The notes beneath the pieces were generated by a model. The model ran no database searches. It worked only from the letters and a program-made list of their open reading frames with translations, and had not been told where the DNA came from. A program made the position numbers and the translations under genes. Shown here piece by piece: positions 1 to 64,000 of a DNA stretch of 64,000 nucleotides (position 1 is its first letter; each line of letters starts with the position of its first letter). Source of the stretch: Paludibacteraceae bacterium (lineage in GTDB: Bacteria; Bacteroidota; Bacteroidia; Bacteroidales; Paludibacteraceae); the NCBI GenBank assembly GCA_017551025.1, contig JAFZNG010000006.1, forward strand, positions 1-64,000, written 5' to 3'.

Positions 1-23
1 CGAAAGAGCGCTGCGCTCAAAGA
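1..23. repeat. Possible partial copy of the GACCG palindromic repeat
   Basis: The window opens with a short hairpin (GAGCG / CGCTC around CTG) followed by CTCAAAGAC. The CTCAAA-GAC tail matches the ends of the units inside ribBA (2102-2148). The left side is cut by the window edge, so membership in the family is only likely. Confidence 0.35.
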
Positions 24-25
24 CA

Positions 26-55
26 AAATAGGCTGCCCGTTTGGACAGCCTATTT
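26..55 (-). terminator. Intrinsic terminator of the His/Ser-rich protein gene
   Basis: Perfect 10-bp inverted repeat AAATAGGCTG / CAGCCTATTT with a 10-nt loop, two bases after the stop codon of the minus-strand gene at 58-1407. On the minus strand it is followed by TTTTGTCTTTG, a U-rich tail. Confidence 0.85.
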
Positions 56-57
56 GT

Positions 58-1407
58 TTATCTGCGGTGCGATCCTCCGCCTCCACCACCGGAGTGGCTT
101 CCGCCGCTACTACTGCGGCCACTGCCTCCGGAATAACCGCCACTGCTGCGACTGCTACCTCCGGAATAACCGCCGCTGCTGCGACTGCTACCACCGGAAT
201 AGGTGCTGCGCGTCGACGAACTGCTACTCGAAGAGCGGGTTGTCGAACTGCTCGAAGAGGACGAACGGGTCGAACCGGTGTAGGTGCTACTCGTACTGCT
301 CGACGAACGTGAGGACGAACCGGAAGGACGGGTATAACCTGTGGTCGAAGACGTACGAGTGGTCGTGGTCGTCTGGCGACGCGGACCCTGACCTACTTGC
401 GTAGAACGCTGGGTAGTCTGCGCTGAACGCTGCGAGGTCTGCTGACCGGAACGTTGGGTCTGTTGACCGGAGCGCTGGGTCGTAGCCGTCTGGCCGGAGC
501 GTTGCGAGCTGGTCTGTTGTCCGGTACGTTGCGGAGCGAACTGCTGGCTGCGCGAACTGGCTGTCGTGCGACTACCAAAGGTGCGATCACCCTGCATCGG
601 CGCACGTTGGCTCGTAGCGGGACCTTGCCCTTGGCGTGTCTCACCCTGACGGTGCGACTGACCGGGTTGCAGCGAACGGGCGTTGTGTGCACCGTTGTTG
701 CGATGCGAGAAACTACGGTCCGGATGACGCTGCGCATACTCTCTGCGGCTCATATCCGCATGGCGTCCACGCATCTCACGATATCCGTTACGCGGTTCGC
801 GTCCATACCGGAACGAGCAATGGTGGTGATGGTGGTGATACGCGTAGCAGTGATGCCAGTACACATCCCATGCCAGGCAGTGATGATGATGCCACCAGTG
901 CGGATAATATCCCCAGTACCAGGGTGAATACCATGCGTACCAACCGGGACCCCAGAACCAGTCGTAGATCACAGGACGGTAGATATATACGGGTTCGATA
1001 ATATAGTTGGTACCGTACACGTACTCATCACCGATTATCTGAACCGAAACCTGCTCGGATGCATCCTTCTCTACATAGATGGTCGCTATATCCTGGTAGA
1101 TATCCTTGGCCAGGATAGCCTGCAGGATAATCATGCGCTTGTTGCCTTCACCTACCTCTACGACGCGGATATAATCAACATCGCCGTCACCGTTGAGGTC
1201 AAGGTTGTTGTAGAACTCATTCGGGTCGTTGAGCTTGGTCTCGAATTCCTCCAAGTTCTGCGCCTCGGCGAACAGGTTCGCTACTACCTTGAGGTCCAGC
1301 GCCTGAGAGATGTCCGTACTGTTGGCCGAAACGGTGATCGTCTCGTCGGCCCAAAGCGTGGCACTCATTAGCACCATCGCTGTCAGAAGTGTCATTAAGC
1401 GTTTCAT
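58..1407 (-). CDS. Exported His-rich/Ser-rich low-complexity protein, function unknown
   Basis: 449 residues. A signal peptide is visible at the N-terminus (MKRLMTLLTAMVL...ATLWADE). Residues about 25-140 look like a folded domain with a calcium-loop-like stretch DLNGDGDVDYIRV (about 70-82). Residues about 145-200 are rich in Trp, Tyr and His, with clusters of four and six histidines that could bind metal ions. From about 210 to the end the protein is low complexity: Arg/Gln-rich SQRSGQQT-type repeats, then Ser/Arg/Gly repeats (GGYSGGSSRSS) ending HRR. It lies 104 bp downstream of ribBA on the same strand with no clear promoter of its own and has its own terminator. A periplasmic or surface location is inferred from the signal peptide. 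I do not recognise a named family for the N-terminal domain. Confidence 0.8.
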   Translation of the reverse strand: MKRLMTLLTAMVLMSATLWADETITVSANSTDISQALDLKVVANLFAEAQNLEEFETKLNDPNEFYNNLDLNGDGDVDYIRVVEVGEGNKRMIILQAILAKDIYQDIATIYVEKDASEQVSVQIIGDEYVYGTNYIIEPVYIYRPVIYDWFWGPGWYAWYSPWYWGYYPHWWHHHHCLAWDVYWHHCYAYHHHHHHCSFRYGREPRNGYREMRGRHADMSRREYAQRHPDRSFSHRNNGAHNARSLQPGQSHRQGETRQGQGPATSQRAPMQGDRTFGSRTTASSRSQQFAPQRTGQQTSSQRSGQTATTQRSGQQTQRSGQQTSQRSAQTTQRSTQVGQGPRRQTTTTTRTSSTTGYTRPSGSSSRSSSSTSSTYTGSTRSSSSSSSTTRSSSSSSSTRSTYSGGSSRSSGGYSGGSSRSSGGYSGGSGRSSSGGSHSGGGGGGSHRR

Positions 1408-1440
1408 AATCGTTGTTGTTTTTTTAAGTTAATTTTTCGT

Positions 1441-1480
1441 CATGACGTCATTTCGTCATTTCGACTTTTCGTCATTCTAA
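1441..1480. repeat. Tandem octamer repeat (CATTTCGT type)
   Basis: Five consecutive 8-bp units: CATGACGT, CATTTCGT, CATTTCGA, CTTTTCGT, CATTCTAA. It occupies the gap between ribBA and the downstream exported-protein gene. The reverse complement (AATGACGA) matches the octamers at 44794-44825. Confidence 0.8.
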
Positions 1481-1511
1481 TTCACCTTATCCAATTATCG
1501 TGCCAAACCCG

Positions 1512-2798
1512 TCAGACCAGTTGCAGATTATGGTGCATTTTCTCTTTTTTGGTCCGCATATAGCGTTCATTATAGGGATTTGGACGTATCTCAATCGGCA
1601 CGTTCTCAACGATTTCTATGCCGTAACTCTCCAGTCCGATACGCTTCACGGGATTGTTGGTCATCAACCGCAGTCTACAGGCATTCATCTCCCGCAAGAT
1701 CTGTGCACCGACACCGTAATCGCGTTCGTCGGGTCTAAAACCGAGGTGCACGTTGGCCTCTACGGTGTCCTCTCCCTCTTCCTGGAGTTTATACGCACGA
1801 ATCTTATTCATCAGTCCGATACCGCGTCCTTCCTGGTTCATATAGACGAGGATGCCCTTGCCCTCTTGCTGGATCATCTCCATGGCGCGTTCGAGTTGTT
1901 CGCCGCACTCACAGCGCATCGAACCGAAGACATCGCCGGTCATACAACTCGAATGCACACGACACAAGATCGGTTCGTCGGCCGTCCACGTTCCTTTTTG
2001 CAGCACGACATGTTCCAGTCCCGTAGTCAGGTCGCGGAAGGGCGTCAACATAAACTCACCGTGCCGCGTAGGCAGGAAGACCGTCTCACCCTTTTCGATG
2101 AGACCGCTACGCTCAAAGTCGAAAGACCGCTCACTATGTTCGCTCAAAGTAAAAAGCTGCTTTGAGTCCGAAGGACGGTCTTTTGTCTTTTTACTTTCTA
2201 CTGATAACCTATAGGCTATCAGGTCCTTAATCGTGATGATCTTCAGGTCGTATTCCCGGGCCACTTGTTCCAATTGGGGCATACGGGCCATCGTACCGTC
2301 AGCATTCATAATCTCGATGAGTGCGGCGGCGGGGTGCAGTCCGCTGAGTCGTGCCAGGTCCACACCTGCCTCGGTATGTCCGGCACGCTGGAGTACACCT
2401 CCTGCACGGGCGTATAGCGGATTAATATGTCCTGGCCGACCAAAGGTCTCCGGACGCGAAGCCGGATCGGCCAGCGCACGGATAGTAGCCGCACGGTCGG
2501 CGGCAGAGACGCCGGTAGTACAGCCTTCGAGCTTATCCACGGTGACGGTAAAGGGCGTACCGAGCATGGAGGTATTATTCGCTACCTGGTGCATGAGGTC
2601 GAGTTCGGCGCAGCGTTGTTCAGTGACGGGTACGCAGAGCACACCTCGTCCATGCTGTAGCATGAAGTTGACCTTCTCGGGCGTGATCAGTTCCGCCGCC
2701 GTGATAAAATCGCCTTCGTTCTCGCGGTCCTCATCGTCCACTACGATGACAAATCGTCCTAAGCGAAAATCCTCTAAGGCTTCTTGAATAGTATTCAT
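1512..2798 (-). CDS. ribBA: Bifunctional 3,4-dihydroxy-2-butanone-4-phosphate synthase / GTP cyclohydrolase II
   Basis: 428 residues; catalyses the two entry reactions of riboflavin synthesis. The N-terminal RibB domain (about 1-198) has [10 protein letters not shown] near residue 21 and RPGH...RAGHTEA. The C-terminal RibA domain (about 234-428) has the zinc-binding CRVHSSC...RCECGEQ cysteines. Between them, about residues 200-233, is an extra segment ([10 protein letters not shown]...[13 protein letters not shown]) that is the translation of a palindromic repeat element (2102-2180); it falls exactly at the domain linker, so both active sites should be intact. The gene is third after cdd and the lptF/G-like gene, and its start codon lies 68 bp inside the end of the permease frame, which suggests translational coupling. 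Confidence 0.95.
2102..2180. repeat. GACCG palindromic repeat element inside ribBA
   Basis: Three units: a 16-mer at 2102-2117, a 7-nt spacer, a 24-mer at 2125-2148, and an inverted 20-mer at 2161-2180. Each unit is GACCG, a stem with a 3-nt loop, then CTCAAA. The 24-mer stem reads GC TC AC-tat-GT TC GC. The block is read in frame by ribBA and encodes the linker between its two catalytic domains. Confidence 0.85.
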
Positions 2799-4254
2799 AT
2801 CGTTGTTTTAAATCATTTTTCAATCGTTCATATTCGCGCAACCAGGCCTCGGGGTTGAACAGCGACGAGTCGGTAGCTGCCTTATACGTCAGGAACACAC
2901 CTATCGGTAGCAACACAAACGAACTCAACCACATACCTGCCCAGCAGGGCCACAGGGCTTCGCGTGCCATCTTATACCCGGTGTTGTCGATAATATAGTA
3001 GATAATAAACAGCACGACGGAGATCACCACCGGAGCACCCAAGCCTCCCTTACGGATGATCGCACCCAGCGGTGCACCGATAAAGAAGAAAATAAGGCAG
3101 GCAAAGGCCAATGTAAACTTACGGTACAGCTCAATCTCATGACGCCGGATATAGCGCTGGGAGTCATCCAGCATGAGGGCGTTGTAGTCAACCTGGTCGC
3201 GGTAGTTCTGTGCCCGCTCCAGTGCGATACGTGCCGCGTAGAGTTTCCGGTCGGTAGGCATGGCGCGGAAGCATACTTCCGGGTCATACACCCGCTGCTC
3301 GTTCGGCTCAACAGGTATGAGTTGGCGCGACTGACGGCGTTCACGCCCGAAATAGCGGTCGGCCACCATCTTCGTGCTCTGCTCCAGGCTCTGCTCATGC
3401 GCATTTTGCGCCATGGAGTCGATCGAGTGCACCAGTTCCACGACATTTTTGCTCACGTGCTGGTCATCGAGCACCGACTCATCATAACGACTGAACTCGG
3501 AGTCGAAGTCGAGCAACACCTGCTTCATGGCAAAGGTCTCGCGCCGGTATGGAATACTCGTCGTACCGGTGGCCTCCTGTTCCTTCTGACTCAGGTTCTC
3601 GAAGGCCTCACCCGAATAAAGCCGCAGCAAGAGGTATTTCTTATCTTCCGTAAAGTACAACTGCCCGGTATCGGCTACCGTAACCGACACATTACGAAAG
3701 CCCTGGGTATAGTCGTATATCATGACGTCATAGAGCTTGCCGTCTACGGGGTCTTTCTGCCGCACGTAGATATTCAGGCCGTCTATACCACCGTAGAACT
3801 CCCCTACCGGAATAGACAATTCGGGTGATTTCTGCCTTAGCGAGAAGATGAGGGCCCAGAGTTTGGCCTGCGCCTTGGGTAGCACGTTATTGCTAAAGAA
3901 GAAAGCCCCTACGGCTATCAGGGCGATGGTAAACGTGAGCGGCCGCATGATGCGAAAGAGCGAGATACCCGCCGCCTTCATTGCCGTCAGCTCGAAGCGT
4001 TCACCGAGATTACCGAAACTGATAAGCGACGAGAGGAGTATGGCCAGCGGCAGTGCCAGCGGAACAACCGTAGCGACCGCATAGATAAAGAATTCGGCTA
4101 ATACCGTAAGCGCCAAACCCTTACCCACCAAATCCTGGATATGCATCCATACGAACTGCATCAACAAAATAAAGATGCTGATAAATAGCGTTGCCAGAAA
4201 CAACCCGAGGAAGTTTCGCAACAGATATATGTCCAGTCGCTTGACGAGTCTCAA
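2731..4254 (-). CDS. LptF/LptG-family permease (YjgP/YjgQ)
   Basis: 507 residues. Inner-membrane component that, in the characterised family, works with the LptB ATPase to extract lipopolysaccharide and pass it to the periplasmic Lpt bridge. Membrane segments are visible near residues 12-35, 55-80 and 100-122, then a long periplasmic beta-rich region, then three more near residues 385-475; this 3+3 arrangement fits the family. The motif [15 protein letters not shown] after the second membrane span is typical. The protein is longer than the usual 360-400 residues because of an expanded middle domain (about residues 250-370). It starts 9 bp after cdd and its last 68 bp overlap ribBA. LptF and LptG cannot be separated safely here. 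Confidence 0.88.
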
Positions 4255-4263
4255 TCGTTTGTC

Positions 4264-4746
4264 TTATCCGTTTAAGTTTTCGCTCACAAATATCAGCGGT
4301 AGCAGGTCGGCGGCGGAGCGGAAGACGAGGGTCTCTTTCTCGCCGTATAGCAGCACTTCCATAGGCTGATGGTAGCGGTGCTCGGTTTCGATCATCACTT
4401 GTCGGCACGCACCGCAAGGCGATCCGGGTTCGGCGGTAAAATGGCCGTCGGTAAAGCAGGCTATCGCGAGCCGCATCACAGGTTGGTCGGGATACTGTGC
4501 CCCCGCAGCAAACAACGCCGTGCGTTCCGCACAAAGGCCCGAGGGATAAGCCGCATTCTCCTGGTTAGCCCCCCGAACAATCATGCCGTTTTTCAGTTCG
4601 GCCGCCGCACCAACATGGAAACCCGAATAGGGGCAGTAGGAGTTGTTGATTTGCTCACGGGCGATGGCGACTACGGCCTGTTGTTCCGGCGTGAGTTCCT
4701 CCCACGTACATGCCGTCACAGGGGTCTTAATCTCGTACTTTTTCAT
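4264..4746 (-). CDS. cdd: Cytidine deaminase
   Basis: 160 residues. Hydrolytic deamination of cytidine/deoxycytidine to uridine/deoxyuridine in pyrimidine salvage. The zinc-site motif CAE is at residues 72-74 (Glu74 the likely proton shuttle), with the other two cysteine ligands in PCGACRQ (Cys111 and Cys114). NQENAAYPSG before the CAE motif fits the substrate-binding region of the tetrameric class. First gene of the cdd - lptF/G - ribBA unit and preceded by a clear promoter at 4790-4821. Confidence 0.95.
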   Translation of the reverse strand: MKKYEIKTPVTACTWEELTPEQQAVVAIAREQINNSYCPYSGFHVGAAAELKNGMIVRGANQENAAYPSGLCAERTALFAAGAQYPDQPVMRLAIACFTDGHFTAEPGSPCGACRQVMIETEHRYHQPMEVLLYGEKETLVFRSAADLLPLIFVSENLNG

Positions 4747-4789
4747 ATCTTAGCTATTTTTAAGGTGCGCATTATCTCAAATTAGTCCG

Positions 4790-4821
4790 CAAAGATACAA
4801 CATTTTTTCCATATACGCAAG
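4790..4821 (-). promoter_or_regulatory. Promoter of the cdd operon
   Basis: Minus strand: -33 CTTG (4818-4821, extended as CTTGCGTAT), exactly 20 bp, then -7 TATCTTTG (4790-4797). A GC-rich TGCGCGC block abuts the -33 element, as it does at 48785-48816 and 57509-57540. Confidence 0.85.
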
Positions 4822-4873
4822 CGCGCACGCATTTTTCCTCAAAAAAATTGTTTTTCTCCTAAAAAAACAAGCT

Positions 4874-4908
4874 CTTTCCACTTTCAACTTTCCACTTTCA
4901 ACTTTTTT
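4874..4908. repeat. Tandem heptamer repeat (CTTTCMA)
   Basis: CTTTCCA, CTTTCAA, CTTTCCA, CTTTCAA, CTTTTTT: five back-to-back 7-bp units. They fill the space where the -33 region of the following promoter (-7 at 4912-4919) should lie. Confidence 0.85.
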
Positions 4909-4911
4909 TCG

Positions 4912-4919
4912 TACCTTTG
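4912..4919 (+). promoter_or_regulatory. -7 element for the amidase-like gene
   Basis: TACCTTTG fits TAnnTTTG and lies 21 bp before the start codon at 4941. No TTTG is present 20 bp upstream, where the heptamer array sits. Confidence 0.65.
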
Positions 4920-4940
4920 CAAGTCCGCTTGTGAACCATT

Positions 4941-7421
4941 ATGAAAAAACGACGCATTCTATATCTTTTGCTACTCATCGGTATGGCCTCGATGGTCCAT
5001 GCCATGACGCCGGAAACCCTGGCCGACTCGCTGAACCGCTATCTGGATCTTCGTACGCGCTGGTCGAGCAAGGTCAAGGTGGAGCGTATCGAGACCAAGG
5101 GGCGTACCGTATCGCTCTATACCAACCGTACGCTGGGCGGTATCTCGATGAGTCCGGAACAGCTGGACGCACTTCGTATGCAGGTCTCGCTCTGGACGCG
5201 CGGCGACTCGCTGGGTACAGTATATATCTATGCCGAGAACACGGAGATCGGTTCGCTTATCTCGAGTTATTACCGTCCTAACGGCCGCCAATTTGTCTAT
5301 ACCAACCGCACGCCACGCACCCGGATCGAGGGACTTACCCCGCTCTACCTACCCGGCTACGAACGCTGGACGCAAGGCCTGTACGACCGCTATATCGCCC
5401 TCTGGCCGAGTCACGGCACCTATTACAACCAAAAAGAGCAGTTATGGCGCTGGCAACGCGCTACTATGTGGACCACGGTAGAGGACCTCTACACCACGGA
5501 ATATACGCGTCAGATAGCCCGCATGCTGGAGAACGCCGGCGGTATCGTGCTGCAACCTCGTCCGCGTCTGGGTGGCCGCGACCTCAAACACGTAGCAGGA
5601 CGCTGGGTCTTCCGTCAGGACGACGATGCGTACCGTACCGGTCGTAGCGGCCTGCAACGCTGGCAGGAAGCCGCCCGTGAATGGCTGGAATTTGCCGGGT
5701 ATCCGGACAGCATCTACGACTACCTAAAGGGCGAGAACGACTATAAGTCCGACCTGCTCAGCCGCGGTCGCTGGGTCAATTACCTGGTCGGTGGCAGCGA
5801 TGCCCACCCCGATGCAGAGGGATTAGGATTGCCTGTCGATCTGTGTCTTGCCATGCATACCGACGGCCTGTCGGAGGATGACAACCGCTCCATTGTCGGT
5901 ACGCTGGCCATCTACTACACCCGAGGTGAGGACAAGAAGACCACCTTCCCCAACGGCGTGAGTCGGCAGATCAATCGTGACCTGGCGGATTATGTCCAGT
6001 CGCAGATCGTGCATGATATCCGTGCGCTGTATTGTCCCGGTTGGAAACGGCGCCTACTGAACGATGCCAACTATGCCGAGTCCCGCCTGCCGGAAGTGCC
6101 GTGCGTACTGATCGAACTACTGAGCCATAAGAACATGCCGGATATGCAGTACGGCCTCAACCCGCAATTCCGCTTCGATGCATCGCGGGCTGTCTATAAG
6201 GGTATCTTGCGTTATCTGCATACTAAGGCAGGTACAACGCCGGTGGTACAACCCCTGCCGGTCATGGATTGCCGCGTTCATCGTATCCCGGAGACCGACA
6301 GCCTGCAAATCGCTTGGGCGGCACAGCAGGACCGTCTGGAGCCCACGGCCGAACCCGGTTACTACGTAGTCTATATTCGCGAGAACGATGGCAAGTGGCA
6401 ACCGGTGGTTTGCGACACGACGTTCTATACCCATCCGGCTAAGCGCGGCACACGCTACGACTACTACATTCTGGCGGGCAATGCCGGCGGACTGAGTTTC
6501 CCCTCGGAGACACTATCGGCGTTTATAGCACCTAAGCATGGCAAAGACGAACCCAAGACGCTGCTCCTGGTGAATGCGTTCAATTATACCGGCGGTCCGG
6601 AGTGGTTCAACGATGCCACCTTTGCCGGTATCGTCCCGGGCAGTTATGCCGTAGAGGATGGACTATACGGGGCATATATCGGCGAGCAGATCATCTTCGA
6701 CCGCCGGCTCGACTGGACGGATGATGATAACTGCGGCTTTGGTATGTGCAACCGGGATCATCAATCTACGCTTACCATGGGAAATACCCACGACTATCCC
6801 GTGCAACACGGTCGCCTGCTGGCGCGGTTGGGATATTCCTATGAGAGTTGTAATCTTACCTCCAAGCCCGTCCTGGACAGTCGCTATGCCGCCGTCGATA
6901 TTATTTGCGGCAAACAGCCCGGTACGGATGCGAGCGTGTTGCCCTACGCGATGCAGCGGCAGTTGCAGACCTATCTTTCGCACAGCGGTCGGGTCCTGCT
7001 GTCGGGCAGTTACCTGGGATCAGGTATGAAGAGTTCGAGCGAGAAGAAATGGTGCGAGCAGCACCTGCATTTCCGCTATCGCGCCCCTCGTGCCTGCCAT
7101 AACGGACGCTTAGAGGCCGAGCAGGACTGGCTGGGCGTAAAAGAGATCGAGTTATGGCAACAACCGGCGGCCGATCATCTCTTTGCCGAGGCGCCGGAGA
7201 GCCTGGAACCCGTGAACGGGGCCGTACGGCTTGGTTGCTACGGGGACATGCGTATTCCCTTCGGCGCAGCCTGGAAGAGCTATGTGAGCAAGAAGCACCC
7301 GGAGCAGGCACGTACCGTCGTGTTCGGTTTCCCGCTGGAATGCAGTCCGCAATTCGAGACGCTCTACCGCCGTAGCATCGACTATTTACTGGAGACCGAC
7401 AGCTATAAGAAAAAGAAATAA
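4941..7421 (+). CDS. Secreted N-acetylmuramoyl-L-alanine amidase-like protein with Fn3-like C-terminal region
   Basis: 826 residues, signal peptide at the N-terminus (MKKRRILYLLLLIGMASMVHA). Residues about 185-435 resemble the zinc amidase fold (Amidase_3): a central LCLAMHTDG segment matches the second histidine region and VPCVLIELLSHKN matches the catalytic glutamate strand. The usual first zinc motif (DPGHGG-like) is replaced by a divergent region around VGGSDAHPDAEG, so activity is uncertain. A fibronectin type III-like region follows (about 440-540, WQPVVCDTTFYTHP...YYILAGNAGG), then a large domain (about 545-820) of the kind found in Bacteroidales proteins annotated as golvesin-like or xanthan lyase. 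Own -7 element at 4912; 14 bp before rlmD. Cell-wall turnover is an inference. Confidence 0.75.
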   Translation: MKKRRILYLLLLIGMASMVHAMTPETLADSLNRYLDLRTRWSSKVKVERIETKGRTVSLYTNRTLGGISMSPEQLDALRMQVSLWTRGDSLGTVYIYAENTEIGSLISSYYRPNGRQFVYTNRTPRTRIEGLTPLYLPGYERWTQGLYDRYIALWPSHGTYYNQKEQLWRWQRATMWTTVEDLYTTEYTRQIARMLENAGGIVLQPRPRLGGRDLKHVAGRWVFRQDDDAYRTGRSGLQRWQEAAREWLEFAGYPDSIYDYLKGENDYKSDLLSRGRWVNYLVGGSDAHPDAEGLGLPVDLCLAMHTDGLSEDDNRSIVGTLAIYYTRGEDKKTTFPNGVSRQINRDLADYVQSQIVHDIRALYCPGWKRRLLNDANYAESRLPEVPCVLIELLSHKNMPDMQYGLNPQFRFDASRAVYKGILRYLHTKAGTTPVVQPLPVMDCRVHRIPETDSLQIAWAAQQDRLEPTAEPGYYVVYIRENDGKWQPVVCDTTFYTHPAKRGTRYDYYILAGNAGGLSFPSETLSAFIAPKHGKDEPKTLLLVNAFNYTGGPEWFNDATFAGIVPGSYAVEDGLYGAYIGEQIIFDRRLDWTDDDNCGFGMCNRDHQSTLTMGNTHDYPVQHGRLLARLGYSYESCNLTSKPVLDSRYAAVDIICGKQPGTDASVLPYAMQRQLQTYLSHSGRVLLSGSYLGSGMKSSSEKKWCEQHLHFRYRAPRACHNGRLEAEQDWLGVKEIELWQQPAADHLFAEAPESLEPVNGAVRLGCYGDMRIPFGAAWKSYVSKKHPEQARTVVFGFPLECSPQFETLYRRSIDYLLETDSYKKKK

Positions 7422-7435
7422 TACCCCCACAGGAT

Positions 7436-8860
7436 ATGAAGAAAAAGAATCTACCCTTGTTTGAAAATATCACCATCACGGGTGTGGCCGCCGAAGGCAA
7501 AGCTCTCGTGCGCATCAACGACCTGGTCACGTTTGTGCCTAACTGCGTGCCGGGCGATATCGTAGATCTGCAGATCACGAAGAAGAAGCACTCCTTCATG
7601 GAGGCTAAGGTGGTGCGACTCGTGCAACCCGGCCCGCTGCGCTGCGAGGCACGGTGTAAGCACTTTGGTGTATGCGGCGGTTGCAAATGGCAGATACTCC
7701 CCTACACCGAGCAACTGCGCTATAAGCAACAACAAATCGTGGATAACCTCACGCGTATCGGCAAGATCGCCCTACCCGAGATCAGTCCGATTCTCGGCAG
7801 CAAGCATATCTACGAATACCGCAATAAGTTGGAGTTCACCTTCGCCGACCGAAAATGGCTGCCCTGGGAAGAGATCGAAGCCGCCGGCGGACTGGAGCAC
7901 GTGGACTGCACCTACGGTCTCGGTTTTCATATCCCGAACTGCTTTGACAAGGTGCTGGATATCACGGAGTGCCACCTCATGCCCGAGATCAACAACCGCA
8001 TCCGCAACGCTATTCGCGAGTATGCCAAGACCCACGACCTGAGTTTCTACAACGAGCACACCCACGAGGGCTTGCTGCGCACGCTCATCATTCGTTCCAA
8101 CCACAAGGGCGAGTTGATGGTTATCGTCTCGTTCGGAGAACCAATCACCAATCTTCTGGAATACCTGCACACGGAGTTCCCGGAGATCATCGCGCTTCTA
8201 TACGTAGAGAACACGAAGTTCAACGACACGATCGGGGACCTGGACGTCAAGGTCTTCTACGGCCAGGATCATATCATCGAAGAGATGGAGGGTCTGCAAT
8301 TCAAGGTAGGCCCGAAGTCGTTCTACCAGACCAATACCGAGCAGGCCTACGAGCTCTATAAAGTCGCCCGCGAGTTTGCCTTCAACAACCTTTCGCCATT
8401 AGCCAATAACCTTTCGCCTTTAGTCTACGACCTCTATACGGGTACGGGCACCATCGCCAATTTCGTGGCCCGTCAGGCACGTCAGGTCATCGGTATCGAG
8501 TATGTGCCCGAAGCGATCGAGGATGCGAAAGTCAATTCGAAGATCAATCATATCGAAAATACACTGTTCTTCGCAGGCGATATGAAGGATATCCTGAATG
8601 ATGCGTTCGTGGCGCAGTACGGTCGTCCGGATGTCATCATCACCGATCCGCCTCGTGCCGGCATGCACGAAGATGTCATCAATGTCATCCTCAACGCCGA
8701 ACCGAAACGCATCGTCTATGTGAGTTGTAATCCCGCCACCCAGGCACGCGACCTGCAACTCTTAGATCCCAAATACCGGGTAGTCAAGGTGCAACCCGTA
8801 GATATGTTCCCCCATACCCAACACGTGGAGAACGTCGTGCTACTGGAAATTAAAAATTAA
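7436..8860 (+). CDS. rlmD: 23S rRNA (uracil-C5)-methyltransferase, RlmD/RumA family
   Basis: 474 residues. Transfers a methyl group from SAM to C5 of a uridine in 23S rRNA. TRAM RNA-binding domain at about 8-68; iron-sulfur cysteines in CEARCKHFGVCGGC (70-83) with another candidate near residue 174; SAM motif DLYTGTG at about 334-340; TDPPRAG near 405; catalytic cysteine in YVSCNPAT near 431. Immediately before the SAM motif the protein carries an extra NNLSPLANNLSPLV (about 318-331) encoded by a tandem heptamer repeat (8387-8428). Its last three codons and stop lie in another heptamer array that reaches the next gene's start codon. RlmD and RlmCD-type specificity cannot be separated from sequence. 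Confidence 0.92.
   Translation: MKKKNLPLFENITITGVAAEGKALVRINDLVTFVPNCVPGDIVDLQITKKKHSFMEAKVVRLVQPGPLRCEARCKHFGVCGGCKWQILPYTEQLRYKQQQIVDNLTRIGKIALPEISPILGSKHIYEYRNKLEFTFADRKWLPWEEIEAAGGLEHVDCTYGLGFHIPNCFDKVLDITECHLMPEINNRIRNAIREYAKTHDLSFYNEHTHEGLLRTLIIRSNHKGELMVIVSFGEPITNLLEYLHTEFPEIIALLYVENTKFNDTIGDLDVKVFYGQDHIIEEMEGLQFKVGPKSFYQTNTEQAYELYKVAREFAFNNLSPLANNLSPLVYDLYTGTGTIANFVARQARQVIGIEYVPEAIEDAKVNSKINHIENTLFFAGDMKDILNDAFVAQYGRPDVIITDPPRAGMHEDVINVILNAEPKRIVYVSCNPATQARDLQLLDPKYRVVKVQPVDMFPHTQHVENVVLLEIKN
8387..8428. repeat. Tandem heptamer repeat inside rlmD
   Basis: Six 7-bp units in phase: AACCTTT, CGCCATT, AGCCAAT, AACCTTT, CGCCTTT, AGTCTAC. Three units equal seven codons, so the array reads as a 7-residue repeat (NNLSPLA) in frame just before the SAM-binding motif. 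Confidence 0.85.
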
Positions 8861-8883
8861 AAATTAAAAATTACGAATTATGC
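8849..8883. repeat. Tandem heptamer repeat across rlmD stop and next start
   Basis: ATTAAAA three times, then ATTACGA and ATTATGC. The rlmD stop codon (8858-8860) is in the second unit and the start codon of the subtilase (8880-8882) is in the fifth. Confidence 0.9.
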
Positions 8884-10298
8884 ATTTTCTGCTGATATTG
8901 TTTATCTACTTCGTGTCGTTTCTGGACAAGCCGGAGAAGACCGCTCCGCAACTCTCACCGCGTGCCGTCGAGCAGCGCCAGAAATGGAATATCCCCACCG
9001 ATGAGATGGATTATCCGGTGAGCCGGATGTATCTGGATAGTCTGCGCCGCATGGGCGTTCGGGTGCATCATAGCAGTCGTTGGTTCAACGGCGCCACCTG
9101 TGAGATGAGCGAGACCCTCGCCCAGAAAGTAGCCAATCTGGGTTTTGTCACTTCCGTAGAGATGACCCGCGACAATAGTGCACCGATCTATGGGCCGCAA
9201 AAACGGCGCATGGCGAATGGCGAATGGCTGACGGCTAACGGCTCCGGCCGTTGGACCGACCGGCAGTTGGCGCTCTACAACCTCACGCCGCTTCACGAGG
9301 CGGGCTACGAGGGACAAGGTATCCTGCTGACCGTTTGCGACGGCGGATTCTATAATGCCAACACCATGGCTTGTTTTCGTCAGAGTCAGGAGTTGGGCCA
9401 TTTCGACTTCACCGACGACGGCGATGATTTCTACGGTTCGTCCGGCACCCACGGTTCGGAGTGCCTGAGCCTCATATCGGGTATACTGACCGACGAGTAC
9501 GGCGGTTATTACGGTGCTGCCACCCGCTCGAACTACTACCTCATGCGTTCCGAAGAAGCCGAGCACGAGAGTCCGAAGGAGATGGACAACCTAGTGGCAG
9601 CCTTGGAGAAAGCCGACTCGCTGGGTGTCAATGTCTTCTCCGCTTCGTTGGGCTATGCGTATTTCGATAACGACGACTGGACGCTCGACAAACTAACCGA
9701 CCTGGACGGACTGACCACCCGTTGCAGTCGTGCCGCTACGATCGCCGCACGCAAAGGTATGCTCGTCTGTATTGCCGCCGGTAACGAGGGCACCAGTGCC
9801 TGGCGCACGATATCCGCACCGGCTGACGCCGATAGTATCCTCACGGTAGGAGCGGTGACGGCAGATAGCCTCGTGGGCGATTTCTCCAGTTACGGTCCGA
9901 GTAGCGACGGCCGTATCAAGCCGGAGGTGTGTGCGGTAGGTGTCCAATCAACGGTCGTCTATCCCGTCGGCGATATGATAATTACGGGTAACGGCACCAG
10001 TTTTGCGACGCCCCTCTTGGCCGGACTGGCATGTTCGCTCTGGTCAGCACTGCCGGATGAGAATGCGATGCAGATACGCGAGCGTATTATCCGCAGTGCC
10101 CACCGTCACGAGCACCCGGATCGCGAGAACCATATAGGCTACGGTATTCCGGATGCCTGGGCGGCCTATACGATGCAGCTGGAGGGAATACAGAATACAG
10201 CATATAGCATACCGGCTCAGAAGATCTTGCGCGACGGACAGATCCTTATCATCCGCAACGGCATGGAATATACCGTGCAGGGAATCCGCCTGGAATAA
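8880..10298 (+). CDS. Subtilisin-like serine protease (S8) with Por-like C-terminal tail
   Basis: 472 residues. The catalytic triad is visible: Asp in TVCDGGF (about 153), His in GTHGSE (about 190) and Ser in GNGTSFATP (about 374); Asn of the oxyanion hole is probably in AAGNEG (about 300). The N-terminus is hydrophobic (MHFLLILFIYFVSFL) and could act as a signal peptide. The C-terminal tail (ILRDGQILIIRNGMEYTVQGIRLE region) resembles the short C-terminal domains of Bacteroidales surface proteins exported by type IX secretion. Residues about 111-122 (MANGEWLTANGS) come from an in-frame heptamer array, between the pro-region and catalytic domain. Stop codon overlaps the terminator tract of the antisense SRP RNA. 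Confidence 0.9.
   Translation: MHFLLILFIYFVSFLDKPEKTAPQLSPRAVEQRQKWNIPTDEMDYPVSRMYLDSLRRMGVRVHHSSRWFNGATCEMSETLAQKVANLGFVTSVEMTRDNSAPIYGPQKRRMANGEWLTANGSGRWTDRQLALYNLTPLHEAGYEGQGILLTVCDGGFYNANTMACFRQSQELGHFDFTDDGDDFYGSSGTHGSECLSLISGILTDEYGGYYGAATRSNYYLMRSEEAEHESPKEMDNLVAALEKADSLGVNVFSASLGYAYFDNDDWTLDKLTDLDGLTTRCSRAATIAARKGMLVCIAAGNEGTSAWRTISAPADADSILTVGAVTADSLVGDFSSYGPSSDGRIKPEVCAVGVQSTVVYPVGDMIITGNGTSFATPLLAGLACSLWSALPDENAMQIRERIIRSAHRHEHPDRENHIGYGIPDAWAAYTMQLEGIQNTAYSIPAQKILRDGQILIIRNGMEYTVQGIRLE
9210..9244. repeat. Tandem heptamer repeat inside the subtilase gene
   Basis: ATGGCGA twice, ATGGCTG, ACGGCTA, ACGGCTC. Reverse complement of the AGCCATT / CGCCATT heptamers found at 8387, 30439 and 53991. 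Translated in frame as a short MANGEWLTANG stretch. Confidence 0.85.
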
Positions 10299-10427
10299 AA
10301 AAAAGGTAGGCTAACTATGTCGCACCGCTACAACCTCCTACCCTTGCTTCGGTCAAGACCTGGGGGAATTCAGAGGGAGCTGGTCGCATAGCACCTACCT
10401 ATAAGTCGCCTTCGTTTTTTCAAAAGC
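10297..10427 (-). ncRNA. ffs: Signal recognition particle RNA (4.5S-like)
   Basis: Minus-strand RNA that in bacteria scaffolds Ffh and FtsY during co-translational targeting. The core at 10305-10399 closes with GGTAGG / CCTACC and CTATG / CATAG helices; inside are CTGAATTCCCCCAGGT and GAAGCAAGGGTAG, matching the conserved small bacterial SRP RNA (CTGAACTCCCCCAGG ... AGCAAGGGTAG). The 3' end runs into eight Us. Between AGGTC and GAAGCA the expected CGGAAG (closing pair plus GGAA tetraloop) is replaced by UUGACC. A 5' extension forms a GTCGC/GCGAC hairpin (10405-10430) that may be trimmed. The promoter is at 10433-10464. Identity is inferred from these motifs; the exact ends are not known. Confidence 0.85.
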
Positions 10428-10432
10428 GACGA

Positions 10433-10464
10433 CAAAATTACTGCTTTTTTTTGACATACGCAAA
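10433..10464 (-). promoter_or_regulatory. Promoter of SRP RNA
   Basis: Minus strand -33 TTTGCGTATGTCA (10452-10464), 20 bp from TTTG, -7 TAATTTTG (10433-10440). Predicted start near 10427. It lies in the region before the helicase gene that runs the other way. Confidence 0.88.
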
Positions 10465-10486
10465 TTTTTTGGCAAAAAAATACAAA

Positions 10487-11893
10487 TTGCTGGTTGATTT
10501 TATCATATCGCGCATTCGAGCCGAACTTCCGTTTGAGCCGAACGAGGAAAAAGAAGCCCTGTTTCAAGTACTCGGCCGCTACCTGGTTTCTACCGAACAA
10601 CGCAAGGCTTTTATCCTGAGCGGCTACGCCGGAACGGGTAAGACCAGTGTGGTCTCGGCGCTGGTGCGGGCGATGGAAAAGCTCAACCAGCCCTGCGTCC
10701 TGATCGCCCCTACAGGTCGTGCCGCCAAGGTCATCGCGCGTTATGCCGACCGCCCTGCATATACAATCCATAAGTATATCTACCGTCAGGACCAACTCGG
10801 TGTCGAGTCCTTCTCGCTCAGCGAGAACCGCCACCAGCATACCCTCTTTATCGTGGACGAATCGTCTATGATTTCCGCCACGCGTGACAATGCCTCCTTC
10901 GGTAGCGGCAACCTATTGGACGACCTGGTACGTTTTGTCTATCAGGGACAAGGCTGTCACATGCTCCTTCTCGGCGACTCGGCACAGTTGCCGCCCATCG
11001 GTACTACCGCCAGTCCCGCACTCTCCCCTACCCGTCTGGCAGGATACGGATTACAAGTCAGTCATTTCCAGCTTACGCAGGTCGCTCGTCAGGCCCTGGA
11101 TAGCGGTATCCTGGCCAACGCAACACGATTGCGCACCTTGCTCAACGACCCGCTATCCGTGACCATGGAAGACATGCGTCCCCAAGCGGCCGAAGACCTC
11201 ATCATGCTGCGCGGCGCAGAGGTCGTGGAGCAATTGGAGCGAAGCTATCAAGAAGTAGGTGCGGAAGAGACACTTATCATCACCCGCTCCAACCGGGCCA
11301 CCAACCTCTACAACCAAGGCGTACGGGCACGTATCCTGTGGAAAGAGGACGAGTTCTCCACCGCCGACCGACTCATGGTCAGCAAGAACAATTATTTCTG
11401 GACCCGGGAATACGAGGGTATCGACTTCCTGGCCAACGGTGACTCGCTGGAAGTCGTCCGCACCCGCAACCAGCACGAGATGTACGGTTTTCGCTTCGTC
11501 GAGGCCAGTCTGCGGGCGGTGGATTACGACTACGAGATCGACGCACTCGTATGGCTCGACACGCTCTTTACCGACACGCCGGAGGACAACTACCGCATGC
11601 AGCAACAGCTCTTCCAGGCTATCGCCGAAGACTACCCGGAGATCAAGAACCGCAAAGAACGCACCAAACTCATCTACCAGTCGCCGTATTATAACGCGCT
11701 GCAGGTGCGTTTTGCGTATGCCGTCACGTGCCATAAGGCGCAAGGCGGCCAGTGGCGACACGTATATATCAATCCGGGCACGATCGCCCAGGACGCCGAA
11801 CGCATGGCCTCTCCCGCCGAACGAACCGCCTACCTGCGCTGGCTCTACACCGCCCTCACCCGTGCCACCGACCGCATCTACTGGCTCCGATAA
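10487..11893 (+). CDS. RecD-like ATP-dependent DNA helicase (UvrD/RecD superfamily 1)
   Basis: About 468 residues with the TTG start chosen here; a longer frame opens at TTG 10451 but would overlap the SRP RNA promoter, and relatives begin near the LVDFIISRIRAELPFEP region. Walker A GYAGTGKTS (near residue 46), Walker B IVDESSMIS, motif III-like GDSAQLPPIG and the C-terminal UvrD_C_2 motif VTCHKAQGGQW ... YTALTRATDRIYW are all present, so the enzyme should hydrolyse ATP and unwind DNA. The family is often annotated as ATP-dependent RecD-like helicase or exodeoxyribonuclease; no nuclease domain is visible. Stand-alone gene, divergent from SRP RNA. Confidence 0.88.
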   Translation: MLVDFIISRIRAELPFEPNEEKEALFQVLGRYLVSTEQRKAFILSGYAGTGKTSVVSALVRAMEKLNQPCVLIAPTGRAAKVIARYADRPAYTIHKYIYRQDQLGVESFSLSENRHQHTLFIVDESSMISATRDNASFGSGNLLDDLVRFVYQGQGCHMLLLGDSAQLPPIGTTASPALSPTRLAGYGLQVSHFQLTQVARQALDSGILANATRLRTLLNDPLSVTMEDMRPQAAEDLIMLRGAEVVEQLERSYQEVGAEETLIITRSNRATNLYNQGVRARILWKEDEFSTADRLMVSKNNYFWTREYEGIDFLANGDSLEVVRTRNQHEMYGFRFVEASLRAVDYDYEIDALVWLDTLFTDTPEDNYRMQQQLFQAIAEDYPEIKNRKERTKLIYQSPYYNALQVRFAYAVTCHKAQGGQWRHVYINPGTIAQDAERMASPAERTAYLRWLYTALTRATDRIYWLR

Positions 11894-11936
11894 GCTAAAA
11901 AAAAAATGCCGAATTTTCAAAAAAGTGGCATACACA

Positions 11937-11968
11937 TTTGTGTATGTCATTTTTTTTTTGTAATTTTG
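11937..11968 (+). promoter_or_regulatory. Promoter of the lipoprotein-OmpA gene pair
   Basis: -33 TTTG (11937-11940, TTTGTGTATGTCA), 20 bp, -7 TAATTTTG (11961-11968). The start codon used for the next gene is at 12014, leaving a leader of about 40 nt. Confidence 0.85.
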
Positions 11969-12013
11969 CACGCGGAAATGAAAATCATTTTTTCACACAA
12001 TAATTACAAAGCA

Positions 12014-13924
12014 ATGAAAATCTATCAACTTCCTGTGCTCATCTGTGCTTTTGCAGCCAGTGTCTTGCTGACCGGTTGCCGCTCGGATGTTGATGTGAAC
12101 AACATCGACACGAGTGCCGAGCTGGAGATGGGTATCGCGCTGCCGATCGGTAGCATGAGTTTTACAATTGAAGATTTCCTGGGCGCCGGCCTTGGTAATT
12201 TTTACATCGACACCATTCACGACGAGCAGGACTTGTACCTGGACGTCATCACGTGGAAAGACACGTTCGACATCGAGCGTAACTTCCATGCCGACTCCCT
12301 GGACCTTACCAACATGGTATCCAGCAAGAAGCTCACGCTGAATGTCTTTGACTATCTGTCTGCCTATCCTACCGCACCGGATGGCAAGAAGTACGTACCC
12401 GGAAGCGACACGCAAGCCACGATTCGCTTCACAATGCCTATCACCCTGAAAGGTATCAACAAGGAGATGGGTGGCGACCGCCTGGACAGTGCCCTCATCG
12501 AAATGGCACGCTTCACCTCGCAGATTCAGACCCAAAACATGAATCTGGATTGGAACTGGATCGACGAAGTAAACATCGAACTCGGTGCACAAGTCAACCG
12601 TCCGGCCGGCAACACCATGGTCGTTTACCGCAAAGGCGATGCCGGTGGTTACGGACAGGATATCAATACCGATATCGATGCGTTCACGATCTGCCTGATG
12701 AAGAATCGCAACCTCAACCCCGCAACCGAATGGAGCAAGTACGAGATCAACAACGTGATCGATACCTGTACGTTCTATATCAACTTTAAGTTCACCATCC
12801 CTTCCGGCGAGACAGCCGTGGTATCGCCGGGCGGCGGATTCGACTACAACCTGGACGTAGCTTTTATCAAGTACACCGCTATCTGGGGTAAGTTCGTGGC
12901 CTCCAACGACATGCACGACGAGGACACGATTATGATCAAGGATTATATCGGCATGCTCGACTTCCTCACACGCGCCAATATGCCGTTTGCTTATCCTAAG
13001 ATCGACATGCACGTCATCACGCATATCGCGGGTGCGATCACGCTCGACGGCGACTACCTCTACGCCATCGATGCGAACAATAAGAAGACCTACGCCGAAT
13101 TCTATGCCAGCCGTCAGCACAACTTCTCGCCTGTCATTGTCGAGGGTCAGTACCTGCCGCTGAGCAGCCAGATTGGCGACTCGACGACTAATCTGATTAT
13201 TCCCTTCAGCGAGAAAGACGACCAAGGCCGCATCGACCGCCTGTTTGCCAACATGCCGCAGATGTTAGGCTATAAGTTCAATGTCAACTTCAACTACCAG
13301 AAGACGCCGCAGATCCGTATCACCCCGAATACCGCGATCCGCATCAGCGCCATCTGTAAGCTGCCGATGATCTTCAACCACGGCTTGTTTATCGACTACA
13401 ACGATACCATCAAGGATGTTAAGCTGAGCCAATTCAGCATCGACTCGCTGATTGCCGATGTAGATGTTATCGATACGGTGAAGGCTTCTAACCTGCGCCT
13501 CGTGCTCAACGCCGAGAACACCATGCCGCTCGATATCAAGGGCGTGATGCGTTGCTACGACGAGCAGGGCAAGCTGCTCATGGATCCTACCGACCCGACC
13601 AAGCCGCTCATGCTGTTTGAGGAAGATCCCGTACGTGGCGATACGCTCTATTTTGCCGCCGCCAAGTATACCAATACCTACGGTATCTGGGCACAAACCG
13701 AGCCGGGCAAGACCCGTAATGTCGTACGCATCTCGAAGGCGAAGATGGATATGCTGCCCAAGATCAAGAATATCGTCTACTATGCCGTCATCGACGACAA
13801 GTCGCTCAATGCCAGCCTGCCGAACTTCAAGCTCACCAAGAACATGGGCCTGAAATTCAAGATCGGCCTCTCGGCAAACGCGGATGCGATCTTCAACTTT
13901 GACAACAAGAACAATAACCAATAA
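12014..13924 (+). CDS. Large exported lipoprotein, function unknown
   Basis: 636 residues from the ATG at 12014, chosen because the promoter (-7 at 11961) lies inside the longer open frame and because the protein then starts with a lipoprotein signal peptide (MKIYQLPVLICAF...) ending in LLTGC, the lipobox. The mature protein is beta-rich with repeated aspartate/threonine strands, consistent with stacked beta-sandwich domains. No catalytic motif is seen. It is followed after 16 bp by the OmpA-family gene, so the two are probably co-transcribed and may work together at the outer membrane. I do not recognise the family more closely than a Bacteroidales surface lipoprotein. Confidence 0.8.
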   Translation: MKIYQLPVLICAFAASVLLTGCRSDVDVNNIDTSAELEMGIALPIGSMSFTIEDFLGAGLGNFYIDTIHDEQDLYLDVITWKDTFDIERNFHADSLDLTNMVSSKKLTLNVFDYLSAYPTAPDGKKYVPGSDTQATIRFTMPITLKGINKEMGGDRLDSALIEMARFTSQIQTQNMNLDWNWIDEVNIELGAQVNRPAGNTMVVYRKGDAGGYGQDINTDIDAFTICLMKNRNLNPATEWSKYEINNVIDTCTFYINFKFTIPSGETAVVSPGGGFDYNLDVAFIKYTAIWGKFVASNDMHDEDTIMIKDYIGMLDFLTRANMPFAYPKIDMHVITHIAGAITLDGDYLYAIDANNKKTYAEFYASRQHNFSPVIVEGQYLPLSSQIGDSTTNLIIPFSEKDDQGRIDRLFANMPQMLGYKFNVNFNYQKTPQIRITPNTAIRISAICKLPMIFNHGLFIDYNDTIKDVKLSQFSIDSLIADVDVIDTVKASNLRLVLNAENTMPLDIKGVMRCYDEQGKLLMDPTDPTKPLMLFEEDPVRGDTLYFAAAKYTNTYGIWAQTEPGKTRNVVRISKAKMDMLPKIKNIVYYAVIDDKSLNASLPNFKLTKNMGLKFKIGLSANADAIFNFDNKNNNQ

Positions 13925-13940
13925 TTAGGAGGACACTGCA

Positions 13941-16511
13941 ATGAAAAAGACTATGAAACGATTCGGACTGGTAGCCCTCCTCACCCTGATGACACTCAGC
14001 ATTGAGGCACAACAGGTGACCACCATGTACTTCCTCGAGAACGCTCCGATGCGTCACGTGCTCAACCCTGCTTTCCAACCCGTCAGCAAGGGGTATATCA
14101 ACTTCACGCCGCTGGGCTACTCCAGCCTCTGGGTGGGCAACAACTCGCTTACCATGAGCGACGTTCTCTATACCTATCAGGGGCAGACCATTACCGCCCT
14201 TCACCCCGAAGGCGGTGACCGTCAGGCCCTGCTCAACCGTTTCCGAAAATTGACGCTCGTCAACGGAGACATTACCTTAGGTTTGCTCAATATGGGTTTC
14301 CGCATCAAAGATGACGGTTATTTCACCCTGGGTATCAACCAGAAAGTAGACCTCGGCATCAGCCTGCCCAAGACTATGTTCGATTTCCTGCTGGGCGGCG
14401 GTATGACCGACCTGGAGGGTGGTATCAACTACTTCAACCTCACCCGTCTCGGTGCGTATGCTAACGTATTTACCGAGGTGAGTGGCGGTTATTCCCACCG
14501 TATCAACGATCACTGGACCGTCGGTGGTAAACTCAAGGTGCTGCTCGGTGAAGCCTATATCGGTGCACGCACCAAGAACCTGGGTATCGATGCCTCTACC
14601 GAACAATGGTGGCTGCACGGCAACATGGATCTGGCTGTCGCTGCTCCGGTGAATTGGGACTTCCTGCCTACCACGATCAACAACTTCGACGACCTGACGA
14701 ATTCGTTCAAGAACTTCGATCCCAAGAAGCATATGAAGTACGCACCTGCCGGTTACGGTGCTGCCATCGACCTCGGTTTTACCTACAAGCCTATCGAACA
14801 AGTCCAGATCTCAGCCGCGCTGGTTGATCTCGGATTTATCTACTGGAACAACTCCCGTAAACTCGGTTGCTCGATCGATACGATCTTCGACGGCGTAGGC
14901 GAGTTCCAATATAGCGACTACACGGACGAGAACGGTCAGTTCCAGAGCGACAAACTCAAAGATGACGTCGTCACCAACCTCAAGAATATCGTCAATGCCA
15001 TCGACATTGATGAGGTACAGAAGAAAGGCTTTGCCCGCATGGTTTCCGCCAAACTGAACGTAGGTGTGGATGCTAATTTCTGGGAGAACCGTGTCGGCGT
15101 AGGTGTGCTGTCGCAGACCCGCATGTACGATAATAAGTTCTACGAGGAAGTGACCGTAGGTGCCGCTTTGCGTCCGTGCAACTGGTTCAACCTGGCCGTC
15201 TCCTACTCGCTCTGCCAGAATGGCAAGTATAGTGATATCGGTGCCGGTCTAAGCTTCATGCCCTACGATGGTATCAACATGACGCTGGCCATGGACTATA
15301 TCCCCACCAACTATGCCGGTATGGATATCAATGGTCAGAAAAAATATGTCCTGCCCTACAAGACCAAAGGCGTCAACCTGGCACTCGGCTTCTCGATCTG
15401 CTGGGGCTCCAATAAGAAAGACAAGGATAAAGACGGTGTATGGGACAAACTGGATCTCTGCCCGAATACCCCGGTGGGTGTACAGGTGGATGAGCACGGT
15501 TGTCCGCTGGATGAAGACAACGACGGTGTACCCGACTACCTCGACCACTGTCTGGGCACGCCTGCCGCAGCACTCGGCACGATCGACTCGGTAGGTTGTC
15601 CTATTGACTCGGATCAGGACGGTGTACCCGACTACCTCGACCGCTGTCCGAATACGCCGAAAGAAGCGCTCGGTCAGACCAACGAAGAGGGTTGTCCGAT
15701 CGACTCGGACCAGGACGGCGTAGCCGACTACCTCGACCGCTGCCCCAACACGCCGCGTGAGGCTATCGGTCATGTAGATGCCCAGGGTTGTGAGCTGGAT
15801 AGCGACGGCGACGGCATACCCGACTACCTGGATCGTTGTCCCGGTACGCCGGAGGGCGCAAGCGTAGATGAGAACGGTTGTGAACTGGATACCGATGGCG
15901 ACGGCGTACCCGACTGGCGTGACGAATGTCCGAAGACCCGCAAAGAAGCACTCGGTCATACCGACGAGAAGGGTTGCGACCTCGACTCGGACCACGACGG
16001 TGTACCCGACTGGCAAGACGAATGCCCGATGGTAGCCGGCGTGAAAGAGAACAAGGGTTGCCCGGAGGTAAAACGTGAGATCCGTCAACTGCTCAAGAAA
16101 GCGATGCAAGGTATCGAGTTTGAGACCGCCCGCGCTACTATCAAGCCCGCCTCTTATCCGCTGCTCGACGAGATTGCACAGCAGTTTATCGACAACCCGT
16201 CCTTCATCATCGAGGTACAAGGTCATACCGACAATACCGGTAATGCGGAGAAGAACATGGAACTCTCGCAAAACCGTGCGAACGCCGTACGCGACTACCT
16301 CATCAGCAAGGGCGTACCCGCCGAGCGCATGACCGCACACGGTTACGGTCAAGATCGTCCGATCTCGGACAACAGCACCAAGGCCGGACGTGCTAAGAAC
16401 CGTCGTGTAGAGTTTGACATCACCTTTGAGCAGGTAACCGTCGAGACCGTACTCGATCATGCCGATCCCGTTGTAGAAGAGACGGAAGCCGCACAACCGA
16501 CACAAGAATAA
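13941..16511 (+). CDS. OmpA-family protein: DUF5723-like barrel, seven thrombospondin type 3 repeats, peptidoglycan-binding domain
   Basis: 856 residues, signal peptide ending near IEAQQ. Residues about 25-490 resemble the Bacteroidota PorV/DUF5723-type outer-membrane barrel (NPAFQP, repeated strands). Residues about 495-700 hold seven calcium-binding thrombospondin type 3 repeats of the form DxDxDGVxDxxDxCPxTP. The C-terminal 120 residues are an OmpA domain with VQGHTDNTGNAEKNMELSQNRANAVRDYL divided over the peptidoglycan-binding site (HTD, NxxLSxxRA). This anchors the outer membrane to the cell wall. An AGGAGG sequence 9 nt before the start codon is unusual here, where most genes lack a Shine-Dalgarno site. 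Confidence 0.92.
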   Translation: MKKTMKRFGLVALLTLMTLSIEAQQVTTMYFLENAPMRHVLNPAFQPVSKGYINFTPLGYSSLWVGNNSLTMSDVLYTYQGQTITALHPEGGDRQALLNRFRKLTLVNGDITLGLLNMGFRIKDDGYFTLGINQKVDLGISLPKTMFDFLLGGGMTDLEGGINYFNLTRLGAYANVFTEVSGGYSHRINDHWTVGGKLKVLLGEAYIGARTKNLGIDASTEQWWLHGNMDLAVAAPVNWDFLPTTINNFDDLTNSFKNFDPKKHMKYAPAGYGAAIDLGFTYKPIEQVQISAALVDLGFIYWNNSRKLGCSIDTIFDGVGEFQYSDYTDENGQFQSDKLKDDVVTNLKNIVNAIDIDEVQKKGFARMVSAKLNVGVDANFWENRVGVGVLSQTRMYDNKFYEEVTVGAALRPCNWFNLAVSYSLCQNGKYSDIGAGLSFMPYDGINMTLAMDYIPTNYAGMDINGQKKYVLPYKTKGVNLALGFSICWGSNKKDKDKDGVWDKLDLCPNTPVGVQVDEHGCPLDEDNDGVPDYLDHCLGTPAAALGTIDSVGCPIDSDQDGVPDYLDRCPNTPKEALGQTNEEGCPIDSDQDGVADYLDRCPNTPREAIGHVDAQGCELDSDGDGIPDYLDRCPGTPEGASVDENGCELDTDGDGVPDWRDECPKTRKEALGHTDEKGCDLDSDHDGVPDWQDECPMVAGVKENKGCPEVKREIRQLLKKAMQGIEFETARATIKPASYPLLDEIAQQFIDNPSFIIEVQGHTDNTGNAEKNMELSQNRANAVRDYLISKGVPAERMTAHGYGQDRPISDNSTKAGRAKNRRVEFDITFEQVTVETVLDHADPVVEETEAAQPTQE

Positions 16512-16539
16512 AAATCACAAATCATAAATCATAAATCAA
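16512..16539. repeat. Tandem heptamer repeat (AAATCAT)
   Basis: AAATCAC, AAATCAT, AAATCAT, AAATCAA: four 7-bp units directly after the stop codon of the OmpA-family gene and just before yebC. Confidence 0.85.
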
Positions 16540-16546
16540 CTATTCT

Positions 16547-17263
16547 ATGGGAAGAGCTTTTGAATATCGCAAAGCGACCAAATTGAAACGTTGGGGTCAT
16601 ATGGCCCGTACATTCACAAAACTGGGAAAGGAAATCACTATTGCCGCTCGTGACGGCGGACCGGATCCCGACAGCAACCCTCGTCTGCGTACGCTGATCC
16701 AGCAATGTAAGAAGGAGAACATGCCGAAGGAGAATATCGATCGCGCTATCAAGAAAGCGACCGACAAATCGTCTGAGGGTTACAAGGAGATCAACTACGA
16801 AGGATACGGACCTCACGGTATCGCTATCTTCGTCGAGACCGCTACCGACAACAACATGCGTACCGTAGCCAACGTACGCTCCTACTTCACTAAGTTCGGC
16901 GGCACGCTCGGTACACAGGGTTCGCTCCAGTTCCTCTTCGACCGCAAGGCCTGCTTCACCGTTACGATGAAGGATGGCATCGACCTGGACGAACTCGAAC
17001 TGGAACTGATCGACTTCGGTGTCGAAGAACTCGAGAAAGACGAGGAAGAAGGTACGATTGTTATCTACGGTGACTTCGACCAGGCAAGCGCTATGCAGAA
17101 ATACCTGGAGGAGAACGGCTTCGAGATCCAGTCTTGTGAGTTTGTTCGTATCCCGAACGACTACAAGGAGTTGCCCGAAGACCAGAAAGAGGCCGTACAG
17201 AAACTCATCGACCGTATCGAGGAAGACGAGGATGTGCAAAATGTTTTCACAAATATGGCCTAA
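16547..17263 (+). CDS. yebC: YebC/PmpR-family protein (TACO1-like)
   Basis: 238 residues. The family binds DNA as a regulator in some bacteria, and members also help ribosomes through poly-proline stretches. The N-terminus MGRAFEYRKATKLKRWGHMARTF is the family hallmark (split here: MGRAFEYRKA, KRWGHMARTF), followed by KEITIAARDGGPDPDSNPRLR and the KKENMPKENIDRAIKKA helix. Length matches the usual 235-250. Its last 23 bases overlap the start of rsmG, implying coupled translation. Which of the two roles applies cannot be told from sequence. Confidence 0.95.
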   Translation: MGRAFEYRKATKLKRWGHMARTFTKLGKEITIAARDGGPDPDSNPRLRTLIQQCKKENMPKENIDRAIKKATDKSSEGYKEINYEGYGPHGIAIFVETATDNNMRTVANVRSYFTKFGGTLGTQGSLQFLFDRKACFTVTMKDGIDLDELELELIDFGVEELEKDEEEGTIVIYGDFDQASAMQKYLEENGFEIQSCEFVRIPNDYKELPEDQKEAVQKLIDRIEEDEDVQNVFTNMA

Positions 17264-17858
17264 TCTTACAGATCGTCAGGCTGAGCAGTTCGCTCAGCTT
17301 GACGCGCTGTATCGCGACTGGAACAGCAAGATCAACGTGATCTCGCGCAAGGATATCGATGCCTTGTACACCCATCATGTGCTCCACTCGCTGGCTATCG
17401 CCCGTGTACTGGGTTTCAAACCCGGCACGACGATCATGGACGTCGGTACGGGTGGCGGCTTCCCGGGTATACCCCTGGCGATCCTGTTTCCCGAGTGCCA
17501 ATTCCTGCTGGTAGATTCGGTACAGAAGAAGGTGCGCGTCGCCTCCGAGGTGGCGCAGGCGATCGGACTGGACAACGTAGAATGTATCTGGGAACGCGTA
17601 GAGCAGGAGAAACGTACGTTCGACTTTGTCGTCTCGCGTGGCGTGATGCCCCTACCCGATCTGGTCAAACTCACGCGTAAGAATATCGACCGCCACCAGC
17701 GTAACGCCTTGCCTAACGGCTGGCTGATCCTGAAGGGAGGCGACCTGCGTGACGAACTGCGTCCCTTCCGCTCGCTGGCAGAACTGACGCCGATTAGCGA
17801 ACTGTTTGACGACGAGTGGTTCCGCGAGAAATATGTCATCTATCTGCCTAATCATTAA
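17241..17858 (+). CDS. rsmG: 16S rRNA (guanine-N7)-methyltransferase RsmG/GidB
   Basis: 205 residues. Methylates N7 of a guanine in the 530 loop region of 16S rRNA using SAM. MDVGTGGGFPGIPLA is the SAM-binding motif I, followed by LLVDSVQKKVRVA (motif II) and VSRGVMPL (motif IV). The ATG at 17241 (MFSQIWPNLTDRQ) was chosen over the longer frame because it gives the normal family length; it overlaps yebC by 23 bp. A second in-frame ATG lies 9 bp upstream. Same strand as, and 23 bp before, the MBL hydrolase. Confidence 0.93.
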   Translation: MFSQIWPNLTDRQAEQFAQLDALYRDWNSKINVISRKDIDALYTHHVLHSLAIARVLGFKPGTTIMDVGTGGGFPGIPLAILFPECQFLLVDSVQKKVRVASEVAQAIGLDNVECIWERVEQEKRTFDFVVSRGVMPLPDLVKLTRKNIDRHQRNALPNGWLILKGGDLRDELRPFRSLAELTPISELFDDEWFREKYVIYLPNH

Positions 17859-17881
17859 GCCGGAGGATGCCTGTCAGTAGT

Positions 17882-18427
17882 ATGCAACAAAAAGTCTTTT
17901 ATTTCAATCCGTATCGTGAGTGCACCTACCTCCTATGGGATGCATCGCGTCGTGCGGTCATCATCGATGCCGGCATGTACGAGCCGCGTGAGCAGCAACG
18001 CTTTGCCGACTTTATAGCGCGCGAACAACTCCAACCGGTAGCGCTTCTTATCACGCATACCCATCCTGATCATATATGCGGCCAAGAGTGGCTGGAAGAG
18101 ACCTACGGTCTCCGGGCGGTTATCTATCCCGAAGAGGGCACGCTCCGCCTGCCGGATTTCGAAGAGACGTTCCATGTGCTCCGCACGCCGGGGCATAAAG
18201 AAGACTGCGTATGCTATTATATCGCGGCGCAAGGCCTACTCTACTCCGGCGACACGCTCTTTGAGGGTTCTATCGGCCGTACGGATCTGCCCGGAGGTGA
18301 TTATGATAGACTGATGCAGTCGCTGCAAGAGCTGGCACAACTACCCCCGGAGACACAGGTATTCCCCGGTCACGGTTATCCTACAACCATTGCCCACGAA
18401 CTGGCGCATAATCCGTACATGCAGTGA
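17882..18427 (+). CDS. MBL-fold metallo-hydrolase (glyoxalase II-like)
   Basis: 181 residues from the ATG at 17882 (an upstream ATG at 17867 is possible). Metal ligands of the two-metal site are all present: THTHPDH (His-x-His-x-Asp-His, near residue 55), GHKED, SGDTLF and GHGYPT. The short length and the DTLFEGSIGRTDLPGGD segment place it with stand-alone Bacteroidales MBL hydrolases of the glyoxalase II-like branch; substrate unknown, thioester hydrolysis is the family's commonest activity. Its TGA overlaps the GTG start of the next gene (GTGA), so the downstream TPR gene is translationally coupled to it. Confidence 0.88.
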   Translation: MQQKVFYFNPYRECTYLLWDASRRAVIIDAGMYEPREQQRFADFIAREQLQPVALLITHTHPDHICGQEWLEETYGLRAVIYPEEGTLRLPDFEETFHVLRTPGHKEDCVCYYIAAQGLLYSGDTLFEGSIGRTDLPGGDYDRLMQSLQELAQLPPETQVFPGHGYPTTIAHELAHNPYMQ

Positions 18428-19737
18428 GACGCCGGTTGGTCATATGGTTGTGTTTCTTCTTACCGCTGTGCCTGCCCGCACAGCAGTCTGCTCAGATTGA
18501 GGCGCTCATTCATCAGCAACGCTACAGCGAGGCGCTTCAACTGACTACCATACAGCTCCGTGCGCATTCGCGTGACGGCAAGCTATACGCCCGACGCGCT
18601 TGGCTCTACCGCAAACTCAACCAGCCCGGCATGGCTATCCTGGATATCGACCAGGCTATCCGTCATACCTCGTCCTCAGCACAGACCCGCAGCCAACTCT
18701 ATTTTATGCGCGGGGATATCCATACGGAGATCGGTATGCTGATCGACGCCTACGAGGACTATACGGTAGCCCTGGAACTGGATCCGCAGTGTGCGCAATG
18801 TTATGCGCATCGCGGCGAACTATGCATGCAACTCGACTATTACCCCTTAGCCATCGAAGACTATGCCGAGGCACTCCGTCTGGAGAGTTACAATACCGAG
18901 TTCCGCATCGAATATGCACGCGCCTTGCTCGCCGACCAGCAGACGGAAGAGGCCGCCCGTCAACTCCAGCAGATCCTGGCCGACGACCCCGGCGCACTGG
19001 AAGCCAAACGACTGCTGGCCACCTATCATTACCTAAAGCAGGAAACAGAGGTCTATATCGACCTGTATCTGGCGTACCTGCGGGAGTATTACGAGACCCA
19101 GCACGAACCCTCCTCGGCGGATCACCTGCTCTATACCATCACCGACTCGGTTTCCTACCGCTATCTTACGGAGGCACTCGACCGCTATATCAACCATACG
19201 GCAGGCGATATACAGGTGATGTTCCGCTCCATACGCGCCAATATACGCAGCCTGCATGCCGACTATCTCGGGGCCATCGACGACCTGAGTATGCTCATCA
19301 ATTCGGAGCAGGATTACGACCATGAGGCCCTCCATATGCGTGCCTACAACTACATGCAGGCGGAGCTCTATCCGCAAGCCATCAAGGATTATACCCGGCT
19401 CATACAACTCCAGCCACACAATACCGATGCCTATGCCGGCCGAGCCGATGCTTACCGGCATACCCAACAGATCAACGAGGCCATACAGGACTGGCTTTCG
19501 CTGACGCGTCTCGACTATCGCGAAGCACCGCGCGGGTTCTATCAGGCTGCCCGACTGGAAGTAGCACGCGAAAACTACATGCAGGCCATCCGTTATCTGT
19601 CGCGCAGCATTCAGCTGGCCCCGGACATCGCGTATCTATACCGGTATCGTGCCGAGCAATATGAAGCTCTCGGCAATTCACGTCAAGCCGAACTCGACTA
19701 TGAGGCGGCCAAACACTTATCCGAGTCAGAAGAATGA
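18424..19737 (+). CDS. Exported TPR-repeat protein 1 of the eight-gene cluster
   Basis: 437 residues, GTG start overlapping the previous stop. Signal peptide (MRRRLVIWLCFFLPLCLPAQQ). The rest is tetratricopeptide repeats: units such as YFMRGDIHTEIGMLIDAYEDY, split as YFMRGDIHTE / DAYEDYTVALELDP, and AYAGRADAYRHTQQINEAIQDW are clear, about nine in all, separated near residues 200-270 by a less regular helical part. TPRs are protein-binding scaffolds; there is no catalytic motif. The periplasmic location is inferred from the signal peptide. First of eight same-strand genes, six of whose seven joints are 4-8 bp overlaps or gaps under 10 bp. Confidence 0.85.
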   Translation: MRRRLVIWLCFFLPLCLPAQQSAQIEALIHQQRYSEALQLTTIQLRAHSRDGKLYARRAWLYRKLNQPGMAILDIDQAIRHTSSSAQTRSQLYFMRGDIHTEIGMLIDAYEDYTVALELDPQCAQCYAHRGELCMQLDYYPLAIEDYAEALRLESYNTEFRIEYARALLADQQTEEAARQLQQILADDPGALEAKRLLATYHYLKQETEVYIDLYLAYLREYYETQHEPSSADHLLYTITDSVSYRYLTEALDRYINHTAGDIQVMFRSIRANIRSLHADYLGAIDDLSMLINSEQDYDHEALHMRAYNYMQAELYPQAIKDYTRLIQLQPHNTDAYAGRADAYRHTQQINEAIQDWLSLTRLDYREAPRGFYQAARLEVARENYMQAIRYLSRSIQLAPDIAYLYRYRAEQYEALGNSRQAELDYEAAKHLSESEE

Positions 19738-21413
19738 AACGACTGCTATGCATAGTACTGCTTTGCTGGATCGTCCGACCGCTCCTCGCGGCCGAACCGA
19801 TGGATACGATCCAACTGGCCGTCATGATGGAGAATCGTCAGTACGCGGAAGTCGTACGACTGACCACCCGCGAACTCAGTCGTTTCCCTAAGAACGGAGC
19901 ACTGTACTACTATCGTGCGCGCGCCCAGGTAGAACAGCAAGCCATACCCGAGGCGCTGGACGACCTGCGTCAGGCGATCCGTTACCATAAGGATGTACCC
20001 GCCACCCTGCCGGAGATGTATATCATGCGTGCCGGACTATACGTACAGATCGATGATACGACCGCTGCCTTTGCCGACTATACCCAGGCTATCCAGCGTG
20101 CCGGAAAGCATCCGCATAATGCGCGTTACTATGTCTATCGGGCATCCGCCTATGCCTATTACGAACGCTATGAAGAGGCTGCAGAAGACTATCACACGGC
20201 CTCAGAAATAGAACCCGAGAATGCCTCCTTCAAACTGGAGTTGGCGCGTTATCAAGCGCTTAGCGGAAAGACGGCACAGGCAAGACAACTACTGGAAGAC
20301 CTCTGTGCACTCCATCCCGAACAGATTGAAGCGCCCTACCTACTGGCCGCCATACTATGCTATGTAGAAGAGGATTACACGGCCGCCGTCGATTGGATTA
20401 TCACCTCGCTGACGCGTCGCTATCTAGCCGACAAGCGCATTGGAGAGACGGATATCCTATTTATCGCCGGGGCAATCGACTACGCGTATGTCTACCGCGC
20501 CCTGAGTGATGAGATCCATCGGTACGAAGCCATGGAGCAATATGGACTGCGCGATGTCTTCTATCTGCTCCGCAGCCAACTGCTCCACCAGCAAGGCTAC
20601 AGCGAAGATGAGCTGGCCGACCTCGACTCGGTAAGTGCTTTCTCCTTACCCCGCGAATACGAAGAATGGCTGGATGCGACTCGCCTGCAGTGCTATGTAT
20701 CGCTGCGCCGGTGGAAGGAAGTCGTTCAACGAAGTTCCGATCTGATACGTCTGCACGAAGAAACGGCATCTTACTATCTGGTTCGGGGTATTGCATACAC
20801 GGAACTGGAGCAGTTCGCTGCCGCCGAAACGGATTTACAACGAGCACACACACTGCAACCCGGCAAGCAAACAGCCCTCGCCTTGGGTAGTTTCTACCAC
20901 CGTCGTCATCGCTATGCCGATGCCGTTGATGCATTCACACAACTGCTCCAAATGGCGGATTCTGCAGAGATGGTTTACGCGCATCTTGTCAGGGGACAAG
21001 CCTATCTGGGTATGCGGGATACGACGGCCGCAAATAGCGACTTTGCGTATGTGCTGGCACACGACACCACTTATCGCAACAGTTTCCGCCATTATGCGCT
21101 GTGCCGTATGGGACGTAACGCGGAGGCGATCGCGTGGGCAAACCGGATAATACGCGAATACCCCGAAGCCGAGAACTATTACAACCTGGCGTGTCTGTAC
21201 GCCATAGACGGTCAGCCGGAGCGTGCCTTGGAATACCTGGAGACCGCTTTTCGGTGGGGATATACCGAACCGCGTCAAGTTCTCTGGGACGATGATCTGA
21301 ACAGCCTGCGAAGCTTGCCGGACTTTCAAAGCTTGGTACAGCGTTATGTGCCGTCCCTACCCTCAGCCACCAAGTCCTCGCAAAAACAGGACACAAAAAC
21401 CAAGAAGAAATGA
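19734..21413 (+). CDS. Exported TPR-repeat protein 2 of the cluster
   Basis: 559 residues, starting in an ATGA overlap with the previous gene. Signal peptide MKRLLCIVLLCWIVRPLLAA. TPR units are visible from about residue 20 to 530 (for example GALYYYRARAQVEQQAIPEA, MVYAHLVRGQAYLGMRDTTA). The general plan and many positions resemble the preceding gene (N-terminal RQYAEVVRLTTRELSRFP versus QRYSEALQLTTIQLRAH), so the pair probably arose by duplication. A lysine-rich tail (KSSQKQDTKTKKK) ends the protein. Role: likely scaffold in the periplasm. Confidence 0.85.
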   Translation: MKRLLCIVLLCWIVRPLLAAEPMDTIQLAVMMENRQYAEVVRLTTRELSRFPKNGALYYYRARAQVEQQAIPEALDDLRQAIRYHKDVPATLPEMYIMRAGLYVQIDDTTAAFADYTQAIQRAGKHPHNARYYVYRASAYAYYERYEEAAEDYHTASEIEPENASFKLELARYQALSGKTAQARQLLEDLCALHPEQIEAPYLLAAILCYVEEDYTAAVDWIITSLTRRYLADKRIGETDILFIAGAIDYAYVYRALSDEIHRYEAMEQYGLRDVFYLLRSQLLHQQGYSEDELADLDSVSAFSLPREYEEWLDATRLQCYVSLRRWKEVVQRSSDLIRLHEETASYYLVRGIAYTELEQFAAAETDLQRAHTLQPGKQTALALGSFYHRRHRYADAVDAFTQLLQMADSAEMVYAHLVRGQAYLGMRDTTAANSDFAYVLAHDTTYRNSFRHYALCRMGRNAEAIAWANRIIREYPEAENYYNLACLYAIDGQPERALEYLETAFRWGYTEPRQVLWDDDLNSLRSLPDFQSLVQRYVPSLPSATKSSQKQDTKTKKK

Positions 21414-22540
21414 AACGCCTGATTACTATATTACTCTGCTTGCTCATCGTCCTCAGCATGAAGGCGTATGATTTCCAGGCCGGCCATCTGTTCTACAACG
21501 TAGTAGACTCGGCCCATCAGCTGGTAGAGGTGACGTATGAATATCCGTATCGGGTAGCGCTATACGGCAGGCTACGCAAGGTAACGATCCCGCCGACAGT
21601 CACCTACGACTCGACCACGTATACCGTCGTCGGTATTGGTGCAACCGCTTTTCACGACTGTCCGAAACTGCGCCGCATCCGCCTACCGAAGACGCTCCTG
21701 TATATCGACAGTGCTGCCCTGGCCGAACTCCACTCGCTGGACAGTATCATGCTGCCGGACGGTTTAAGGCGCATAGGCGATGCGGCCTTCTATCACTGCA
21801 AGACGCTGAGCAGTATCCACCTGCCGACCAGTGTCGACTCGATCGGACTGAACGTCTTTGCCTATTGTCATCAGCTGGACCGGATTACCGTAGCGCCGGA
21901 GAACCCGACCTACGACAGTCGTCAGGATTGTAACGGGGTATGCCGGCGTGACTCGGATCGATTGGTGCTCTCCGGTCCGCGTACTACCTTCCCCGACAAG
22001 CTTCTTAGCATCGGCGAACAGGCCTTTGCCTACAGTCCGTATATTCGTCAGGCTATCCTGCCGGACGGTCTAAGGCACATTGATTATGCCGCCTTTGCGG
22101 GTTGCGACATGCTGGATACGCTCCGTCTGCCGGAAACACTTGATTCGCTGGGCGCATGGGCATTCTACGGCTGTAAGATGCTCCGTCATATTCATCTACC
22201 GGAAGCGTTGCACAGTATCCCGGCCAACTGTTTTGCCGAGTGTAACGACCTACGGGAACTGGTGCTTCCCGCCTCGGTGGACAGCCTGGCTGAACGGGCA
22301 TTCTATTTCTCGGGTATCCGTTCGGCGGAACTGAAAGGCGTACGCTATATCGGAGTAGAATGTTTCGCCGCTTGCCGATTCCTGCGAACGCTGACACTAT
22401 CGGCCTCGTTAGAGGAAATTGCCCCCTATGCCTTTGAGAATTGCAATGCGCTGGAGCGGATCTATATCCCTCTCGGCACACGCAAGCGTTTTCAGAAACT
22501 GCTACCAAAACCCTACCATAAATACTTGATTGAACGATGA
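21410..22540 (+). CDS. Exported BspA-type leucine-rich repeat protein
   Basis: 376 residues with an ATGA overlap to the preceding gene. Signal peptide (MKRLITILLCLLIVLSMKAYD), then a short beta domain and about ten LRR_5 repeats of about 23 residues (pattern LPxxLxxIGxxAFxxCxxL; for example AFHDCPKLRRIRLPKTLLYI). BspA-type repeats mediate binding in surface proteins such as Tannerella BspA. No C-terminal sorting domain is visible, so it is probably periplasmic, unlike the surface BspA protein at 36222. Confidence 0.87.
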   Translation: MKRLITILLCLLIVLSMKAYDFQAGHLFYNVVDSAHQLVEVTYEYPYRVALYGRLRKVTIPPTVTYDSTTYTVVGIGATAFHDCPKLRRIRLPKTLLYIDSAALAELHSLDSIMLPDGLRRIGDAAFYHCKTLSSIHLPTSVDSIGLNVFAYCHQLDRITVAPENPTYDSRQDCNGVCRRDSDRLVLSGPRTTFPDKLLSIGEQAFAYSPYIRQAILPDGLRHIDYAAFAGCDMLDTLRLPETLDSLGAWAFYGCKMLRHIHLPEALHSIPANCFAECNDLRELVLPASVDSLAERAFYFSGIRSAELKGVRYIGVECFAACRFLRTLTLSASLEEIAPYAFENCNALERIYIPLGTRKRFQKLLPKPYHKYLIER

Positions 22541-23085
22541 CTGTTACTACCCCACAAGACGAGGCACGCCGACTACGTGCCCAACTGGAAGAAGAGCGCC
22601 GTAATATGCGCGCCAAGCGTCGTAGTTTTACGATTGCTTTCTCGCTGATGCTGCTGATTATTATCGGCCTGACCGCCGCCGTCGTATATAACCTGAAGTT
22701 GCGCACCGATATACGGGACGCACGTAAGCACGATGCCCGCCAAACCGAACTGCTGGAAGAGCAACGCGAGCAAACCGAGACACGCGAATACCAACTCGCT
22801 GAGATGCGCCAGATCGAAGACTCGCTCACGGAGCAGATCGTACGTATCCGCACCGAACGCGACTCGCTGCAATACCAACTGTTGCGCCATGCCAAACCCG
22901 ACGAGTATATCGTCCATAACGAAGAGGCCGGTGGAGCGTATGCCTACTATCGTCGTGGAGGTCAGTTTATCGTCACGGACGGATGGTATGACAACGGCTA
23001 TGAACTGTATGTCTATAAGCACGTAGGCGATTACGCACTGACCGACTACGGCTTTTTCCGATTTGTTGATTTGCAAGGAAACTAA
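22537..23085 (+). CDS. Membrane-anchored coiled-coil protein, function unknown
   Basis: 182 residues, ATGA overlap with the LRR gene. A short cytoplasmic N-terminus with a charged helix (DEARRLRAQLEEERRNMRAKRR), one membrane span at about 31-53 (FTIAFSLMLLIIIGLTAAVV), a coiled coil at about 58-120 rich in Glu/Gln/Arg, and a compact C-terminal domain (about 125-182) with many Tyr and Gly (GGAYAYYRRGGQFIVTDGWY). I do not recognise the C-terminal domain. Topology suggests one that connects the cytoplasm and the periplasmic TPR/LRR proteins of the same operon. Confidence 0.8.
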   Translation: MTVTTPQDEARRLRAQLEEERRNMRAKRRSFTIAFSLMLLIIIGLTAAVVYNLKLRTDIRDARKHDARQTELLEEQREQTETREYQLAEMRQIEDSLTEQIVRIRTERDSLQYQLLRHAKPDEYIVHNEEAGGAYAYYRRGGQFIVTDGWYDNGYELYVYKHVGDYALTDYGFFRFVDLQGN

Positions 23086-23091
23086 ACAGAC

Positions 23092-23892
23092 ATGAAACGC
23101 TGGAAGAAATGGGTGATCATCGGCACGTCCGTCCTGGCGACGGCGGCAGTCATCGGCGGGTTTGCCATTCGTCGCGTCACATACTTGCGTTATCCGGACG
23201 GCAAGGATCATATAGATTATCGTGACGTACCGGACAACCGGTTGCTACGCGAGGTAGATATCCCCGCAAGCGCTTTGTATATCGCGCGTTACTCCTTCTA
23301 TTTCTGCGAGTCGCTACGTACGGTACATATGCAGGAGGGCATGCGATCGATTGGTGCACGCGCCTTTGCCGGTTGCCGTAAGTTGCGCGAGATAGAACTG
23401 CCGAGTACGGTCCGCTGGATAGGTGGCGGTGCGTTTCAATTCTGCGACAACCTGGAACGGGTGACCATGCCGCCGGTATTGGACTCGATACGCGATAACA
23501 CCTTTGCGTACTGTTTCCGTCTCCAGGATATCAACCTGCCGGACAGCCTGGTATATATCGGCACGAGTGCGTTCGATATGTGCAGTCAGTTGCATACCAT
23601 CGAGTTGCCGCAGACGGTGAATTATATCGGCGAGAGTGCCTTCTTTGACTGCCAGTCGCTCGACAGTATCGTGATTCCTCGTCGTGTCAAAGCGCTCCAT
23701 CATATGTCGTTCGGCAACTGTCAGAACCTACGTTCGGTCACGTTTCTCGGACGTGTGGACACCATTGATCGCATGGCGTTCCACCATTGTGAGAACCTTA
23801 GCGAGATACGTATTCCGCGTGGTTCGCGTCGCCATTACTGCCGTGTGCTGGATCGTAATCAACTCTCTGAATATAAAGGACTACTGAAATGA
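23092..23892 (+). CDS. Membrane-anchored BspA-type leucine-rich repeat protein
   Basis: 266 residues, 6 bp after the coiled-coil gene. N-terminal membrane anchor (KKWVIIGTSVLATAAVIGGF, about 5-24) without an obvious cleavage site, then about eight LRR_5 repeats (AFAGCRKLREIELPSTVRWI and similar). Shorter relative of the exported LRR protein two genes upstream; probably tethered to the inner membrane facing the periplasm. Its stop overlaps the next start (ATGA). Confidence 0.85.
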   Translation: MKRWKKWVIIGTSVLATAAVIGGFAIRRVTYLRYPDGKDHIDYRDVPDNRLLREVDIPASALYIARYSFYFCESLRTVHMQEGMRSIGARAFAGCRKLREIELPSTVRWIGGGAFQFCDNLERVTMPPVLDSIRDNTFAYCFRLQDINLPDSLVYIGTSAFDMCSQLHTIELPQTVNYIGESAFFDCQSLDSIVIPRRVKALHHMSFGNCQNLRSVTFLGRVDTIDRMAFHHCENLSEIRIPRGSRRHYCRVLDRNQLSEYKGLLK

Positions 23893-25190
23893 TGAAACGA
23901 CGATTCGCTATAGCCTGTCTGCTGTGCACCGTGCTTTTTGTCAGTGCACGTCCGCTCAGCCTACCCTTTGACTCGCTGATGGGTAACTGGGAAAAATATA
24001 TCGGTCGGGAGGTGGAGATCACGACACCTTTGCAGATCTCGGGTATCTTCTACGACTCGCTGATTCTCTCGCCCGAGCGCCTCATGGTGCCGGAACAGTA
24101 TGCCGAGGGATTGGCGCATGCAGACAGCACACGTTACTACGAACTGAAACAATATAACCGCACGCACAGTGTGCGCCTGTGTACGCGTTTCTACGGTTAT
24201 AAGTTACAGGTCGGCAATACCGTGCGCAGGCTGCGTGCCAAAGTGACGGGTGACCGACAACTGCTAACCGGCAAGACGCCGCGTTTCCTGGCGCAGCGTC
24301 ATCCGGATGCCTTACCCCGGATGGAGGATGCTACGCTGATCGTATGTCAGGCGAATATCCAGAATTATTTCGCCGACCTGGGTGGCTATGCCGGGGCAAA
24401 GACGCAAGAACAGTTCGAACGCCAGACGATGAAGATTGCCAAAGGTTTGCTATATTTGAATGCGGATATCTACACGCTCTGCGAGATAGAACGTGGTCCG
24501 AAGACCACGCAAATCCTCGTGGATGCGATGAACCGCATGAGCAAGCAAGCGGATCGCTATGCCTGGGTGGATTTGGGATTTAGCGACGGCGACTCTATCT
24601 CGTGCGGATATATCTACCGCACGGATCGTGTACGTCCGTACGGTGAACCGCGATTTGCGGTACAGGATCCGGTGAATCATTACCACTATCGAATGATCAG
24701 TTGCGGCTTTGAGGAGATCTCGAGTGGCGAACGGATGGTGCTGGGCATCAATCACTTACGCTCCAAGCGCGGTCGTCCGTCCCGCAGCGACAGTATTCGC
24801 GTCCGCAATATAGACAGTCTGATGGTCATGATCGATCGCTTTCGTGCGGACAATATATACGGCGACGAGGATATCTTGTTGGTAGGCGACTGGAACTGCT
24901 ACCGCCAGGAACGACCTATACGCTATCTCATCGGGCAAGGATTTGAAGATGTTTTGGAGCGTTACGATCCCGATGGCTACAGCTATGTGTACAAGGCAGA
25001 GAGCGGCTATCTGGACCAGGCTTTCGCCTCCCCCACGATGATGCAGCAGATTACGACGGCTCACCCGGTACATCTATGTGCCGACTACTATTACTCGCTG
25101 GGCTACAAGCGTGGTTCGGACCTGACGATGCATCGCTATTCCGACCACGACCCTATACTGATAGGCATTAAACTACACGCTTATGAATGA
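23889..25190 (+). CDS. Exported endonuclease/exonuclease/phosphatase (EEP) family protein
   Basis: 433 residues. Signal peptide (MMKRRFAIACLLCTVLFVSARP). Residues about 20-140 form an OB-like region as in secreted Bacteroidales EEP proteins; about 150-430 is the EEP fold with CQANIQNYF (Asn), LCEIERGP (metal Glu), INHLRSKRG (His/Asn), VGDWNCYR (Asp-x-Asn) and YSDHDPILIG (catalytic Asp-His pair). All metal and catalytic residues look intact. Substrate could be DNA/RNA or a phosphoester such as a lipid head group. Overlaps the channel gene by 8 bp. Confidence 0.88.
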   Translation: MMKRRFAIACLLCTVLFVSARPLSLPFDSLMGNWEKYIGREVEITTPLQISGIFYDSLILSPERLMVPEQYAEGLAHADSTRYYELKQYNRTHSVRLCTRFYGYKLQVGNTVRRLRAKVTGDRQLLTGKTPRFLAQRHPDALPRMEDATLIVCQANIQNYFADLGGYAGAKTQEQFERQTMKIAKGLLYLNADIYTLCEIERGPKTTQILVDAMNRMSKQADRYAWVDLGFSDGDSISCGYIYRTDRVRPYGEPRFAVQDPVNHYHYRMISCGFEEISSGERMVLGINHLRSKRGRPSRSDSIRVRNIDSLMVMIDRFRADNIYGDEDILLVGDWNCYRQERPIRYLIGQGFEDVLERYDPDGYSYVYKAESGYLDQAFASPTMMQQITTAHPVHLCADYYYSLGYKRGSDLTMHRYSDHDPILIGIKLHAYE

Positions 25191-27342
25191 AAAACGATAT
25201 AAGACGCAATTATTGCGGCTTGACCGCTTGTTGACAGGCGGCTTGGGTCGCCAGATAGCATGGATTACCGCCTTGCTGCTACTTGTATGGCTAGGAATAG
25301 TTCTAGTCCTGTATATCGCTATAGGCGACGAGTGGCAGGGTTATTGTAATGACCATCATATCAATCCGTTGCTGCTACCGTTCTACCTATTGGTGGATGC
25401 GAATGCCTTCAGCAACATGTATTTTGTCGATGGCAAAGAACAGCCTGCCCATGGATGGTTGCTATTCTTGAGCGGCGTGACCTATTTGATTGGTCTGCTG
25501 ATCTTCAACGGCATCATTATTTCGGTATTGAGCAACTACTTCGATCAGCGTCGTCAGGACTATCATGACGGTACATCGCGTTACCGTATGCATGATCATT
25601 ATGTCATCATGGGCTACGACGAGATGGTTCCGTCGGTGATTGATCATATCTTCCGCAACGATGCGGAGGCGCGTATCCTAATGCTATCCGCCGTCGAGTC
25701 GGTGAAGGTGCGTGAGCGGTTGCGCAAATCGGTGAAACGCGAACAGATGGAGCGTATCGTGGTTAACTACGGGCATAAGACGGCGCGCGATTACTATCCG
25801 GACATCTACCTGGAGGCGGCGAAGGAGATCTTTGTGGTCGGTAAGCGTTCGCTGCCGAACCACGATGCGGTGAATGTAGAGTGCGTAGAGAGTATCTTTG
25901 ACTATCTCGCCCAGCATGTTGACCGCCGTCTGCCGCACCGTATCACCTGTGTATTTGAGGATTTTGATACGTATACAGCCTTTAAGTTAGCGGATATCTT
26001 TGAGAAAGCCAAGCAACTGGGTATCAACTTTGTACCATATAATTTCTACGAAGGTTGGGCCAAGCAGGTCTTCATTGCACGCCGCTACTACAGTTGTCAC
26101 GACAGTCGTTGCTACGCCTATCCGGCTGTTTGGGGACCGGGTATCGGGTATGAGGACCGGCACCGTGTTCACCTGGTATTTGTCGGAACGTCCACCTTTG
26201 GTGTGGCCTTTGCCATGGAGGCGGCTCATGTGCTGCATTTCCCCAACGGCACGCGTAAGGATGCACGTAAGACACGTATCAGCTTTATCGACCTGCATGC
26301 CGACACAGAGATGGAGCTGTTCCGTACCCGCAACCGGCATTTCTTTGAGATACAGTCGTGTCTGTATAGTGACTTGACAGGCAGCGAGCCTCAGTCTCGT
26401 ACGATACCGCCTACGCGCTATACGGGCAAGGACAGCGACTTCCTGGATATCGAATTTGAGTTTATCAAGGGTGATATCTATTCGCCGGAGGTACAGAACC
26501 TATTGAGCACATGGGCAGAGGATGAGACGGAGTATGTATCGATATTCCTTGCCAACACCAACCAGCGCGATAATTTCTGCCTGAGCATGAATATGCCGGA
26601 TGCGGTATACGAACGCGAACTGCCTATCTTTGTGCGTCAGGACAGCGTAGATACCTTCGTGACCGAACTGCGCGATGCGCATACGCAGGAAGGAGCACGC
26701 CTGCCGTATTATCTATTGGATGACGACGGCCAAGTACGTACGACGGAGCGTCAGCAACGCTATGCGAATATCTACCCCTTTGGTATGAACGGTACGGCTT
26801 TCTACAGCAACCGTGTCAATCTGGCTCGCGCCGAATTGCTCAACCACCTGTATGAGACGGCCGACTACGCGCACTACCGTTTCCTACCGCTCGAGCAGTT
26901 GGAGGCGCAAGACCCGCAGGACGTGCGAAAAGCAGCCCACGACGAGTGGATGCCACTGAAGATGGCGCTCAAGTGGTCGAACCTGTATGCGGCAGAGATC
27001 ATCCCTTGTAAGCTGGATTCGATGGAGGCGCTACAGCGAGAGGGCCGCTTGGATCCAAAGCAACTGGATGCGTGCATGGCCCAACTGGAACATAACCGAT
27101 GGAACGTAGAGAAATTGCTGATGGGTTATCGCAAGGCGCATCCTCAGGAAGACAAGTACCAGACAAAGGATGAGGATAAAAAGGCCATGCTCGCCAAGAA
27201 CAAGAAATTCCACTTTGCGCATCACGATATACGTCCCTATGACGAATTGGATGACGTGCGCCTGTTAGACAGCGAGTTCACGCGTTATATCCCCTGGATT
27301 GTACGCATGGTACCGGATATAGAACACCCCGTAAAACAATAA
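25183..27342 (+). CDS. CASTOR/POLLUX-like ion channel with C-terminal RyR domain
   Basis: 719 residues. Two membrane spans (about 24-46 and 87-113) bracket a re-entrant pore-like stretch (PLLLPFYLLVDANAFSN), followed at once by a cytoplasmic nucleotide-binding-like region starting YRMHDHYVIMGYDEMVPSVI, the arrangement of RCK-gated channels of the CASTOR/POLLUX type. A second Rossmann-like region starts at RVHLVFVGTSTFGVAFAMEAA (about 328). The C-terminus (about 630-715) has the RyR domain pattern LEHNRWNVEKLLMGYRK ... FHFAHHDIRPYDELDD. RyR domains are ligand-binding modules. I infer a ligand-gated inner-membrane channel; ion and ligand are unknown. Overlaps the EEP gene and is 7 bp before the TIR-like gene. 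Confidence 0.75.
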   Translation: MNEKRYKTQLLRLDRLLTGGLGRQIAWITALLLLVWLGIVLVLYIAIGDEWQGYCNDHHINPLLLPFYLLVDANAFSNMYFVDGKEQPAHGWLLFLSGVTYLIGLLIFNGIIISVLSNYFDQRRQDYHDGTSRYRMHDHYVIMGYDEMVPSVIDHIFRNDAEARILMLSAVESVKVRERLRKSVKREQMERIVVNYGHKTARDYYPDIYLEAAKEIFVVGKRSLPNHDAVNVECVESIFDYLAQHVDRRLPHRITCVFEDFDTYTAFKLADIFEKAKQLGINFVPYNFYEGWAKQVFIARRYYSCHDSRCYAYPAVWGPGIGYEDRHRVHLVFVGTSTFGVAFAMEAAHVLHFPNGTRKDARKTRISFIDLHADTEMELFRTRNRHFFEIQSCLYSDLTGSEPQSRTIPPTRYTGKDSDFLDIEFEFIKGDIYSPEVQNLLSTWAEDETEYVSIFLANTNQRDNFCLSMNMPDAVYERELPIFVRQDSVDTFVTELRDAHTQEGARLPYYLLDDDGQVRTTERQQRYANIYPFGMNGTAFYSNRVNLARAELLNHLYETADYAHYRFLPLEQLEAQDPQDVRKAAHDEWMPLKMALKWSNLYAAEIIPCKLDSMEALQREGRLDPKQLDACMAQLEHNRWNVEKLLMGYRKAHPQEDKYQTKDEDKKAMLAKNKKFHFAHHDIRPYDELDDVRLLDSEFTRYIPWIVRMVPDIEHPVKQ

Positions 27343-27349
27343 GCCGTAT

Positions 27350-28819
27350 ATGAAAAAACAAATTCCTATATTTATTGCCGGCTCCAAGAGTTTTCGTCAA
27401 CAACGCTTGGGGCTTAAGGCCATGGCCAATGACCTGAATGCCGAATACAACGAGCAGAAGAAGGATGTCATCGTTCAAATGTATTCGTACGAGAATTTCG
27501 GCGACCATCAGCAGGAATACAACCAGTTTATCACGGAGGTATCGGAGTTGGTGCTGTTTGTGCTGGACGGCAGTATCGGTCAGCATACCGAGGACGAATT
27601 CCGCCTGGCGGTAGCCAAGCAGAAGAAGGACGGTGCGCCCCAGATACTGGTTTTCCTCAAGGATTTTGAGGAACGTACACCGGGTATCAGCAAGATAGAG
27701 AAATTGCTGGAGGAGGCTTTCGGTCCGGAGTTCTACTACCTTAGTTACACGAACACGGATGACTTGTGCAACAAGGCGAAGGAGCGTATTCAGCAACATG
27801 TCCATCGGACGATACGTCGCCGGAACATCTTCCGTCAGGCGGTAGGTCTGGCCTTGATCTTCATGATGCTTGTCGCCAGTTTTGCTACGGCTAATTTCTT
27901 TGCGCACCCGGAGAACCGAAAACCGACGCCGACGCTTATCTTTGTGGGTGGCGGTTCGGCTGCGAATATGCTCAAAAAGAATTCTGTGGACTCCTTCGAC
28001 GTACGTCGGAGCAATGACTATAAGATGATCTATATCAACACGCCAAGTACGCAGGCATACGGTATGCTCCATGACGAGGTCAAAGAGCGCCATGCGCTGA
28101 AGGGGACGAACAACAACCTATTCTACCCTATTTGTCTGTCCGCTACGCAGGCACAAGACTCTGACTTCCTGCGCAAGGATACGCCCGAGGAATTCCGGGA
28201 ACGAGGGATTATCTTGTCGAAATTGATAGGCTATGATACCCTGGAGGTCTTTTCCTACTATAAAAACGGTGTACCCGATTCGCTCCACCGCTATATTAGC
28301 CGCGATGCCTTAAAGGACCTGCTACGCCGCGATACGACACTCATGGTCTATACCACGAACGTGACGAGCGGCACGTATATCGCGTATGAAGTAGGTATGA
28401 ATGATACGCTGGCGAACCTGGTGAAGGCGTCGCGTCGCGGGATATACTATGCCAGCTACGATCCGGAGAAAGATCTCAAGGTCAGCAATAACACGATTTC
28501 CGGCTTTATGGTACTCGGCAGTCAGAATTATCCCCCTGCCGGATGGGATGCGTTTACCCAGAACTATCCGGAACGTTGTATCAAACAACGCGTCACGCTT
28601 GGGGGCATAGAACTGGTGAAACCGGTGTATGTCTATATGGTAGCCTACCGTCAGGAAGGCGAAAAATATATTATTCCGGAGATAGCACGACAATTTCTGC
28701 ACGACAAACTCGATATAGAGGATGCGCAATATTGTACGTTACTGCTCAACAAGAAAAGTCAACCAAGTATCATCTATCCCATCAGACAGGTCACGTTTAT
28801 AGACGACACAAAGAAGTAA
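27350..28819 (+). CDS. TIR/DUF4062-like domain, membrane span, periplasmic binding-protein-like domain
   Basis: 489 residues. Residues about 5-150 resemble the TIR/DUF4062 group: IPIFIAGSKSFRQQRLGLKAM, a central acidic helix and LVLFVLDGSIGQHTEDEFRLAVAK, split across beta strands with a conserved DxxxG...TxxEF pattern. One membrane span follows (about 165-186). The rest (about 190-489) begins TLIFVGGGSAANMLKKN, which resembles the phosphate-binding loop start of PstS-like periplasmic binding proteins, and is likely outside the cytoplasm. A protein joining a cytoplasmic TIR-like module to a periplasmic sensor is consistent with signalling. Last gene of the cluster; convergent with trmH at 28833. 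Assignment of both domains is by pattern only. Confidence 0.65.
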   Translation: MKKQIPIFIAGSKSFRQQRLGLKAMANDLNAEYNEQKKDVIVQMYSYENFGDHQQEYNQFITEVSELVLFVLDGSIGQHTEDEFRLAVAKQKKDGAPQILVFLKDFEERTPGISKIEKLLEEAFGPEFYYLSYTNTDDLCNKAKERIQQHVHRTIRRRNIFRQAVGLALIFMMLVASFATANFFAHPENRKPTPTLIFVGGGSAANMLKKNSVDSFDVRRSNDYKMIYINTPSTQAYGMLHDEVKERHALKGTNNNLFYPICLSATQAQDSDFLRKDTPEEFRERGIILSKLIGYDTLEVFSYYKNGVPDSLHRYISRDALKDLLRRDTTLMVYTTNVTSGTYIAYEVGMNDTLANLVKASRRGIYYASYDPEKDLKVSNNTISGFMVLGSQNYPPAGWDAFTQNYPERCIKQRVTLGGIELVKPVYVYMVAYRQEGEKYIIPEIARQFLHDKLDIEDAQYCTLLLNKKSQPSIIYPIRQVTFIDDTKK

Positions 28820-28832
28820 GCGGGGCGTGCGC

Positions 28833-29669
28833 TTACGGACGGCGGAATTCGGCGAGGACGATAGCGGTGGCAATGGCCACGTTAAGACTCTCGGAGGTCT
28901 CCGCCTCGGGAGGATAAGAAGGAATACGTATCGGGTGCGTTATCAGACGACGCACCTCGGGCGAGATGCCGTTGCCCTCGTTGCCCATGATGATGATGGA
29001 CCGCTCGCTTCGCTCGCTGATAGAAGATAGACCGCTTCGCTGATAGAATACAGACTTATTTAGCACTTCGTACATATTCCGACCTTCGAGCAGGGTGCCG
29101 TAGATAGCTATGGGTTGTTGGCCGTTAGCTGTTAGCTGTTGGCTGTTGGCTGTTAACCATTGAGGCAGATCGACATAATGGAGGCGAACACGGGCCAAAG
29201 CGCCCATGGTAGCCTGGACCACTTTGGGATTGAAGCAATCGGCGGTGTCTAAGGAACAGACGATGTCACGCACGCCGAACCAGTCGCAGGTTCGGATAAT
29301 CGTGCCGAGGTTGCCGGGGTCCTGGATACCGTCGAGGGCAAGGATGAGACCGTCCTTCGGACTGAAAGACCGTTCGCTTTGCTCACTGAAAGAACAAAGA
29401 CCGCTCGTTTCACTCGCTGAAAGACCGTCCTGCGGACTGAAGGACGGTAAGCGGAAGACGGCGATGACGCCTTGCGGGGTACGAAGGGATGAGAGTTGCT
29501 CGATAGCCGTGCGGCCTACTTCTTCTTCCGTGATGAGTGCTTCGAGCTCGAAGGCTTTGCGGAGTTCGTCCACACACTTACTGCCCTCGGCCAGAAAGAG
29601 TCCGAGTTCGTCACGATACTTCTTCTGATGAAGGCTTCGATATGTTTTGAGTTGTGCTTTAGAAATCAT
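28833..29669 (-). CDS. TrmH-family RNA 2'-O-methyltransferase carrying three repeat insertions
   Basis: 278 residues. SpoU fold: ISKAQLKTYRSLHQKKYRDE N-terminus (substrate-binding domain), then LDGIQDPGNLGTIIRTCDW (motif 1), IMGNEGNGIS (motif 2) and IPSYPPEAETSESLNVAIATAI across motif 3 (Ser/Asn of the knot). Motifs fit SAM-dependent ribose methylation of rRNA or tRNA. Three segments have no counterpart in the family core: about 75-108 and 208-223 come from the GACCG palindromic element, and about 169-185 (LTANSQQLTANGQQ) from a heptamer array. All three lie just before core strands, in loops. Last gene of the S1/P1 nuclease operon, 12 bp after the Tsx-like gene. Confidence 0.9.
   Translation of the reverse strand: MISKAQLKTYRSLHQKKYRDELGLFLAEGSKCVDELRKAFELEALITEEEVGRTAIEQLSSLRTPQGVIAVFRLPSFSPQDGLSASETSGLCSFSEQSERSFSPKDGLILALDGIQDPGNLGTIIRTCDWFGVRDIVCSLDTADCFNPKVVQATMGALARVRLHYVDLPQWLTANSQQLTANGQQPIAIYGTLLEGRNMYEVLNKSVFYQRSGLSSISERSERSIIIMGNEGNGISPEVRRLITHPIRIPSYPPEAETSESLNVAIATAIVLAEFRRP
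28999..29045. repeat. GACCG palindromic repeat element, two units (in trmH)
   Basis: 24-mer at 28999-29022 with stem GC TC GC-ttc-GC TC GC, 7-nt spacer GAAGATA, 16-mer at 29030-29045. Both end in CTGATA. In the gene it encodes a SISERSERS segment just before the IMGNEG motif. Confidence 0.85.
29113..29161. repeat. Tandem heptamer repeat, seven units (in trmH)
   Basis: GGTTGTT, GGCCGTT, AGCTGTT, AGCTGTT, GGCTGTT, GGCTGTT, AACCATT. On the coding strand it reads as the seven-residue repeat LTANSQQ. Confidence 0.9.
29348..29447. repeat. GACCG palindromic repeat element, four units (in trmH)
   Basis: Architecture 20-mer (29348-29367), 24-mer (29368-29391), 7-nt spacer GAACAAA, 24-mer (29399-29422), 20-mer (29423-29442). 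Same order as the copy in the dnaK leader (40777-40851). Encodes SFSPQDGLS...SEQSERSFSPKDG in the methyltransferase. Confidence 0.9.
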
Positions 29670-29681
29670 GTTGACTAGTGG

Positions 29682-30452
29682 CTAATCGAAGTTCCATTTC
29701 AGGCCGAGGCAAGGGTTGCACATAAAGCCCTGACCGGAGAAATTATAGGAGAACTCTATTTCGGTGCCGATATTGAGGTTCGGGCAACGAAACCATCGTC
29801 CGACATTATACCAGAGTTGGGGTTCGGCGAGCATCACAAAGGACTGTCCTGCGGCTTCGCGTTGTCCCCATATATCCAGGAAACCGGAGAAGCGCAATCC
29901 AGGAGCGGTACAGAAATCGTCGCATCCCCAGACGAAGGTAAACTGGAGAGGGACTTGGTTACGGGTCTTGTTGTAGTCGTTGACGATATATTTGTAGAGC
30001 AATTCGAGATTGAAGATATTCTTATAGTCGGCGGTATGGAGGCAGTAGTTGAGGCCGACGAGTGCGGCATGGTTGATCGCGTAGCCACGGATATCACCGA
30101 GGGCATCTTTGTAGAGCCCGAGACCACCGTTGTACTCGACCTGTATGCTCAGGTCACGCGCCTTGGTCTGGCCCCAGAAATTGAGACATCGCGCAATCTC
30201 CATATAGGCCATGAAGGGCGTGTTCTGCGGATCGTTGGGATGGATATTATAATCGAAATCCACGAAGGCGAAGGTACTACCCCAAGGGTCGGGATAGAAG
30301 AGTTCGAGCGTTGTGGTGACTCGATTGGAACGCTGATTCGCGCAGGCGGTGTTGAGGCTGCCGAAGTCGTAGAAGAGTTGCAGGTTGGTGCCTGCCTGCG
30401 CACTCAGCGCAAGCAGACACAAACCTACTATCAACTTTAGCCTATTCGCCAT
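29682..30452 (-). CDS. Outer-membrane channel-like protein, DUF5020/Tsx-like
   Basis: 256 residues from ATG at 30452, chosen because it yields a signal peptide (MANRLKLIVGLCLLALSAQA). The pattern GSTFAFVDFDYN ... AYMEIARCLNF, repeated amphipathic strands and a final aromatic strand (LGLKWNF) fit a 12-strand barrel of the DUF5020 type, which resembles the nucleoside channel Tsx (GDtFfFxDxxn, YxEixP). Its position after an S1/P1 nuclease and TonB receptor supports nucleoside or nucleotide uptake. The start codon sits within a heptamer array that fills the 13-bp gap to the preceding gene. Confidence 0.75.
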   Translation of the reverse strand: MANRLKLIVGLCLLALSAQAGTNLQLFYDFGSLNTACANQRSNRVTTTLELFYPDPWGSTFAFVDFDYNIHPNDPQNTPFMAYMEIARCLNFWGQTKARDLSIQVEYNGGLGLYKDALGDIRGYAINHAALVGLNYCLHTADYKNIFNLELLYKYIVNDYNKTRNQVPLQFTFVWGCDDFCTAPGLRFSGFLDIWGQREAAGQSFVMLAEPQLWYNVGRWFRCPNLNIGTEIEFSYNFSGQGFMCNPCLGLKWNFD

Positions 30453-30467
30453 TAGCCTTTCGCCTTT
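30439..30467. repeat. Tandem heptamer repeat over the Tsx-like start codon
   Basis: AGCCTATT, CGCCATT, AGCCTTT, CGCCTTT. The second unit contains the complement of the ATG at 30450-30452, and the last reaches the stop codon of the upstream lipoprotein gene. Confidence 0.85.
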
Positions 30468-31803
30468 ATTCAGCCTCTTCCGGTTCGTTGACAAGGATAT
30501 TCTTGACTTCCCAGGTAGAACAGGTCTGACCGGGCAGACTCTTGTAACGGAAACCGATATAGATGATCTGGTTGTTCCAAGCACTTAGGTCGAGGCGGCC
30601 GGTATTGAAGAACGTCCAACTATTGGCATCGGGGAAACCGGTATTACCGTCGAATTCGTTCCACGGCAGTTGGGTCCAGGTAGCCGTCTTGACATCACCG
30701 GCATAGTCGGTAGATACCCAAACGGTAGCTTGCTCGTAGCGTCCGTCCTCGGGCAGCGGACCGTAGTTCATGGCCATATCGAAGCTCAGCGCCGGACTAA
30801 CGGCATTCTTGAGCTTGATCTTAGGTGTCACGAACCATCCCTCGCCATAGTGCGGACCACCCTTGGCGTAGGCGGTTCCCTTCATGCCATAGAGGTTGTC
30901 GAAGAGCCAGATATACGAGATACCGTCCTCGAGGTCGAAGTCCTGGATGGTCAGTTTACCCATATTACCATCACCGGCTACAGCCTGCTGGTAGTAGGTA
31001 GAGAGGTTGGCAGCCCAGCCTTTCTTCGGATCGAGCATGAAGGACATTGTCTCCTCTGTTACGCCGGTGAAGACGTTCCAAGTCTCGCCGTCGAAGGTAT
31101 ACTCATAGGCTACATAGTGCTTGAGAGCCTCGTCGTAGCGGATTACGACTTCCAGTTGGTCGGCTTCGGCATAGGGGAAATTGTTGCGGAGCCAGTTAAT
31201 TACCTGTCCGTTGGCCTCGGCGGGGAGAAGATGGATATTAGCGGGCAGTACGAGCGGTTGCCATACATAGCCGTCTTCGCTAATGTAGAGCGCTTCCTGG
31301 TCGTCGTATACGACACCGATAATCTGTCCCTCGTCAGGCTGAGGAAGCATGTCGGGGATAAGCGTCGGATCCGTAATGTCGAGCACCACACGCGAAGCGC
31401 TGTTATACGGACGCAAGTAAGGAGGCAGTCCGTCGTCGGTAAGATACGTAAGATTGAAGATCGATCCGGGATCGAGTTGCGGATACTTATTGTAGATAAA
31501 TGCCGGCGCGTACATATCGGCCGTAGCATTATTGCTAAAGCAACCGTTTTTAGCTACGTTGGCCAGGGCGTTCTGGTAGCGGTTTTTGAAGCCCTTGATA
31601 GAGTCCATCTCGCGGGCCAGCGCCTTATTGGTGGCATTGTTGGCGATCGTAGCATAGTCCGCGGCCGTGAGCGTATAGTCGTAGGTCTTGACTACGCTGA
31701 TATACGGATCGCCGTTATCCATATATTTCTCGTCGAAATAGTTCTCACAAGCCGTCAGTCCAAGCGCTACGGCGATGATTCCTAAAATATATTTCGCTTT
31801 CAT
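30466..31803 (-). CDS. Surface lipoprotein of a TonB-receptor locus (DUF5017/choice-of-anchor J-like)
   Basis: 445 residues. Lipoprotein signal peptide MKAKYILGIIAVALGLTAC with lipobox LTAC. An N-terminal helical region (about 35-130) is followed by a beta domain with YISEDGYVWQPL and, in the C-terminal half, a jelly-roll-like part (YGEGWFVTPKIKLKNAVSPA, LSAWNNQIIYIGFRYKS) of the choice-of-anchor J type, split over residues 315-440. It lies 6 bp after the TonB receptor, in the place where SusD/E/F-like lipoproteins usually sit, and may bind the imported ligand at the cell surface. It is not a SusD homologue. Confidence 0.8.
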   Translation of the reverse strand: MKAKYILGIIAVALGLTACENYFDEKYMDNGDPYISVVKTYDYTLTAADYATIANNATNKALAREMDSIKGFKNRYQNALANVAKNGCFSNNATADMYAPAFIYNKYPQLDPGSIFNLTYLTDDGLPPYLRPYNSASRVVLDITDPTLIPDMLPQPDEGQIIGVVYDDQEALYISEDGYVWQPLVLPANIHLLPAEANGQVINWLRNNFPYAEADQLEVVIRYDEALKHYVAYEYTFDGETWNVFTGVTEETMSFMLDPKKGWAANLSTYYQQAVAGDGNMGKLTIQDFDLEDGISYIWLFDNLYGMKGTAYAKGGPHYGEGWFVTPKIKLKNAVSPALSFDMAMNYGPLPEDGRYEQATVWVSTDYAGDVKTATWTQLPWNEFDGNTGFPDANSWTFFNTGRLDLSAWNNQIIYIGFRYKSLPGQTCSTWEVKNILVNEPEEAE

Positions 31804-31809
31804 ATTGAT

Positions 31810-34527
31810 TTAGAATTGAAGTTTTAGACGAATATTCCACTGACGTCCCTTGTTGTAGAAGAAGTAGATATTATCCTTCGTATTCTCGGAAACGGTTTGG
31901 GTAGCGGTATTGGCCGACCATGCTTTCTCGATATAGTACTGGTTGAGTACGTTGGTTACGTTACCGGAGATCGTAGCACGGATGGGACCCATTTCGAACT
32001 GGTAGCTGGCGCGAATATCGAGGCTTCCACCAATCGGGCAGCGGTAAGGTTCTACGATATTCATTACCTTACCCGGTGTCAGGTTGCTACCGGAGAAGGA
32101 GTAGTAGCTGTAGTTGCGGTCGTAGAGGGTATATTCTCCACCGACACGCAGGCCCTTGAAGGGCTTGAAGAGGATACCGAAGTTAGCCGTGGTCTGTGCC
32201 TGGCCGCCTACGTGGATGCCCTTCATGTTGATCTTAGCCCAGTAGTGGTCGTCCGCACCGATTTCGGTCACCTTAGCGTCGGCGGTCATGGCGAAGCCGT
32301 GCTCGTCGTAAGCGCGACCGATAACGGAGTCGCTATCCCACTTCCAGTCGCCGAGCGAAACCATGGCGCTCAGTTCGAGCCACTTGGTAGGACGAGCCTT
32401 GGCCTCGAACTCCAGACCCATATGGCGGGCGTTGACACCGGTCATATTCATGTAGAACTGGGTTTGTGCGGGATCGGAGAGGTTGCCGTACTTGGTCATC
32501 GACTTATCCATCCACTCGGTAAAGTAACCGTTCACGTGGATCGAAGCGTACTGGTTCTCAAATCCGTAGCCGAGTTCTACGCTGGCGATCTTCTCGTTCT
32601 TGGCCTCGTTGTTGATAGCATTGGAGGTGCTGACCGACATGTAGATGGCCTGGTACTTCGGTGCGCGGGAGATAAATCCGGCATTGACGAAGACGTTATG
32701 ATAGCGGGCGAACTTATAGTTCAGACCACCCTTGATGGTACCGCCGATACGGGCAATCGAGTCGCGTGCGGTCACGTTGTCGTAGTAGAAGCGGTCGGTA
32801 CGCCAGTTATGGTTGAACGAAAGCGAACCGTTGATAAAGGCCGAGAGGTTGTTCTTGCTATACTCGAGGCTACCGAAGATACCTTCCTGAACGATGGTAC
32901 CGGTATAGTCGCGATAGGCGATATCGCCTACGCCGAGGTGCTCGTTAACCCAAGCATCGTTAGCGGCCTTGGGATTGTTGGCTACGAGCACTTTGGAGCG
33001 GGTAGCGTCTACGTAGTAGCTACCACCGAACAGGTCGCTTACGACAGCCTGGTGGATACCCTGGTACCAGCGTACGTCGACACCGGCGGTGAGTTCGAGG
33101 CAGTCGAGGAACTTACGATCGTAGGTAGATACGAGTCCTACCCAGTTGTGGTAGTTACGGTTCTCACAGAGCACGAGGCAGGAACCGTATTCGGATGCGG
33201 CGTTCATCTCCTGAACGGCGGCATAGTCGAACATACCGGTTACGGGATCGCGGAACTTGGTGGTGATCACACCGCCGCTGGCACCGTAGGTGAGGTCGCT
33301 ATACGAACCGGCGTAGTTCAGGCCGTTCTCAGCGGTACGACCGAAGCCACGACCGATAGAAGTATAGAGGGTGGTACTGAGCGAGCTGGCATCGTCGATC
33401 TGCCAAACATGGTTGAGCGAGATCTGGGGCTTATGGTACTGGTTGTAGTTGGTACCCGTTTGCTTGCCGTCCTTACCGATACCGTAGGAGGGGTTGTACT
33501 GACGACGATCCATACCGGAGGGCATATATTGGGCCACACGATTCCACTCAGCCAAGGTCAGGGCGCCGTTAGAGCCGGCAGGACGAGTCCAGTGCCACTG
33601 AGGTGCACCGAAGCCGGAGAGCGAGAGCTGATGGTTGGCATTGATACGCTTGGAGATATTTGCAAAGTAGCTATAACCGCAGAAACCTGTTCCCTGGATA
33701 TAACCGTCACCCCAGGTGCGGCTACCCATTACGGTAATCGCCCAACCGTTTTTCATCAGGCCGGTGGAGACGGAGAAGGCTACCTTGTTGTAGCCGTCGT
33801 TACCCATAGCATAGCTGAGGAAGCCGCCTTTCTTAGCGTCGATACCGCGCGTAACGATATTGATCGTACCACCTACAGAGGGCGCGGACAGTTTACCGGC
33901 ACCCATACCACGCTGGGTCTGCATGACGGAAGTCACGTCGGAAAGTCCCTGCCAGTTGGACCAATAGACGGTACCACCTTCCATGTCGTTCATGGGCACA
34001 CCGTTGATCATGGTCGCTACGTTGGTATTGTCGAAGCCACGCATCCAGATCTCGGAGTCGCCCCAACCGCCACCGGCACCATTGGCATGCACGCCAGGCG
34101 TATTCTTGAGCACCTCGGGGAATTCAAGGCCGGCGATACGCTCTTCGATCTCGAGTGCCGATACCTGGCTGACAGCGACAGGTGTCTGCTGTTGGCGAGC
34201 GATCTGACCGGTGATGGTCACGTCCTGAAGCACAACGGCTTCGGGCTCCATACGTACCATGCCGACATCGCCACGGCGTACGGTTACCTCCTGCGCTGCG
34301 TAGCCTACATAGGAAATATGTAGCTGTTTGCCGCTCTGGAGGGTAATCTTGAAGTTTCCGTCCAGGTCAGTAACGACACCATTCGTCGTACCGGATTCCA
34401 TTACAGTCACACCGATAAGCGGTTCGCCGGTCTCGGCGTCCACCACGGTACCTGTTACTTTCTGCGCCTGAGCAAACATCGTGAGGGATGTGAGCAGGCA
34501 GAAAAACAGAGGGATAAGTCTTTTCAT
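31810..34527 (-). CDS. TonB-dependent outer-membrane receptor
   Basis: 905 residues. Signal peptide to about 22; carboxypeptidase-regulatory-like domain (about 23-105, GTVVDAETGEPLIGVTV); plug domain (about 115-235, with PGVHANGAGGGWGDSEIWMRG and VPMNDMEGG); 22-strand barrel to the terminal aromatic LKLQF. The plug looks complete. It takes up a bound ligand using TonB-ExbBD energy. There is no SusD partner next to it; instead the operon gives an S1/P1 nuclease upstream and a Tsx-like protein downstream, which suggests nucleic-acid fragments or nucleotides as ligand. That ligand assignment is an inference. Confidence 0.93.
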   Translation of the reverse strand: MKRLIPLFFCLLTSLTMFAQAQKVTGTVVDAETGEPLIGVTVMESGTTNGVVTDLDGNFKITLQSGKQLHISYVGYAAQEVTVRRGDVGMVRMEPEAVVLQDVTITGQIARQQQTPVAVSQVSALEIEERIAGLEFPEVLKNTPGVHANGAGGGWGDSEIWMRGFDNTNVATMINGVPMNDMEGGTVYWSNWQGLSDVTSVMQTQRGMGAGKLSAPSVGGTINIVTRGIDAKKGGFLSYAMGNDGYNKVAFSVSTGLMKNGWAITVMGSRTWGDGYIQGTGFCGYSYFANISKRINANHQLSLSGFGAPQWHWTRPAGSNGALTLAEWNRVAQYMPSGMDRRQYNPSYGIGKDGKQTGTNYNQYHKPQISLNHVWQIDDASSLSTTLYTSIGRGFGRTAENGLNYAGSYSDLTYGASGGVITTKFRDPVTGMFDYAAVQEMNAASEYGSCLVLCENRNYHNWVGLVSTYDRKFLDCLELTAGVDVRWYQGIHQAVVSDLFGGSYYVDATRSKVLVANNPKAANDAWVNEHLGVGDIAYRDYTGTIVQEGIFGSLEYSKNNLSAFINGSLSFNHNWRTDRFYYDNVTARDSIARIGGTIKGGLNYKFARYHNVFVNAGFISRAPKYQAIYMSVSTSNAINNEAKNEKIASVELGYGFENQYASIHVNGYFTEWMDKSMTKYGNLSDPAQTQFYMNMTGVNARHMGLEFEAKARPTKWLELSAMVSLGDWKWDSDSVIGRAYDEHGFAMTADAKVTEIGADDHYWAKINMKGIHVGGQAQTTANFGILFKPFKGLRVGGEYTLYDRNYSYYSFSGSNLTPGKVMNIVEPYRCPIGGSLDIRASYQFEMGPIRATISGNVTNVLNQYYIEKAWSANTATQTVSENTKDNIYFFYNKGRQWNIRLKLQF

Positions 34528-34545
34528 AAAAAACAGATATTATGG

Positions 34546-35358
34546 TTAATAGATGCTATTCAGAAGTTGTGCCAAACGAATGCCGGCGATATAAAGCTGA
34601 CGCTCCATGAATTCGTGCCAGGTATAGATATAGTGGTAGGTATTTCCGTCCCAGCTCTCCTGGTAGCGGTAGATAGATTCGGTCAGGTGGTAGGTCTCGA
34701 GGAGGAGTTCCTCGTCGGTCATCTTCTCGATCTCGCGCTTTTGCGCATGGTAGATATCCTGAATCATCTGAGCGTACTCGGTATAGCTGTAGCCCTGGGA
34801 TTCGATAAGTTTGGAGTCCCAAACGGCATGCAGGTTGGTGTCGCGTCCGAACCACTTCATCTTGACGGCATTGCCGCCCTTATCGTCCATGTGCGCCATG
34901 TGCATGGGGCAGTAACGGTCGCCGTTGAGGTGGATAAAGAAACGCAAAAGGTGCTCGGCGTTGGTGCGCATGACGCGGTCGCCGGCCACCTCCAGTTCGA
35001 GCGAGTCGAGCATACAGAGGAGCATACCACCCTCTTTAGGATAATGGACGAGGGCGTCGGCAACGATACTATCGGAGAGGCCGCCCTGGAAGTCCTGGTA
35101 ATGCCAGCCGTCGCTGATACTCTGGGGGTAGATATTATCACTCTTGATCTCGTCCGCCCAGTTGGCCCAGTAGATCATGCCTCGTTCGCCCAAGATATTA
35201 TCGACTTGCTTGCGCGCACGCTTGGTGAGGTTGTCGTACGCGATTTTGGCAATAATACGATGCCCTTCTTGTCCCCAAGCAAAGGCGGGAAGACTATACG
35301 TGCATGCGCACGCGATCAAAATAAGGAGGAATTGAATCCGATAGAAAAGGTGTTTCAT
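34546..35358 (-). CDS. S1/P1-type zinc nuclease, exported
   Basis: 270 residues from ATG at 35358, just downstream of the promoter at 35381-35412. Signal peptide ends ...LPAFA, leaving Trp as the mature first residue (WGQEGHRIIAKIA), as required since the Trp1 N-terminus binds zinc in this family. Further ligands: GHRIIAKIA His, WADEIK Asp, WHYQDF His, HLNGDRYCPMHMAH and NLHAVWDSKLI. The family cleaves single-stranded DNA/RNA and removes 3'-phosphates. First gene of the operon nuclease - TonB receptor - lipoprotein - Tsx-like - trmH. Confidence 0.93.
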   Translation of the reverse strand: MKHLFYRIQFLLILIACACTYSLPAFAWGQEGHRIIAKIAYDNLTKRARKQVDNILGERGMIYWANWADEIKSDNIYPQSISDGWHYQDFQGGLSDSIVADALVHYPKEGGMLLCMLDSLELEVAGDRVMRTNAEHLLRFFIHLNGDRYCPMHMAHMDDKGGNAVKMKWFGRDTNLHAVWDSKLIESQGYSYTEYAQMIQDIYHAQKREIEKMTDEELLLETYHLTESIYRYQESWDGNTYHYIYTWHEFMERQLYIAGIRLAQLLNSIY

Positions 35359-35380
35359 ACCAATAATTAGATTTACGGTG

Positions 35381-35412
35381 CAAAGGTACGAAAAAAAACG
35401 CACATGTGCAAA
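35381..35412 (-). promoter_or_regulatory. Promoter of the nuclease-TonB receptor operon
   Basis: Minus strand -33 TTTG (35409-35412, TTTGCACATGTG), 20 bp, -7 TACCTTTG (35381-35388); leader about 16 nt before ATG 35358. Confidence 0.87.
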
Positions 35413-35426
35413 TAAAAATGAAAAAA

Positions 35427-35867
35427 CTAGGCGTTTTTGAGTTCCTGATAGATCATCGCACGGATGAAGTTATCGAAACGGAAATATTGCTTGGGCTTGC
35501 CGGTTTTGTCGAGAGGTGCCTGCGGGTCGGGGTTACCCTTGAGCTGGGACTCGAAACGGCGACGGAAGTTCTCCAAGAGGGCACGTTGTTCGTCGGATGC
35601 CGTGTCGGGGAACTTATAGGCATAGATGAGGGCTGTCGTACGCTTGGCTGCTTCGCCAAAGTGCTGGAGATGAGCCAATTCGTTGCCCTGAGGAGGGGTT
35701 TGGAGGTAGTCGCGTTTGCGGCGCTGAAGATACATTTCGACGGCACATTCTTTGGAGAGGGTGCCATTCGTGTCATGAAGATGTTTCTGACGCGTGATGA
35801 GTTTGTGTTCGCTGTCCAGGGCACCGTGTGTGAGATCGATGCCGGGTTCGTAAGAAATCTTTGCCAT
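35427..35867 (-). CDS. Small hypothetical protein
   Basis: 146 residues, charged, no signal peptide or membrane span. MAKISYEPGIDLTHGALDSE begins it; HLHDTNGTLSKECAVEMYLQRRKRDY and LLENFRRRFESQ look helical. The mixture of His, Lys and Arg could suit a nucleic-acid or phosphate ligand but no family is recognised. An open frame on the opposite strand (35406-35879) was judged a shadow because this one has a textbook promoter (36008-36039) upstream. Its 5' leader of about 130 nt contains the 11-mer repeat array. Confidence 0.7.
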   Translation of the reverse strand: MAKISYEPGIDLTHGALDSEHKLITRQKHLHDTNGTLSKECAVEMYLQRRKRDYLQTPPQGNELAHLQHFGEAAKRTTALIYAYKFPDTASDEQRALLENFRRRFESQLKGNPDPQAPLDKTGKPKQYFRFDNFIRAMIYQELKNA

Positions 35868-35925
35868 ATACTGAATTGATTTGGTTGTGTCGTTGTGTAA
35901 TGGTGGGTGGATGATAAGGATTATA

Positions 35926-35990
35926 ACCTACTAATCACCTACTAATCACCTACTAATAACCTACTAATCACCTACTAATAACCTACTATA
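35926..35990. repeat. Tandem 11-bp repeat, six copies
   Basis: ACCTACTAATC or ACCTACTAATA repeated five times and a shortened ACCTACTATA. It lies between the promoter and start codon of the gene at 35427-35867, so the transcript should carry GATTAGTAGGT repeats. Confidence 0.92.
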
Positions 35991-36007
35991 GTATGGTAAA
36001 TCGAGTG

Positions 36008-36039
36008 CAAAGGTAGTGAAAATAATTGGAATATGCAAA
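36008..36039 (-). promoter_or_regulatory. Promoter of the small hypothetical protein gene
   Basis: Minus strand -33 TTTG (36036-36039, TTTGCATAT), 20 bp, -7 TACCTTTG (36008-36015). Confidence 0.87.
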
Positions 36040-36049
36040 TAAATAGGAT

Positions 36050-36075
36050 AAAAAGTGCATTTTGCTGCACTTTTT
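36050..36075. terminator. Bidirectional hairpin terminator
   Basis: AAAAAGTGCA / TGCACTTTTT with loop TTTTGC. It lies just upstream of the promoter at 36008 and can stop read-through from the BspA gene. Confidence 0.75.
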
Positions 36076-36085
36076 ATCGTTAATG

Positions 36086-36135
36086 CGTTAAACGGTTAAA
36101 ATGGTTTCGATAAAATCGAAACGTTAAACGGTTAA
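36086..36135. repeat. Direct repeats around a hairpin
   Basis: CGTTAAACGGTTAA occurs twice (36086-36099, 36122-36135) on either side of the hairpin GTTTCGAT-aaa-ATCGAAAC (36104-36122). No gene; role unknown. This completes the 354-bp gap between the small gene and the BspA gene with the terminators and the 11-mer array. Confidence 0.7.
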
Positions 36136-36152
36136 GTAGGCATAGAAAAAAA

Positions 36153-36185
36153 CATCCCCCTACTCTACGGTGAGAGAGGGGGATG
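36153..36185 (-). terminator. Terminator of the BspA gene, copy 1 of a repeated hairpin
   Basis: CATCCCCCT ... AGGGGGATG hairpin followed on the minus strand by TTTTTTT. A 29-bp core (36155-36183) is identical to the dnaK terminator at 38773-38801. A second hairpin GTCCGGAT-gct-ATCCGGAC (36189-36207) lies between it and the gene. Confidence 0.85.
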
Positions 36186-36221
36186 GATGTCCGGATGCTA
36201 TCCGGACGTAATGGACAAAGC

Positions 36222-38417
36222 CTATTTGACTTGTTGACCGGTGAGGGTATAGATTTTGTCGCCACGAAGGATGAAGATACGATTATCGCGGATAATCTTA
36301 TTGGTTAGTGGTGATTGGTTAGTGGTGATTTGGTCTATCGCTTGGTCACGCGGGACAAAGAAAGCACGGACGGTCGCATTGAAAGGCGGCATCGTATAAA
36401 GGATGGTTTCATCCGCCAGATCGGTAAAACTCCAATAACGAAGGATAAAGCCTTCGTAAGGTGTAGCGGTGAGGGTGACTTGAGTGCCTTCGAGATACGA
36501 TCCGCTTCCGGTTACTTCACCCATGGTACTGTCATTCGGGAGGACAGTGAGGGTATAGAACGTGGGAGGTATTTCTTCGAAGATAGCGGTAAACGACTCG
36601 TCCTGAGTTACCTGGAACGTTCGGGAGCTATATAGATAGCCATCGTCCCAAGAAACAAAGCGGTAGCCGGGCTTGGCGTCGGCGGTGATAGTGACATATT
36701 CGCCCGAGAGATAGGCTCCGCCATCCGTAACAGAGCCTGCTAAAGTGTCGGAAACAGCCGTCTCGATATAATAGAAACCGGTAGTATCCATTTGGAAGAA
36801 TTCTTCCCAAACAGGCGCATTTTTATATAGGTTCAGCGAGCGAGGCAGGACTTTGAGGACACAATTCTGTTTATCCACGCCATCAAAGACAGAGGGAGTT
36901 ACAGGGATGGGCGTGACGGCCGGGCAAACGATTTGTTGCAGTGAGAGACAGTTTTTGAAAGCCTCGTCTCCAATGGATTGTACATTGCGGGGCAGGGAGA
37001 CATACAGCAACGATGAATCGTTGGTACACATCGATTGCGGCACATCTGTCACCAGACTGCAATTCAGTAAATCCAGCCTTTCCAGTTTCCACGCATCGCG
37101 AAAAGCGCCGTGTCCTATAGAGCGCAGGTATTTGAGTTTTGGCAAGTTCTCAATAATATGCAGGTTGTAGGTTCCGCAGAACGCCTCATAGCCTATCTCT
37201 GTCAGTCCTAAAGGCAACGAAATAGAATCAATGGCTGCAATCTTGAAACACATCGGCGGAATCACTTTGACCTGGTTCTCCCCGAATTTGGTGATGGTTC
37301 TTATGCTGGTTCCATAGAATGTCAACACACGTCCGAGGTACTTTAACGAAGGGCTGCATTCCAGTTCTTTCAGCGGCGCACTATCCGCAAATGCTTTGAT
37401 GTGTCGCACATATTCTGAGAAATCGTAAATTTCTGCCCTATCATATCCATACGCAAAACTCGCATCCCAAATGGTATCTGTCTTGGGGGACATTTTATAC
37501 GAATAGCCGTCCCGCAGATACGGATAGCAGAAAAGTTGAGATTGGTTCTTTGTATAAAGCACACCGTTATCGTCCATAAAATGGGTATTGGCTGTATCCA
37601 CGTCTATATGCCGCAAGTTATACCAGCCGACTGCAAAACCGGGATGGATATCCGATACTTTTCTGCCGAGGGGTAAAGTATCCATTAGAGCCCCCGCAGT
37701 CAATGAACCGTAAATTGCCGTGAGGCTATCCGGAATATTGAAATAACGCATGCGGATGTCATGTTCAAAAGACCCATTATTTAAAATAGTTATTGTATTA
37801 GGTATTAACATCCTTTCCAAAAACGGATTGTCGGCGAACGCACCCATAATGCTATTCTTAGAAAAAGTTGTCGTATAACTACTCAAATCCGCCTCTATCA
37901 GCGAAGTGCAATTACTTAGCCTCAGATCTTCCAATGCCTGCGTTCCCGTTGACCAGATACGATGAATACCAGGGAGCAGGTTCTCGCTATCCATCAAATA
38001 AATCATTGAATTAATTGAATCGGTTGTGCGAAAATCTATTGGAAACATCATGAGATTCGGCGGCAGAATAAGCGTATCAATGGCGATGAGTCCGCTGGTT
38101 TGGGAGAGTAGCAATGTAATATGCTTGGCTTCACTCATATCTATTTTCCGGTACTGACGCAGGGTGCAGTTCTCCGGGTTGTACCACGCGATTGCACCGG
38201 TGACGGCGTAGTTAATGGCTTCGTGCGTCACAAAATCAGGCAAGACGATGACGGCGGTGTCGTAATGAATGGCGCTAACCTCATAGACCTGCGAAGAGAA
38301 GTCCTCTTTGGTGATTTGGAACTGGATACCATGATGAGAAAAGGTATCATTTACAGCCGCAAAAGCGATAGTAGCATATTGCAACAAAACAAGCGAAATA
38401 AGTAACGATTTTCTCAT
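36222..38417 (-). CDS. Surface BspA-type leucine-rich repeat protein with InlB-type repeats and Por-like C-terminal domain
   Basis: 731 residues. Signal peptide (MRKSLLISLVLLQYATIAFAA). Irregular LRR_5 repeats from about 60 to 540 (AFCGTYNLHIIENLPKL, SIGDEAFKNCLSLQQI). Two InlB-B/Flg_new-like repeats follow at about 555-690 (GGAYLSGEYVTITADAKPGY, GSGSYLEGTQVTLTATPYEG). The C-terminus (IIRDNRIFILRGDKIYTLTGQQVK, in two pieces) resembles the sorting domain for type IX secretion. DQITTNQSPLTNK (about 694-706), just before that domain, comes from a heptamer array. A surface binding role is inferred. Codon choice looks more A+T-rich than that of its neighbours. Confidence 0.88.
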   Translation of the reverse strand: MRKSLLISLVLLQYATIAFAAVNDTFSHHGIQFQITKEDFSSQVYEVSAIHYDTAVIVLPDFVTHEAINYAVTGAIAWYNPENCTLRQYRKIDMSEAKHITLLLSQTSGLIAIDTLILPPNLMMFPIDFRTTDSINSMIYLMDSENLLPGIHRIWSTGTQALEDLRLSNCTSLIEADLSSYTTTFSKNSIMGAFADNPFLERMLIPNTITILNNGSFEHDIRMRYFNIPDSLTAIYGSLTAGALMDTLPLGRKVSDIHPGFAVGWYNLRHIDVDTANTHFMDDNGVLYTKNQSQLFCYPYLRDGYSYKMSPKTDTIWDASFAYGYDRAEIYDFSEYVRHIKAFADSAPLKELECSPSLKYLGRVLTFYGTSIRTITKFGENQVKVIPPMCFKIAAIDSISLPLGLTEIGYEAFCGTYNLHIIENLPKLKYLRSIGHGAFRDAWKLERLDLLNCSLVTDVPQSMCTNDSSLLYVSLPRNVQSIGDEAFKNCLSLQQIVCPAVTPIPVTPSVFDGVDKQNCVLKVLPRSLNLYKNAPVWEEFFQMDTTGFYYIETAVSDTLAGSVTDGGAYLSGEYVTITADAKPGYRFVSWDDGYLYSSRTFQVTQDESFTAIFEEIPPTFYTLTVLPNDSTMGEVTGSGSYLEGTQVTLTATPYEGFILRYWSFTDLADETILYTMPPFNATVRAFFVPRDQAIDQITTNQSPLTNKIIRDNRIFILRGDKIYTLTGQQVK
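36301..36335. repeat. Tandem heptamer repeat inside the BspA gene
   Basis: TTGGTTA, GTGGTGA, TTGGTTA, GTGGTGA, TTTGGTC: an alternating 2x7-bp array, in frame, between the last InlB-type repeat and the C-terminal domain. Confidence 0.85.
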
Positions 38418-38446
38418 AACTAACAGACTTTAGTTGAAAATTGTTG

Positions 38447-38478
38447 CAAAATTACAATAAATTTTTGACATATGCAAA
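38447..38478 (-). promoter_or_regulatory. Promoter of the BspA gene
   Basis: Minus strand -33 TTTG (38475-38478, TTTGCATATGTCA), 20 bp, -7 TAATTTTG (38447-38454). Confidence 0.88.
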
Positions 38479-38532
38479 TAAATAATGATTTTTTTGCGAT
38501 TTTGCGCAGATATAGAGACGGTATCATACTTC

Positions 38533-38753
38533 TTTCTCTCGGGCGGGCGGAGCCTATTGACAAATAGGGGCGACCGAGAGAAACAAAGTCCTCGCGCAGA
38601 GCGAGGACAGCGAAGGGCTAAACCGCCTATGCCCGAGCCCAAGACGGGAAAAGCGGAAGTGACGGCAAGAATGCCGCCAAAAAGGACACCAAAGCGGATC
38701 TGGCGGTAAATATACCGCCAAAGGGGAAATCGAAAAGCGGCATTAAATGCCGC
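38533..38753 (+). ncRNA. Candidate structured non-coding RNA, class unknown
   Basis: A 418-bp gap without a convincing gene holds a chain of strong hairpins: TTTCTCTCGG / CCGAGAGAAA (38533-38583) enclosing CCTATT/AATAGG; GTCCTCGC / GCGAGGAC (38588-38608); TGGCGGTA / TACCGCCA (38701-38720); GCGGCAT / ATGCCGC (38737-38753). The linkers are purine-rich on the plus strand, which favours that strand. The part ACAG...TAAACCGCC, GGGAAAAGCGGAAGTGA, CGGCAAGA-tGCCGCC recalls conserved core strings of RNase P RNA in the same order, but the specificity arm, the GAGGAAAGUC box and the 3' AGAACCCGG box are missing. A weak -7-like GCGATTTTG is at about 38497-38505. Confidence 0.5.
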
Positions 38754-38770
38754 GGAATAAACATACAAAA

Positions 38771-38803
38771 AATCCCCCTACTCTACGGTGAGAGAGGGGG
38801 ATT
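38771..38803 (-). terminator. Terminator of dnaK, copy 2 of a repeated hairpin
   Basis: AATCCCCCT ... AGGGGGATT hairpin, followed on the minus strand by TTTTTTG. The 29-bp core equals that at 36155-36183, while the outermost pairs differ in a compensatory way (AA/TT here, CA/TG there). Confidence 0.87.
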
Positions 38804-38835
38804 CTATCTATCGACCATTTATGGTCGAGTCGCTC

Positions 38836-40737
38836 TTATTTCACTTCTTCGAAGTCGATGTCTTCGGCGCCGCCGTTGGACTTATTGTCCGTCGGGTTGC
38901 CGGGTTGTGCGCCAGCTTGCGGGCCAGCCTGACCGGCCTGGTTGTACATCTCGGAACCTACGGCCTGGAAAGCGTTCATGACCTTCTCGCATGCGGCCTC
39001 GCAGGCGTCAGCGTCACGCTTCTCGTAAGCCTCCTTGAGTTCCTTCAAGGCATCCTCGATAGGCACTTTCTTCTCTGCCGGGATCTTGTCGCCCAGTTCA
39101 CGAAGCTGCTTCTCAGTCTGGAAGATGGTGGCATCGGCTTTGTTGAGTTTGTCAGCCTGCTCCTTAGCCTTCTTATCAGCCTCGGCATTGGCTTCGGCCT
39201 CCGCCTTCATGCGCTTGATCTCGTCATCGGACAGACCCGAAGATGCTTCGATACGGATCTTAGCGTCCTTGCCGGTAGCCTTATCCTTAGCGGTCACGTT
39301 GAGAATACCGTTGGCATCGATATCGAAGGTTACCTCGATCTGCGGTTCGCCACGACGCGCCGGCATGATGCCGTCGAGGTGGAAGCGACCGAGCAGCTTG
39401 TTCTGGGCTGCCATAGGACGCTCGCCCTGATAGATAACGATCTCTACAGAAGGCTGATTATCCACGGCGGTAGTGAAGGTCTCGACTTTCTTGGTCGGGA
39501 TGGTGGTGTTGGCCTCGATCATCTTGGTCATCACGCCGCCCATGGTCTCGATACCGAGCGACAGCGGAGTGACATCCAACAGCAGAACGTCCTTGACATC
39601 ACCGGTGAGTACACCACCCTGGATAGCAGCACCTACAGCGACTACTTCGTCGGGGTTAACGCCCTTGGACGGTGCCTTGCCGAAGAACTTCTCTACGGCA
39701 GCCTGGATAGCCGGGATACGGGTAGAACCACCTACGAGGATGATCTCGTCGATATCCGAAACGGAGAGTCCGGCATTCTGGAGCGCCGTACGGCATGGTG
39801 CGATAGTACGCTGGATGAGGTCGTCGATGAGTTGCTCGAACTTAGCACGCGTGAGCGTCTTAACAAGGTGAGCAGGTACACCGTTGACAGGCATGATATA
39901 CGGCAGGTTGATCTCGGTAGAGGTAGTGTTGGAAAGCTCGATCTTTGCTTTCTCAGCAGCCTCTTTGAGTCGCTGCATAGCCATCGGGTCTTTGCTCAGG
40001 TCGGCACCGCCGTTCTCAGCCTTGAACTCCGATACGAGCCAGTCGATAATACGGTGGTCGAAATCATCACCGCCCAGGTGGGTATCACCGTCGGTAGCTT
40101 TTACTTCGAATACACCGTCGCCGAGTTCGAGTACGCTGACATCGTGGGTACCACCACCGCAGTCGAAGACAACGATCTTCATATCCTTGTTGGACTTGTC
40201 GAGACCGTAAGCCAAGGCGGCAGCTGTAGGTTCATTGACGATACGACGTACGTTAAGGCCTGCAATCTCGCCGGCTTCCTTGGTAGCCTGACGCTGCGAG
40301 TCGTTGAAGTAAGCCGGCACGGTGATGACAGCTTCGGTCACTTCCTGTCCGAGGTAGTCCTCAGCGGTCTTCTTCATCTTCTGGAGGATGATCGCCGAGA
40401 TCTCTTGCGGGGTATAGAGACGTCCGTCGATATCTACACGCGGTGTATTATTGTCGCCACGCGCTACGGTATACGGTACGCGCTCTATTTCCTTCTGGAG
40501 ACGATCGTAGCTCTCACCCATAAAACGCTTGATCGAGTATACGGTCTTGGTCGGGTTGGTAATTGCCTGACGCTTAGCCGGATCACCCACCTTACGCTCA
40601 CCGCCCTCGACGAAGCCGACTACAGAGGGAGTCGTACGCTTGCCCTCGGAGTTGGCAATAACGATAGGTTCGTTGCCTTCCATAACGGCAACGCAGGAGT
40701 TAGTAGTTCCTAAATCAATTCCAATAATCTTAGACAT
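38836..40737 (-). CDS. dnaK: Molecular chaperone DnaK (Hsp70)
   Basis: 633 residues from the ATG at 40737 ([15 protein letters not shown]); the frame is open further upstream but that part is the repeat-bearing leader. ATPase domain signatures are complete: GIDLGTTNS (phosphate 1), [14 protein letters not shown] (phosphate 2), [11 protein letters not shown] (adenosine). The substrate-binding domain starts after the linker [15 protein letters not shown], and the C-terminal lid ends in a Gly/Gln-rich tail and EDIDFEEVK. Length matches the family. Single gene; its promoter region carries the dyad shared with clpB and a leader of about 125 nt containing a GACCG palindromic element. Confidence 0.98.
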
Positions 40738-40776
40738 AGTAGTATATAAATTTTTAATTAAACATTCAAAATTTAT

Positions 40777-40858
40777 GACCGCCCTTCGGGCTGAAAGACC
40801 GTTCGCGAAGCTCACTGAAAGAGTAAAGACCGCTCACGTCGTTCGCTGAAGGACCGAG
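40777..40858. repeat. GACCG palindromic repeat element in the dnaK leader
   Basis: 20-mer (40777-40796, stem GCCC-ttc-GGGC), 24-mer (40797-40820), 7-nt spacer GAGTAAA, 24-mer (40828-40851), then a truncated GACCGAG. Same architecture as 29348-29442 with different but self-complementary stems. Confidence 0.9.
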
Positions 40859-40870
40859 TTTGCCTAAGAA

Positions 40871-40914
40871 GTGACAAATACTATGCCAAAGAAAAAAGTC
40901 TGCCAATTTGTCAG
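40871..40914 (-). promoter_or_regulatory. dnaK promoter with heat-shock-type operator
   Basis: Minus strand: dyad CTGACAAATTGGCAG (40900-40914), 12 nt, then CTTTGGCATAGTATTTGT (40891-40874) with GG-N10-GT spacing like a sigma54 -24/-12 element. clpB has the same layout at 63348-63389. Confidence 0.65.
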
Positions 40915-40930
40915 TAATGGCAGACTTTTT
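40892..40930 (-). terminator. Terminator of era, overlapping the dnaK operator
   Basis: Arms GTCTGCCA (40898-40905) and TGGCAGAC (40918-40925) flanked by A and T runs. On the minus strand the T-run leads into the dnaK promoter. One arm and the loop are part of the operator dyad. Confidence 0.8.
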
Positions 40931-40931
40931 A

Positions 40932-40966
40932 GTGTATGGTGTATGGTGTATAGTGTATAAACTATG
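40932..40966. repeat. Tandem heptamer repeat (GTGTATR)
   Basis: GTGTATG twice, GTGTATA twice, AACTATG. Starts in the last codons of era and runs to its terminator. Confidence 0.85.
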
Positions 40967-41852
40967 TCAAATCGTAGCCGTAATGGCGGAGGCGGTACTG
41001 ATTGGAACGCCAGTCGCGATCGACCTTGACGAAGAGCTGGAGGAAGACCGGCTTTTGGAAGAACTCCTCTATATCTTTTCGCGCGAGCGAGCCCACGCGC
41101 TTGAGTGCGGAGCCTGCCCGTCCGATAATAATGCCCTTCTGGCTCTCACGTTCGCAGTAGATGACGGCATTGATGCGGATGAGTTTTTCCTCCTCCTGGA
41201 AGGACTCCACCTCGACTTCGACGGAGTACGGAATCTCCTTGTCGTAGTTGAGAAGGATCTTCTCGCGGATGATTTCGTTGACAAAGAAGCGAGCAGGCTT
41301 GTCGGTCAACTGGTCCTTGGGGAAGAAAGGTTCTCCCTCGGGCAGGGCATCACGAATCGCGTCGAAGAGTTGGGCGACACCGAAACGTTCCTGGGCCGAG
41401 ATCGGGAAGATGGTAGCTTCGGGAAGTTGGGCGTGCCAGAAGTCGACCAAGCGCTCGAGGGTGTCCTGGGTAGTGAGGTCTATCTTGTTGATAATGAGGA
41501 AGACCTTGGTACCGGAGGCCGCCATCTTCTTGACCTTTGCCATAAAATCGGCATTACGGTCGATAGCATCTTGCGGTTCGGTCACGTAAAGCAGGACATC
41601 CGCATCCACGAGGGCCGAGCGCGAGAACTCTAACATCTGTTCCTGGAGGCGATAGTTAGGGGAGAGGACGCCCGGCGTATCGGAATACACCATTTGGAAG
41701 TCCTCTCCGTTGACTATACCGAGGATGCGATGACGGGTGGTTTGCGCCTTGGACGTGATAATCGAAAGGCGCTCACCCACCAACGCATTCATCAGGGTAG
41801 ATTTGCCGACGTTCGGGTTGCCGACGATATTTACAAATCCGCTTCTATGCAT
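40962..41852 (-). CDS. era: GTPase Era
   Basis: 296 residues. Ras-like GTPase that binds 16S rRNA near its 3' end during 30S assembly. G1 GNPNVGKST at 11-19, G2 region with QTTRHRILGI, G3 DTPG near 59-62, G4 INKID near 123-127, G5 ISA near 155. The C-terminal KH domain has the GRAGSALKRVGSLAR stretch (GxxG loop) near 250. Length is typical. Two bases separate it from the M16 peptidase gene upstream, so they are likely co-transcribed; a terminator follows at 40892-40930. Confidence 0.97.
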   Translation of the reverse strand: MHRSGFVNIVGNPNVGKSTLMNALVGERLSIITSKAQTTRHRILGIVNGEDFQMVYSDTPGVLSPNYRLQEQMLEFSRSALVDADVLLYVTEPQDAIDRNADFMAKVKKMAASGTKVFLIINKIDLTTQDTLERLVDFWHAQLPEATIFPISAQERFGVAQLFDAIRDALPEGEPFFPKDQLTDKPARFFVNEIIREKILLNYDKEIPYSVEVEVESFQEEEKLIRINAVIYCERESQKGIIIGRAGSALKRVGSLARKDIEEFFQKPVFLQLFVKVDRDWRSNQYRLRHYGYDLT

Positions 41853-41854
41853 CG

Positions 41855-44758
41855 TTACATGATGGCATCAAACAACTCTTGGGTCGAGTTGAAGAGTTTG
41901 CCGGTAGAGAGTTTGGTTACCTTGCAACCCAACTTCTGCTGGATAGCCTTGAGGTCTATCTTCTTAGGATCGCCCATGAGGATGATGGTCACAGGTTTGC
42001 CCTGGATATTCTCCTGATAGAACTGCTGGATCTGCTCGAATGTCAGGTTGTCGATCTTCTGTGCATTAACGCGTGCAGGATCGTCGTTGTAGCCAAGACG
42101 TTTCCAGTACTCGTAGGTAGCGGCTTTGCCACGCATCGAGGGCTTAGCCGTCTGAGCAGCCTGCTTGAGGGCAGCACGGAGCGACTCGATATTCGAAGAG
42201 TCGGCCGGCATCTCGTTGAGCAGGTCCATATAGACATTGACTGCATCAGCCACCTTGTCGGACTGCGTACCTACGTAACCGATGAAGTAGCAGTTCTTGC
42301 CGGGCAGCGAAGGCGTAGCGTCCACACCATAGGCGGTGTAAGCCATCGAACGCTTGGTACGGATCTCGTTCATTACGAGGCCGGTGAAGCCACCCGAGAA
42401 GTACTGGTTGAAGGCGTCGGATATTACATCGGACGACTTGTCATACACACGACCATTGATATAGAAGTAGAGGTCAGCCTGCTGTACGTTGGAGTTGGGC
42501 AGGAAGAGGATGGTCGGCTTGTCGTAGGTGACGCGATCCTGGATAAACGGCGAGTTGGACGGCTTCATACCCTCGGTAAGCGGCAGTGCAGCAACGAGTT
42601 CGTCCTGGGGCAGCGTACCACAGTAGAACACATCCAGTGCGAAGGTACGTGCGTCGGCGATGAGGGTTTGTACTTGCGGTTGTCCGAGACCCCAAATATC
42701 TGCAAACGGAACCTCGTCCAGGAAGGCAGACTTCTTACCATACAGAGCGTACTGCATGAGGGCCGATTTCTGGGTGCCGGTACGTTTCTGGCGACTCAGA
42801 CGGCTATAGAACTCCGAACCCTTGATATTATCCAGCTGTTTCTGCTCGAGATACGGCATAAGGAGCTGACGGGTAACGAGTTGCATGATGTCATTGAGGT
42901 TTTTGTCCTCGCCCGATACGTTGATCGTGAAGTACGAATCGCTGCAGCTATAGGACAGCGATGCGCCGAGGTCGGCAAGGCGGAACTTAAAGTCCTTACC
43001 CTCCATCTTAGGCATCACACCGGCATCGTTCATCAGTGCGGTTACATACGGCAACAACGGCATCTCGTGCTCGCCTACTCCGTAACGGAGCGAGAGGGTG
43101 AAGATATCGTTCTTGGTATTGGGCGTATAGTGGAGCGTCACGTTCTCGCCGAGCGAAGATACCTGTACGTCGTTGAAGTCGTTGAAGGTCTGCTTGAGTT
43201 CACCCTTCGGCAGTTGCTTGAAGGCCTCAGCATAAGCGGTATGCGCATCCTTAACCGGATCGAGCGGTTTGATCTTCGGCTTGGGCAGGGTGTTGGCCTT
43301 TACGGTTCCTTCGTCGAAGGAGAGCGTCATACGGTCGGCATCGAAGAACTTCTTAGCCACGCGAATGATTTCCTCCTTGCTCAGGGCTTGGATTTTCTCG
43401 TTCTCGGTGAAGATATCATCGATCGGTTTGCCATACGTAAAGGCATCTACGAGGGCGCTCATCTTGTAAGATGAAGACTCGAATGCCATCTTGTAGCTCT
43501 GGTCGTACATACGCTTTACGGACGCGATGACATCCTCGGGGATATCACCCGTCTTGAGGCGTTCCACTTCCTTCATGACGATACGCTCGGTAGCCTTGTC
43601 GGACTCGAACTGTTGCTGGTTGGCATCGTAGTAAGGCACAGCCTCAATGATGATACGGCCGGTGTTACGACGAGCGTCGCAGAAAGCCGCAGCGTACTGA
43701 ACGTCACCGTTGATATTGAGTTTGTCGAGCAGACCAGTCTGACCGTTGGTGAGCAGCGCGCAAACGAATTGCAGCACCTCGTAGTCGGGGTCGGTCTCGG
43801 TACAACCGCGATATACCCAAGCTACCTGCGGGTTGTAACCCATTTTGTAGTGCTTGGAGGGGTTGCCAGCGAAGGAAGTCTCCGCGTAGGTAGGACGCTC
43901 CGGCAGGTCCTTCGGCACGAGGCGCGAGAAGGTCTCCTGGATCATCGGTTTAGCGGTTTCGGTATCGAAGTCACCCACGATGACAAGTGCCATATTGTTA
44001 GGCACATACCATGTATTGAAGAACTCGATCAGTTTACTCAGACGCGGGTTCTTCAGGTGCTCCGGAAGACCGATCACGTTACGCTCGTACGGGCATCCGT
44101 TGTAGATATCCGCAAAGAGCTGGTTGCTCACCTGGGACGACGGGTCGTTGGCGTACATGTTGTACTCCTCAAACACGTTCTCCAACTCTGCCTGGAAGGT
44201 ACGGAAGACTGGATTGATGAGACGGTCGGAGAAGATGGTCAACCAACGATACATCTCGGCAGCAGGGAAGGTGTTGTGGTAGCAGGTTACGTCGTAAGAC
44301 GTATAGGCGTTCACACCCTCAGCACCGATCAAGTCGAGCAGGTTGAAGAAGTCCTCGGTAGACGACACCTTTGCCTCACGCATGGAGCACTCGTTGATTT
44401 GGGTAGCGAGTTGCTCACGCTGTTTGGGGTCAGTGGTCTCGCAATACTGATCGTAGAGCGCGATGATCGAATCGTAGATCGGCTTCTCGGCCTCCCAGTT
44501 GAGGGCACCGATACGCTGCGTACCCTTGAAGAGCATATGCTCGAGGTAGTGTGCCAAACCGGTATATTCGGCCGGTTCGTCTACAGCGCCGGCACGAACT
44601 ACTACGTAGCCCTGTACATCGGGCTGGTCATGGTCTTCCCACAACATGACGGTGAGTCCGTTGTCGAGTTTGTACTCCGAGAGTCCCTCGCGGGATTGAG
44701 CGGAGAGCAATGCGATGCCGCAGATAAGCAGCAGAGCGCTAAGTAGATACTTTCTCAT
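41855..44758 (-). CDS. M16-family zinc peptidase (pitrilysin type), exported
   Basis: 967 residues with a signal peptide (MRKYLLSALLLICGIALLSAQ). Catalytic inverted zinc motif HYLEH at residues 70-74 (ligands His70 and His74, base Glu73), with the distal Glu ligand about 75 residues further on. Four tandem M16 domains: the first active, the others (for example the part with GGFTGLVMNEIRTKRSMAYT near 805) lacking the HxxEH motif, as usual for the clamshell architecture. Degrades peptides; periplasmic. Upstream, the 72-bp gap to tdh holds an octamer repeat and no recognisable promoter. Confidence 0.93.
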   Translation of the reverse strand: MRKYLLSALLLICGIALLSAQSREGLSEYKLDNGLTVMLWEDHDQPDVQGYVVVRAGAVDEPAEYTGLAHYLEHMLFKGTQRIGALNWEAEKPIYDSIIALYDQYCETTDPKQREQLATQINECSMREAKVSSTEDFFNLLDLIGAEGVNAYTSYDVTCYHNTFPAAEMYRWLTIFSDRLINPVFRTFQAELENVFEEYNMYANDPSSQVSNQLFADIYNGCPYERNVIGLPEHLKNPRLSKLIEFFNTWYVPNNMALVIVGDFDTETAKPMIQETFSRLVPKDLPERPTYAETSFAGNPSKHYKMGYNPQVAWVYRGCTETDPDYEVLQFVCALLTNGQTGLLDKLNINGDVQYAAAFCDARRNTGRIIIEAVPYYDANQQQFESDKATERIVMKEVERLKTGDIPEDVIASVKRMYDQSYKMAFESSSYKMSALVDAFTYGKPIDDIFTENEKIQALSKEEIIRVAKKFFDADRMTLSFDEGTVKANTLPKPKIKPLDPVKDAHTAYAEAFKQLPKGELKQTFNDFNDVQVSSLGENVTLHYTPNTKNDIFTLSLRYGVGEHEMPLLPYVTALMNDAGVMPKMEGKDFKFRLADLGASLSYSCSDSYFTINVSGEDKNLNDIMQLVTRQLLMPYLEQKQLDNIKGSEFYSRLSRQKRTGTQKSALMQYALYGKKSAFLDEVPFADIWGLGQPQVQTLIADARTFALDVFYCGTLPQDELVAALPLTEGMKPSNSPFIQDRVTYDKPTILFLPNSNVQQADLYFYINGRVYDKSSDVISDAFNQYFSGGFTGLVMNEIRTKRSMAYTAYGVDATPSLPGKNCYFIGYVGTQSDKVADAVNVYMDLLNEMPADSSNIESLRAALKQAAQTAKPSMRGKAATYEYWKRLGYNDDPARVNAQKIDNLTFEQIQQFYQENIQGKPVTIILMGDPKKIDLKAIQQKLGCKVTKLSTGKLFNSTQELFDAIM

Positions 44759-44793
44759 TGTTGTTGATTATTTTTAGTTTTATTTAATTGTCG

Positions 44794-44825
44794 TAATGAC
44801 GTAATGACGTAATGACGAAATGACG
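44794..44825. repeat. Tandem octamer repeat (TAATGACG)
   Basis: TAATGACG three times then AAATGACG, in the gap between tdh and the M16 peptidase gene. Complement of the array at 1441-1480. Confidence 0.9.
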
Positions 44826-44830
44826 AGAGG

Positions 44831-45856
44831 TTACCACTCCAGCAACACTTTGCCGCATTGGCCGGAGACCATAACGTCGAAGCCCTTTTGGTAGTCTTCG
44901 AACGGGAAGCGGTGGGTAATGACGGGCGAGAGGTCGAGTCCGCCGAGCAACATTTGCTCCATCTGGTACCAGGTCTCCCACATACGTCGGCCGGTAATAC
45001 CCTTGATGGTCAGGGCGTTGAAGATGACATCAGACCAGTTGACCTTGGTGTCGGACGGCAGGATACCGAGTTGGGCAATGTTAGCGCCTTTGTACATATG
45101 CTCGATCATGTCGTTGAAGGCTGCCGGAGCACCGGACATCTCGAGTCCGACATCGAAGCCGCGGATACCGAGTTTCTTCATTGCGTCGGCTACGGTCTCG
45201 CCCTTGGAGCCATCGACGGTAAGCGTGGCACCCATTTTACGGGCGATATCCAGACGAAGCGGGTTGATATCCGTTACCACGATATTCTTCGCGCCCGCAA
45301 AGCGGCAAATACCTGCTGCCATCGTACCGATGAGGCCTGCTCCGGTGATGAGCACATCCTCGCCAAGGAGCGGAAAAGCCAGTGCGGTATGGGTAGCGTT
45401 GCCGAATGGATCCATGATAGCGGCGAAGTCGTCGGGTATCTCGGGGCGGAGCTTGACAACGTTGGTTTCCGGTATGGTCACATACTCGGCAAAGCAACCG
45501 TCTTTGCCCATGATACCCACGGAAATCGTGTTCTCGCACACATGGCCCATGCCTCGGCGGCAGTTACGGCAATGACCGCAGACAATATGTCCCTCGGCCG
45601 TAACGCGTTCGCCCACGTGGAAGTTGCGAACACCCTGCCCTACTTCGGCTACAATGCCGACGAACTCATGACCCATCGTATATGGCGGGCGACAATGCGC
45701 CTGCGACCAAGCATCCCACTTATACATATGCAGGTCGGTACCGCAGATAGCGGCCTTGGTGACCTTGATGAGTACGTCGTTGACACCTACCTCCGGCATC
45801 GGCACTTCTTCCATCCAGATACCCGGTTCGGCATATTTTTTAACTAGCGCGTTCAT
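44831..45856 (-). CDS. tdh: L-threonine 3-dehydrogenase
   Basis: 341 residues from ATG at 45856 (MNALVKKYAE). Zinc-dependent medium-chain dehydrogenase: oxidises L-threonine to 2-amino-3-ketobutyrate with NAD+. Catalytic zinc ligands Cys38 (AAICGTD) and His63-Glu64 (MGHEFVG); structural zinc cysteines at 93, 96, 99 and 107 (CGHCRNC...C); nucleotide-binding GAGLIGTMAAGI; NAD-preferring Asp in VTDINPLRLDIA. It follows kbl, which takes the product, by 36 bp. The start codon is inside a heptamer repeat. Confidence 0.95.
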   Translation of the reverse strand: MNALVKKYAEPGIWMEEVPMPEVGVNDVLIKVTKAAICGTDLHMYKWDAWSQAHCRPPYTMGHEFVGIVAEVGQGVRNFHVGERVTAEGHIVCGHCRNCRRGMGHVCENTISVGIMGKDGCFAEYVTIPETNVVKLRPEIPDDFAAIMDPFGNATHTALAFPLLGEDVLITGAGLIGTMAAGICRFAGAKNIVVTDINPLRLDIARKMGATLTVDGSKGETVADAMKKLGIRGFDVGLEMSGAPAAFNDMIEHMYKGANIAQLGILPSDTKVNWSDVIFNALTIKGITGRRMWETWYQMEQMLLGGLDLSPVITHRFPFEDYQKGFDVMVSGQCGKVLLEW

Positions 45857-45888
45857 AATTGACACTTGATAATTGACAATTGATAATT
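45854..45888. repeat. Tandem heptamer repeat between kbl and tdh
   Basis: CATAATT, GACACTT, GATAATT, GACAATT, GATAATT. Includes the complement of the tdh start codon and fills the kbl-tdh gap. Confidence 0.9.
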
Positions 45889-45892
45889 AAAT

Positions 45893-47083
45893 TTACTTCA
45901 GTACTGCAAGTTTCGTGCCAATCTTGGTGAAGGCGGCGATACACTTGTCGAGTTGCTCGCGTGTATGGGCGGCAGAAACCTGTACGCGGATACGTGCTTG
46001 ACCTTGCGGCACAACGGGATAATAGAAGCCCGTCACGTAGATTCCCTCCTCCTGCAAAGCAGCGGCGAACTCCTGGCTGAGGCGTGCGTCGTAGAGCATG
46101 ACAGCACAGATGGCAGATTGCGTCGGCTTGATATCGAAACCAGCTGCTTTCATGCGCTCTACAAAATAGGCTGTATTCTCGTGGAGACGATCCTGCAATT
46201 CGTTGGAGCGGGTGAGCAGCTCGAAGGTCTTCAGACCAGCGGCCGCAATCATCGGCGGAATAGAATTGGAGAAGAGATACGGACGGCTACGCTGACGCAA
46301 CAGGTCGATGATCTCTTTCTTACCGGTGGTGAAGCCACCTACGGAACCGCCGAAGGCCTTACCGAGCGTACCGGTAATGATTTCCACCTTGCCACGCATA
46401 TTATAGAGCTCGGTTACGCCGTGACCGGTGCGACCGACAACGCCAGCGGAGTGGCTCTCATCGACCATGACCATGGCGTTGTATTTTTGAGCGAGTTCGT
46501 ATATCTTATCGAGCGGGCACACATTACCGTCCATGGAGAAGACGCCATCGGTAGCAATGATGCGGAAACGCTGTGCCTGCGCTTTCTTGAGTTGCTCCTC
46601 GAGGTCGTTCATGTCGCCATTGGCATAGCGATAACGCACGGCTTTACAGAGACGTACACCGTCGATGATCGAGGCATGGTTGAGGGCATCGGAGATAATC
46701 GCATCGTCGGCTGTGAGCAGCGGCTCAAACAAACCGCCGTTCGCATCGAAGCATGCGGCATAGAGGATAGTATCCTCGGTACCGAAGAACTCGGAGATCG
46801 TGCGCTCGAGTTGCTTATGCGTGTCCTGGGTGCCGCAGATAAAGCGTACCGAGGCCATACCGTAGCCGCGCTCGTCCATCTTCTGCTTGGCTGCCTGAAT
46901 CAGTTCGGGGTTGTCGGCCAAGCCCAGATAGTTGTTGGCACAGAAATTAATCACTTCCTGACCACCCTCGACGCGGATACCCGACGACTGAGGGGTAATG
47001 ATGACGCGCTCGTTCTTATAAAGACCGGCGTCCTTGATTTCTTGCAGCGTTTGCTGTAGATGTTTTTGAAAATCGGTATACAT
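45893..47083 (-). CDS. kbl: Glycine C-acetyltransferase (2-amino-3-ketobutyrate CoA ligase)
   Basis: 396 residues. PLP enzyme of the alpha-oxoamine synthase family; cleaves 2-amino-3-ketobutyrate with CoA to glycine and acetyl-CoA. NFCANNYLGLADNPEL at the N-terminus, VDESHSAGVVGRTGHG and GTLGKAFGGSVGGF (Lys near 244 binding PLP) are diagnostic. Length matches the family. Pairs with tdh downstream to degrade threonine; 6 bp after the AspT-like transporter gene. Confidence 0.96.
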   Translation of the reverse strand: MYTDFQKHLQQTLQEIKDAGLYKNERVIITPQSSGIRVEGGQEVINFCANNYLGLADNPELIQAAKQKMDERGYGMASVRFICGTQDTHKQLERTISEFFGTEDTILYAACFDANGGLFEPLLTADDAIISDALNHASIIDGVRLCKAVRYRYANGDMNDLEEQLKKAQAQRFRIIATDGVFSMDGNVCPLDKIYELAQKYNAMVMVDESHSAGVVGRTGHGVTELYNMRGKVEIITGTLGKAFGGSVGGFTTGKKEIIDLLRQRSRPYLFSNSIPPMIAAAGLKTFELLTRSNELQDRLHENTAYFVERMKAAGFDIKPTQSAICAVMLYDARLSQEFAAALQEEGIYVTGFYYPVVPQGQARIRVQVSAAHTREQLDKCIAAFTKIGTKLAVLK

Positions 47084-47089
47084 GGTATT

Positions 47090-48763
47090 TTAGCTTATAT
47101 AAAATAACATTATCATCAGTTGTCCGGTCAGTACGCGCAGGAACATCGTGAGCGGATAGACCGTAGAATAGGCCACGGCAGCCCGGTCGTTGAGCGAGGA
47201 CTGAGAAGTGGCATAAGCCAAGGCGGGCGGGTCGGTAGTAGCACCGGCCATGAGGCCCATGAGCGTGAAGTAATCCAGCTTCATATACCAGCGGGCAAAT
47301 ATACCCACAATAAGCAGCGGCAACAAGGTGATGAGCAGACCATAACCGATCCACACATAACCGCCGTCGAGCAAGGTAGGTACGAAACTCTTGCCTGCAC
47401 CAAATCCTACGGATGCCAAAAAGAGCGAGATACCTATTTCGCGTATCATGAGATTGGCGGAAGAGGTAGTATAGGTAACGATACCCATACGCGGTCCGAA
47501 GGCGCCTGCCAAAATAGCCACGATCAGCGTACCACCCGCCAGTCCGAACTTAAACGGCTGACTTAATCCCGGCAACATGATAGGCAAGGAGCCCAACGCT
47601 ACACCCAGCACGATACCAAGGAAAATAGAGGTCAGGTTAGGTGCATCGAGTTTCTTGGTGGAGTTGCCGAACTTACCGGCGATTTTCTCTACGGCTTCCT
47701 GTTCGCCCACTACAGTCAGTCGGTCACCCAGCTGTAAGATCAAGTCGGGCGTTGCGAGCAGTTCGATACCGGCACGGCGTACACGCGTAATAGTAATCTG
47801 GTACGCATCACGTATCTTCAGATCCATGATACGCTTGCCGTTGTATTTGGGCTTGGTAATAACAATATGGCTGTTGACGAGGTGGACATTCTTCTCTTTC
47901 TCCTCCCAAGCGACCTCGGTCAATTCGCCCAACAGCAGGGCGGTACGTTCGTTTTTCTGGTCCGTCACGAAACGCACCCGGTCGCCAATATGTAATATTG
48001 TGTCGGCATCGGGCATCGACTCGTTGCCCTCCTGATCCAACAGACGCGTTACGACGATGGTCACATGAGTGAGCAAAGCCAGATCACGCACACGAATGCC
48101 ATCTACCTGCGGGTTGGTGAGCCGGAGATCGAAATGCACCACCTGCTGCTCTTCGCCTTTCTCGGAACGCACTTGTTCCTCCTCTTTGTCTAACTTGATA
48201 CGGAAGAAACTGCGAACAAGCAGCAGAGAGCATATAATTCCCACAACACCAAGAGGATAGGCCATGGCATAGCCGTTTGCTATATTGGGGTTGGCCGTTC
48301 CGGTGATCTCCTGATAGGCCTGCTGCGCCGCACCCAGACCCGGTGTATTGGTCACCGCACCGAAGAGCACACCCGTGGCAGTCGCGATATCCAGACCGAA
48401 TAGCCAATGGATAGTTAGAGCTGTCAAACAGCCGAGCAACACGATGGCTGCCGCCAACATGTTCAGGCTCAGCCCACCCTTGCCGAACGACGAAAAGAAC
48501 GACGGTCCGACCTGCAGGCCGATGCTATATACGAAGAGAATTAAGCCCAGGTCTTTGGCAAACGACTCGACCAGCGGATCAAGGTGCATACCGAAATGCG
48601 CACAAGCGATAGCGCAGAAAAGAATCCAGGTAATGCCTAGCGAGAAAGATTTTATTTTCAGCTTTTGGCTCAGGAATATACCGCAACCGATCGCCAGTGT
48701 GAGCACAAGGATTGAGTGAGCTATTCCTTCTCCAAAAAACAAATTATAGAGCCACATACGCAC
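47090..48763 (-). CDS. AspT/YidE-family (AAE) transporter with two TrkA_C domains
   Basis: 557 residues. Two halves of five or six membrane spans each (about 10-190 and 375-557), each with the Asp-Ala_Ex duplication signature (GAVTNTPGLGAAQQAYQ near 135, GATTDPPALAYATSQ near 510), separated by two cytoplasmic TrkA_C domains (about 205-370; the second ends with LGDRLTVVGEQEAVEKIA). The family contains the aspartate:alanine exchanger AspT; many members have unknown substrates. As the first gene before kbl-tdh it may move threonine, glycine or a related amino acid. Promoter at 48785-48816. Confidence 0.9.
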   Translation of the reverse strand: MRMWLYNLFFGEGIAHSILVLTLAIGCGIFLSQKLKIKSFSLGITWILFCAIACAHFGMHLDPLVESFAKDLGLILFVYSIGLQVGPSFFSSFGKGGLSLNMLAAAIVLLGCLTALTIHWLFGLDIATATGVLFGAVTNTPGLGAAQQAYQEITGTANPNIANGYAMAYPLGVVGIICSLLLVRSFFRIKLDKEEEQVRSEKGEEQQVVHFDLRLTNPQVDGIRVRDLALLTHVTIVVTRLLDQEGNESMPDADTILHIGDRVRFVTDQKNERTALLLGELTEVAWEEKEKNVHLVNSHIVITKPKYNGKRIMDLKIRDAYQITITRVRRAGIELLATPDLILQLGDRLTVVGEQEAVEKIAGKFGNSTKKLDAPNLTSIFLGIVLGVALGSLPIMLPGLSQPFKFGLAGGTLIVAILAGAFGPRMGIVTYTTSSANLMIREIGISLFLASVGFGAGKSFVPTLLDGGYVWIGYGLLITLLPLLIVGIFARWYMKLDYFTLMGLMAGATTDPPALAYATSQSSLNDRAAVAYSTVYPLTMFLRVLTGQLMIMLFYIS

Positions 48764-48784
48764 GTATTATCTCAAAAATCGCCG

Positions 48785-48816
48785 CAAAATTACAAAAAAA
48801 ATCTCACATACGCAAG
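48785..48816 (-). promoter_or_regulatory. Promoter of the transporter-kbl-tdh operon
   Basis: Minus strand -33 CTTG (48813-48816, CTTGCGTATGTGA), 20 bp, -7 TAATTTTG (48785-48792). The -33 element lies in the loop of the gdhA terminator. Confidence 0.87.
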
Positions 48817-48835
48817 CGCACATGAGATTTTTTTT
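48794..48835 (-). terminator. Terminator of gdhA, containing a promoter element
   Basis: Perfect 13-bp arms AAAAAAAATCTCA (48794-48806) and TGAGATTTTTTTT (48823-48835). The loop (48807-48822) holds the -33 element of the next operon, and the downstream T-run is part of its spacer. Confidence 0.85.
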
Positions 48836-48876
48836 ACAATTTACCCCAAAATAGGGATTAACCGAAAGCAGCTAAT

Positions 48877-50220
48877 TTAGATAATTCCCTGCTCCAACAT
48901 GGCAGTCGCAACTTTCATGAAGCCGGCGATATTCGCACCCTTGACATAGTCAATCGTGCCATCGGGTTGCGTACCGAAACGTACACATTGCTCGTGGATC
49001 GACTCCATAATATGGTGCAGACGTTCGTCTACCTCCTTAGCCGTCCAGCTGAGGTGCTCGGCATTTTGCGTCATCTCCAGACCGGAAGTAGCTACGCCAC
49101 CGGCATTAACAGCCTTACCCGGAGCGAAGAGCACGCCGTTGTGCTGGAAGTAGTGAATTGCGCCCGGTTGGCAGCCCATGTTGCTGACCTCGCAGCAGCA
49201 CCAGCAGCCATTGGCCTTCAGTTCCTTAGCATCCTCCTCGGAGAGCTCGTTCTGGAAGGCACACGGCAGGGCGATATCGCACGGTACGGACCAAGCCTTC
49301 TTGCCTGCGGTGAACTGGCAGAGCGTCGGGAACTTATCCGACATATCCTGTACGCGGTTGCGGTTGGATGCACGCATAACGAGCATGTAGTCAATCATTT
49401 CCTGGGTGATGCCATTCGGGATAGCCACTACACCGTCCGGACCGGAGATAGCCACTACCTTGGCACCGAGTTCAACGGCCTTGATAGCAGCACCCCATGC
49501 AACGTTACCGAAACCGGAGATGGCCACGGTCTTACCCTTGATATCCTTGCCGGCCTGGTGGAGGAGGTGTTGGGTGAAATAGAGCGCACCGAAGCCGGTA
49601 GCCTCAGGACGCAGGATCGAACCGCCCCAGGTCATGCCCTTACCGGTCAGCACACCTGTATGGTACTCGCGAGCGAGTTTCTGGTACATGCCGTTGAGGA
49701 AACCAATCTCACGACCGCCTACACCAACATCGCCTGCCGGGATATCCTGGTCGGGACCGATGCAACGCCAGAGTTCGAGCATGAAGGCTTGGCAGAAACG
49801 CATAATCTCGGCGTCGGACTTACCTACCGGGTCGAAGTCGGCACCACCCTTGGCACCACCCATAGGCAGTGTGGTGAGTGCATTCTTGAAAGTTTGCTCG
49901 AAGCCCAAGAACTTAAGCATCGAAGGCGTTACGGCACGGTGGAAACGAAGACCTCCCTTGTACGGGCCGATAGCGGAGTTGAACTGAACACGGTAACCGA
50001 GGTTGGTTTGAACCTGTCCCTCATCGTCGATCCAAGTCACGCGGAAGGTGAAGATACGATCGGGTTCTACAAGGCGCTCTACGATACGAGCCTCCTCAAA
50101 TTCAGGGTGTTGGTTGTACACGGGTTCAATGGATTCCAGAACCTCTTGAACGGCCTGCAGATACTCTGCCTCGCCCGGATGCTTTGCAGCCAGTTGCTGC
50201 ATGATAACTTGTGTTTTCAT
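48877..50220 (-). CDS. gdhA: NADP-type glutamate dehydrogenase
   Basis: 447 residues, hexameric class. Interconverts 2-oxoglutarate plus ammonium and glutamate. Substrate-site GGLRFHRAVTPSMLKFLGFE (split region near 90), catalytic lysine in LPMGGAKGGADFDP (near 127), nucleotide-binding VAISGFGNVAWGAA (near 240). Length and the DPVGKSDAEIMRFCQAFM segment fit the NADP-linked form. It starts 29 bp after the histidine kinase gene without a clear promoter, so read-through from that gene is possible. Confidence 0.97.
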   Translation of the reverse strand: MKTQVIMQQLAAKHPGEAEYLQAVQEVLESIEPVYNQHPEFEEARIVERLVEPDRIFTFRVTWIDDEGQVQTNLGYRVQFNSAIGPYKGGLRFHRAVTPSMLKFLGFEQTFKNALTTLPMGGAKGGADFDPVGKSDAEIMRFCQAFMLELWRCIGPDQDIPAGDVGVGGREIGFLNGMYQKLAREYHTGVLTGKGMTWGGSILRPEATGFGALYFTQHLLHQAGKDIKGKTVAISGFGNVAWGAAIKAVELGAKVVAISGPDGVVAIPNGITQEMIDYMLVMRASNRNRVQDMSDKFPTLCQFTAGKKAWSVPCDIALPCAFQNELSEEDAKELKANGCWCCCEVSNMGCQPGAIHYFQHNGVLFAPGKAVNAGGVATSGLEMTQNAEHLSWTAKEVDERLHHIMESIHEQCVRFGTQPDGTIDYVKGANIAGFMKVATAMLEQGII

Positions 50221-50249
50221 TGTTTGATTTTGTTTTTTAAAAAAACTTG

Positions 50250-52439
50250 TTATATTTTGGGGAGGTAAACGAAAAACGTTGTACCTCGACTGTTAGTTTC
50301 AAAACGAATGCGTCCCCCTGAGCCTTCTACGATATTCTTGGAGATAGCCAGTCCAAGTCCGGTACCGGCTGTTTTGGTGGTAAAATTAGGTACGAATATC
50401 TTAGGCTGGTCGGCTTCGGGGATACCGGGTCCGTTATCCGAGATGGACACCTCTATTTCCTTCTTGGAATAAGCAGCATTGAGGATGACGATAATATCCG
50501 CGTCCCGCTTGCTTCCGATAGCTTGGATGGCATTCTTGATAATATTGGTAAAGACCTGGCCTATCTGTTCGGGGTCGGTCTGCGCCATGACGCCCGCATC
50601 GGGTCCTACGTAGCGCACGGGCACTTGTTCGGTGTTGGTGCGTAGCAGCGTCACCACGGCTGACAAGCGTTGGGCGATATCCGTTTGGCTCACCTGCACC
50701 TCCGGCATCTTAGCGAACGAAGAGAAGGAGGTTGCGATATGACTAAGGTTATCGATAGCGGCTACGAGAGAGGTTGTCGTGCGGTCGAAATACGTATCAA
50801 AACGATCCGTCCCGCGCATACGTTGCAGCTGCTGGATATTGAGCTTGATAGGCGTAAGCAAGTTATTGATTTCGTGGGCTATCTGGCGCGCCATCGTACG
50901 CCATGCGCCTTCGCGTTCGCTACGTGCCAATTGGCGGGAAGCCTGCTCTACCTGATCAACCATCTCGTTGTAACGCGCAACGAGTTCTCCCAATTCGTCA
51001 TGGTAGGCATAGTCGATATGATTCTCCTCTTCGCCCAAACGGAAGTGGCTCATTTTCTCAGACAGACGACTGATCGGACGGGTCAGTCCGCGCGCCAGCA
51101 TATAGCTGATCAGGATAGAAAGCAAGAGCAGCACAATACACGGCGGCAACAGACGAGCCAGGAAAGCATCCACTTCGCGGTGCATAGCCAGTTCGCTGAC
51201 AAATAGCGGAACGGCCACATAACCAGCAATCTCCGCCTCGGCATCAAGCAACGGGATATAACCGGCCAGATAGCGCATATCGCCGATCTGCTCGTGGTAG
51301 ATACCCACGCTATCGCCCGTAAAGAACGGTGCGGAAGCCATTAGCGTAGAGGCCAAGCCTTTCTGGAAGAGTTCGGGCGCGGAAGTGGCCAACAAGTCGC
51401 CCTGCCGGTCATAGAGGTGGATATCCGTCTCGTAGGTATAACTGAGCTTAAGCAAGTCGCTACTGAGCGTGCTACCGTCTACGAGTCGTGAACCGGGTGA
51501 AGTAAAATACAAGTCGTGAAGATGAGACTGGATATAGAGTGTCTTACGCAGCAGTTCGCGCTCTTGGCGCTGCTGGTAGTGGTTACGCACGTAGCGCGTG
51601 GACATAAAGAATACGTATATAAATGCGGTACACAGCATTGCCATCGTCACATAGACGATACGCGTGCGGAGCGGCATATTCAAAAAGCCACGATGACGCA
51701 GCAGACCGATAATACCCAGCACCAGCAAGACGCCGAACAAGGACAGGAGCAATATCCAGTAGAACCGTACGCGCATACGCGGTCGCTTGTACCAAGCGGG
51801 ACGGTCGGCATTCGGGTCTACAAGCTGACGATACGAAAAGCTGTCGGCCAACGGACCTGCCACCGCCTCCTGCTCCTCGTAAGGTTGGCTGCCGGTAATA
51901 GAGAACAAGAAGGTACTATCCTCCGCATAGACCGGATAGAAACCGCTAACCGTCAGTTCGGACAACTGGTATTTCTCGTCGGAACGGAAAGGTGGAATAA
52001 AACTATTGTGGAGTTGGCGGTTCTCGAACTGATACTGGTATTTGACAGGTATAACGGTCAACACGTCATATGGCGCACGATGCGTCCAGCGCGCCACAAC
52101 ATGTGCGTTATTAAAGCGCTGATACCACCAGCCACGGATAGTATCCGTAGCGCGGATATCATCGGCCGAGAGCCAATTGTCAGACCAATAGATGAGTCGG
52201 TCACCCTGATAAACATAATAGAGGATATTTTCGCCCGAGTCGACTCTTCGGCACCACTCGGCCATCGACTCACCACAAGTCAAGAATCGCAACAAACTAT
52301 CCACGTGTCGATCGGCCAAGGCCTGCTGACTGAGCAGGGTGGCCTGCACGCGGTGTGCATCGCGCTTGGGCGTGTGACAGGCGGTCAAACCGACCACCAG
52401 AAACGCAAATATGAGCAGAAAAACACTAGTTTTTCGCAT
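50250..52439 (-). CDS. NtrY-like sensor histidine kinase
   Basis: 729 residues. First hydrophobic segment at the N-terminus ends LTAC, like a lipobox; a periplasmic region (about 25-225); a membrane span near 230-252; a second near 272-295; another sensor region; a span near 405-425; HAMP (about 425-480); HisKA with phospho-accepting His in RQIAHEINNLLTPIKL (about 522); HATPase with VFTNIIKNAIQAIG (N box), ISDNGPGIPEA (G1) and TKTAGTGLGLAI (G2). The phosphorylation box resembles NtrY (AHEIKNPLTP). No response regulator is adjacent. Shares a compact divergent promoter with the permease gene at 52516. Confidence 0.93.
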   Translation of the reverse strand: MRKTSVFLLIFAFLVVGLTACHTPKRDAHRVQATLLSQQALADRHVDSLLRFLTCGESMAEWCRRVDSGENILYYVYQGDRLIYWSDNWLSADDIRATDTIRGWWYQRFNNAHVVARWTHRAPYDVLTVIPVKYQYQFENRQLHNSFIPPFRSDEKYQLSELTVSGFYPVYAEDSTFLFSITGSQPYEEQEAVAGPLADSFSYRQLVDPNADRPAWYKRPRMRVRFYWILLLSLFGVLLVLGIIGLLRHRGFLNMPLRTRIVYVTMAMLCTAFIYVFFMSTRYVRNHYQQRQERELLRKTLYIQSHLHDLYFTSPGSRLVDGSTLSSDLLKLSYTYETDIHLYDRQGDLLATSAPELFQKGLASTLMASAPFFTGDSVGIYHEQIGDMRYLAGYIPLLDAEAEIAGYVAVPLFVSELAMHREVDAFLARLLPPCIVLLLLSILISYMLARGLTRPISRLSEKMSHFRLGEEENHIDYAYHDELGELVARYNEMVDQVEQASRQLARSEREGAWRTMARQIAHEINNLLTPIKLNIQQLQRMRGTDRFDTYFDRTTTSLVAAIDNLSHIATSFSSFAKMPEVQVSQTDIAQRLSAVVTLLRTNTEQVPVRYVGPDAGVMAQTDPEQIGQVFTNIIKNAIQAIGSKRDADIIVILNAAYSKKEIEVSISDNGPGIPEADQPKIFVPNFTTKTAGTGLGLAISKNIVEGSGGRIRFETNSRGTTFFVYLPKI

Positions 52440-52454
52440 TATTATTCGATTTCT

Positions 52455-52490
52455 TTTGCAAAATTACAACTTTTTTTGTACCTTTGCAAG
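52455..52490. promoter_or_regulatory. Interlocked divergent promoters
   Basis: Plus strand: -33 TTTG (52455-52458), 20 bp, -7 TACCTTTG (52479-52486), for the permease. Minus strand: -33 CTTG (52487-52490), 20 bp, -7 TAATTTTG (52459-52466), for the kinase. The two occupy the same 36 bp. Confidence 0.87.
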
Positions 52491-52515
52491 CAAAATCGAA
52501 AAAAAATTACATTTT

Positions 52516-53244
52516 ATGCAAATTTTAGCTGCTTTTGTACTAGGATTGTTAACAATATTGGACCCCTGCACCCTTTTTACGTCCATCACGGCCATCAGTT
52601 ATATCGATCGCGAGATTGGCAACCGACGCAAGGTACTCGGTAACGGGCTGATGTTTGTCTTGGGTAAACTGACCACCTATATTTTACTCTCCATCCCCTT
52701 TCTGCTGGGAGCGCAGACAGAAGGGCTGCAACATGTGCTCGGTCGCTGGGGTGAACCTATCCTGGCGGGCTTTATGCTCCTATGCGGTGTGGTGCTCCTA
52801 CTTAGCGGTCACCATCACCAGCACGACCACGGACTGAGTCGCTGGTTGCAGAATGTAGATGACCGTTCATCATGGTTATGGTCGTTTATGCTGGGTATAT
52901 TTTTTGCAATTGCCTTCTGTCCTCATCGACTGATTTACTTTTTGAGTATGATTGACATCATGCTGACGCTTCCTATGTCCTGGGGATGGACGATGCCGGT
53001 GATCTTCGGTCTGGCTACAGGACTGCCTATTATGCTGATTGCGTGGTTGGTTAGTTACAGCGCCATCACCGTAGGACAGCTGACCGCACGCATGGGGAGC
53101 TTCGAAAAATGGTTTCGCCATATATGTGCCGTGCTATTCCTGATTGCGGGTGTGTATCTAACCGTTCACTGCATCACCGACCCGACGCATGAGCATCATC
53201 ATCACGAGTTGTTTCACACCGAAATAGAGCATCACCACCACTAA
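52516..53244 (+). CDS. ArsG/DsbD-like membrane permease with His-rich C-terminus
   Basis: 242 residues from ATG at 52516, chosen because the promoter lies upstream of it and inside the longer frame. Six membrane spans. LTILDPCTLFTSITAISYI in the first span and AFCPHRLIYFLSM in the fourth carry the two conserved Cys-Pro pairs of the DsbD/CcdA superfamily; the first resembles that of the ArsG/TauE-like branch (SPCPLATNIAAI). A His-rich loop (SGHHHQHDHG, about 107-116) and tail (EHHHHELFHTEIEHHHH) suggest metal binding or sensing. Role is either thiol-electron transfer or export of a metal(loid); sequence does not decide. Confidence 0.75.
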   Translation: MQILAAFVLGLLTILDPCTLFTSITAISYIDREIGNRRKVLGNGLMFVLGKLTTYILLSIPFLLGAQTEGLQHVLGRWGEPILAGFMLLCGVVLLLSGHHHQHDHGLSRWLQNVDDRSSWLWSFMLGIFFAIAFCPHRLIYFLSMIDIMLTLPMSWGWTMPVIFGLATGLPIMLIAWLVSYSAITVGQLTARMGSFEKWFRHICAVLFLIAGVYLTVHCITDPTHEHHHHELFHTEIEHHHH

Positions 53245-53245
53245 G

Positions 53246-53992
53246 ATGAGTCGTTCAGAGGGTTTCCGGTTCAAGCAGTTCTACGTACGCCATGATCGGT
53301 GCGCCATGAAAGTGGGCACAGATGGCGTACTGTTGGGTGCGTGGACGCCGATTGATGTACGATTGGACGATGTACGATGTACGATTTTGGATATAGGTAC
53401 GGGTTCGGGACTAGTAGCGCTCATGCTGGCGCAACGTTGCCCGGAGGCCAAAATAGATGCCATCGATATTGACGAGGCAGCCATAGAACAAGCCAAACAG
53501 AATTTCAAGCAATCTGCCTTCAGCCAACAACTGTCGGTTTATCAATCATCGCTGCAAGAATGGCAAATCGTACCTAGTCAATGTACAAATAGTACATTAT
53601 ACGACCTCATCGTATCTAACCCACCCTATTTTCAGAACAGTCTGAAGAATCCCGATGCCGGACGCCAACTGGCACGACATACCGATACGCTCCGGTATGA
53701 GGAACTGATTGCGCATAGCGCACGGCTTCTAAACCCGAACGGGCAGTTGGCTCTCATCCTACCCGCGGAGGCTGAGCGAGAAGTAACAGATTTGGCAGAA
53801 CAGGCCGGACTGCATCCCGCGCGCGTGACGCGCGTATATAGTAAGGTGTCGAAACCGGCGATACGGGTGTTGCTCTGCTTTCAGCTATCAACCATCCGCC
53901 TTCAGCCGACAGAAGATACGCTCGTACTAGAGGACGAAAAAGGCGGCCGATCAGCCGCCTATTCCGAACTCTGCAAGGAGTTTTATCTTTAG
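53246..53992 (+). CDS. trmN6: tRNA1(Val) (adenine37-N6)-methyltransferase
   Basis: 248 residues. Family motifs: FRFKQFYVRHDRCAMKVGTDG (split over residues 7-27), SAM motif ILDIGTGSGLVALMLAQR, DAIDIDEAAIEQA, and catalytic DLIVSNPPYF near 125-130. The stretch DVRLDDVRC (about 37-46), just before the SAM motif, comes from a heptamer array, and a second, degenerate one encodes the stretch before DLIVSNPPYF. Starts 1 bp after the permease stop. The methyl group goes to N6 of A37 in tRNA-Val in the characterised enzyme. Confidence 0.9.
   Translation: MSRSEGFRFKQFYVRHDRCAMKVGTDGVLLGAWTPIDVRLDDVRCTILDIGTGSGLVALMLAQRCPEAKIDAIDIDEAAIEQAKQNFKQSAFSQQLSVYQSSLQEWQIVPSQCTNSTLYDLIVSNPPYFQNSLKNPDAGRQLARHTDTLRYEELIAHSARLLNPNGQLALILPAEAEREVTDLAEQAGLHPARVTRVYSKVSKPAIRVLLCFQLSTIRLQPTEDTLVLEDEKGGRSAAYSELCKEFYL
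53350..53392. repeat. Tandem heptamer repeat inside trmN6 (GTACGAT)
   Basis: GATTGAT, GTACGAT, an 8-bp unit TGGACGAT, GTACGAT twice, TTTGGAT; in frame before the SAM motif. Confidence 0.8.
53566..53600. repeat. Degenerate heptamer array inside trmN6
   Basis: AATCGTA, CCTAGTC, AATGTAC, AAATAGT, ACATTAT. Resembles the reverse complement of the array at 53350 (ATCGTAC); the periodicity is weak. Confidence 0.5.
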
Positions 53993-54018
53993 CCATTAGC
54001 CATTCGCCTTTAGCCTTT
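53991..54018. repeat. Tandem heptamer repeat between trmN6 and rny
   Basis: AGCCATT twice, CGCCTTT, AGCCTTT. Starts in the trmN6 stop codon and ends at the rny stop codon, so it fills the convergent gap. Confidence 0.9.
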
Positions 54019-55540
54019 ATTTTGCATAATTGACGGCACGCGTCTCGCGGATGACAGTCACCTTGACTTGTCCCGGATACGTCATCTCGTCCTGGATACG
54101 CTTAGCCAGGTCAAACGAGAGCAACTCAGTGTCCTTGTCAGAAATCTTATCTGCTCCTACGATGACGCGCAGTTCACGACCGGCCTGCAGGGCGTAGGTC
54201 TTGATCACACCCGGGTACGAGCGAGCCATATTCTCCAGGTCGTTGAGTCGCTTCACGTAGGTCTCTACGATCTCGCGACGTGCACCCGGACGGGCACCTG
54301 AAATAGCATCACAAGCCTGTACGATAGGCGCAATAAGTGTCTCCATCTCACACTCGTCGTGGTGAGCACCTACGGCATTGCAGATATCAGGCTTCTCGCC
54401 GTATTTCTCGCACATCTTCATACCGATTTCTGCGTGCGGCATCTCCAGGTCTTCTTCGGCCACCTTGCCGATATCGTGGAGCAGACCGGCACGGCGTGCA
54501 CGCTTAGGATTGATACCCAGTTCGCTAGCCATCGCGGCGCAGAGATTAGCGGTCTCACGCGAGTGCTGGAGCAGGTTCTGACCGTACGACGAACGGTATT
54601 TCATACGACCAATCATACGGATGAGTTCGGGGTGCAGGCCGTGTACACCGAGGTCGATGGTCGTGCGCTTACCGGTTTCGATGATTTCCTCCTCGATCTG
54701 CTTCTTGACCTTAGCCACCACTTCCTCGATGCGAGCCGGGTGGATACGACCGTCCTGTACCAATTGATGAAGCGACAGACGAGCTATCTCACGGCGCACG
54801 GGATCGAAGGCCGAAAGCGTAATAGCTTCGGGGGTATCATCTACCACGATCTCCACGCCGGTAGCAGCTTCCAGGGCACGGATGTTACGGCCCTCACGAC
54901 CGATAATACGACCCTTAACCTCATCGTTCTCAATATGGAAGATAGAAACGGTATTCTCTGCTGCAGTCTCTGACGATACGCGCTGGATAGTCTGAATAAT
55001 GATTTTCTTGGCTTCCTTGGAGGCAGTCATGCGGGCATCGTCCATGATCTCGTTGATATACGACATAGCGTTGGTCTTTGCCTCGTCTTTGAGTGCCTCT
55101 ACGAGTTGCTTCTTGGCTTCCTCTGCAGAAAGACCGCTGGCGGCCTCGAGTTGTTGTTGCGCCTGGTGGTGCATCTTGTCGATTTCCTGGGTCTTAAACT
55201 CGATGGCTTTGAGTTGCTGGTCGAGTTGTTGGTTGCGCTGTTGCAGATCGTTTTGCTGACGCTGCAGTTCGCCCTGACGCTGATTGAGTTGCTGTTCGCG
55301 CTGCTGGAGACGCTGCTCGGTCTGCTGCTGACGACGTTCGTGCTCGCTGACCATCTTCTCGTGCTCGAGCTTAAGGGCAATGAATTTTTCTTTGGCCTCT
55401 ACGATCTTGTTCTTCTTGATCATCTCGGCCTCTTCTTCGGCTTTCTTGACCAGTCCCATACTCGTAAAGCGCACAATCATAAAACATATGCCGGCTCCGA
55501 GCAGGAGTGATACAATTCCGATAATAACAGGTAATAACAT
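54017..55540 (-). CDS. rny: Ribonuclease Y
   Basis: 507 residues. Endoribonuclease initiating mRNA decay. N-terminal membrane anchor ([22 protein letters not shown] region), long coiled coil (about 30-150) that is unusually Gln-rich ([18 protein letters not shown]), KH domain with [15 protein letters not shown] (about 210-224), HD domain with [11 protein letters not shown] (about 352-362) and the downstream [11 protein letters not shown]. Length is normal. The last gene of the run DUF3078 - zapB-like - zapA - rny. Confidence 0.96.
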
Positions 55541-55561
55541 AAGTAATTGGATTTTAAGTGT

Positions 55562-55885
55562 TTATTCTTGTTCGCCGGAGCTCACCAAATCAGGTTGCGA
55601 CTGCGCCAGACGCTGCATGACCAGTTGGTTCAGGGCAGCCAACTCCTGCTCCACGGGGCGCAAGTCTTTCTCATGCGCATCGCTTCGCCAGTTGACGGCC
55701 AACTGCAGGGCCACATACATCCACAATTGCTCGGTAGTAGCCTGAGGCATTACCTTGCGGAAGTACTGATAGCGTTGGTTGAGCAACTTGGCACCCTCAC
55801 GATAAAACTGCTCTTGTTCTCGATCGATAGAGAGCGAGACGCTGTGAGTGTCCAGTTGCAAGTGAATATTTAGTTTATCCGGCAT
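55562..55885 (-). CDS. zapA: Cell division protein ZapA
   Basis: 107 residues. ZapA binds FtsZ and bundles protofilaments at the division site. The N-terminal beta region (KLNIHLQLDTHSVSLSIDRE), then GAKLLNQRYQYFRKVMP and the long C-terminal helix (YVALQLAVNWRSDAHEKD...) fit the family, although the N-terminal domain is divergent. 13 bp after the ZapB-like gene and 21 bp before rny, an arrangement common in Bacteroidales. Confidence 0.85.
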   Translation of the reverse strand: MPDKLNIHLQLDTHSVSLSIDREQEQFYREGAKLLNQRYQYFRKVMPQATTEQLWMYVALQLAVNWRSDAHEKDLRPVEQELAALNQLVMQRLAQSQPDLVSSGEQE

Positions 55886-55898
55886 AATAACTCGTTTT

Positions 55899-56177
55899 CT
55901 ACTGACGTAATATATCCATCACATGGTCGATCTGGGCAATCAGTTGCGTGAGTCGGCGTCGCGCGGCCTCACGTTCCTCCTGCGTACCCGTGACCGCACT
56001 GGCCAGGCGCAGACGACTGTACTGCATCTGGAGTTCGTCCAACTCGCGGTGGGAACGCAGTATCTCTTCGCGCTGACTCTGGTTAGCGGCACGCAGTTGC
56101 TCGTTCTCCTCACGCAACTGATCGTAGCGCATGAGCAGAACACGCAAATTCTCTGAGAGTTGCTCCAGTTGTTGCAT
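55899..56177 (-). CDS. ZapB-like coiled-coil protein
   Basis: 92 residues, almost entirely one heptad-repeat helix (LRVLLMRYDQLREENEQLRA and following). In Bacteroidota a small coiled-coil protein of this length usually precedes zapA; by analogy with E. coli ZapB it could link ZapA to the chromosome-segregation machinery. Sequence alone gives only the coiled coil; the name rests on context. Confidence 0.7.
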   Translation of the reverse strand: MQQLEQLSENLRVLLMRYDQLREENEQLRAANQSQREEILRSHRELDELQMQYSRLRLASAVTGTQEEREAARRRLTQLIAQIDHVMDILRQ

Positions 56178-56204
56178 CAGATGGCAGCTTGGGCTAAGGT
56201 TGAT

Positions 56205-57440
56205 TTAGAATGAATAACCTACACCCAGGCCAATCATGCCCTTGAACTGCACACGCTCGCCCGACTGGATGGTACCGTCGGCCATCTTCTTGTCGATCTT
56301 CACGCCGTTGTAGTAACGCAGATCGGTGGAGAGCGTTACTTGCAGACATTTGAGGAACTGATAGCTGAGGTTGACCGTCCAGTCAATATCGAAGTTACCG
56401 AAACGACGGTTGTTGTCGCGGTAGCCGAGGTAGTCGTATGTCAGTTCCGGGAACGTAGCGCCATTACCAAGGTCGGCATACATATCACCGGTGGCAATTT
56501 CTTTATACACTTTGGTCTTATCCCAAGCATAAGGGGTATAGAGACCGAGCGTCGTGTTGAGTTTGAAGTCCTTGTAGGTATAGTTGATAGCACCCTTGAT
56601 ATTCAGACCAAGCTCCGCGCGGGAATTCTTCTCATAGCTCTTGTTCACCTTTCCGGTCGTCTCGTCAGTGGTATAACGCCAAACGGCATACTTGTCCTTG
56701 AGGGCATATTCCAGACCGGTAGCACCTTCAGCCGCTTCTTGTGCGGCATTGAGTTGGTACATGCCTGCCGTCTGATACTCAGGCTTGTCGGCGAAATATT
56801 GGTTCATATTATCGGCCACCACTACGCTCGTAACACGTCCGGCAACAGGAGAGAGGTAGAGCGAGAAGTCTGCGCCGTTGACCGAAGTCTTCCAGTCGAT
56901 ACCGACAGACACGTCTACATAACCCGGTGCCATAAATTTCGAAACAATAGGATCTGCGTCGGCCGTACCGTTGTAGTTCTTACCGGGTGCGAATTGGGTA
57001 TTGAACGCACCGAGGACGGTCAGATACCAGTTCTTCTGGAACTCCCAACCGAACTTGGTGGCAAAACTGATTTTATCGCTCGACTTCTGGAGCTTGTCGT
57101 ACTCCTGATCGATCCAACTCAGACCATATTCCAAGTCGAGATTGGAATCCCAGGCAATATTGTTCTTGTGGTAGAGCAGGCGCAGACGCGAATAGGCTAC
57201 GCCGTTGATATTATTGTTACCACCGGCAGCCCAGTTGAAGAGGCCTGTTGCAGCGGCGTTGAGTCCCACCGAACCGGAGAATTTCCATGCTTTATCGCCC
57301 GTATCCACTGCCGTGAGATCTTTTTTAGCCTTCTCGGCAGCACTTACCTGGGTTTGCACAGCGGCTTTATCCACCTCTTGCGCCTGCACATTCATTGCCA
57401 GAACGGCCAGCGCGAGAAAAAGTACATGTTTTAGTTTCAT
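56205..57440 (-). CDS. Outer-membrane beta-barrel protein, DUF3078
   Basis: 411 residues. Signal peptide (MKLKHVLFLALAVLAMNVQAQ). The domain begins WKFSGSVGLNAAATGLFNWA, then GGNNNINGVAYSRLRLLYHKN, split as usual for DUF3078, with alternating strands to the terminal aromatic residue (GLGVGYSF), the hallmark of Bacteroidota barrels. Function of the family is unknown. It heads the zapB-like - zapA - rny unit, 27 bp upstream of it, and has a strong promoter at 57509-57540. Confidence 0.88.
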   Translation of the reverse strand: MKLKHVLFLALAVLAMNVQAQEVDKAAVQTQVSAAEKAKKDLTAVDTGDKAWKFSGSVGLNAAATGLFNWAAGGNNNINGVAYSRLRLLYHKNNIAWDSNLDLEYGLSWIDQEYDKLQKSSDKISFATKFGWEFQKNWYLTVLGAFNTQFAPGKNYNGTADADPIVSKFMAPGYVDVSVGIDWKTSVNGADFSLYLSPVAGRVTSVVVADNMNQYFADKPEYQTAGMYQLNAAQEAAEGATGLEYALKDKYAVWRYTTDETTGKVNKSYEKNSRAELGLNIKGAINYTYKDFKLNTTLGLYTPYAWDKTKVYKEIATGDMYADLGNGATFPELTYDYLGYRDNNRRFGNFDIDWTVNLSYQFLKCLQVTLSTDLRYYNGVKIDKKMADGTIQSGERVQFKGMIGLGVGYSF

Positions 57441-57508
57441 ATGCTTAAATTTGCTATTTGTATTGGTTTAACAATGCGTTCTACATTCGACATACTCGAA
57501 TGCGTCTG

Positions 57509-57540
57509 CAAAATTACAAAAAAAAATTGGAATACGCAAG
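57509..57540 (-). promoter_or_regulatory. Promoter of the DUF3078-zapA-rny unit
   Basis: Minus strand -33 CTTG (57537-57540, CTTGCGTAT), 20 bp, -7 TAATTTTG (57509-57516), with GTGCGCGCACG just upstream of the -33 element. Confidence 0.87.
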
Positions 57541-57608
57541 CGTGCGCGCACAAAGAATGGCAATATACGACAAAAAAACAATTTTTCTACAAAAAAAATC
57601 AATTTCTT

Positions 57609-57640
57609 TACGCATATATCAAAAAAAAGTAGTAATTTTG
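57609..57640 (+). promoter_or_regulatory. Promoter of the Ig-like surface protein
   Basis: -7 TAATTTTG (57633-57640); the -33 region reads TTTACGCATAT (57607-57617), one base off the usual TTTGCGTAT form. The leader of about 140 nt contains a perfect AT-rich palindrome, ATAATATAC-ata-GTATATTAT (57724-57744). The rest of the 347-bp gap shows nothing else. Confidence 0.7.
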
Positions 57641-57787
57641 TAGCGTGATTTAATATCGGGTAATGTGCACCTACTGCAGTAGTCCTGTCATTCTCGTATG
57701 AATAACGTATCCCACCTCACCCTATAATATACATAGTATATTATCCCGTGATTTTAAAAACAGAACGAAATAAAACATAAAATCGAT

Positions 57788-60700
57788 ATGAGAAACATTC
57801 TGAAAAAGAGTTTGCTGATTGTAATGGCCTGCTTTACGGCAGCAGGAATTTGGGCAGCGGACGTTACGTTTACGATGGCGAACATCTTTGATGGCCAAGG
57901 TTTGTCATTCACCGTAACCTCTCCGACGGCCGCCACCGTGTCCTCAAACACATCCAAGGGCAATGCAGCCAGCGGCAAATTAGGTTCGGATGGTCACTAT
58001 TTTGAAATTATCCTCACCACAGAGACATTTACGGCTGCCAGCATTAACGGATATATCAATACAAACAATACCGCTAAGAACTGGGCATTTCAATTCAGCA
58101 CCGACCGTGGTGCCAGTTGGGGAAGCGAGCTAACGCAAGCCAACGATGGTAACAAGTCGGCACACGATATCGCTGTAGGTGTTACTATTCCGGCGGGAGC
58201 TAATGGTTTTCGTGTGGTTCGTCGAGCAGGCACTTCCACACAAGTGAACAGCATTACGCTGACACTGCCTGGCGGCACGACGCCGACGACTGTATCCGTA
58301 ACAGGTGTAAGCTTGGATCACTCCACTCTCTCGCTTGAGGCAGGACAGACTGGTACGTTGACCGCTACCGTCGCTCCGAGTAATGCCACAAATCAGAACG
58401 TAAGTTGGACGAGCAGTAATACCGCTGTAGCAACTGTAGCGAATGGTGTCGTTACAGCCGTTAGTGCCGGTTCGGCTACAATTACCGTCACCACGGAGGA
58501 TGGCAGTAAGACGGCCACATGTACGGTAACCGTTACGGAGCCAGCCTCCCAAATACCGGTGACGGCTATCAGTCTGAACAAGAGCACGACTTCTATCGAG
58601 GTAGGCAAGACGGAGACGCTGAGCGTCACCTACACCCCTGCGAATGCCAATACGGGCAAAGCAATTACCTGGATGAGCAGTGATCCGAGTGTAGCAACAG
58701 TAGACCAAAACGGCCAAGTTACCGGTATAGCTATAGGAACGGCCACCATCATTGCGAGTGCCGCCAGCGGTGCATCCACGAGTTGTGAAGTGACGGTTAC
58801 GGCCAGCACCACGCCCCCCGATCCACCAGTAGTTGTTCCGACAACCAATCTCACGATCCACGTACCGGAGATATACGAAGCCAAAGCCATTGCCGGTGGA
58901 TACGGTACGCCGCTGACAGTAGTAGACGGATATGAATACGAGGTATTCTATATCAACCGAGACAACAACAGTAATCTAACGATTGCTACCTCCAATTCAG
59001 ACAAGGCGGGGAGTATCTGCGACGACACACAAGGAAGTTCGAGTAGTTGTGTCACTCGTGACGGATGGGCTAAGATTACCTGTAGCGGTACCGGTGGTGA
59101 TGCAAACGCCACGGCACAAGCGGAATTCCAGACTTCGCTTCGCTGCATCAAAATGAGCAGCGCCAGTCATGCACTGGAGATGCATATCCAGGGTTATGAC
59201 CAGATTAGTTTCTACGGAAAAGATAACAATGGCGATGCAACCAAGAATAAGAAATTTGAGGTATATATCGATGATGTCAAGCAGACCCGTACACCGATGA
59301 GTGCTTACGGCATCGAGCGCTATACGCTTACTGCCGGCGAACACGTCATCCGTATCTCGGCCATCGGTGGCAGCGACAGCAAACTCTGCTCCTTCTCGCT
59401 ACGCATTGCTCAAGAGCCGCGTGCCAAATGGGTAAAGGGTAACGACTCCACCCAGGTTGTGCTGCAAACCACAGCGCCGAAACCTGTTTACTACTTCACC
59501 AAGTATAACAGCAAAGGCCAGACGCGTCTGGTTTGGGAAGGCCAGGAAGCAACCGGTATTACGCTCAACACCTACGCACAGAGCGATTTGGGTGATACGC
59601 TGGTTCTGAGCGGAACGGCGAACTGTCCGGTAGGCACGTATACCTATCATGTGATCAGTTACTATAATGGTCAGCCGACCAGCAATATAAGCGGTAAGTT
59701 GAAGGTATCCTCCGAAATTGCTCCGCAAACAGAGACGCAAATCGAGGCTTATCAGAACGAGGCGATCGACGATATTAAGTTCAAATACTACGCCCTCAGC
59801 GCCGATGATGTAACGCTGACTTGGGCCAATGGCAATGCGCCTGCCGGTATCACCGGTAGCGGTGCGAACGGTACGTATCTGATTTCCGGTACCCCGACGC
59901 AAACGGGCACCTTTATTTACACGATCAGCGTTGCCGGCGGTAACAGCATTACCGATACGATCGTGATTAACGTACTCGACCTGGGCAATGATCCTATATT
60001 GTATCTATACAAGAACAACCTCGCAAACAATCGTGACGGCATCTATAAGTACCTCATTTCCAACGAGGGTGGCAAGCGCAACCTGATTGCCCGTAAGGCA
60101 AAAGCAGACGGATTGCGTCCTGCGGATCAGTACGCTAAGTACAAATGGGTACTCATCTCCGAAGATGTTGATGCCGACAACCCGGAGATACTGGCTATCG
60201 CACGCGGTGAAGCCGGACTGCCGGTACTGAGTATGAAGTCGTTCTCCTATACACCGGAACGTCTGGACTGGGGAGAACCCGACAATGGTTCGCTCACTCA
60301 GGAGGGACGATACATCACCGTTTGGCGTGGTGATCACCCGATCTTCAAGGCGCTTAACAAGAAGCAGGGCGACCGTATTCAAGTGCTCGACACCGTAGTA
60401 GGTAAGGGTCTTATGCCGATGAGTGTCAACTACACCGGTACGATTTGTCTGGCTACCGCCCTGACGCGTAATATCGACGATTACTACGCAGACGGATATG
60501 CAGAGACGGTACTGCATGAAGTGCCGGCCGAGATGCACCGCAACCAGAAATACCTGTGCCTGCCTATCGGCATGGAGGGCAGCAACTACCTGACGCGCGA
60601 CGGCAAGAAACTCCTGGACGAGGCCATCAAGTATATCTTGAGCAACCAAGCTACCGTACAACTCCCCACCTTGGCCATCACAGACTTCCGCGTTGGTAGT

Positions 60701-61108
60701 TATGTAGGTAAAATCAACGAGGCTGAAGGACTGATCACGCTGGACGTATTGGTGCAAGATAGCGATGCCATGAAGACAGCCATGCCGAAGATCACTTTGG
60801 CCAGTCCGCTGACCTTTGCAAGCCCCGATAAAATGGCAGAAGACGGTTCGGTAGATTTCTCCAACTGGTACTACGGCGTACGCTATATCGTTAGCGACTA
60901 TATCAACAAGCGCGGCTACCAAGTGGTGGTTCGTCTGTACGACCCGCTGGGTATTGAAAATACTTATATGCCGGGCGAGTGGATAAATATCTACGACATG
61001 CAAGGTCGCAAACTGACCACCACCAACGAGGATATCCGCCAGATGGATCTACCCGCAGGCGTATATATCATCGCTACGCAGAACGGTACGTTTAAGATTA
61101 CCAAGTAA
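57788..61108 (+). CDS. Large secreted protein with two Big_2 Ig-like domains and type IX-like C-terminal signal
   Basis: 1106 residues. Signal peptide (MRNILKKSLLIVMACFTAAGIWA). N-terminal beta domain (about 22-160); two bacterial Ig-like (Big_2) domains at about 172-252 (VSVTGVSLDHSTLSLEAGQT) and 257-338 (VTAISLNKSTTSIEVGKTET); then a carbohydrate-binding-like module (about 350-540), an Ig-like putative cadherin-type domain (about 650-735, with GTPTQTGTFIYTISVAGG), a long region without recognised family (about 740-1020) and a C-terminal domain ending INIYDMQGRKL...LPAGVYIIAT, the Por/type A sorting pattern. It is probably surface-exposed or released. No catalytic motif seen. Confidence 0.88.
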   Translation: MRNILKKSLLIVMACFTAAGIWAADVTFTMANIFDGQGLSFTVTSPTAATVSSNTSKGNAASGKLGSDGHYFEIILTTETFTAASINGYINTNNTAKNWAFQFSTDRGASWGSELTQANDGNKSAHDIAVGVTIPAGANGFRVVRRAGTSTQVNSITLTLPGGTTPTTVSVTGVSLDHSTLSLEAGQTGTLTATVAPSNATNQNVSWTSSNTAVATVANGVVTAVSAGSATITVTTEDGSKTATCTVTVTEPASQIPVTAISLNKSTTSIEVGKTETLSVTYTPANANTGKAITWMSSDPSVATVDQNGQVTGIAIGTATIIASAASGASTSCEVTVTASTTPPDPPVVVPTTNLTIHVPEIYEAKAIAGGYGTPLTVVDGYEYEVFYINRDNNSNLTIATSNSDKAGSICDDTQGSSSSCVTRDGWAKITCSGTGGDANATAQAEFQTSLRCIKMSSASHALEMHIQGYDQISFYGKDNNGDATKNKKFEVYIDDVKQTRTPMSAYGIERYTLTAGEHVIRISAIGGSDSKLCSFSLRIAQEPRAKWVKGNDSTQVVLQTTAPKPVYYFTKYNSKGQTRLVWEGQEATGITLNTYAQSDLGDTLVLSGTANCPVGTYTYHVISYYNGQPTSNISGKLKVSSEIAPQTETQIEAYQNEAIDDIKFKYYALSADDVTLTWANGNAPAGITGSGANGTYLISGTPTQTGTFIYTISVAGGNSITDTIVINVLDLGNDPILYLYKNNLANNRDGIYKYLISNEGGKRNLIARKAKADGLRPADQYAKYKWVLISEDVDADNPEILAIARGEAGLPVLSMKSFSYTPERLDWGEPDNGSLTQEGRYITVWRGDHPIFKALNKKQGDRIQVLDTVVGKGLMPMSVNYTGTICLATALTRNIDDYYADGYAETVLHEVPAEMHRNQKYLCLPIGMEGSNYLTRDGKKLLDEAIKYILSNQATVQLPTLAITDFRVGSYVGKINEAEGLITLDVLVQDSDAMKTAMPKITLASPLTFASPDKMAEDGSVDFSNWYYGVRYIVSDYINKRGYQVVVRLYDPLGIENTYMPGEWINIYDMQGRKLTTTNEDIRQMDLPAGVYIIATQNGTFKITK

Positions 61109-61140
61109 CCGGAGTAGGCTCCGGAGCCGAATACATAGTA

Positions 61141-61176
61141 TAATAATAGCCGCCCCGAAAGGAGCGGCTATTATTA
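61141..61176. terminator. Bidirectional terminator
   Basis: Arms TAATAATAGCCGC and GCGGCTATTATTA around a CCCGAAAGGA loop, between convergent genes. A smaller hairpin CCGGAG/CTCCGG (61109-61124) directly follows the plus-strand stop codon. Confidence 0.85.
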
Positions 61177-61190
61177 TGTAAGCACAGGGC

Positions 61191-63311
61191 TTAATTGCGG
61201 AATTGCAACTCGCCGTCTTTGAGTTCGACGATGACGGGCTTTTGCTGATCCACCTTGCCGGCAATAATCTGACGGCTCAGTTCGTTGAGTACCAGTCGTT
61301 GCAGGGCTCGTTTGACAGGTCGTGCACCAAACTGCGGGTCGTAGCCCTCGTGGGCGATATAATCAATTGCGTCGTCCGTAACGCGCAGGTCTACGCCGTT
61401 TTGCATGAGCATCTTATGGACGCCCTCTATTTGCAGGCCGACAATCTCGCGTATCTCTTTCTCGCTGAGCGGTTCGAAGAGGATCGTCTCGTCGATACGG
61501 TTCAAGAACTCCGGTCGAATAGTCTGATGGAGCAATCCGAGTACCTGCTGACGCGTCGTCTCACGATCTACGCCCTTCTCCTCGTTCTCGCGGATAAGCG
61601 ATGAGCCAAGGTTGGAGGTGAGGATGATAAGCGTATTCTTGAAGTTGACGGTACGACCTTTGTTGTCGGTCAGTCGGCCGTCATCCAGCACTTGCAGCAG
61701 CACGTTGAACACATCCGGGTGGGCCTTCTCAATCTCGTCGAAGAGCACAACGGAATAGGGTTTACGACGGATTGCTTCGGTCAGTTGGCCGCCCTCGTCA
61801 TAACCTACGTATCCCGGAGGTGCACCGATGAGTCGGGTTGCCGAGAACTTCTCCTGGTACTCCGACATATCGATACGCGTCATCATATTCTCGTCGTCGA
61901 AGAGGTAGTCGGCCAAGGCTTTAGCCAGTTCGGTTTTACCGACACCCGTCGTTCCGAGGAAGATAAACGAACCTATCGGACGTTTCGGATCTTGCAGACC
62001 GGCACGACTACGACGGATGGCATCACTTACGGCTTTAATCGCCTCGTCCTGCCCTACTACGCGCTTGTGGAGTTCTTCCTCCAGGTGGAGGAGCTTTTCG
62101 CGCTCCGACTGCATCATCTTGGTAACCGGAATACCCGTCCAGCGGGCTACGATCTCGGCGATATCATCTTCGTCGACCTCTTCCTTGATGAGCGAACTGT
62201 CGCTAATGGCATGGAGTGATTCCTGAGCCGACTTGATATTGGCCTCGGCGGCAGGTATCTGGCTATAACGTATCTCGGCTACTTTGCCGTAATCGCCTTC
62301 GCGCTCAGCCACTTCGGCCTGATGCTTCAGCGTCTCGATACGTGCTTTCTCGTTTTGGATCGTAGCTACGTAGCCTTTCTCCTTGTTCCAACGCTCGTTG
62401 AGCGTAGCGGATTGCGCTTTGAGGTCCTTGAGTTGGGCTTCTATCTCTTTGAGTTTTGCCTCGTTCCGGTCGCGCTTGATGGCTTCGCGCTCTATCTCGA
62501 GTTGCTTGATCTGGCGGTCGAGGGTATCGATCTCCTCGGGTTTGGAGTCCACTTCCAGTCGCAGTTTAGCGGCAGCCTCGTCGATCAAGTCAATGGCCTT
62601 GTCGGGCAGGAAACGGTCGGTAATATACCGGTTGGAGAGCGTGACGGCAGCAATGATGGCATCATCTTTGATACGCACCTTGTGATGGGTCTCGTAGCGT
62701 TCCTTTAGGCCACGCAGGATAGAGATTGTTGCCGACTCGTCAGGTTCGTCGACCATGACGATTTGGAAACGACGCTCCAATGCCTTGTCGGTCTCAAAGT
62801 ATTTTTGGTATTCGTCCAGGGTGGTGGCACCGATAGCACGCAGTTCGCCACGCGCCAAGGCAGGTTTCAGGATATTCGCAGCATCCATCGCACCAGAGGT
62901 CTTACCCGCACCTACGAGCGTGTGTATCTCATCTATAAATAGGATGATCTCACCCGAGGCTTGAACGACTTCATTGATGACACCCTTGAGTCGTTCCTCA
63001 AACTCGCCTTGGTATTTCGCACCGGCGATAAGCGCACCCATATCCAGGGAGTAGATCTTCTTCTGCTTCAGGTTCTCAGGCACGTCACCACGCACGATAC
63101 GATGCGCCAGTCCTTCGGCAATGGCGGTCTTACCCACACCCGGTTCACCAATAAGGATAGGATTATTCTTCGTACGGCGGCTCAGTATCTGGAGCACCCG
63201 ACGAATCTCGTCGTCCCGCCCGATGACAGGATCGAGTTTGCCTTGCGAGGCACGTTCGCACAGGTTGATAGCGAACTTGTTCAGATTTTCTGCAGATTGA
63301 TTGTTGTTCAT
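61191..63311 (-). CDS. clpB: ClpB disaggregase lacking the N-terminal domain
   Basis: 706 residues, about 150 shorter than normal ClpB. It begins [20 protein letters not shown] and enters NBD1 at once ([14 protein letters not shown]). Walker A GEPGVGKT (near 58), Walker B FIDEIH, coiled-coil middle domain (about 255-370, [20 protein letters not shown]) and NBD2 with [15 protein letters not shown] and [14 protein letters not shown] are complete. The middle domain identifies ClpB rather than ClpA/C. The missing part is the Clp_N substrate-binding domain. No reading frame for it lies upstream; instead the promoter and operator (63348-63389) sit there, so the short form looks native. It works with DnaK to rescue aggregated proteins. 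Confidence 0.95.
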
Positions 63312-63347
63312 AGTTGTATGTCGTTTAGTTAGTTTACCCTATAGCAT

Positions 63348-63389
63348 ACAAACTATGTTCCAAAGCCAGCAGGTCTGCCATTTTGTCAG
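63348..63389 (-). promoter_or_regulatory. clpB promoter with heat-shock-type operator
   Basis: Minus strand dyad CTGACAAAATGGCAG (63375-63389), 13 nt, then CTTTGGAACATAGTTTGT (63365-63348) with GG-N10-GT spacing. Matches the dnaK region at 40871-40914. Confidence 0.65.
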
Positions 63390-63400
63390 TCGGCACAAAA

Positions 63401-63428
63401 AAAATCCTGCCCTAGTGAGCAGGATTTT
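63401..63428 (-). terminator. Terminator of the phosphohexomutase gene
   Basis: AAAATCCTGC / GCAGGATTTT with an 8-nt loop; followed on the minus strand by eight Ts. Confidence 0.88.
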
Positions 63429-63432
63429 CCTT

Positions 63433-63468
63433 GGCCGTTAGCTATTAACTATTGGCTATTAGCCGATT
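63433..63468. repeat. Tandem heptamer repeat after the phosphohexomutase gene
   Basis: GGCCGTT, AGCTATT, AACTATT, GGCTATT, AGCCGATT. Lies between the stop codon and the terminator. Confidence 0.88.
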
Positions 63469-64000
63469 AGATGCCAAGCGATGCCTTGATAGCCGGTACG
63501 CGTGCTTCGGCAGCAGCAGTAGCTGCCTTGTAGCCGGCAGCGTCGGGCGTAGGCATCTGAGCGGGGATCTCGAAGTAGAACTTGATCTTAGGCTCTGTAC
63601 CGGACGGACGAACTGAAACCTTGAGGCCGCCATCGGTGAAGTACTGGAGCACGTTGCTCTTAGCGTCGAGTGCCATCTTGATAGGCGTCTCTTTCCACTC
63701 GCCATCGACGAGTTCTTTCTGAACGCTCAGTTGGAAGTCCTTGATCTTCACCACTTTCTCGCCTGCGATCTCCTTAGGAGCGTTAGCGCGATAGTTGATC
63801 ATCATCTGCTGGATTTCCTCAGCACCAGTCTTACCCGGACGAACGACATTAACGGTCGTCTCGCGCTGGAAGCCGAACTCGTTGTAGATATTGATCAGGT
63901 ACTCGTAGAGCGACATACCTTGGTCTTTTGCAGCAGCTGCAATCTCGCAGATGAGGCATATAGCCGAAGGCGAGCATTTGTCGCGTACGCCGTCGAAGCC
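63467..64000 (-). CDS. Phosphoglucomutase/phosphomannomutase family, C-terminal part
   Basis: Only the last 177 or so residues are in the window; the frame stays open to position 64000 (GFDGVRDKCSPSAICLICEI leads in). The C-terminal sugar-phosphate-binding motif VSVRPSGTEPKIKFYFE (about 50 residues from the end) is the family's domain 4 signature, which contacts the phosphate of the substrate. Such enzymes interconvert hexose 1- and 6-phosphates. Which sugar is used cannot be told from this part. Confidence 0.9.
   Translation of the reverse strand, partial: GFDGVRDKCSPSAICLICEIAAAAKDQGMSLYEYLINIYNEFGFQRETTVNVVRPGKTGAEEIQQMMINYRANAPKEIAGEKVVKIKDFQLSVQKELVDGEWKETPIKMALDAKSNVLQYFTDGGLKVSVRPSGTEPKIKFYFEIPAQMPTPDAAGYKAATAAAEARVPAIKASLGI

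Follow-up and report, generated by a model that had tools for sequence, protein, structure and literature searches.

The window, 64,000 nt of a Paludibacteraceae contig, carries four arrays of a very small dispersed hairpin repeat whose two arms covary far beyond chance. The repeat is modular, with units mostly 16–24 nt in length and mirror-image arms that change together, and as far as sampled it is so far confined to one genus. We think it somewhat probable that the family is an analogue of the small dispersed repeats (SDR) of Nostoc that is rewritten by templated DNA synthesis.

Organization of the repeat

The initial annotation had placed 12 units at four loci, and all 12 (six 24-mers, four 20-mers and two 16-mers) were found there, with the stems of the six 24-mers reading as written. 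One of the four 20-mers (2161–2180) lies on the minus strand. The proposed frame, from GACCG to CTnAWA, describes ten units; the two starting at 29423 and 40828 end in CTGAAG. The parts are as follows.

1512–2798, minus: ribBA gene, with the array 2102–2180 in its interdomain linker
2102–2117, plus: 16-mer unit with a 2-bp stem
2118–2124, plus: 7-mer block GTCGAAA
2125–2148, plus: nested 24-mer unit
2161–2180, minus: 20-mer unit GTCC-TTC-GGAC, in opposite orientation
28833–29669, minus: TrmH/SpoU-type RNA methyltransferase gene, with two in-frame arrays in linkers that vary among relatives
28999–29022, plus: nested 24-mer unit
29023–29029, plus: 7-mer block GAAGATA, its ATA end as in the CTGATA tails of both neighbours
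29030–29045, plus: 16-mer unit
29348–29367, plus: 20-mer unit
29368–29391, plus: nested 24-mer unit
29392–29398, plus: 7-mer block GAACAAA
29399–29422, plus: nested 24-mer unit
29423–29442, plus: 20-mer unit, tail CTGAAG
40777–40796, plus: 20-mer unit GCCC-TTC-GGGC
40797–40820, plus: nested 24-mer unit
40821–40827, plus: 7-mer block GAGTAAA
40828–40851, plus: nested 24-mer unit, tail CTGAAG

A unit block consists of GAC, a core of the form C-stem-loop-stem-T and a tail nAWA or a species variant of it. The hairpin blocks sit among 7-nt tandem blocks GnnnAAA, and the order of abutting blocks varies. Short stems predominate: 16- and 17-mers account for 67 of 89 matches in the 1.94 Mb metagenome-assembled genome (MAG) G000 and for 61 of 100 in G034, most units having 2-bp stems. 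The 24-mers of the window can be read as two modules, a 9-nt hairpin being enclosed in the loop of the other, C-GY-T[C-RY-nnn-RY-T]C-RC-T, where the bracketed nucleotides follow the plan of the 16-mer core; the TC/TC mismatch described earlier as fixed does occupy fixed positions, but is better read as this nesting. Outer and inner stems pair in all 12 24-mers of the nested plan, nine of which were retrieved by a pattern that fixes purine or pyrimidine and not pairing. The inner C...T module fits 11 of these 12, the remaining one being T...G. Nesting is limited to one level, 32-mers being absent from the loci examined.

The last three letters of the unit tail and of the next 7-mer are identical in 62 of 78 cases (mean 46.6 and maximum 56 in 5000 shuffles), for example where a tail GTTA stands beside GAAGTTA in L239. 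Inspected by eye, the letters preceding the first unit vary, and no constant target-site duplication, a trait of MITEs, was noticed by that inspection.

Covariation of the arms

In a set comprising all 89 matches from G000 and 100 of the 112 from G034 (74 distinct cores), 154 of 197 inner pairs are Watson–Crick, compared with 98.2 ± 5.8 (maximum 120) in 2000 half-swaps, the mispairs including the fixed TC/TC positions and chance matches. Units identified via a neighbouring block have perfect free pairs in 65 of 66 cases; the other has one T·G pair.

Three alignments were built from rows hand-chosen among hairpin-shaped units. The 24-mer alignment (12 rows of the nested plan, nine found by pattern, two from G034 and one from G026, with perfect 6-bp 24-mers omitted) has 14 stem cells with changes in both arms and none with a change in one arm only. 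The 22-mer alignment (eight rows, all seven distinct hairpin cores from G034 plus a single core from L284, with five non-hairpin 22-mers of G034 omitted as chance) contains six and none, and the 20-mer alignment (12 rows from G000, G034 and, for the wobble unit, G029, two of them identical in core but not in tail) eight and one, giving totals of 28 two-sided cells and one one-sided cell for these chosen units. The percentage paired, the number of two-sided cells and the covariation score each exceed all 500 shuffles in every alignment. Two other measures do not exceed all shuffles: for the 24-, 22- and 20-mers, respectively, 156, 16 and 215 of 500 shuffles reach the observed number of pairs with a double change, and 500, 313 and 67 reach that of further pair types.

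Copy number and distribution

The pattern AGACCGN{5,13}CTNAWAG matches 89 times in G000, against three matches for the backwards pattern, and the looser GACCGN{5,13}CTNAWA 145 times against 72. These genome-wide counts and reversed-pattern controls rule out a chance origin of the window arrays and, together with the paired arms, bear out the proposal of a real family; at four other positions of the window (14516, 34206, 47114 and 62448) the pattern matches look like chance. Rfam models at gathering score matched the window only at an SRP RNA (10300–10407), with no match at the arrays.

Of the one genus, 178 genomes were searchable. Across 61 of its genomes, one per species, there are 1–112 copies by the strict pattern and 0–202 by the core GACCGCTNCGCT, patchily distributed, and some species of one gut/rumen bacterial group hold dozens to about two hundred. 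Core matches number at least 50 in 13 genomes and three or fewer in 12 of the 61, several species being without the family. The initial annotation had predicted hundreds of hits per genome with covarying stems; the covariation is there, but the count was too high for most genomes. Pattern counts were at background in the 40 other families of the order sampled, 17 of which have AAAGNNN runs alone. Spread by phage was considered and rejected: the first pattern matched no viral contig, and the looser one matched 13, of which only L302 carries an array, seven have a single isolated match in a stretch almost identical among them, and the remaining five have isolated matches of their own.

Genomic context

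A simple codon caller applied to one genome places 27 of its 50 arrays within genes and 23 between genes, whereas the coding fraction of the same stretches is 0.925, so that arrays are depleted from genes; this census leaves out single matches lacking A before and G after, as well as five of the 89 strict matches (C2, C3, C8:18557, C10:24550 and C30:82791) that look like chance. Of the in-gene arrays, 11 are antisense. In-frame carriers include the genes for TrmH, RibBA, HflX, Tex and GH94, among others. The window array in ribBA falls between the DHBP synthase (residues 5–196) and GTP cyclohydrolase II (residues 239–401) parts, and 34 residues separate the two aligned parts here versus four in PDB entry 4i14; HflX has an in-frame 15-residue insertion at the unit relative to PDB entry 8vkw. 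The array at 40777–40851 is antisense to both of its flanks, an Era-like GTPase gene (40962–41852, minus) and dnaK (38836 to about 40737, minus).

At a given site, arrays are present in some species and are absent or swapped for other 7-mer repeats elsewhere. Units stand at the coaX junction in eight of 30 species; where they are missing, the genes overlap by GTGA in six species and other 7-mer runs occur in at least five. The ruvA junction has units in two of 30. The trmH linkers have units in 13 of 24 readable orthologues, counted by eye, with six of 30 loci unparsed and six more with only one linker read; this survey reads open frames only, so that 'in frame' holds there partly by construction. 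Sites are thus seen filled and empty between species, with no close strains among them, and since the genomes are one per species the insertions are undated.

Origin of the matched arms

Selection and generation as hairpins were both left open by the initial annotation. Of the two, the evidence tilts towards generation, because one-sided and wobble intermediates are nearly absent, arrays occur in both orientations within genes and their RNA shows no clear folding advantage; for seven arrays the z score ranged from −1.68 to +2.76, not clearly better than shuffles. Functional mRNA hairpins, acting in intercistronic stability or translation coupling and kept paired by selection, are improbable. 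Such hairpins would suit the 15 of 23 intergenic arrays that are co-oriented with the genes on either side; many of these arrays begin at or close to a stop codon and end near the following ATG, and two of the seven arrays (z of −1.68 and −1.64) lean towards better folding. However, the other five fold like shuffles or worse, a 2-bp stem is what most units have, more than half of the arrays are within genes, and the orientation bias is not significant either between genes (15 of 22, p = 0.13) or within them (16 of 27, p = 0.44). A protein-binding DNA site, whether a dimer site or an uptake or chromosome-organization signal, kept as an inverted repeat would fit the conserved GACC end and the mirror arms found genome-wide in both orientations, but we rate it as distinctly improbable, given that arms vary in sequence and length (2 to 6 bp), loops vary too and several species of the genus are without the family.

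Mobilization of a REP/REPIN-like element by an IS200-type RAYT transposase is very unlikely. The palindromes are indeed short, clustered and patchily distributed over the species, one Y1_Tnp match is present in G000, and across 61 genomes (G000–G060, with G101 left out) the median core count is 23 with Y1_Tnp and 10 without, a difference that is not significant (p = 0.12). Yet the repeats are not extragenic, the unit starts with GACC and has no GTAG or CGTC tag, and eight of the 13 genomes in which core matches reach 50 or more (G001, G002, G004, G024, G026, G034, G041 and G046) have no Y1_Tnp match. Neither Y1_Tnp nor RVT_1 is significantly linked to copy number in the 61 genomes, for which reason RAYT and reverse transcriptase were both rejected as drivers; six of the 13 copy-rich genomes are without both, an absence that is soft because the genomes are MAGs. 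Least probable of all is a selected insert of the kind discussed for Rickettsia palindromic elements, by which the family would persist via the peptide that it adds. The in-frame carriers listed above would suit it, but arrays are depleted from genes, and a single peptide is excluded as the shared product because the reading frame and the strand differ from unit to unit.

Under templated copying, replication slippage, together with microhomology-guided copying at AAAGAC-like ends, would add blocks to arrays, remove them and exchange them. The arms would stay matched when one is newly copied from the other, by fold-back synthesis or intrastrand template switching, and selection on RNA structure would not be what keeps them so; that the arms look copied follows from RNA folding being not clearly better than in shuffles and from copy number not significantly tracking transposase or reverse transcriptase. 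Most copies may be tolerated passengers at permissive sites such as gene junctions and protein linkers. Several observations count against this account. The coaX units of L261 and L262 are common by descent, so some copies are old; and a composite TA-(unit-7mer)2-3-GACTGAWWATG, or a close variant, recurs between genes, which could be a sign of function. The higher median core count with Y1_Tnp, the two arrays that lean towards better folding and the lack of a constant target-site duplication by eye weigh on the same side, and the account has to presume a copying step that carried the repeat to 50 arrays of a single genome. A bolder version, which we regard as rather unlikely, counts the element among the smallest known DNA blocks that spread by themselves: a palindrome of 9 to 17 nt, needing no enzyme of its own, which would be born whole by fold-back synthesis at 7-mers and reinsert in its own loop, with both arms rewritten at once.

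Comparison with known repeats

The SDR of Nostoc are reportedly 21–27 nt long, form hairpins with compensatory changes, are embedded in tandem 7-mers with copies nested in copies, occur in one clade only and are said to show evidence of recent mobility. On this description, the present family resembles them in size class, compensatory hairpin, tandem 7-mer embedding, self-nesting and restriction to a single clade. It differs in phylum and sequence frame, in having length-variable units (16–24 nt) that are shorter at the low end, in sharing the ends of its 7-mer blocks, in lying often in frame in core genes and in the near-absence of one-sided intermediates measured here, which is not known to hold for SDR. 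Cyanobacterial heptamer repeats (STRR) are likewise 7-nt tandem blocks, whereas here hairpin blocks stand among the 7-mers.

Nostoc SDR work is cited in passages of PMC2884548, PMC4390886 and PMC3116915. According to a passage of PMC10969869, Rickettsia palindromic elements are about 150 bp long with a conserved peptide; both systems place palindromic repeats in frame in unrelated genes, but the present units are 16–24 nt blocks in several frames and strands. REP and REPIN sequences, as portrayed in passages of PMC3116915 and PMC12306157 (see also PMC3733652), share short palindromes, clustering and compensatory changes in the REPIN hairpin; the present units are not mainly extragenic, show no significant RAYT link, and differ in their end and 7-mer block structure. 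For Cod-2, small repeats in coding sequences, the passage of PMC2267715 compared by description mentions no nesting or 7-mer context. The initial annotation knew of no description of the family, and our literature search found none, although a very similar kind is known in the Nostoc SDR.

Implications

Stem covariation is normally accepted as proving that an RNA structure is under selection. In this family most stems are too short to fold, and their 28 double changes against one single change point to copying as the process that produces matching arms; covariation alone may therefore mislead as evidence of such selection. The family offers a comparative system, in which sites are filled or empty and units can be nested, for studying the spread of repeats far shorter than any transposon, and it bears on how repeats can give rise to in-frame linkers in core enzymes. 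If the enzyme-free fold-back reading were true, the arrays would be a record of a hairpin-templated mutation process across the whole genome, reaching into core proteins.

Distribution of the hairpin repeat

The initial annotation described twelve hairpin units of 16–24 nt (GACCG–stem/loop–CTnAWA), and all of them lie exactly at the positions that it gave. They form arrays, i.e. runs of units and 7-mer blocks.

2102-2180, array in ribBA
28999-29045 and 29348-29442, arrays in trmH
40777-40851, intergenic array

The tail CTnAWA is present in ten units; the other two end in CTGAAG. The window covers 64 kb from the start of contig 35; the genome (G000) is 1.94 Mb long and has 36 contigs. The family is not limited to the window loci: a genome-wide search with the strict pattern AGACCGN{5,13}CTNAWAG gave 89 matches versus three for the reversed control. 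Strict-pattern counts ranged from 1 to 112 across 61 genomes of the genus and were at about control level in 40 genomes from 40 other families of the order (one each). They are too low for some species because unit tails vary between species (CTGAAA, CTCAAA, CTGTAA, CTGACA and GTTA). The tail-free core GACCGCTNCGCT occurs in 0–202 copies per genus genome, with at least 50 copies in 13 of the 61 and at most three in 12, and in at most two copies per genome in the 40 other families. Thus, as far as sampled, the family is confined to one genus and is patchy within it. Judged by trmH, the nearest named relatives are Paludibacteraceae/Bacteroidales MAGs, many of them ruminant-derived. No published description of the family was found in the open-licence PMC literature, and no Rfam model reached its gathering score on the window's arrays.

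Two candidate drivers, Y1_Tnp and RVT_1, have matches in 22 and 16 of 62 genus genomes, respectively. Neither was significantly linked to copy number in G000–G060 (median core count 23 with versus 10 without Y1_Tnp, p = 0.12; 12 with versus 17 without RVT_1, p = 0.74). Six genomes (G001, G004, G024, G026, G034 and G046) have at least 50 core copies each with neither match, an absence that is soft since the genus genomes are mostly incomplete. An array was present in one of 13 matching viral contigs (L302, from IMG/VR): at positions 321–368 of this contig, which is classed as viral, a pair of units is separated by two GAGCAAA 7-mers.

Block anatomy and nesting

The modular plan, which is not visible from the window alone, was read from 25 stretches surrounding pattern matches. 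An initial G and a final AWA mark most blocks. Plain 7-mer blocks follow GnnnAAA (GTCGAAA, GACAAAA, GAATAAA, GAGTAAA and GAGCAAA, among others). Hairpin blocks follow GAC[C-stem-loop-stem-T]nAWA, with stems of 2–6 bp and loops of mostly 3–4 nt. In 62 of 78 unit–7-mer–GAC triplets, the unit and the 7-mer share their final three letters (5000 shuffles: mean 46.6, maximum 56). Of the 40 other families, 17 have runs of AAAGNNN 7-mers alone; the control for this count is not independent, as reversing the pattern again gives a 7-mer run. The 24-mers with the TC/TC mismatch noted initially have the form C-GY-T[C-RY-nnn-RY-T]C-RC-T, read here as nesting, in which the loop centre of a 16-mer core gives way to another module of nine letters with an identical plan. 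Both outer and inner stems are paired in all 12 such 24-mers, with the exact C...T frame in 11; no third nesting level occurs in the loci examined.

Other repeats and an RNA in the window are as follows.

8386-8425, 29104-29164, 30432-30471, 53983-54022 and 63425-63464, tandem 7-mer-like repeats of the TTAGCCA/GTTAGCT kind
10300-10407 (-), Bacteroidales small SRP RNA (Rfam search, RF04183)
15433-16308, repeats at ~90–96 nt spacing within ORF 13941-16511
35912-35988, tandem 11-mer, CCTACTAATCA-like
36149-36184 and 38767-38802, two 36-nt copies, 97% identical, holding ATCCCCCT...AGGGGGAT

One TTAGCCA/GTTAGCT repeat lies inside the trmH gene between its two hairpin arrays, and the 36-nt copies flank ORF 36222-38417 on both sides.

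Covariation of the arms

The stems covary beyond chance, as initially proposed: among 74 distinct cores, picked irrespective of their stems, Watson–Crick pairing holds for 154 of the 197 inner pairs, compared with 98.2 ± 5.8 (maximum 120) in 2000 half-swaps. In three alignments with author-chosen rows (12 nested 24-mers, eight 22-mers and 12 20-mers), 14, six and eight cells are changed on both sides and zero, zero and one on one side. In each alignment, none of 500 shuffles equals the real data in percentage paired, in the number of double-changed cells or in covariation score. Two other measures are not exceptional: pairs with a double change, matched by 156, 16 and 215 shuffles, and additional pair types, matched by 500, 313 and 67. 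Units identified through a neighbouring block rather than a stem have perfect free pairs in 65 of 66 cases, the remaining one having a T·G pair. Isolated pattern matches are perfect in 87 of 96, and most of the nine imperfect ones look like chance matches.

Selection on an RNA tolerates G–U pairs, and double changes require prior single changes. Hardly any one-sided or G–U intermediates were observed, and the RNA folding of seven arrays is not clearly better than that of shuffles (z = -1.68, 2.76, 0.29, 1.04, -0.09, 1.23 and -1.64). The missing intermediates and the folding energies together favour a process in which both arms are written at once. From the missing intermediates we infer that templated copying would keep the arms equal.

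Genomic context and host genes

Genes were called by a simple codon-usage method. On these calls, 27 of the 50 G000 arrays are intragenic, with 16 sense and 11 antisense, and the other 23 are intergenic: 15 run along both neighbours, seven run against both and one is mixed. Neither orientation bias is significant (p = 0.44 within and 0.13 between genes). Since the coding fraction of the same stretches is 0.925, genes are avoided yet far from closed. Host genes include those for RibBA, TrmH/SpoU methyltransferase, HflX, RsgA, Tex, U32 peptidase and GH94, the last with three arrays in one gene. HflX has a 15-residue insertion at the unit relative to a solved homologue, and in RibBA 34 residues separate the aligned domains (four in a solved homologue). 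Intergenic arrays often start at or near a stop codon and end close to the next ATG.

Filled and empty sites

In eight of the 30 species compared at the coaX junction, units directly follow a conserved AATAA/AACAA (L261, L262, L274, L280, L282, L284, L285 and L287; the first unit of L261 starts GAACG). The two genes overlap by GTGA in six species (L276, L277, L283, L286, L288 and L289), and other 7-mer runs lie at or near the site in at least five (L263, L264, L270, L271 and L279); L264 additionally carries a differently built GACCG-hairpin, left out of the count. Some sharing of units is by descent: the second unit is common to L261 and L262, and a 5 bp stem to L282, L284 and L285, with a different loop in L282. 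The ruvA junction has units in two of 30 species (G000 and one with tail GTTA).

The trmH linkers hold units in 13 of 24 readable orthologues, counted by eye in open frames only (six of 30 were not parsed), and unrelated short repeats in others. In L206, L210, L212, L219, L222 and L225 these in-frame repeats are quite different per species (e.g. NVNANDNA and SEYSEYSD). Since differing repeats fill the same linkers across species, the linkers gather repeats regardless of type.

By description, the family works like the SDR elements of Nostoc. With its anatomy, covariation, presence or absence at sites and distribution observed directly, we take it to be a small, dispersed hairpin repeat that resides in 7-mer arrays and establishes itself at permissive sites.
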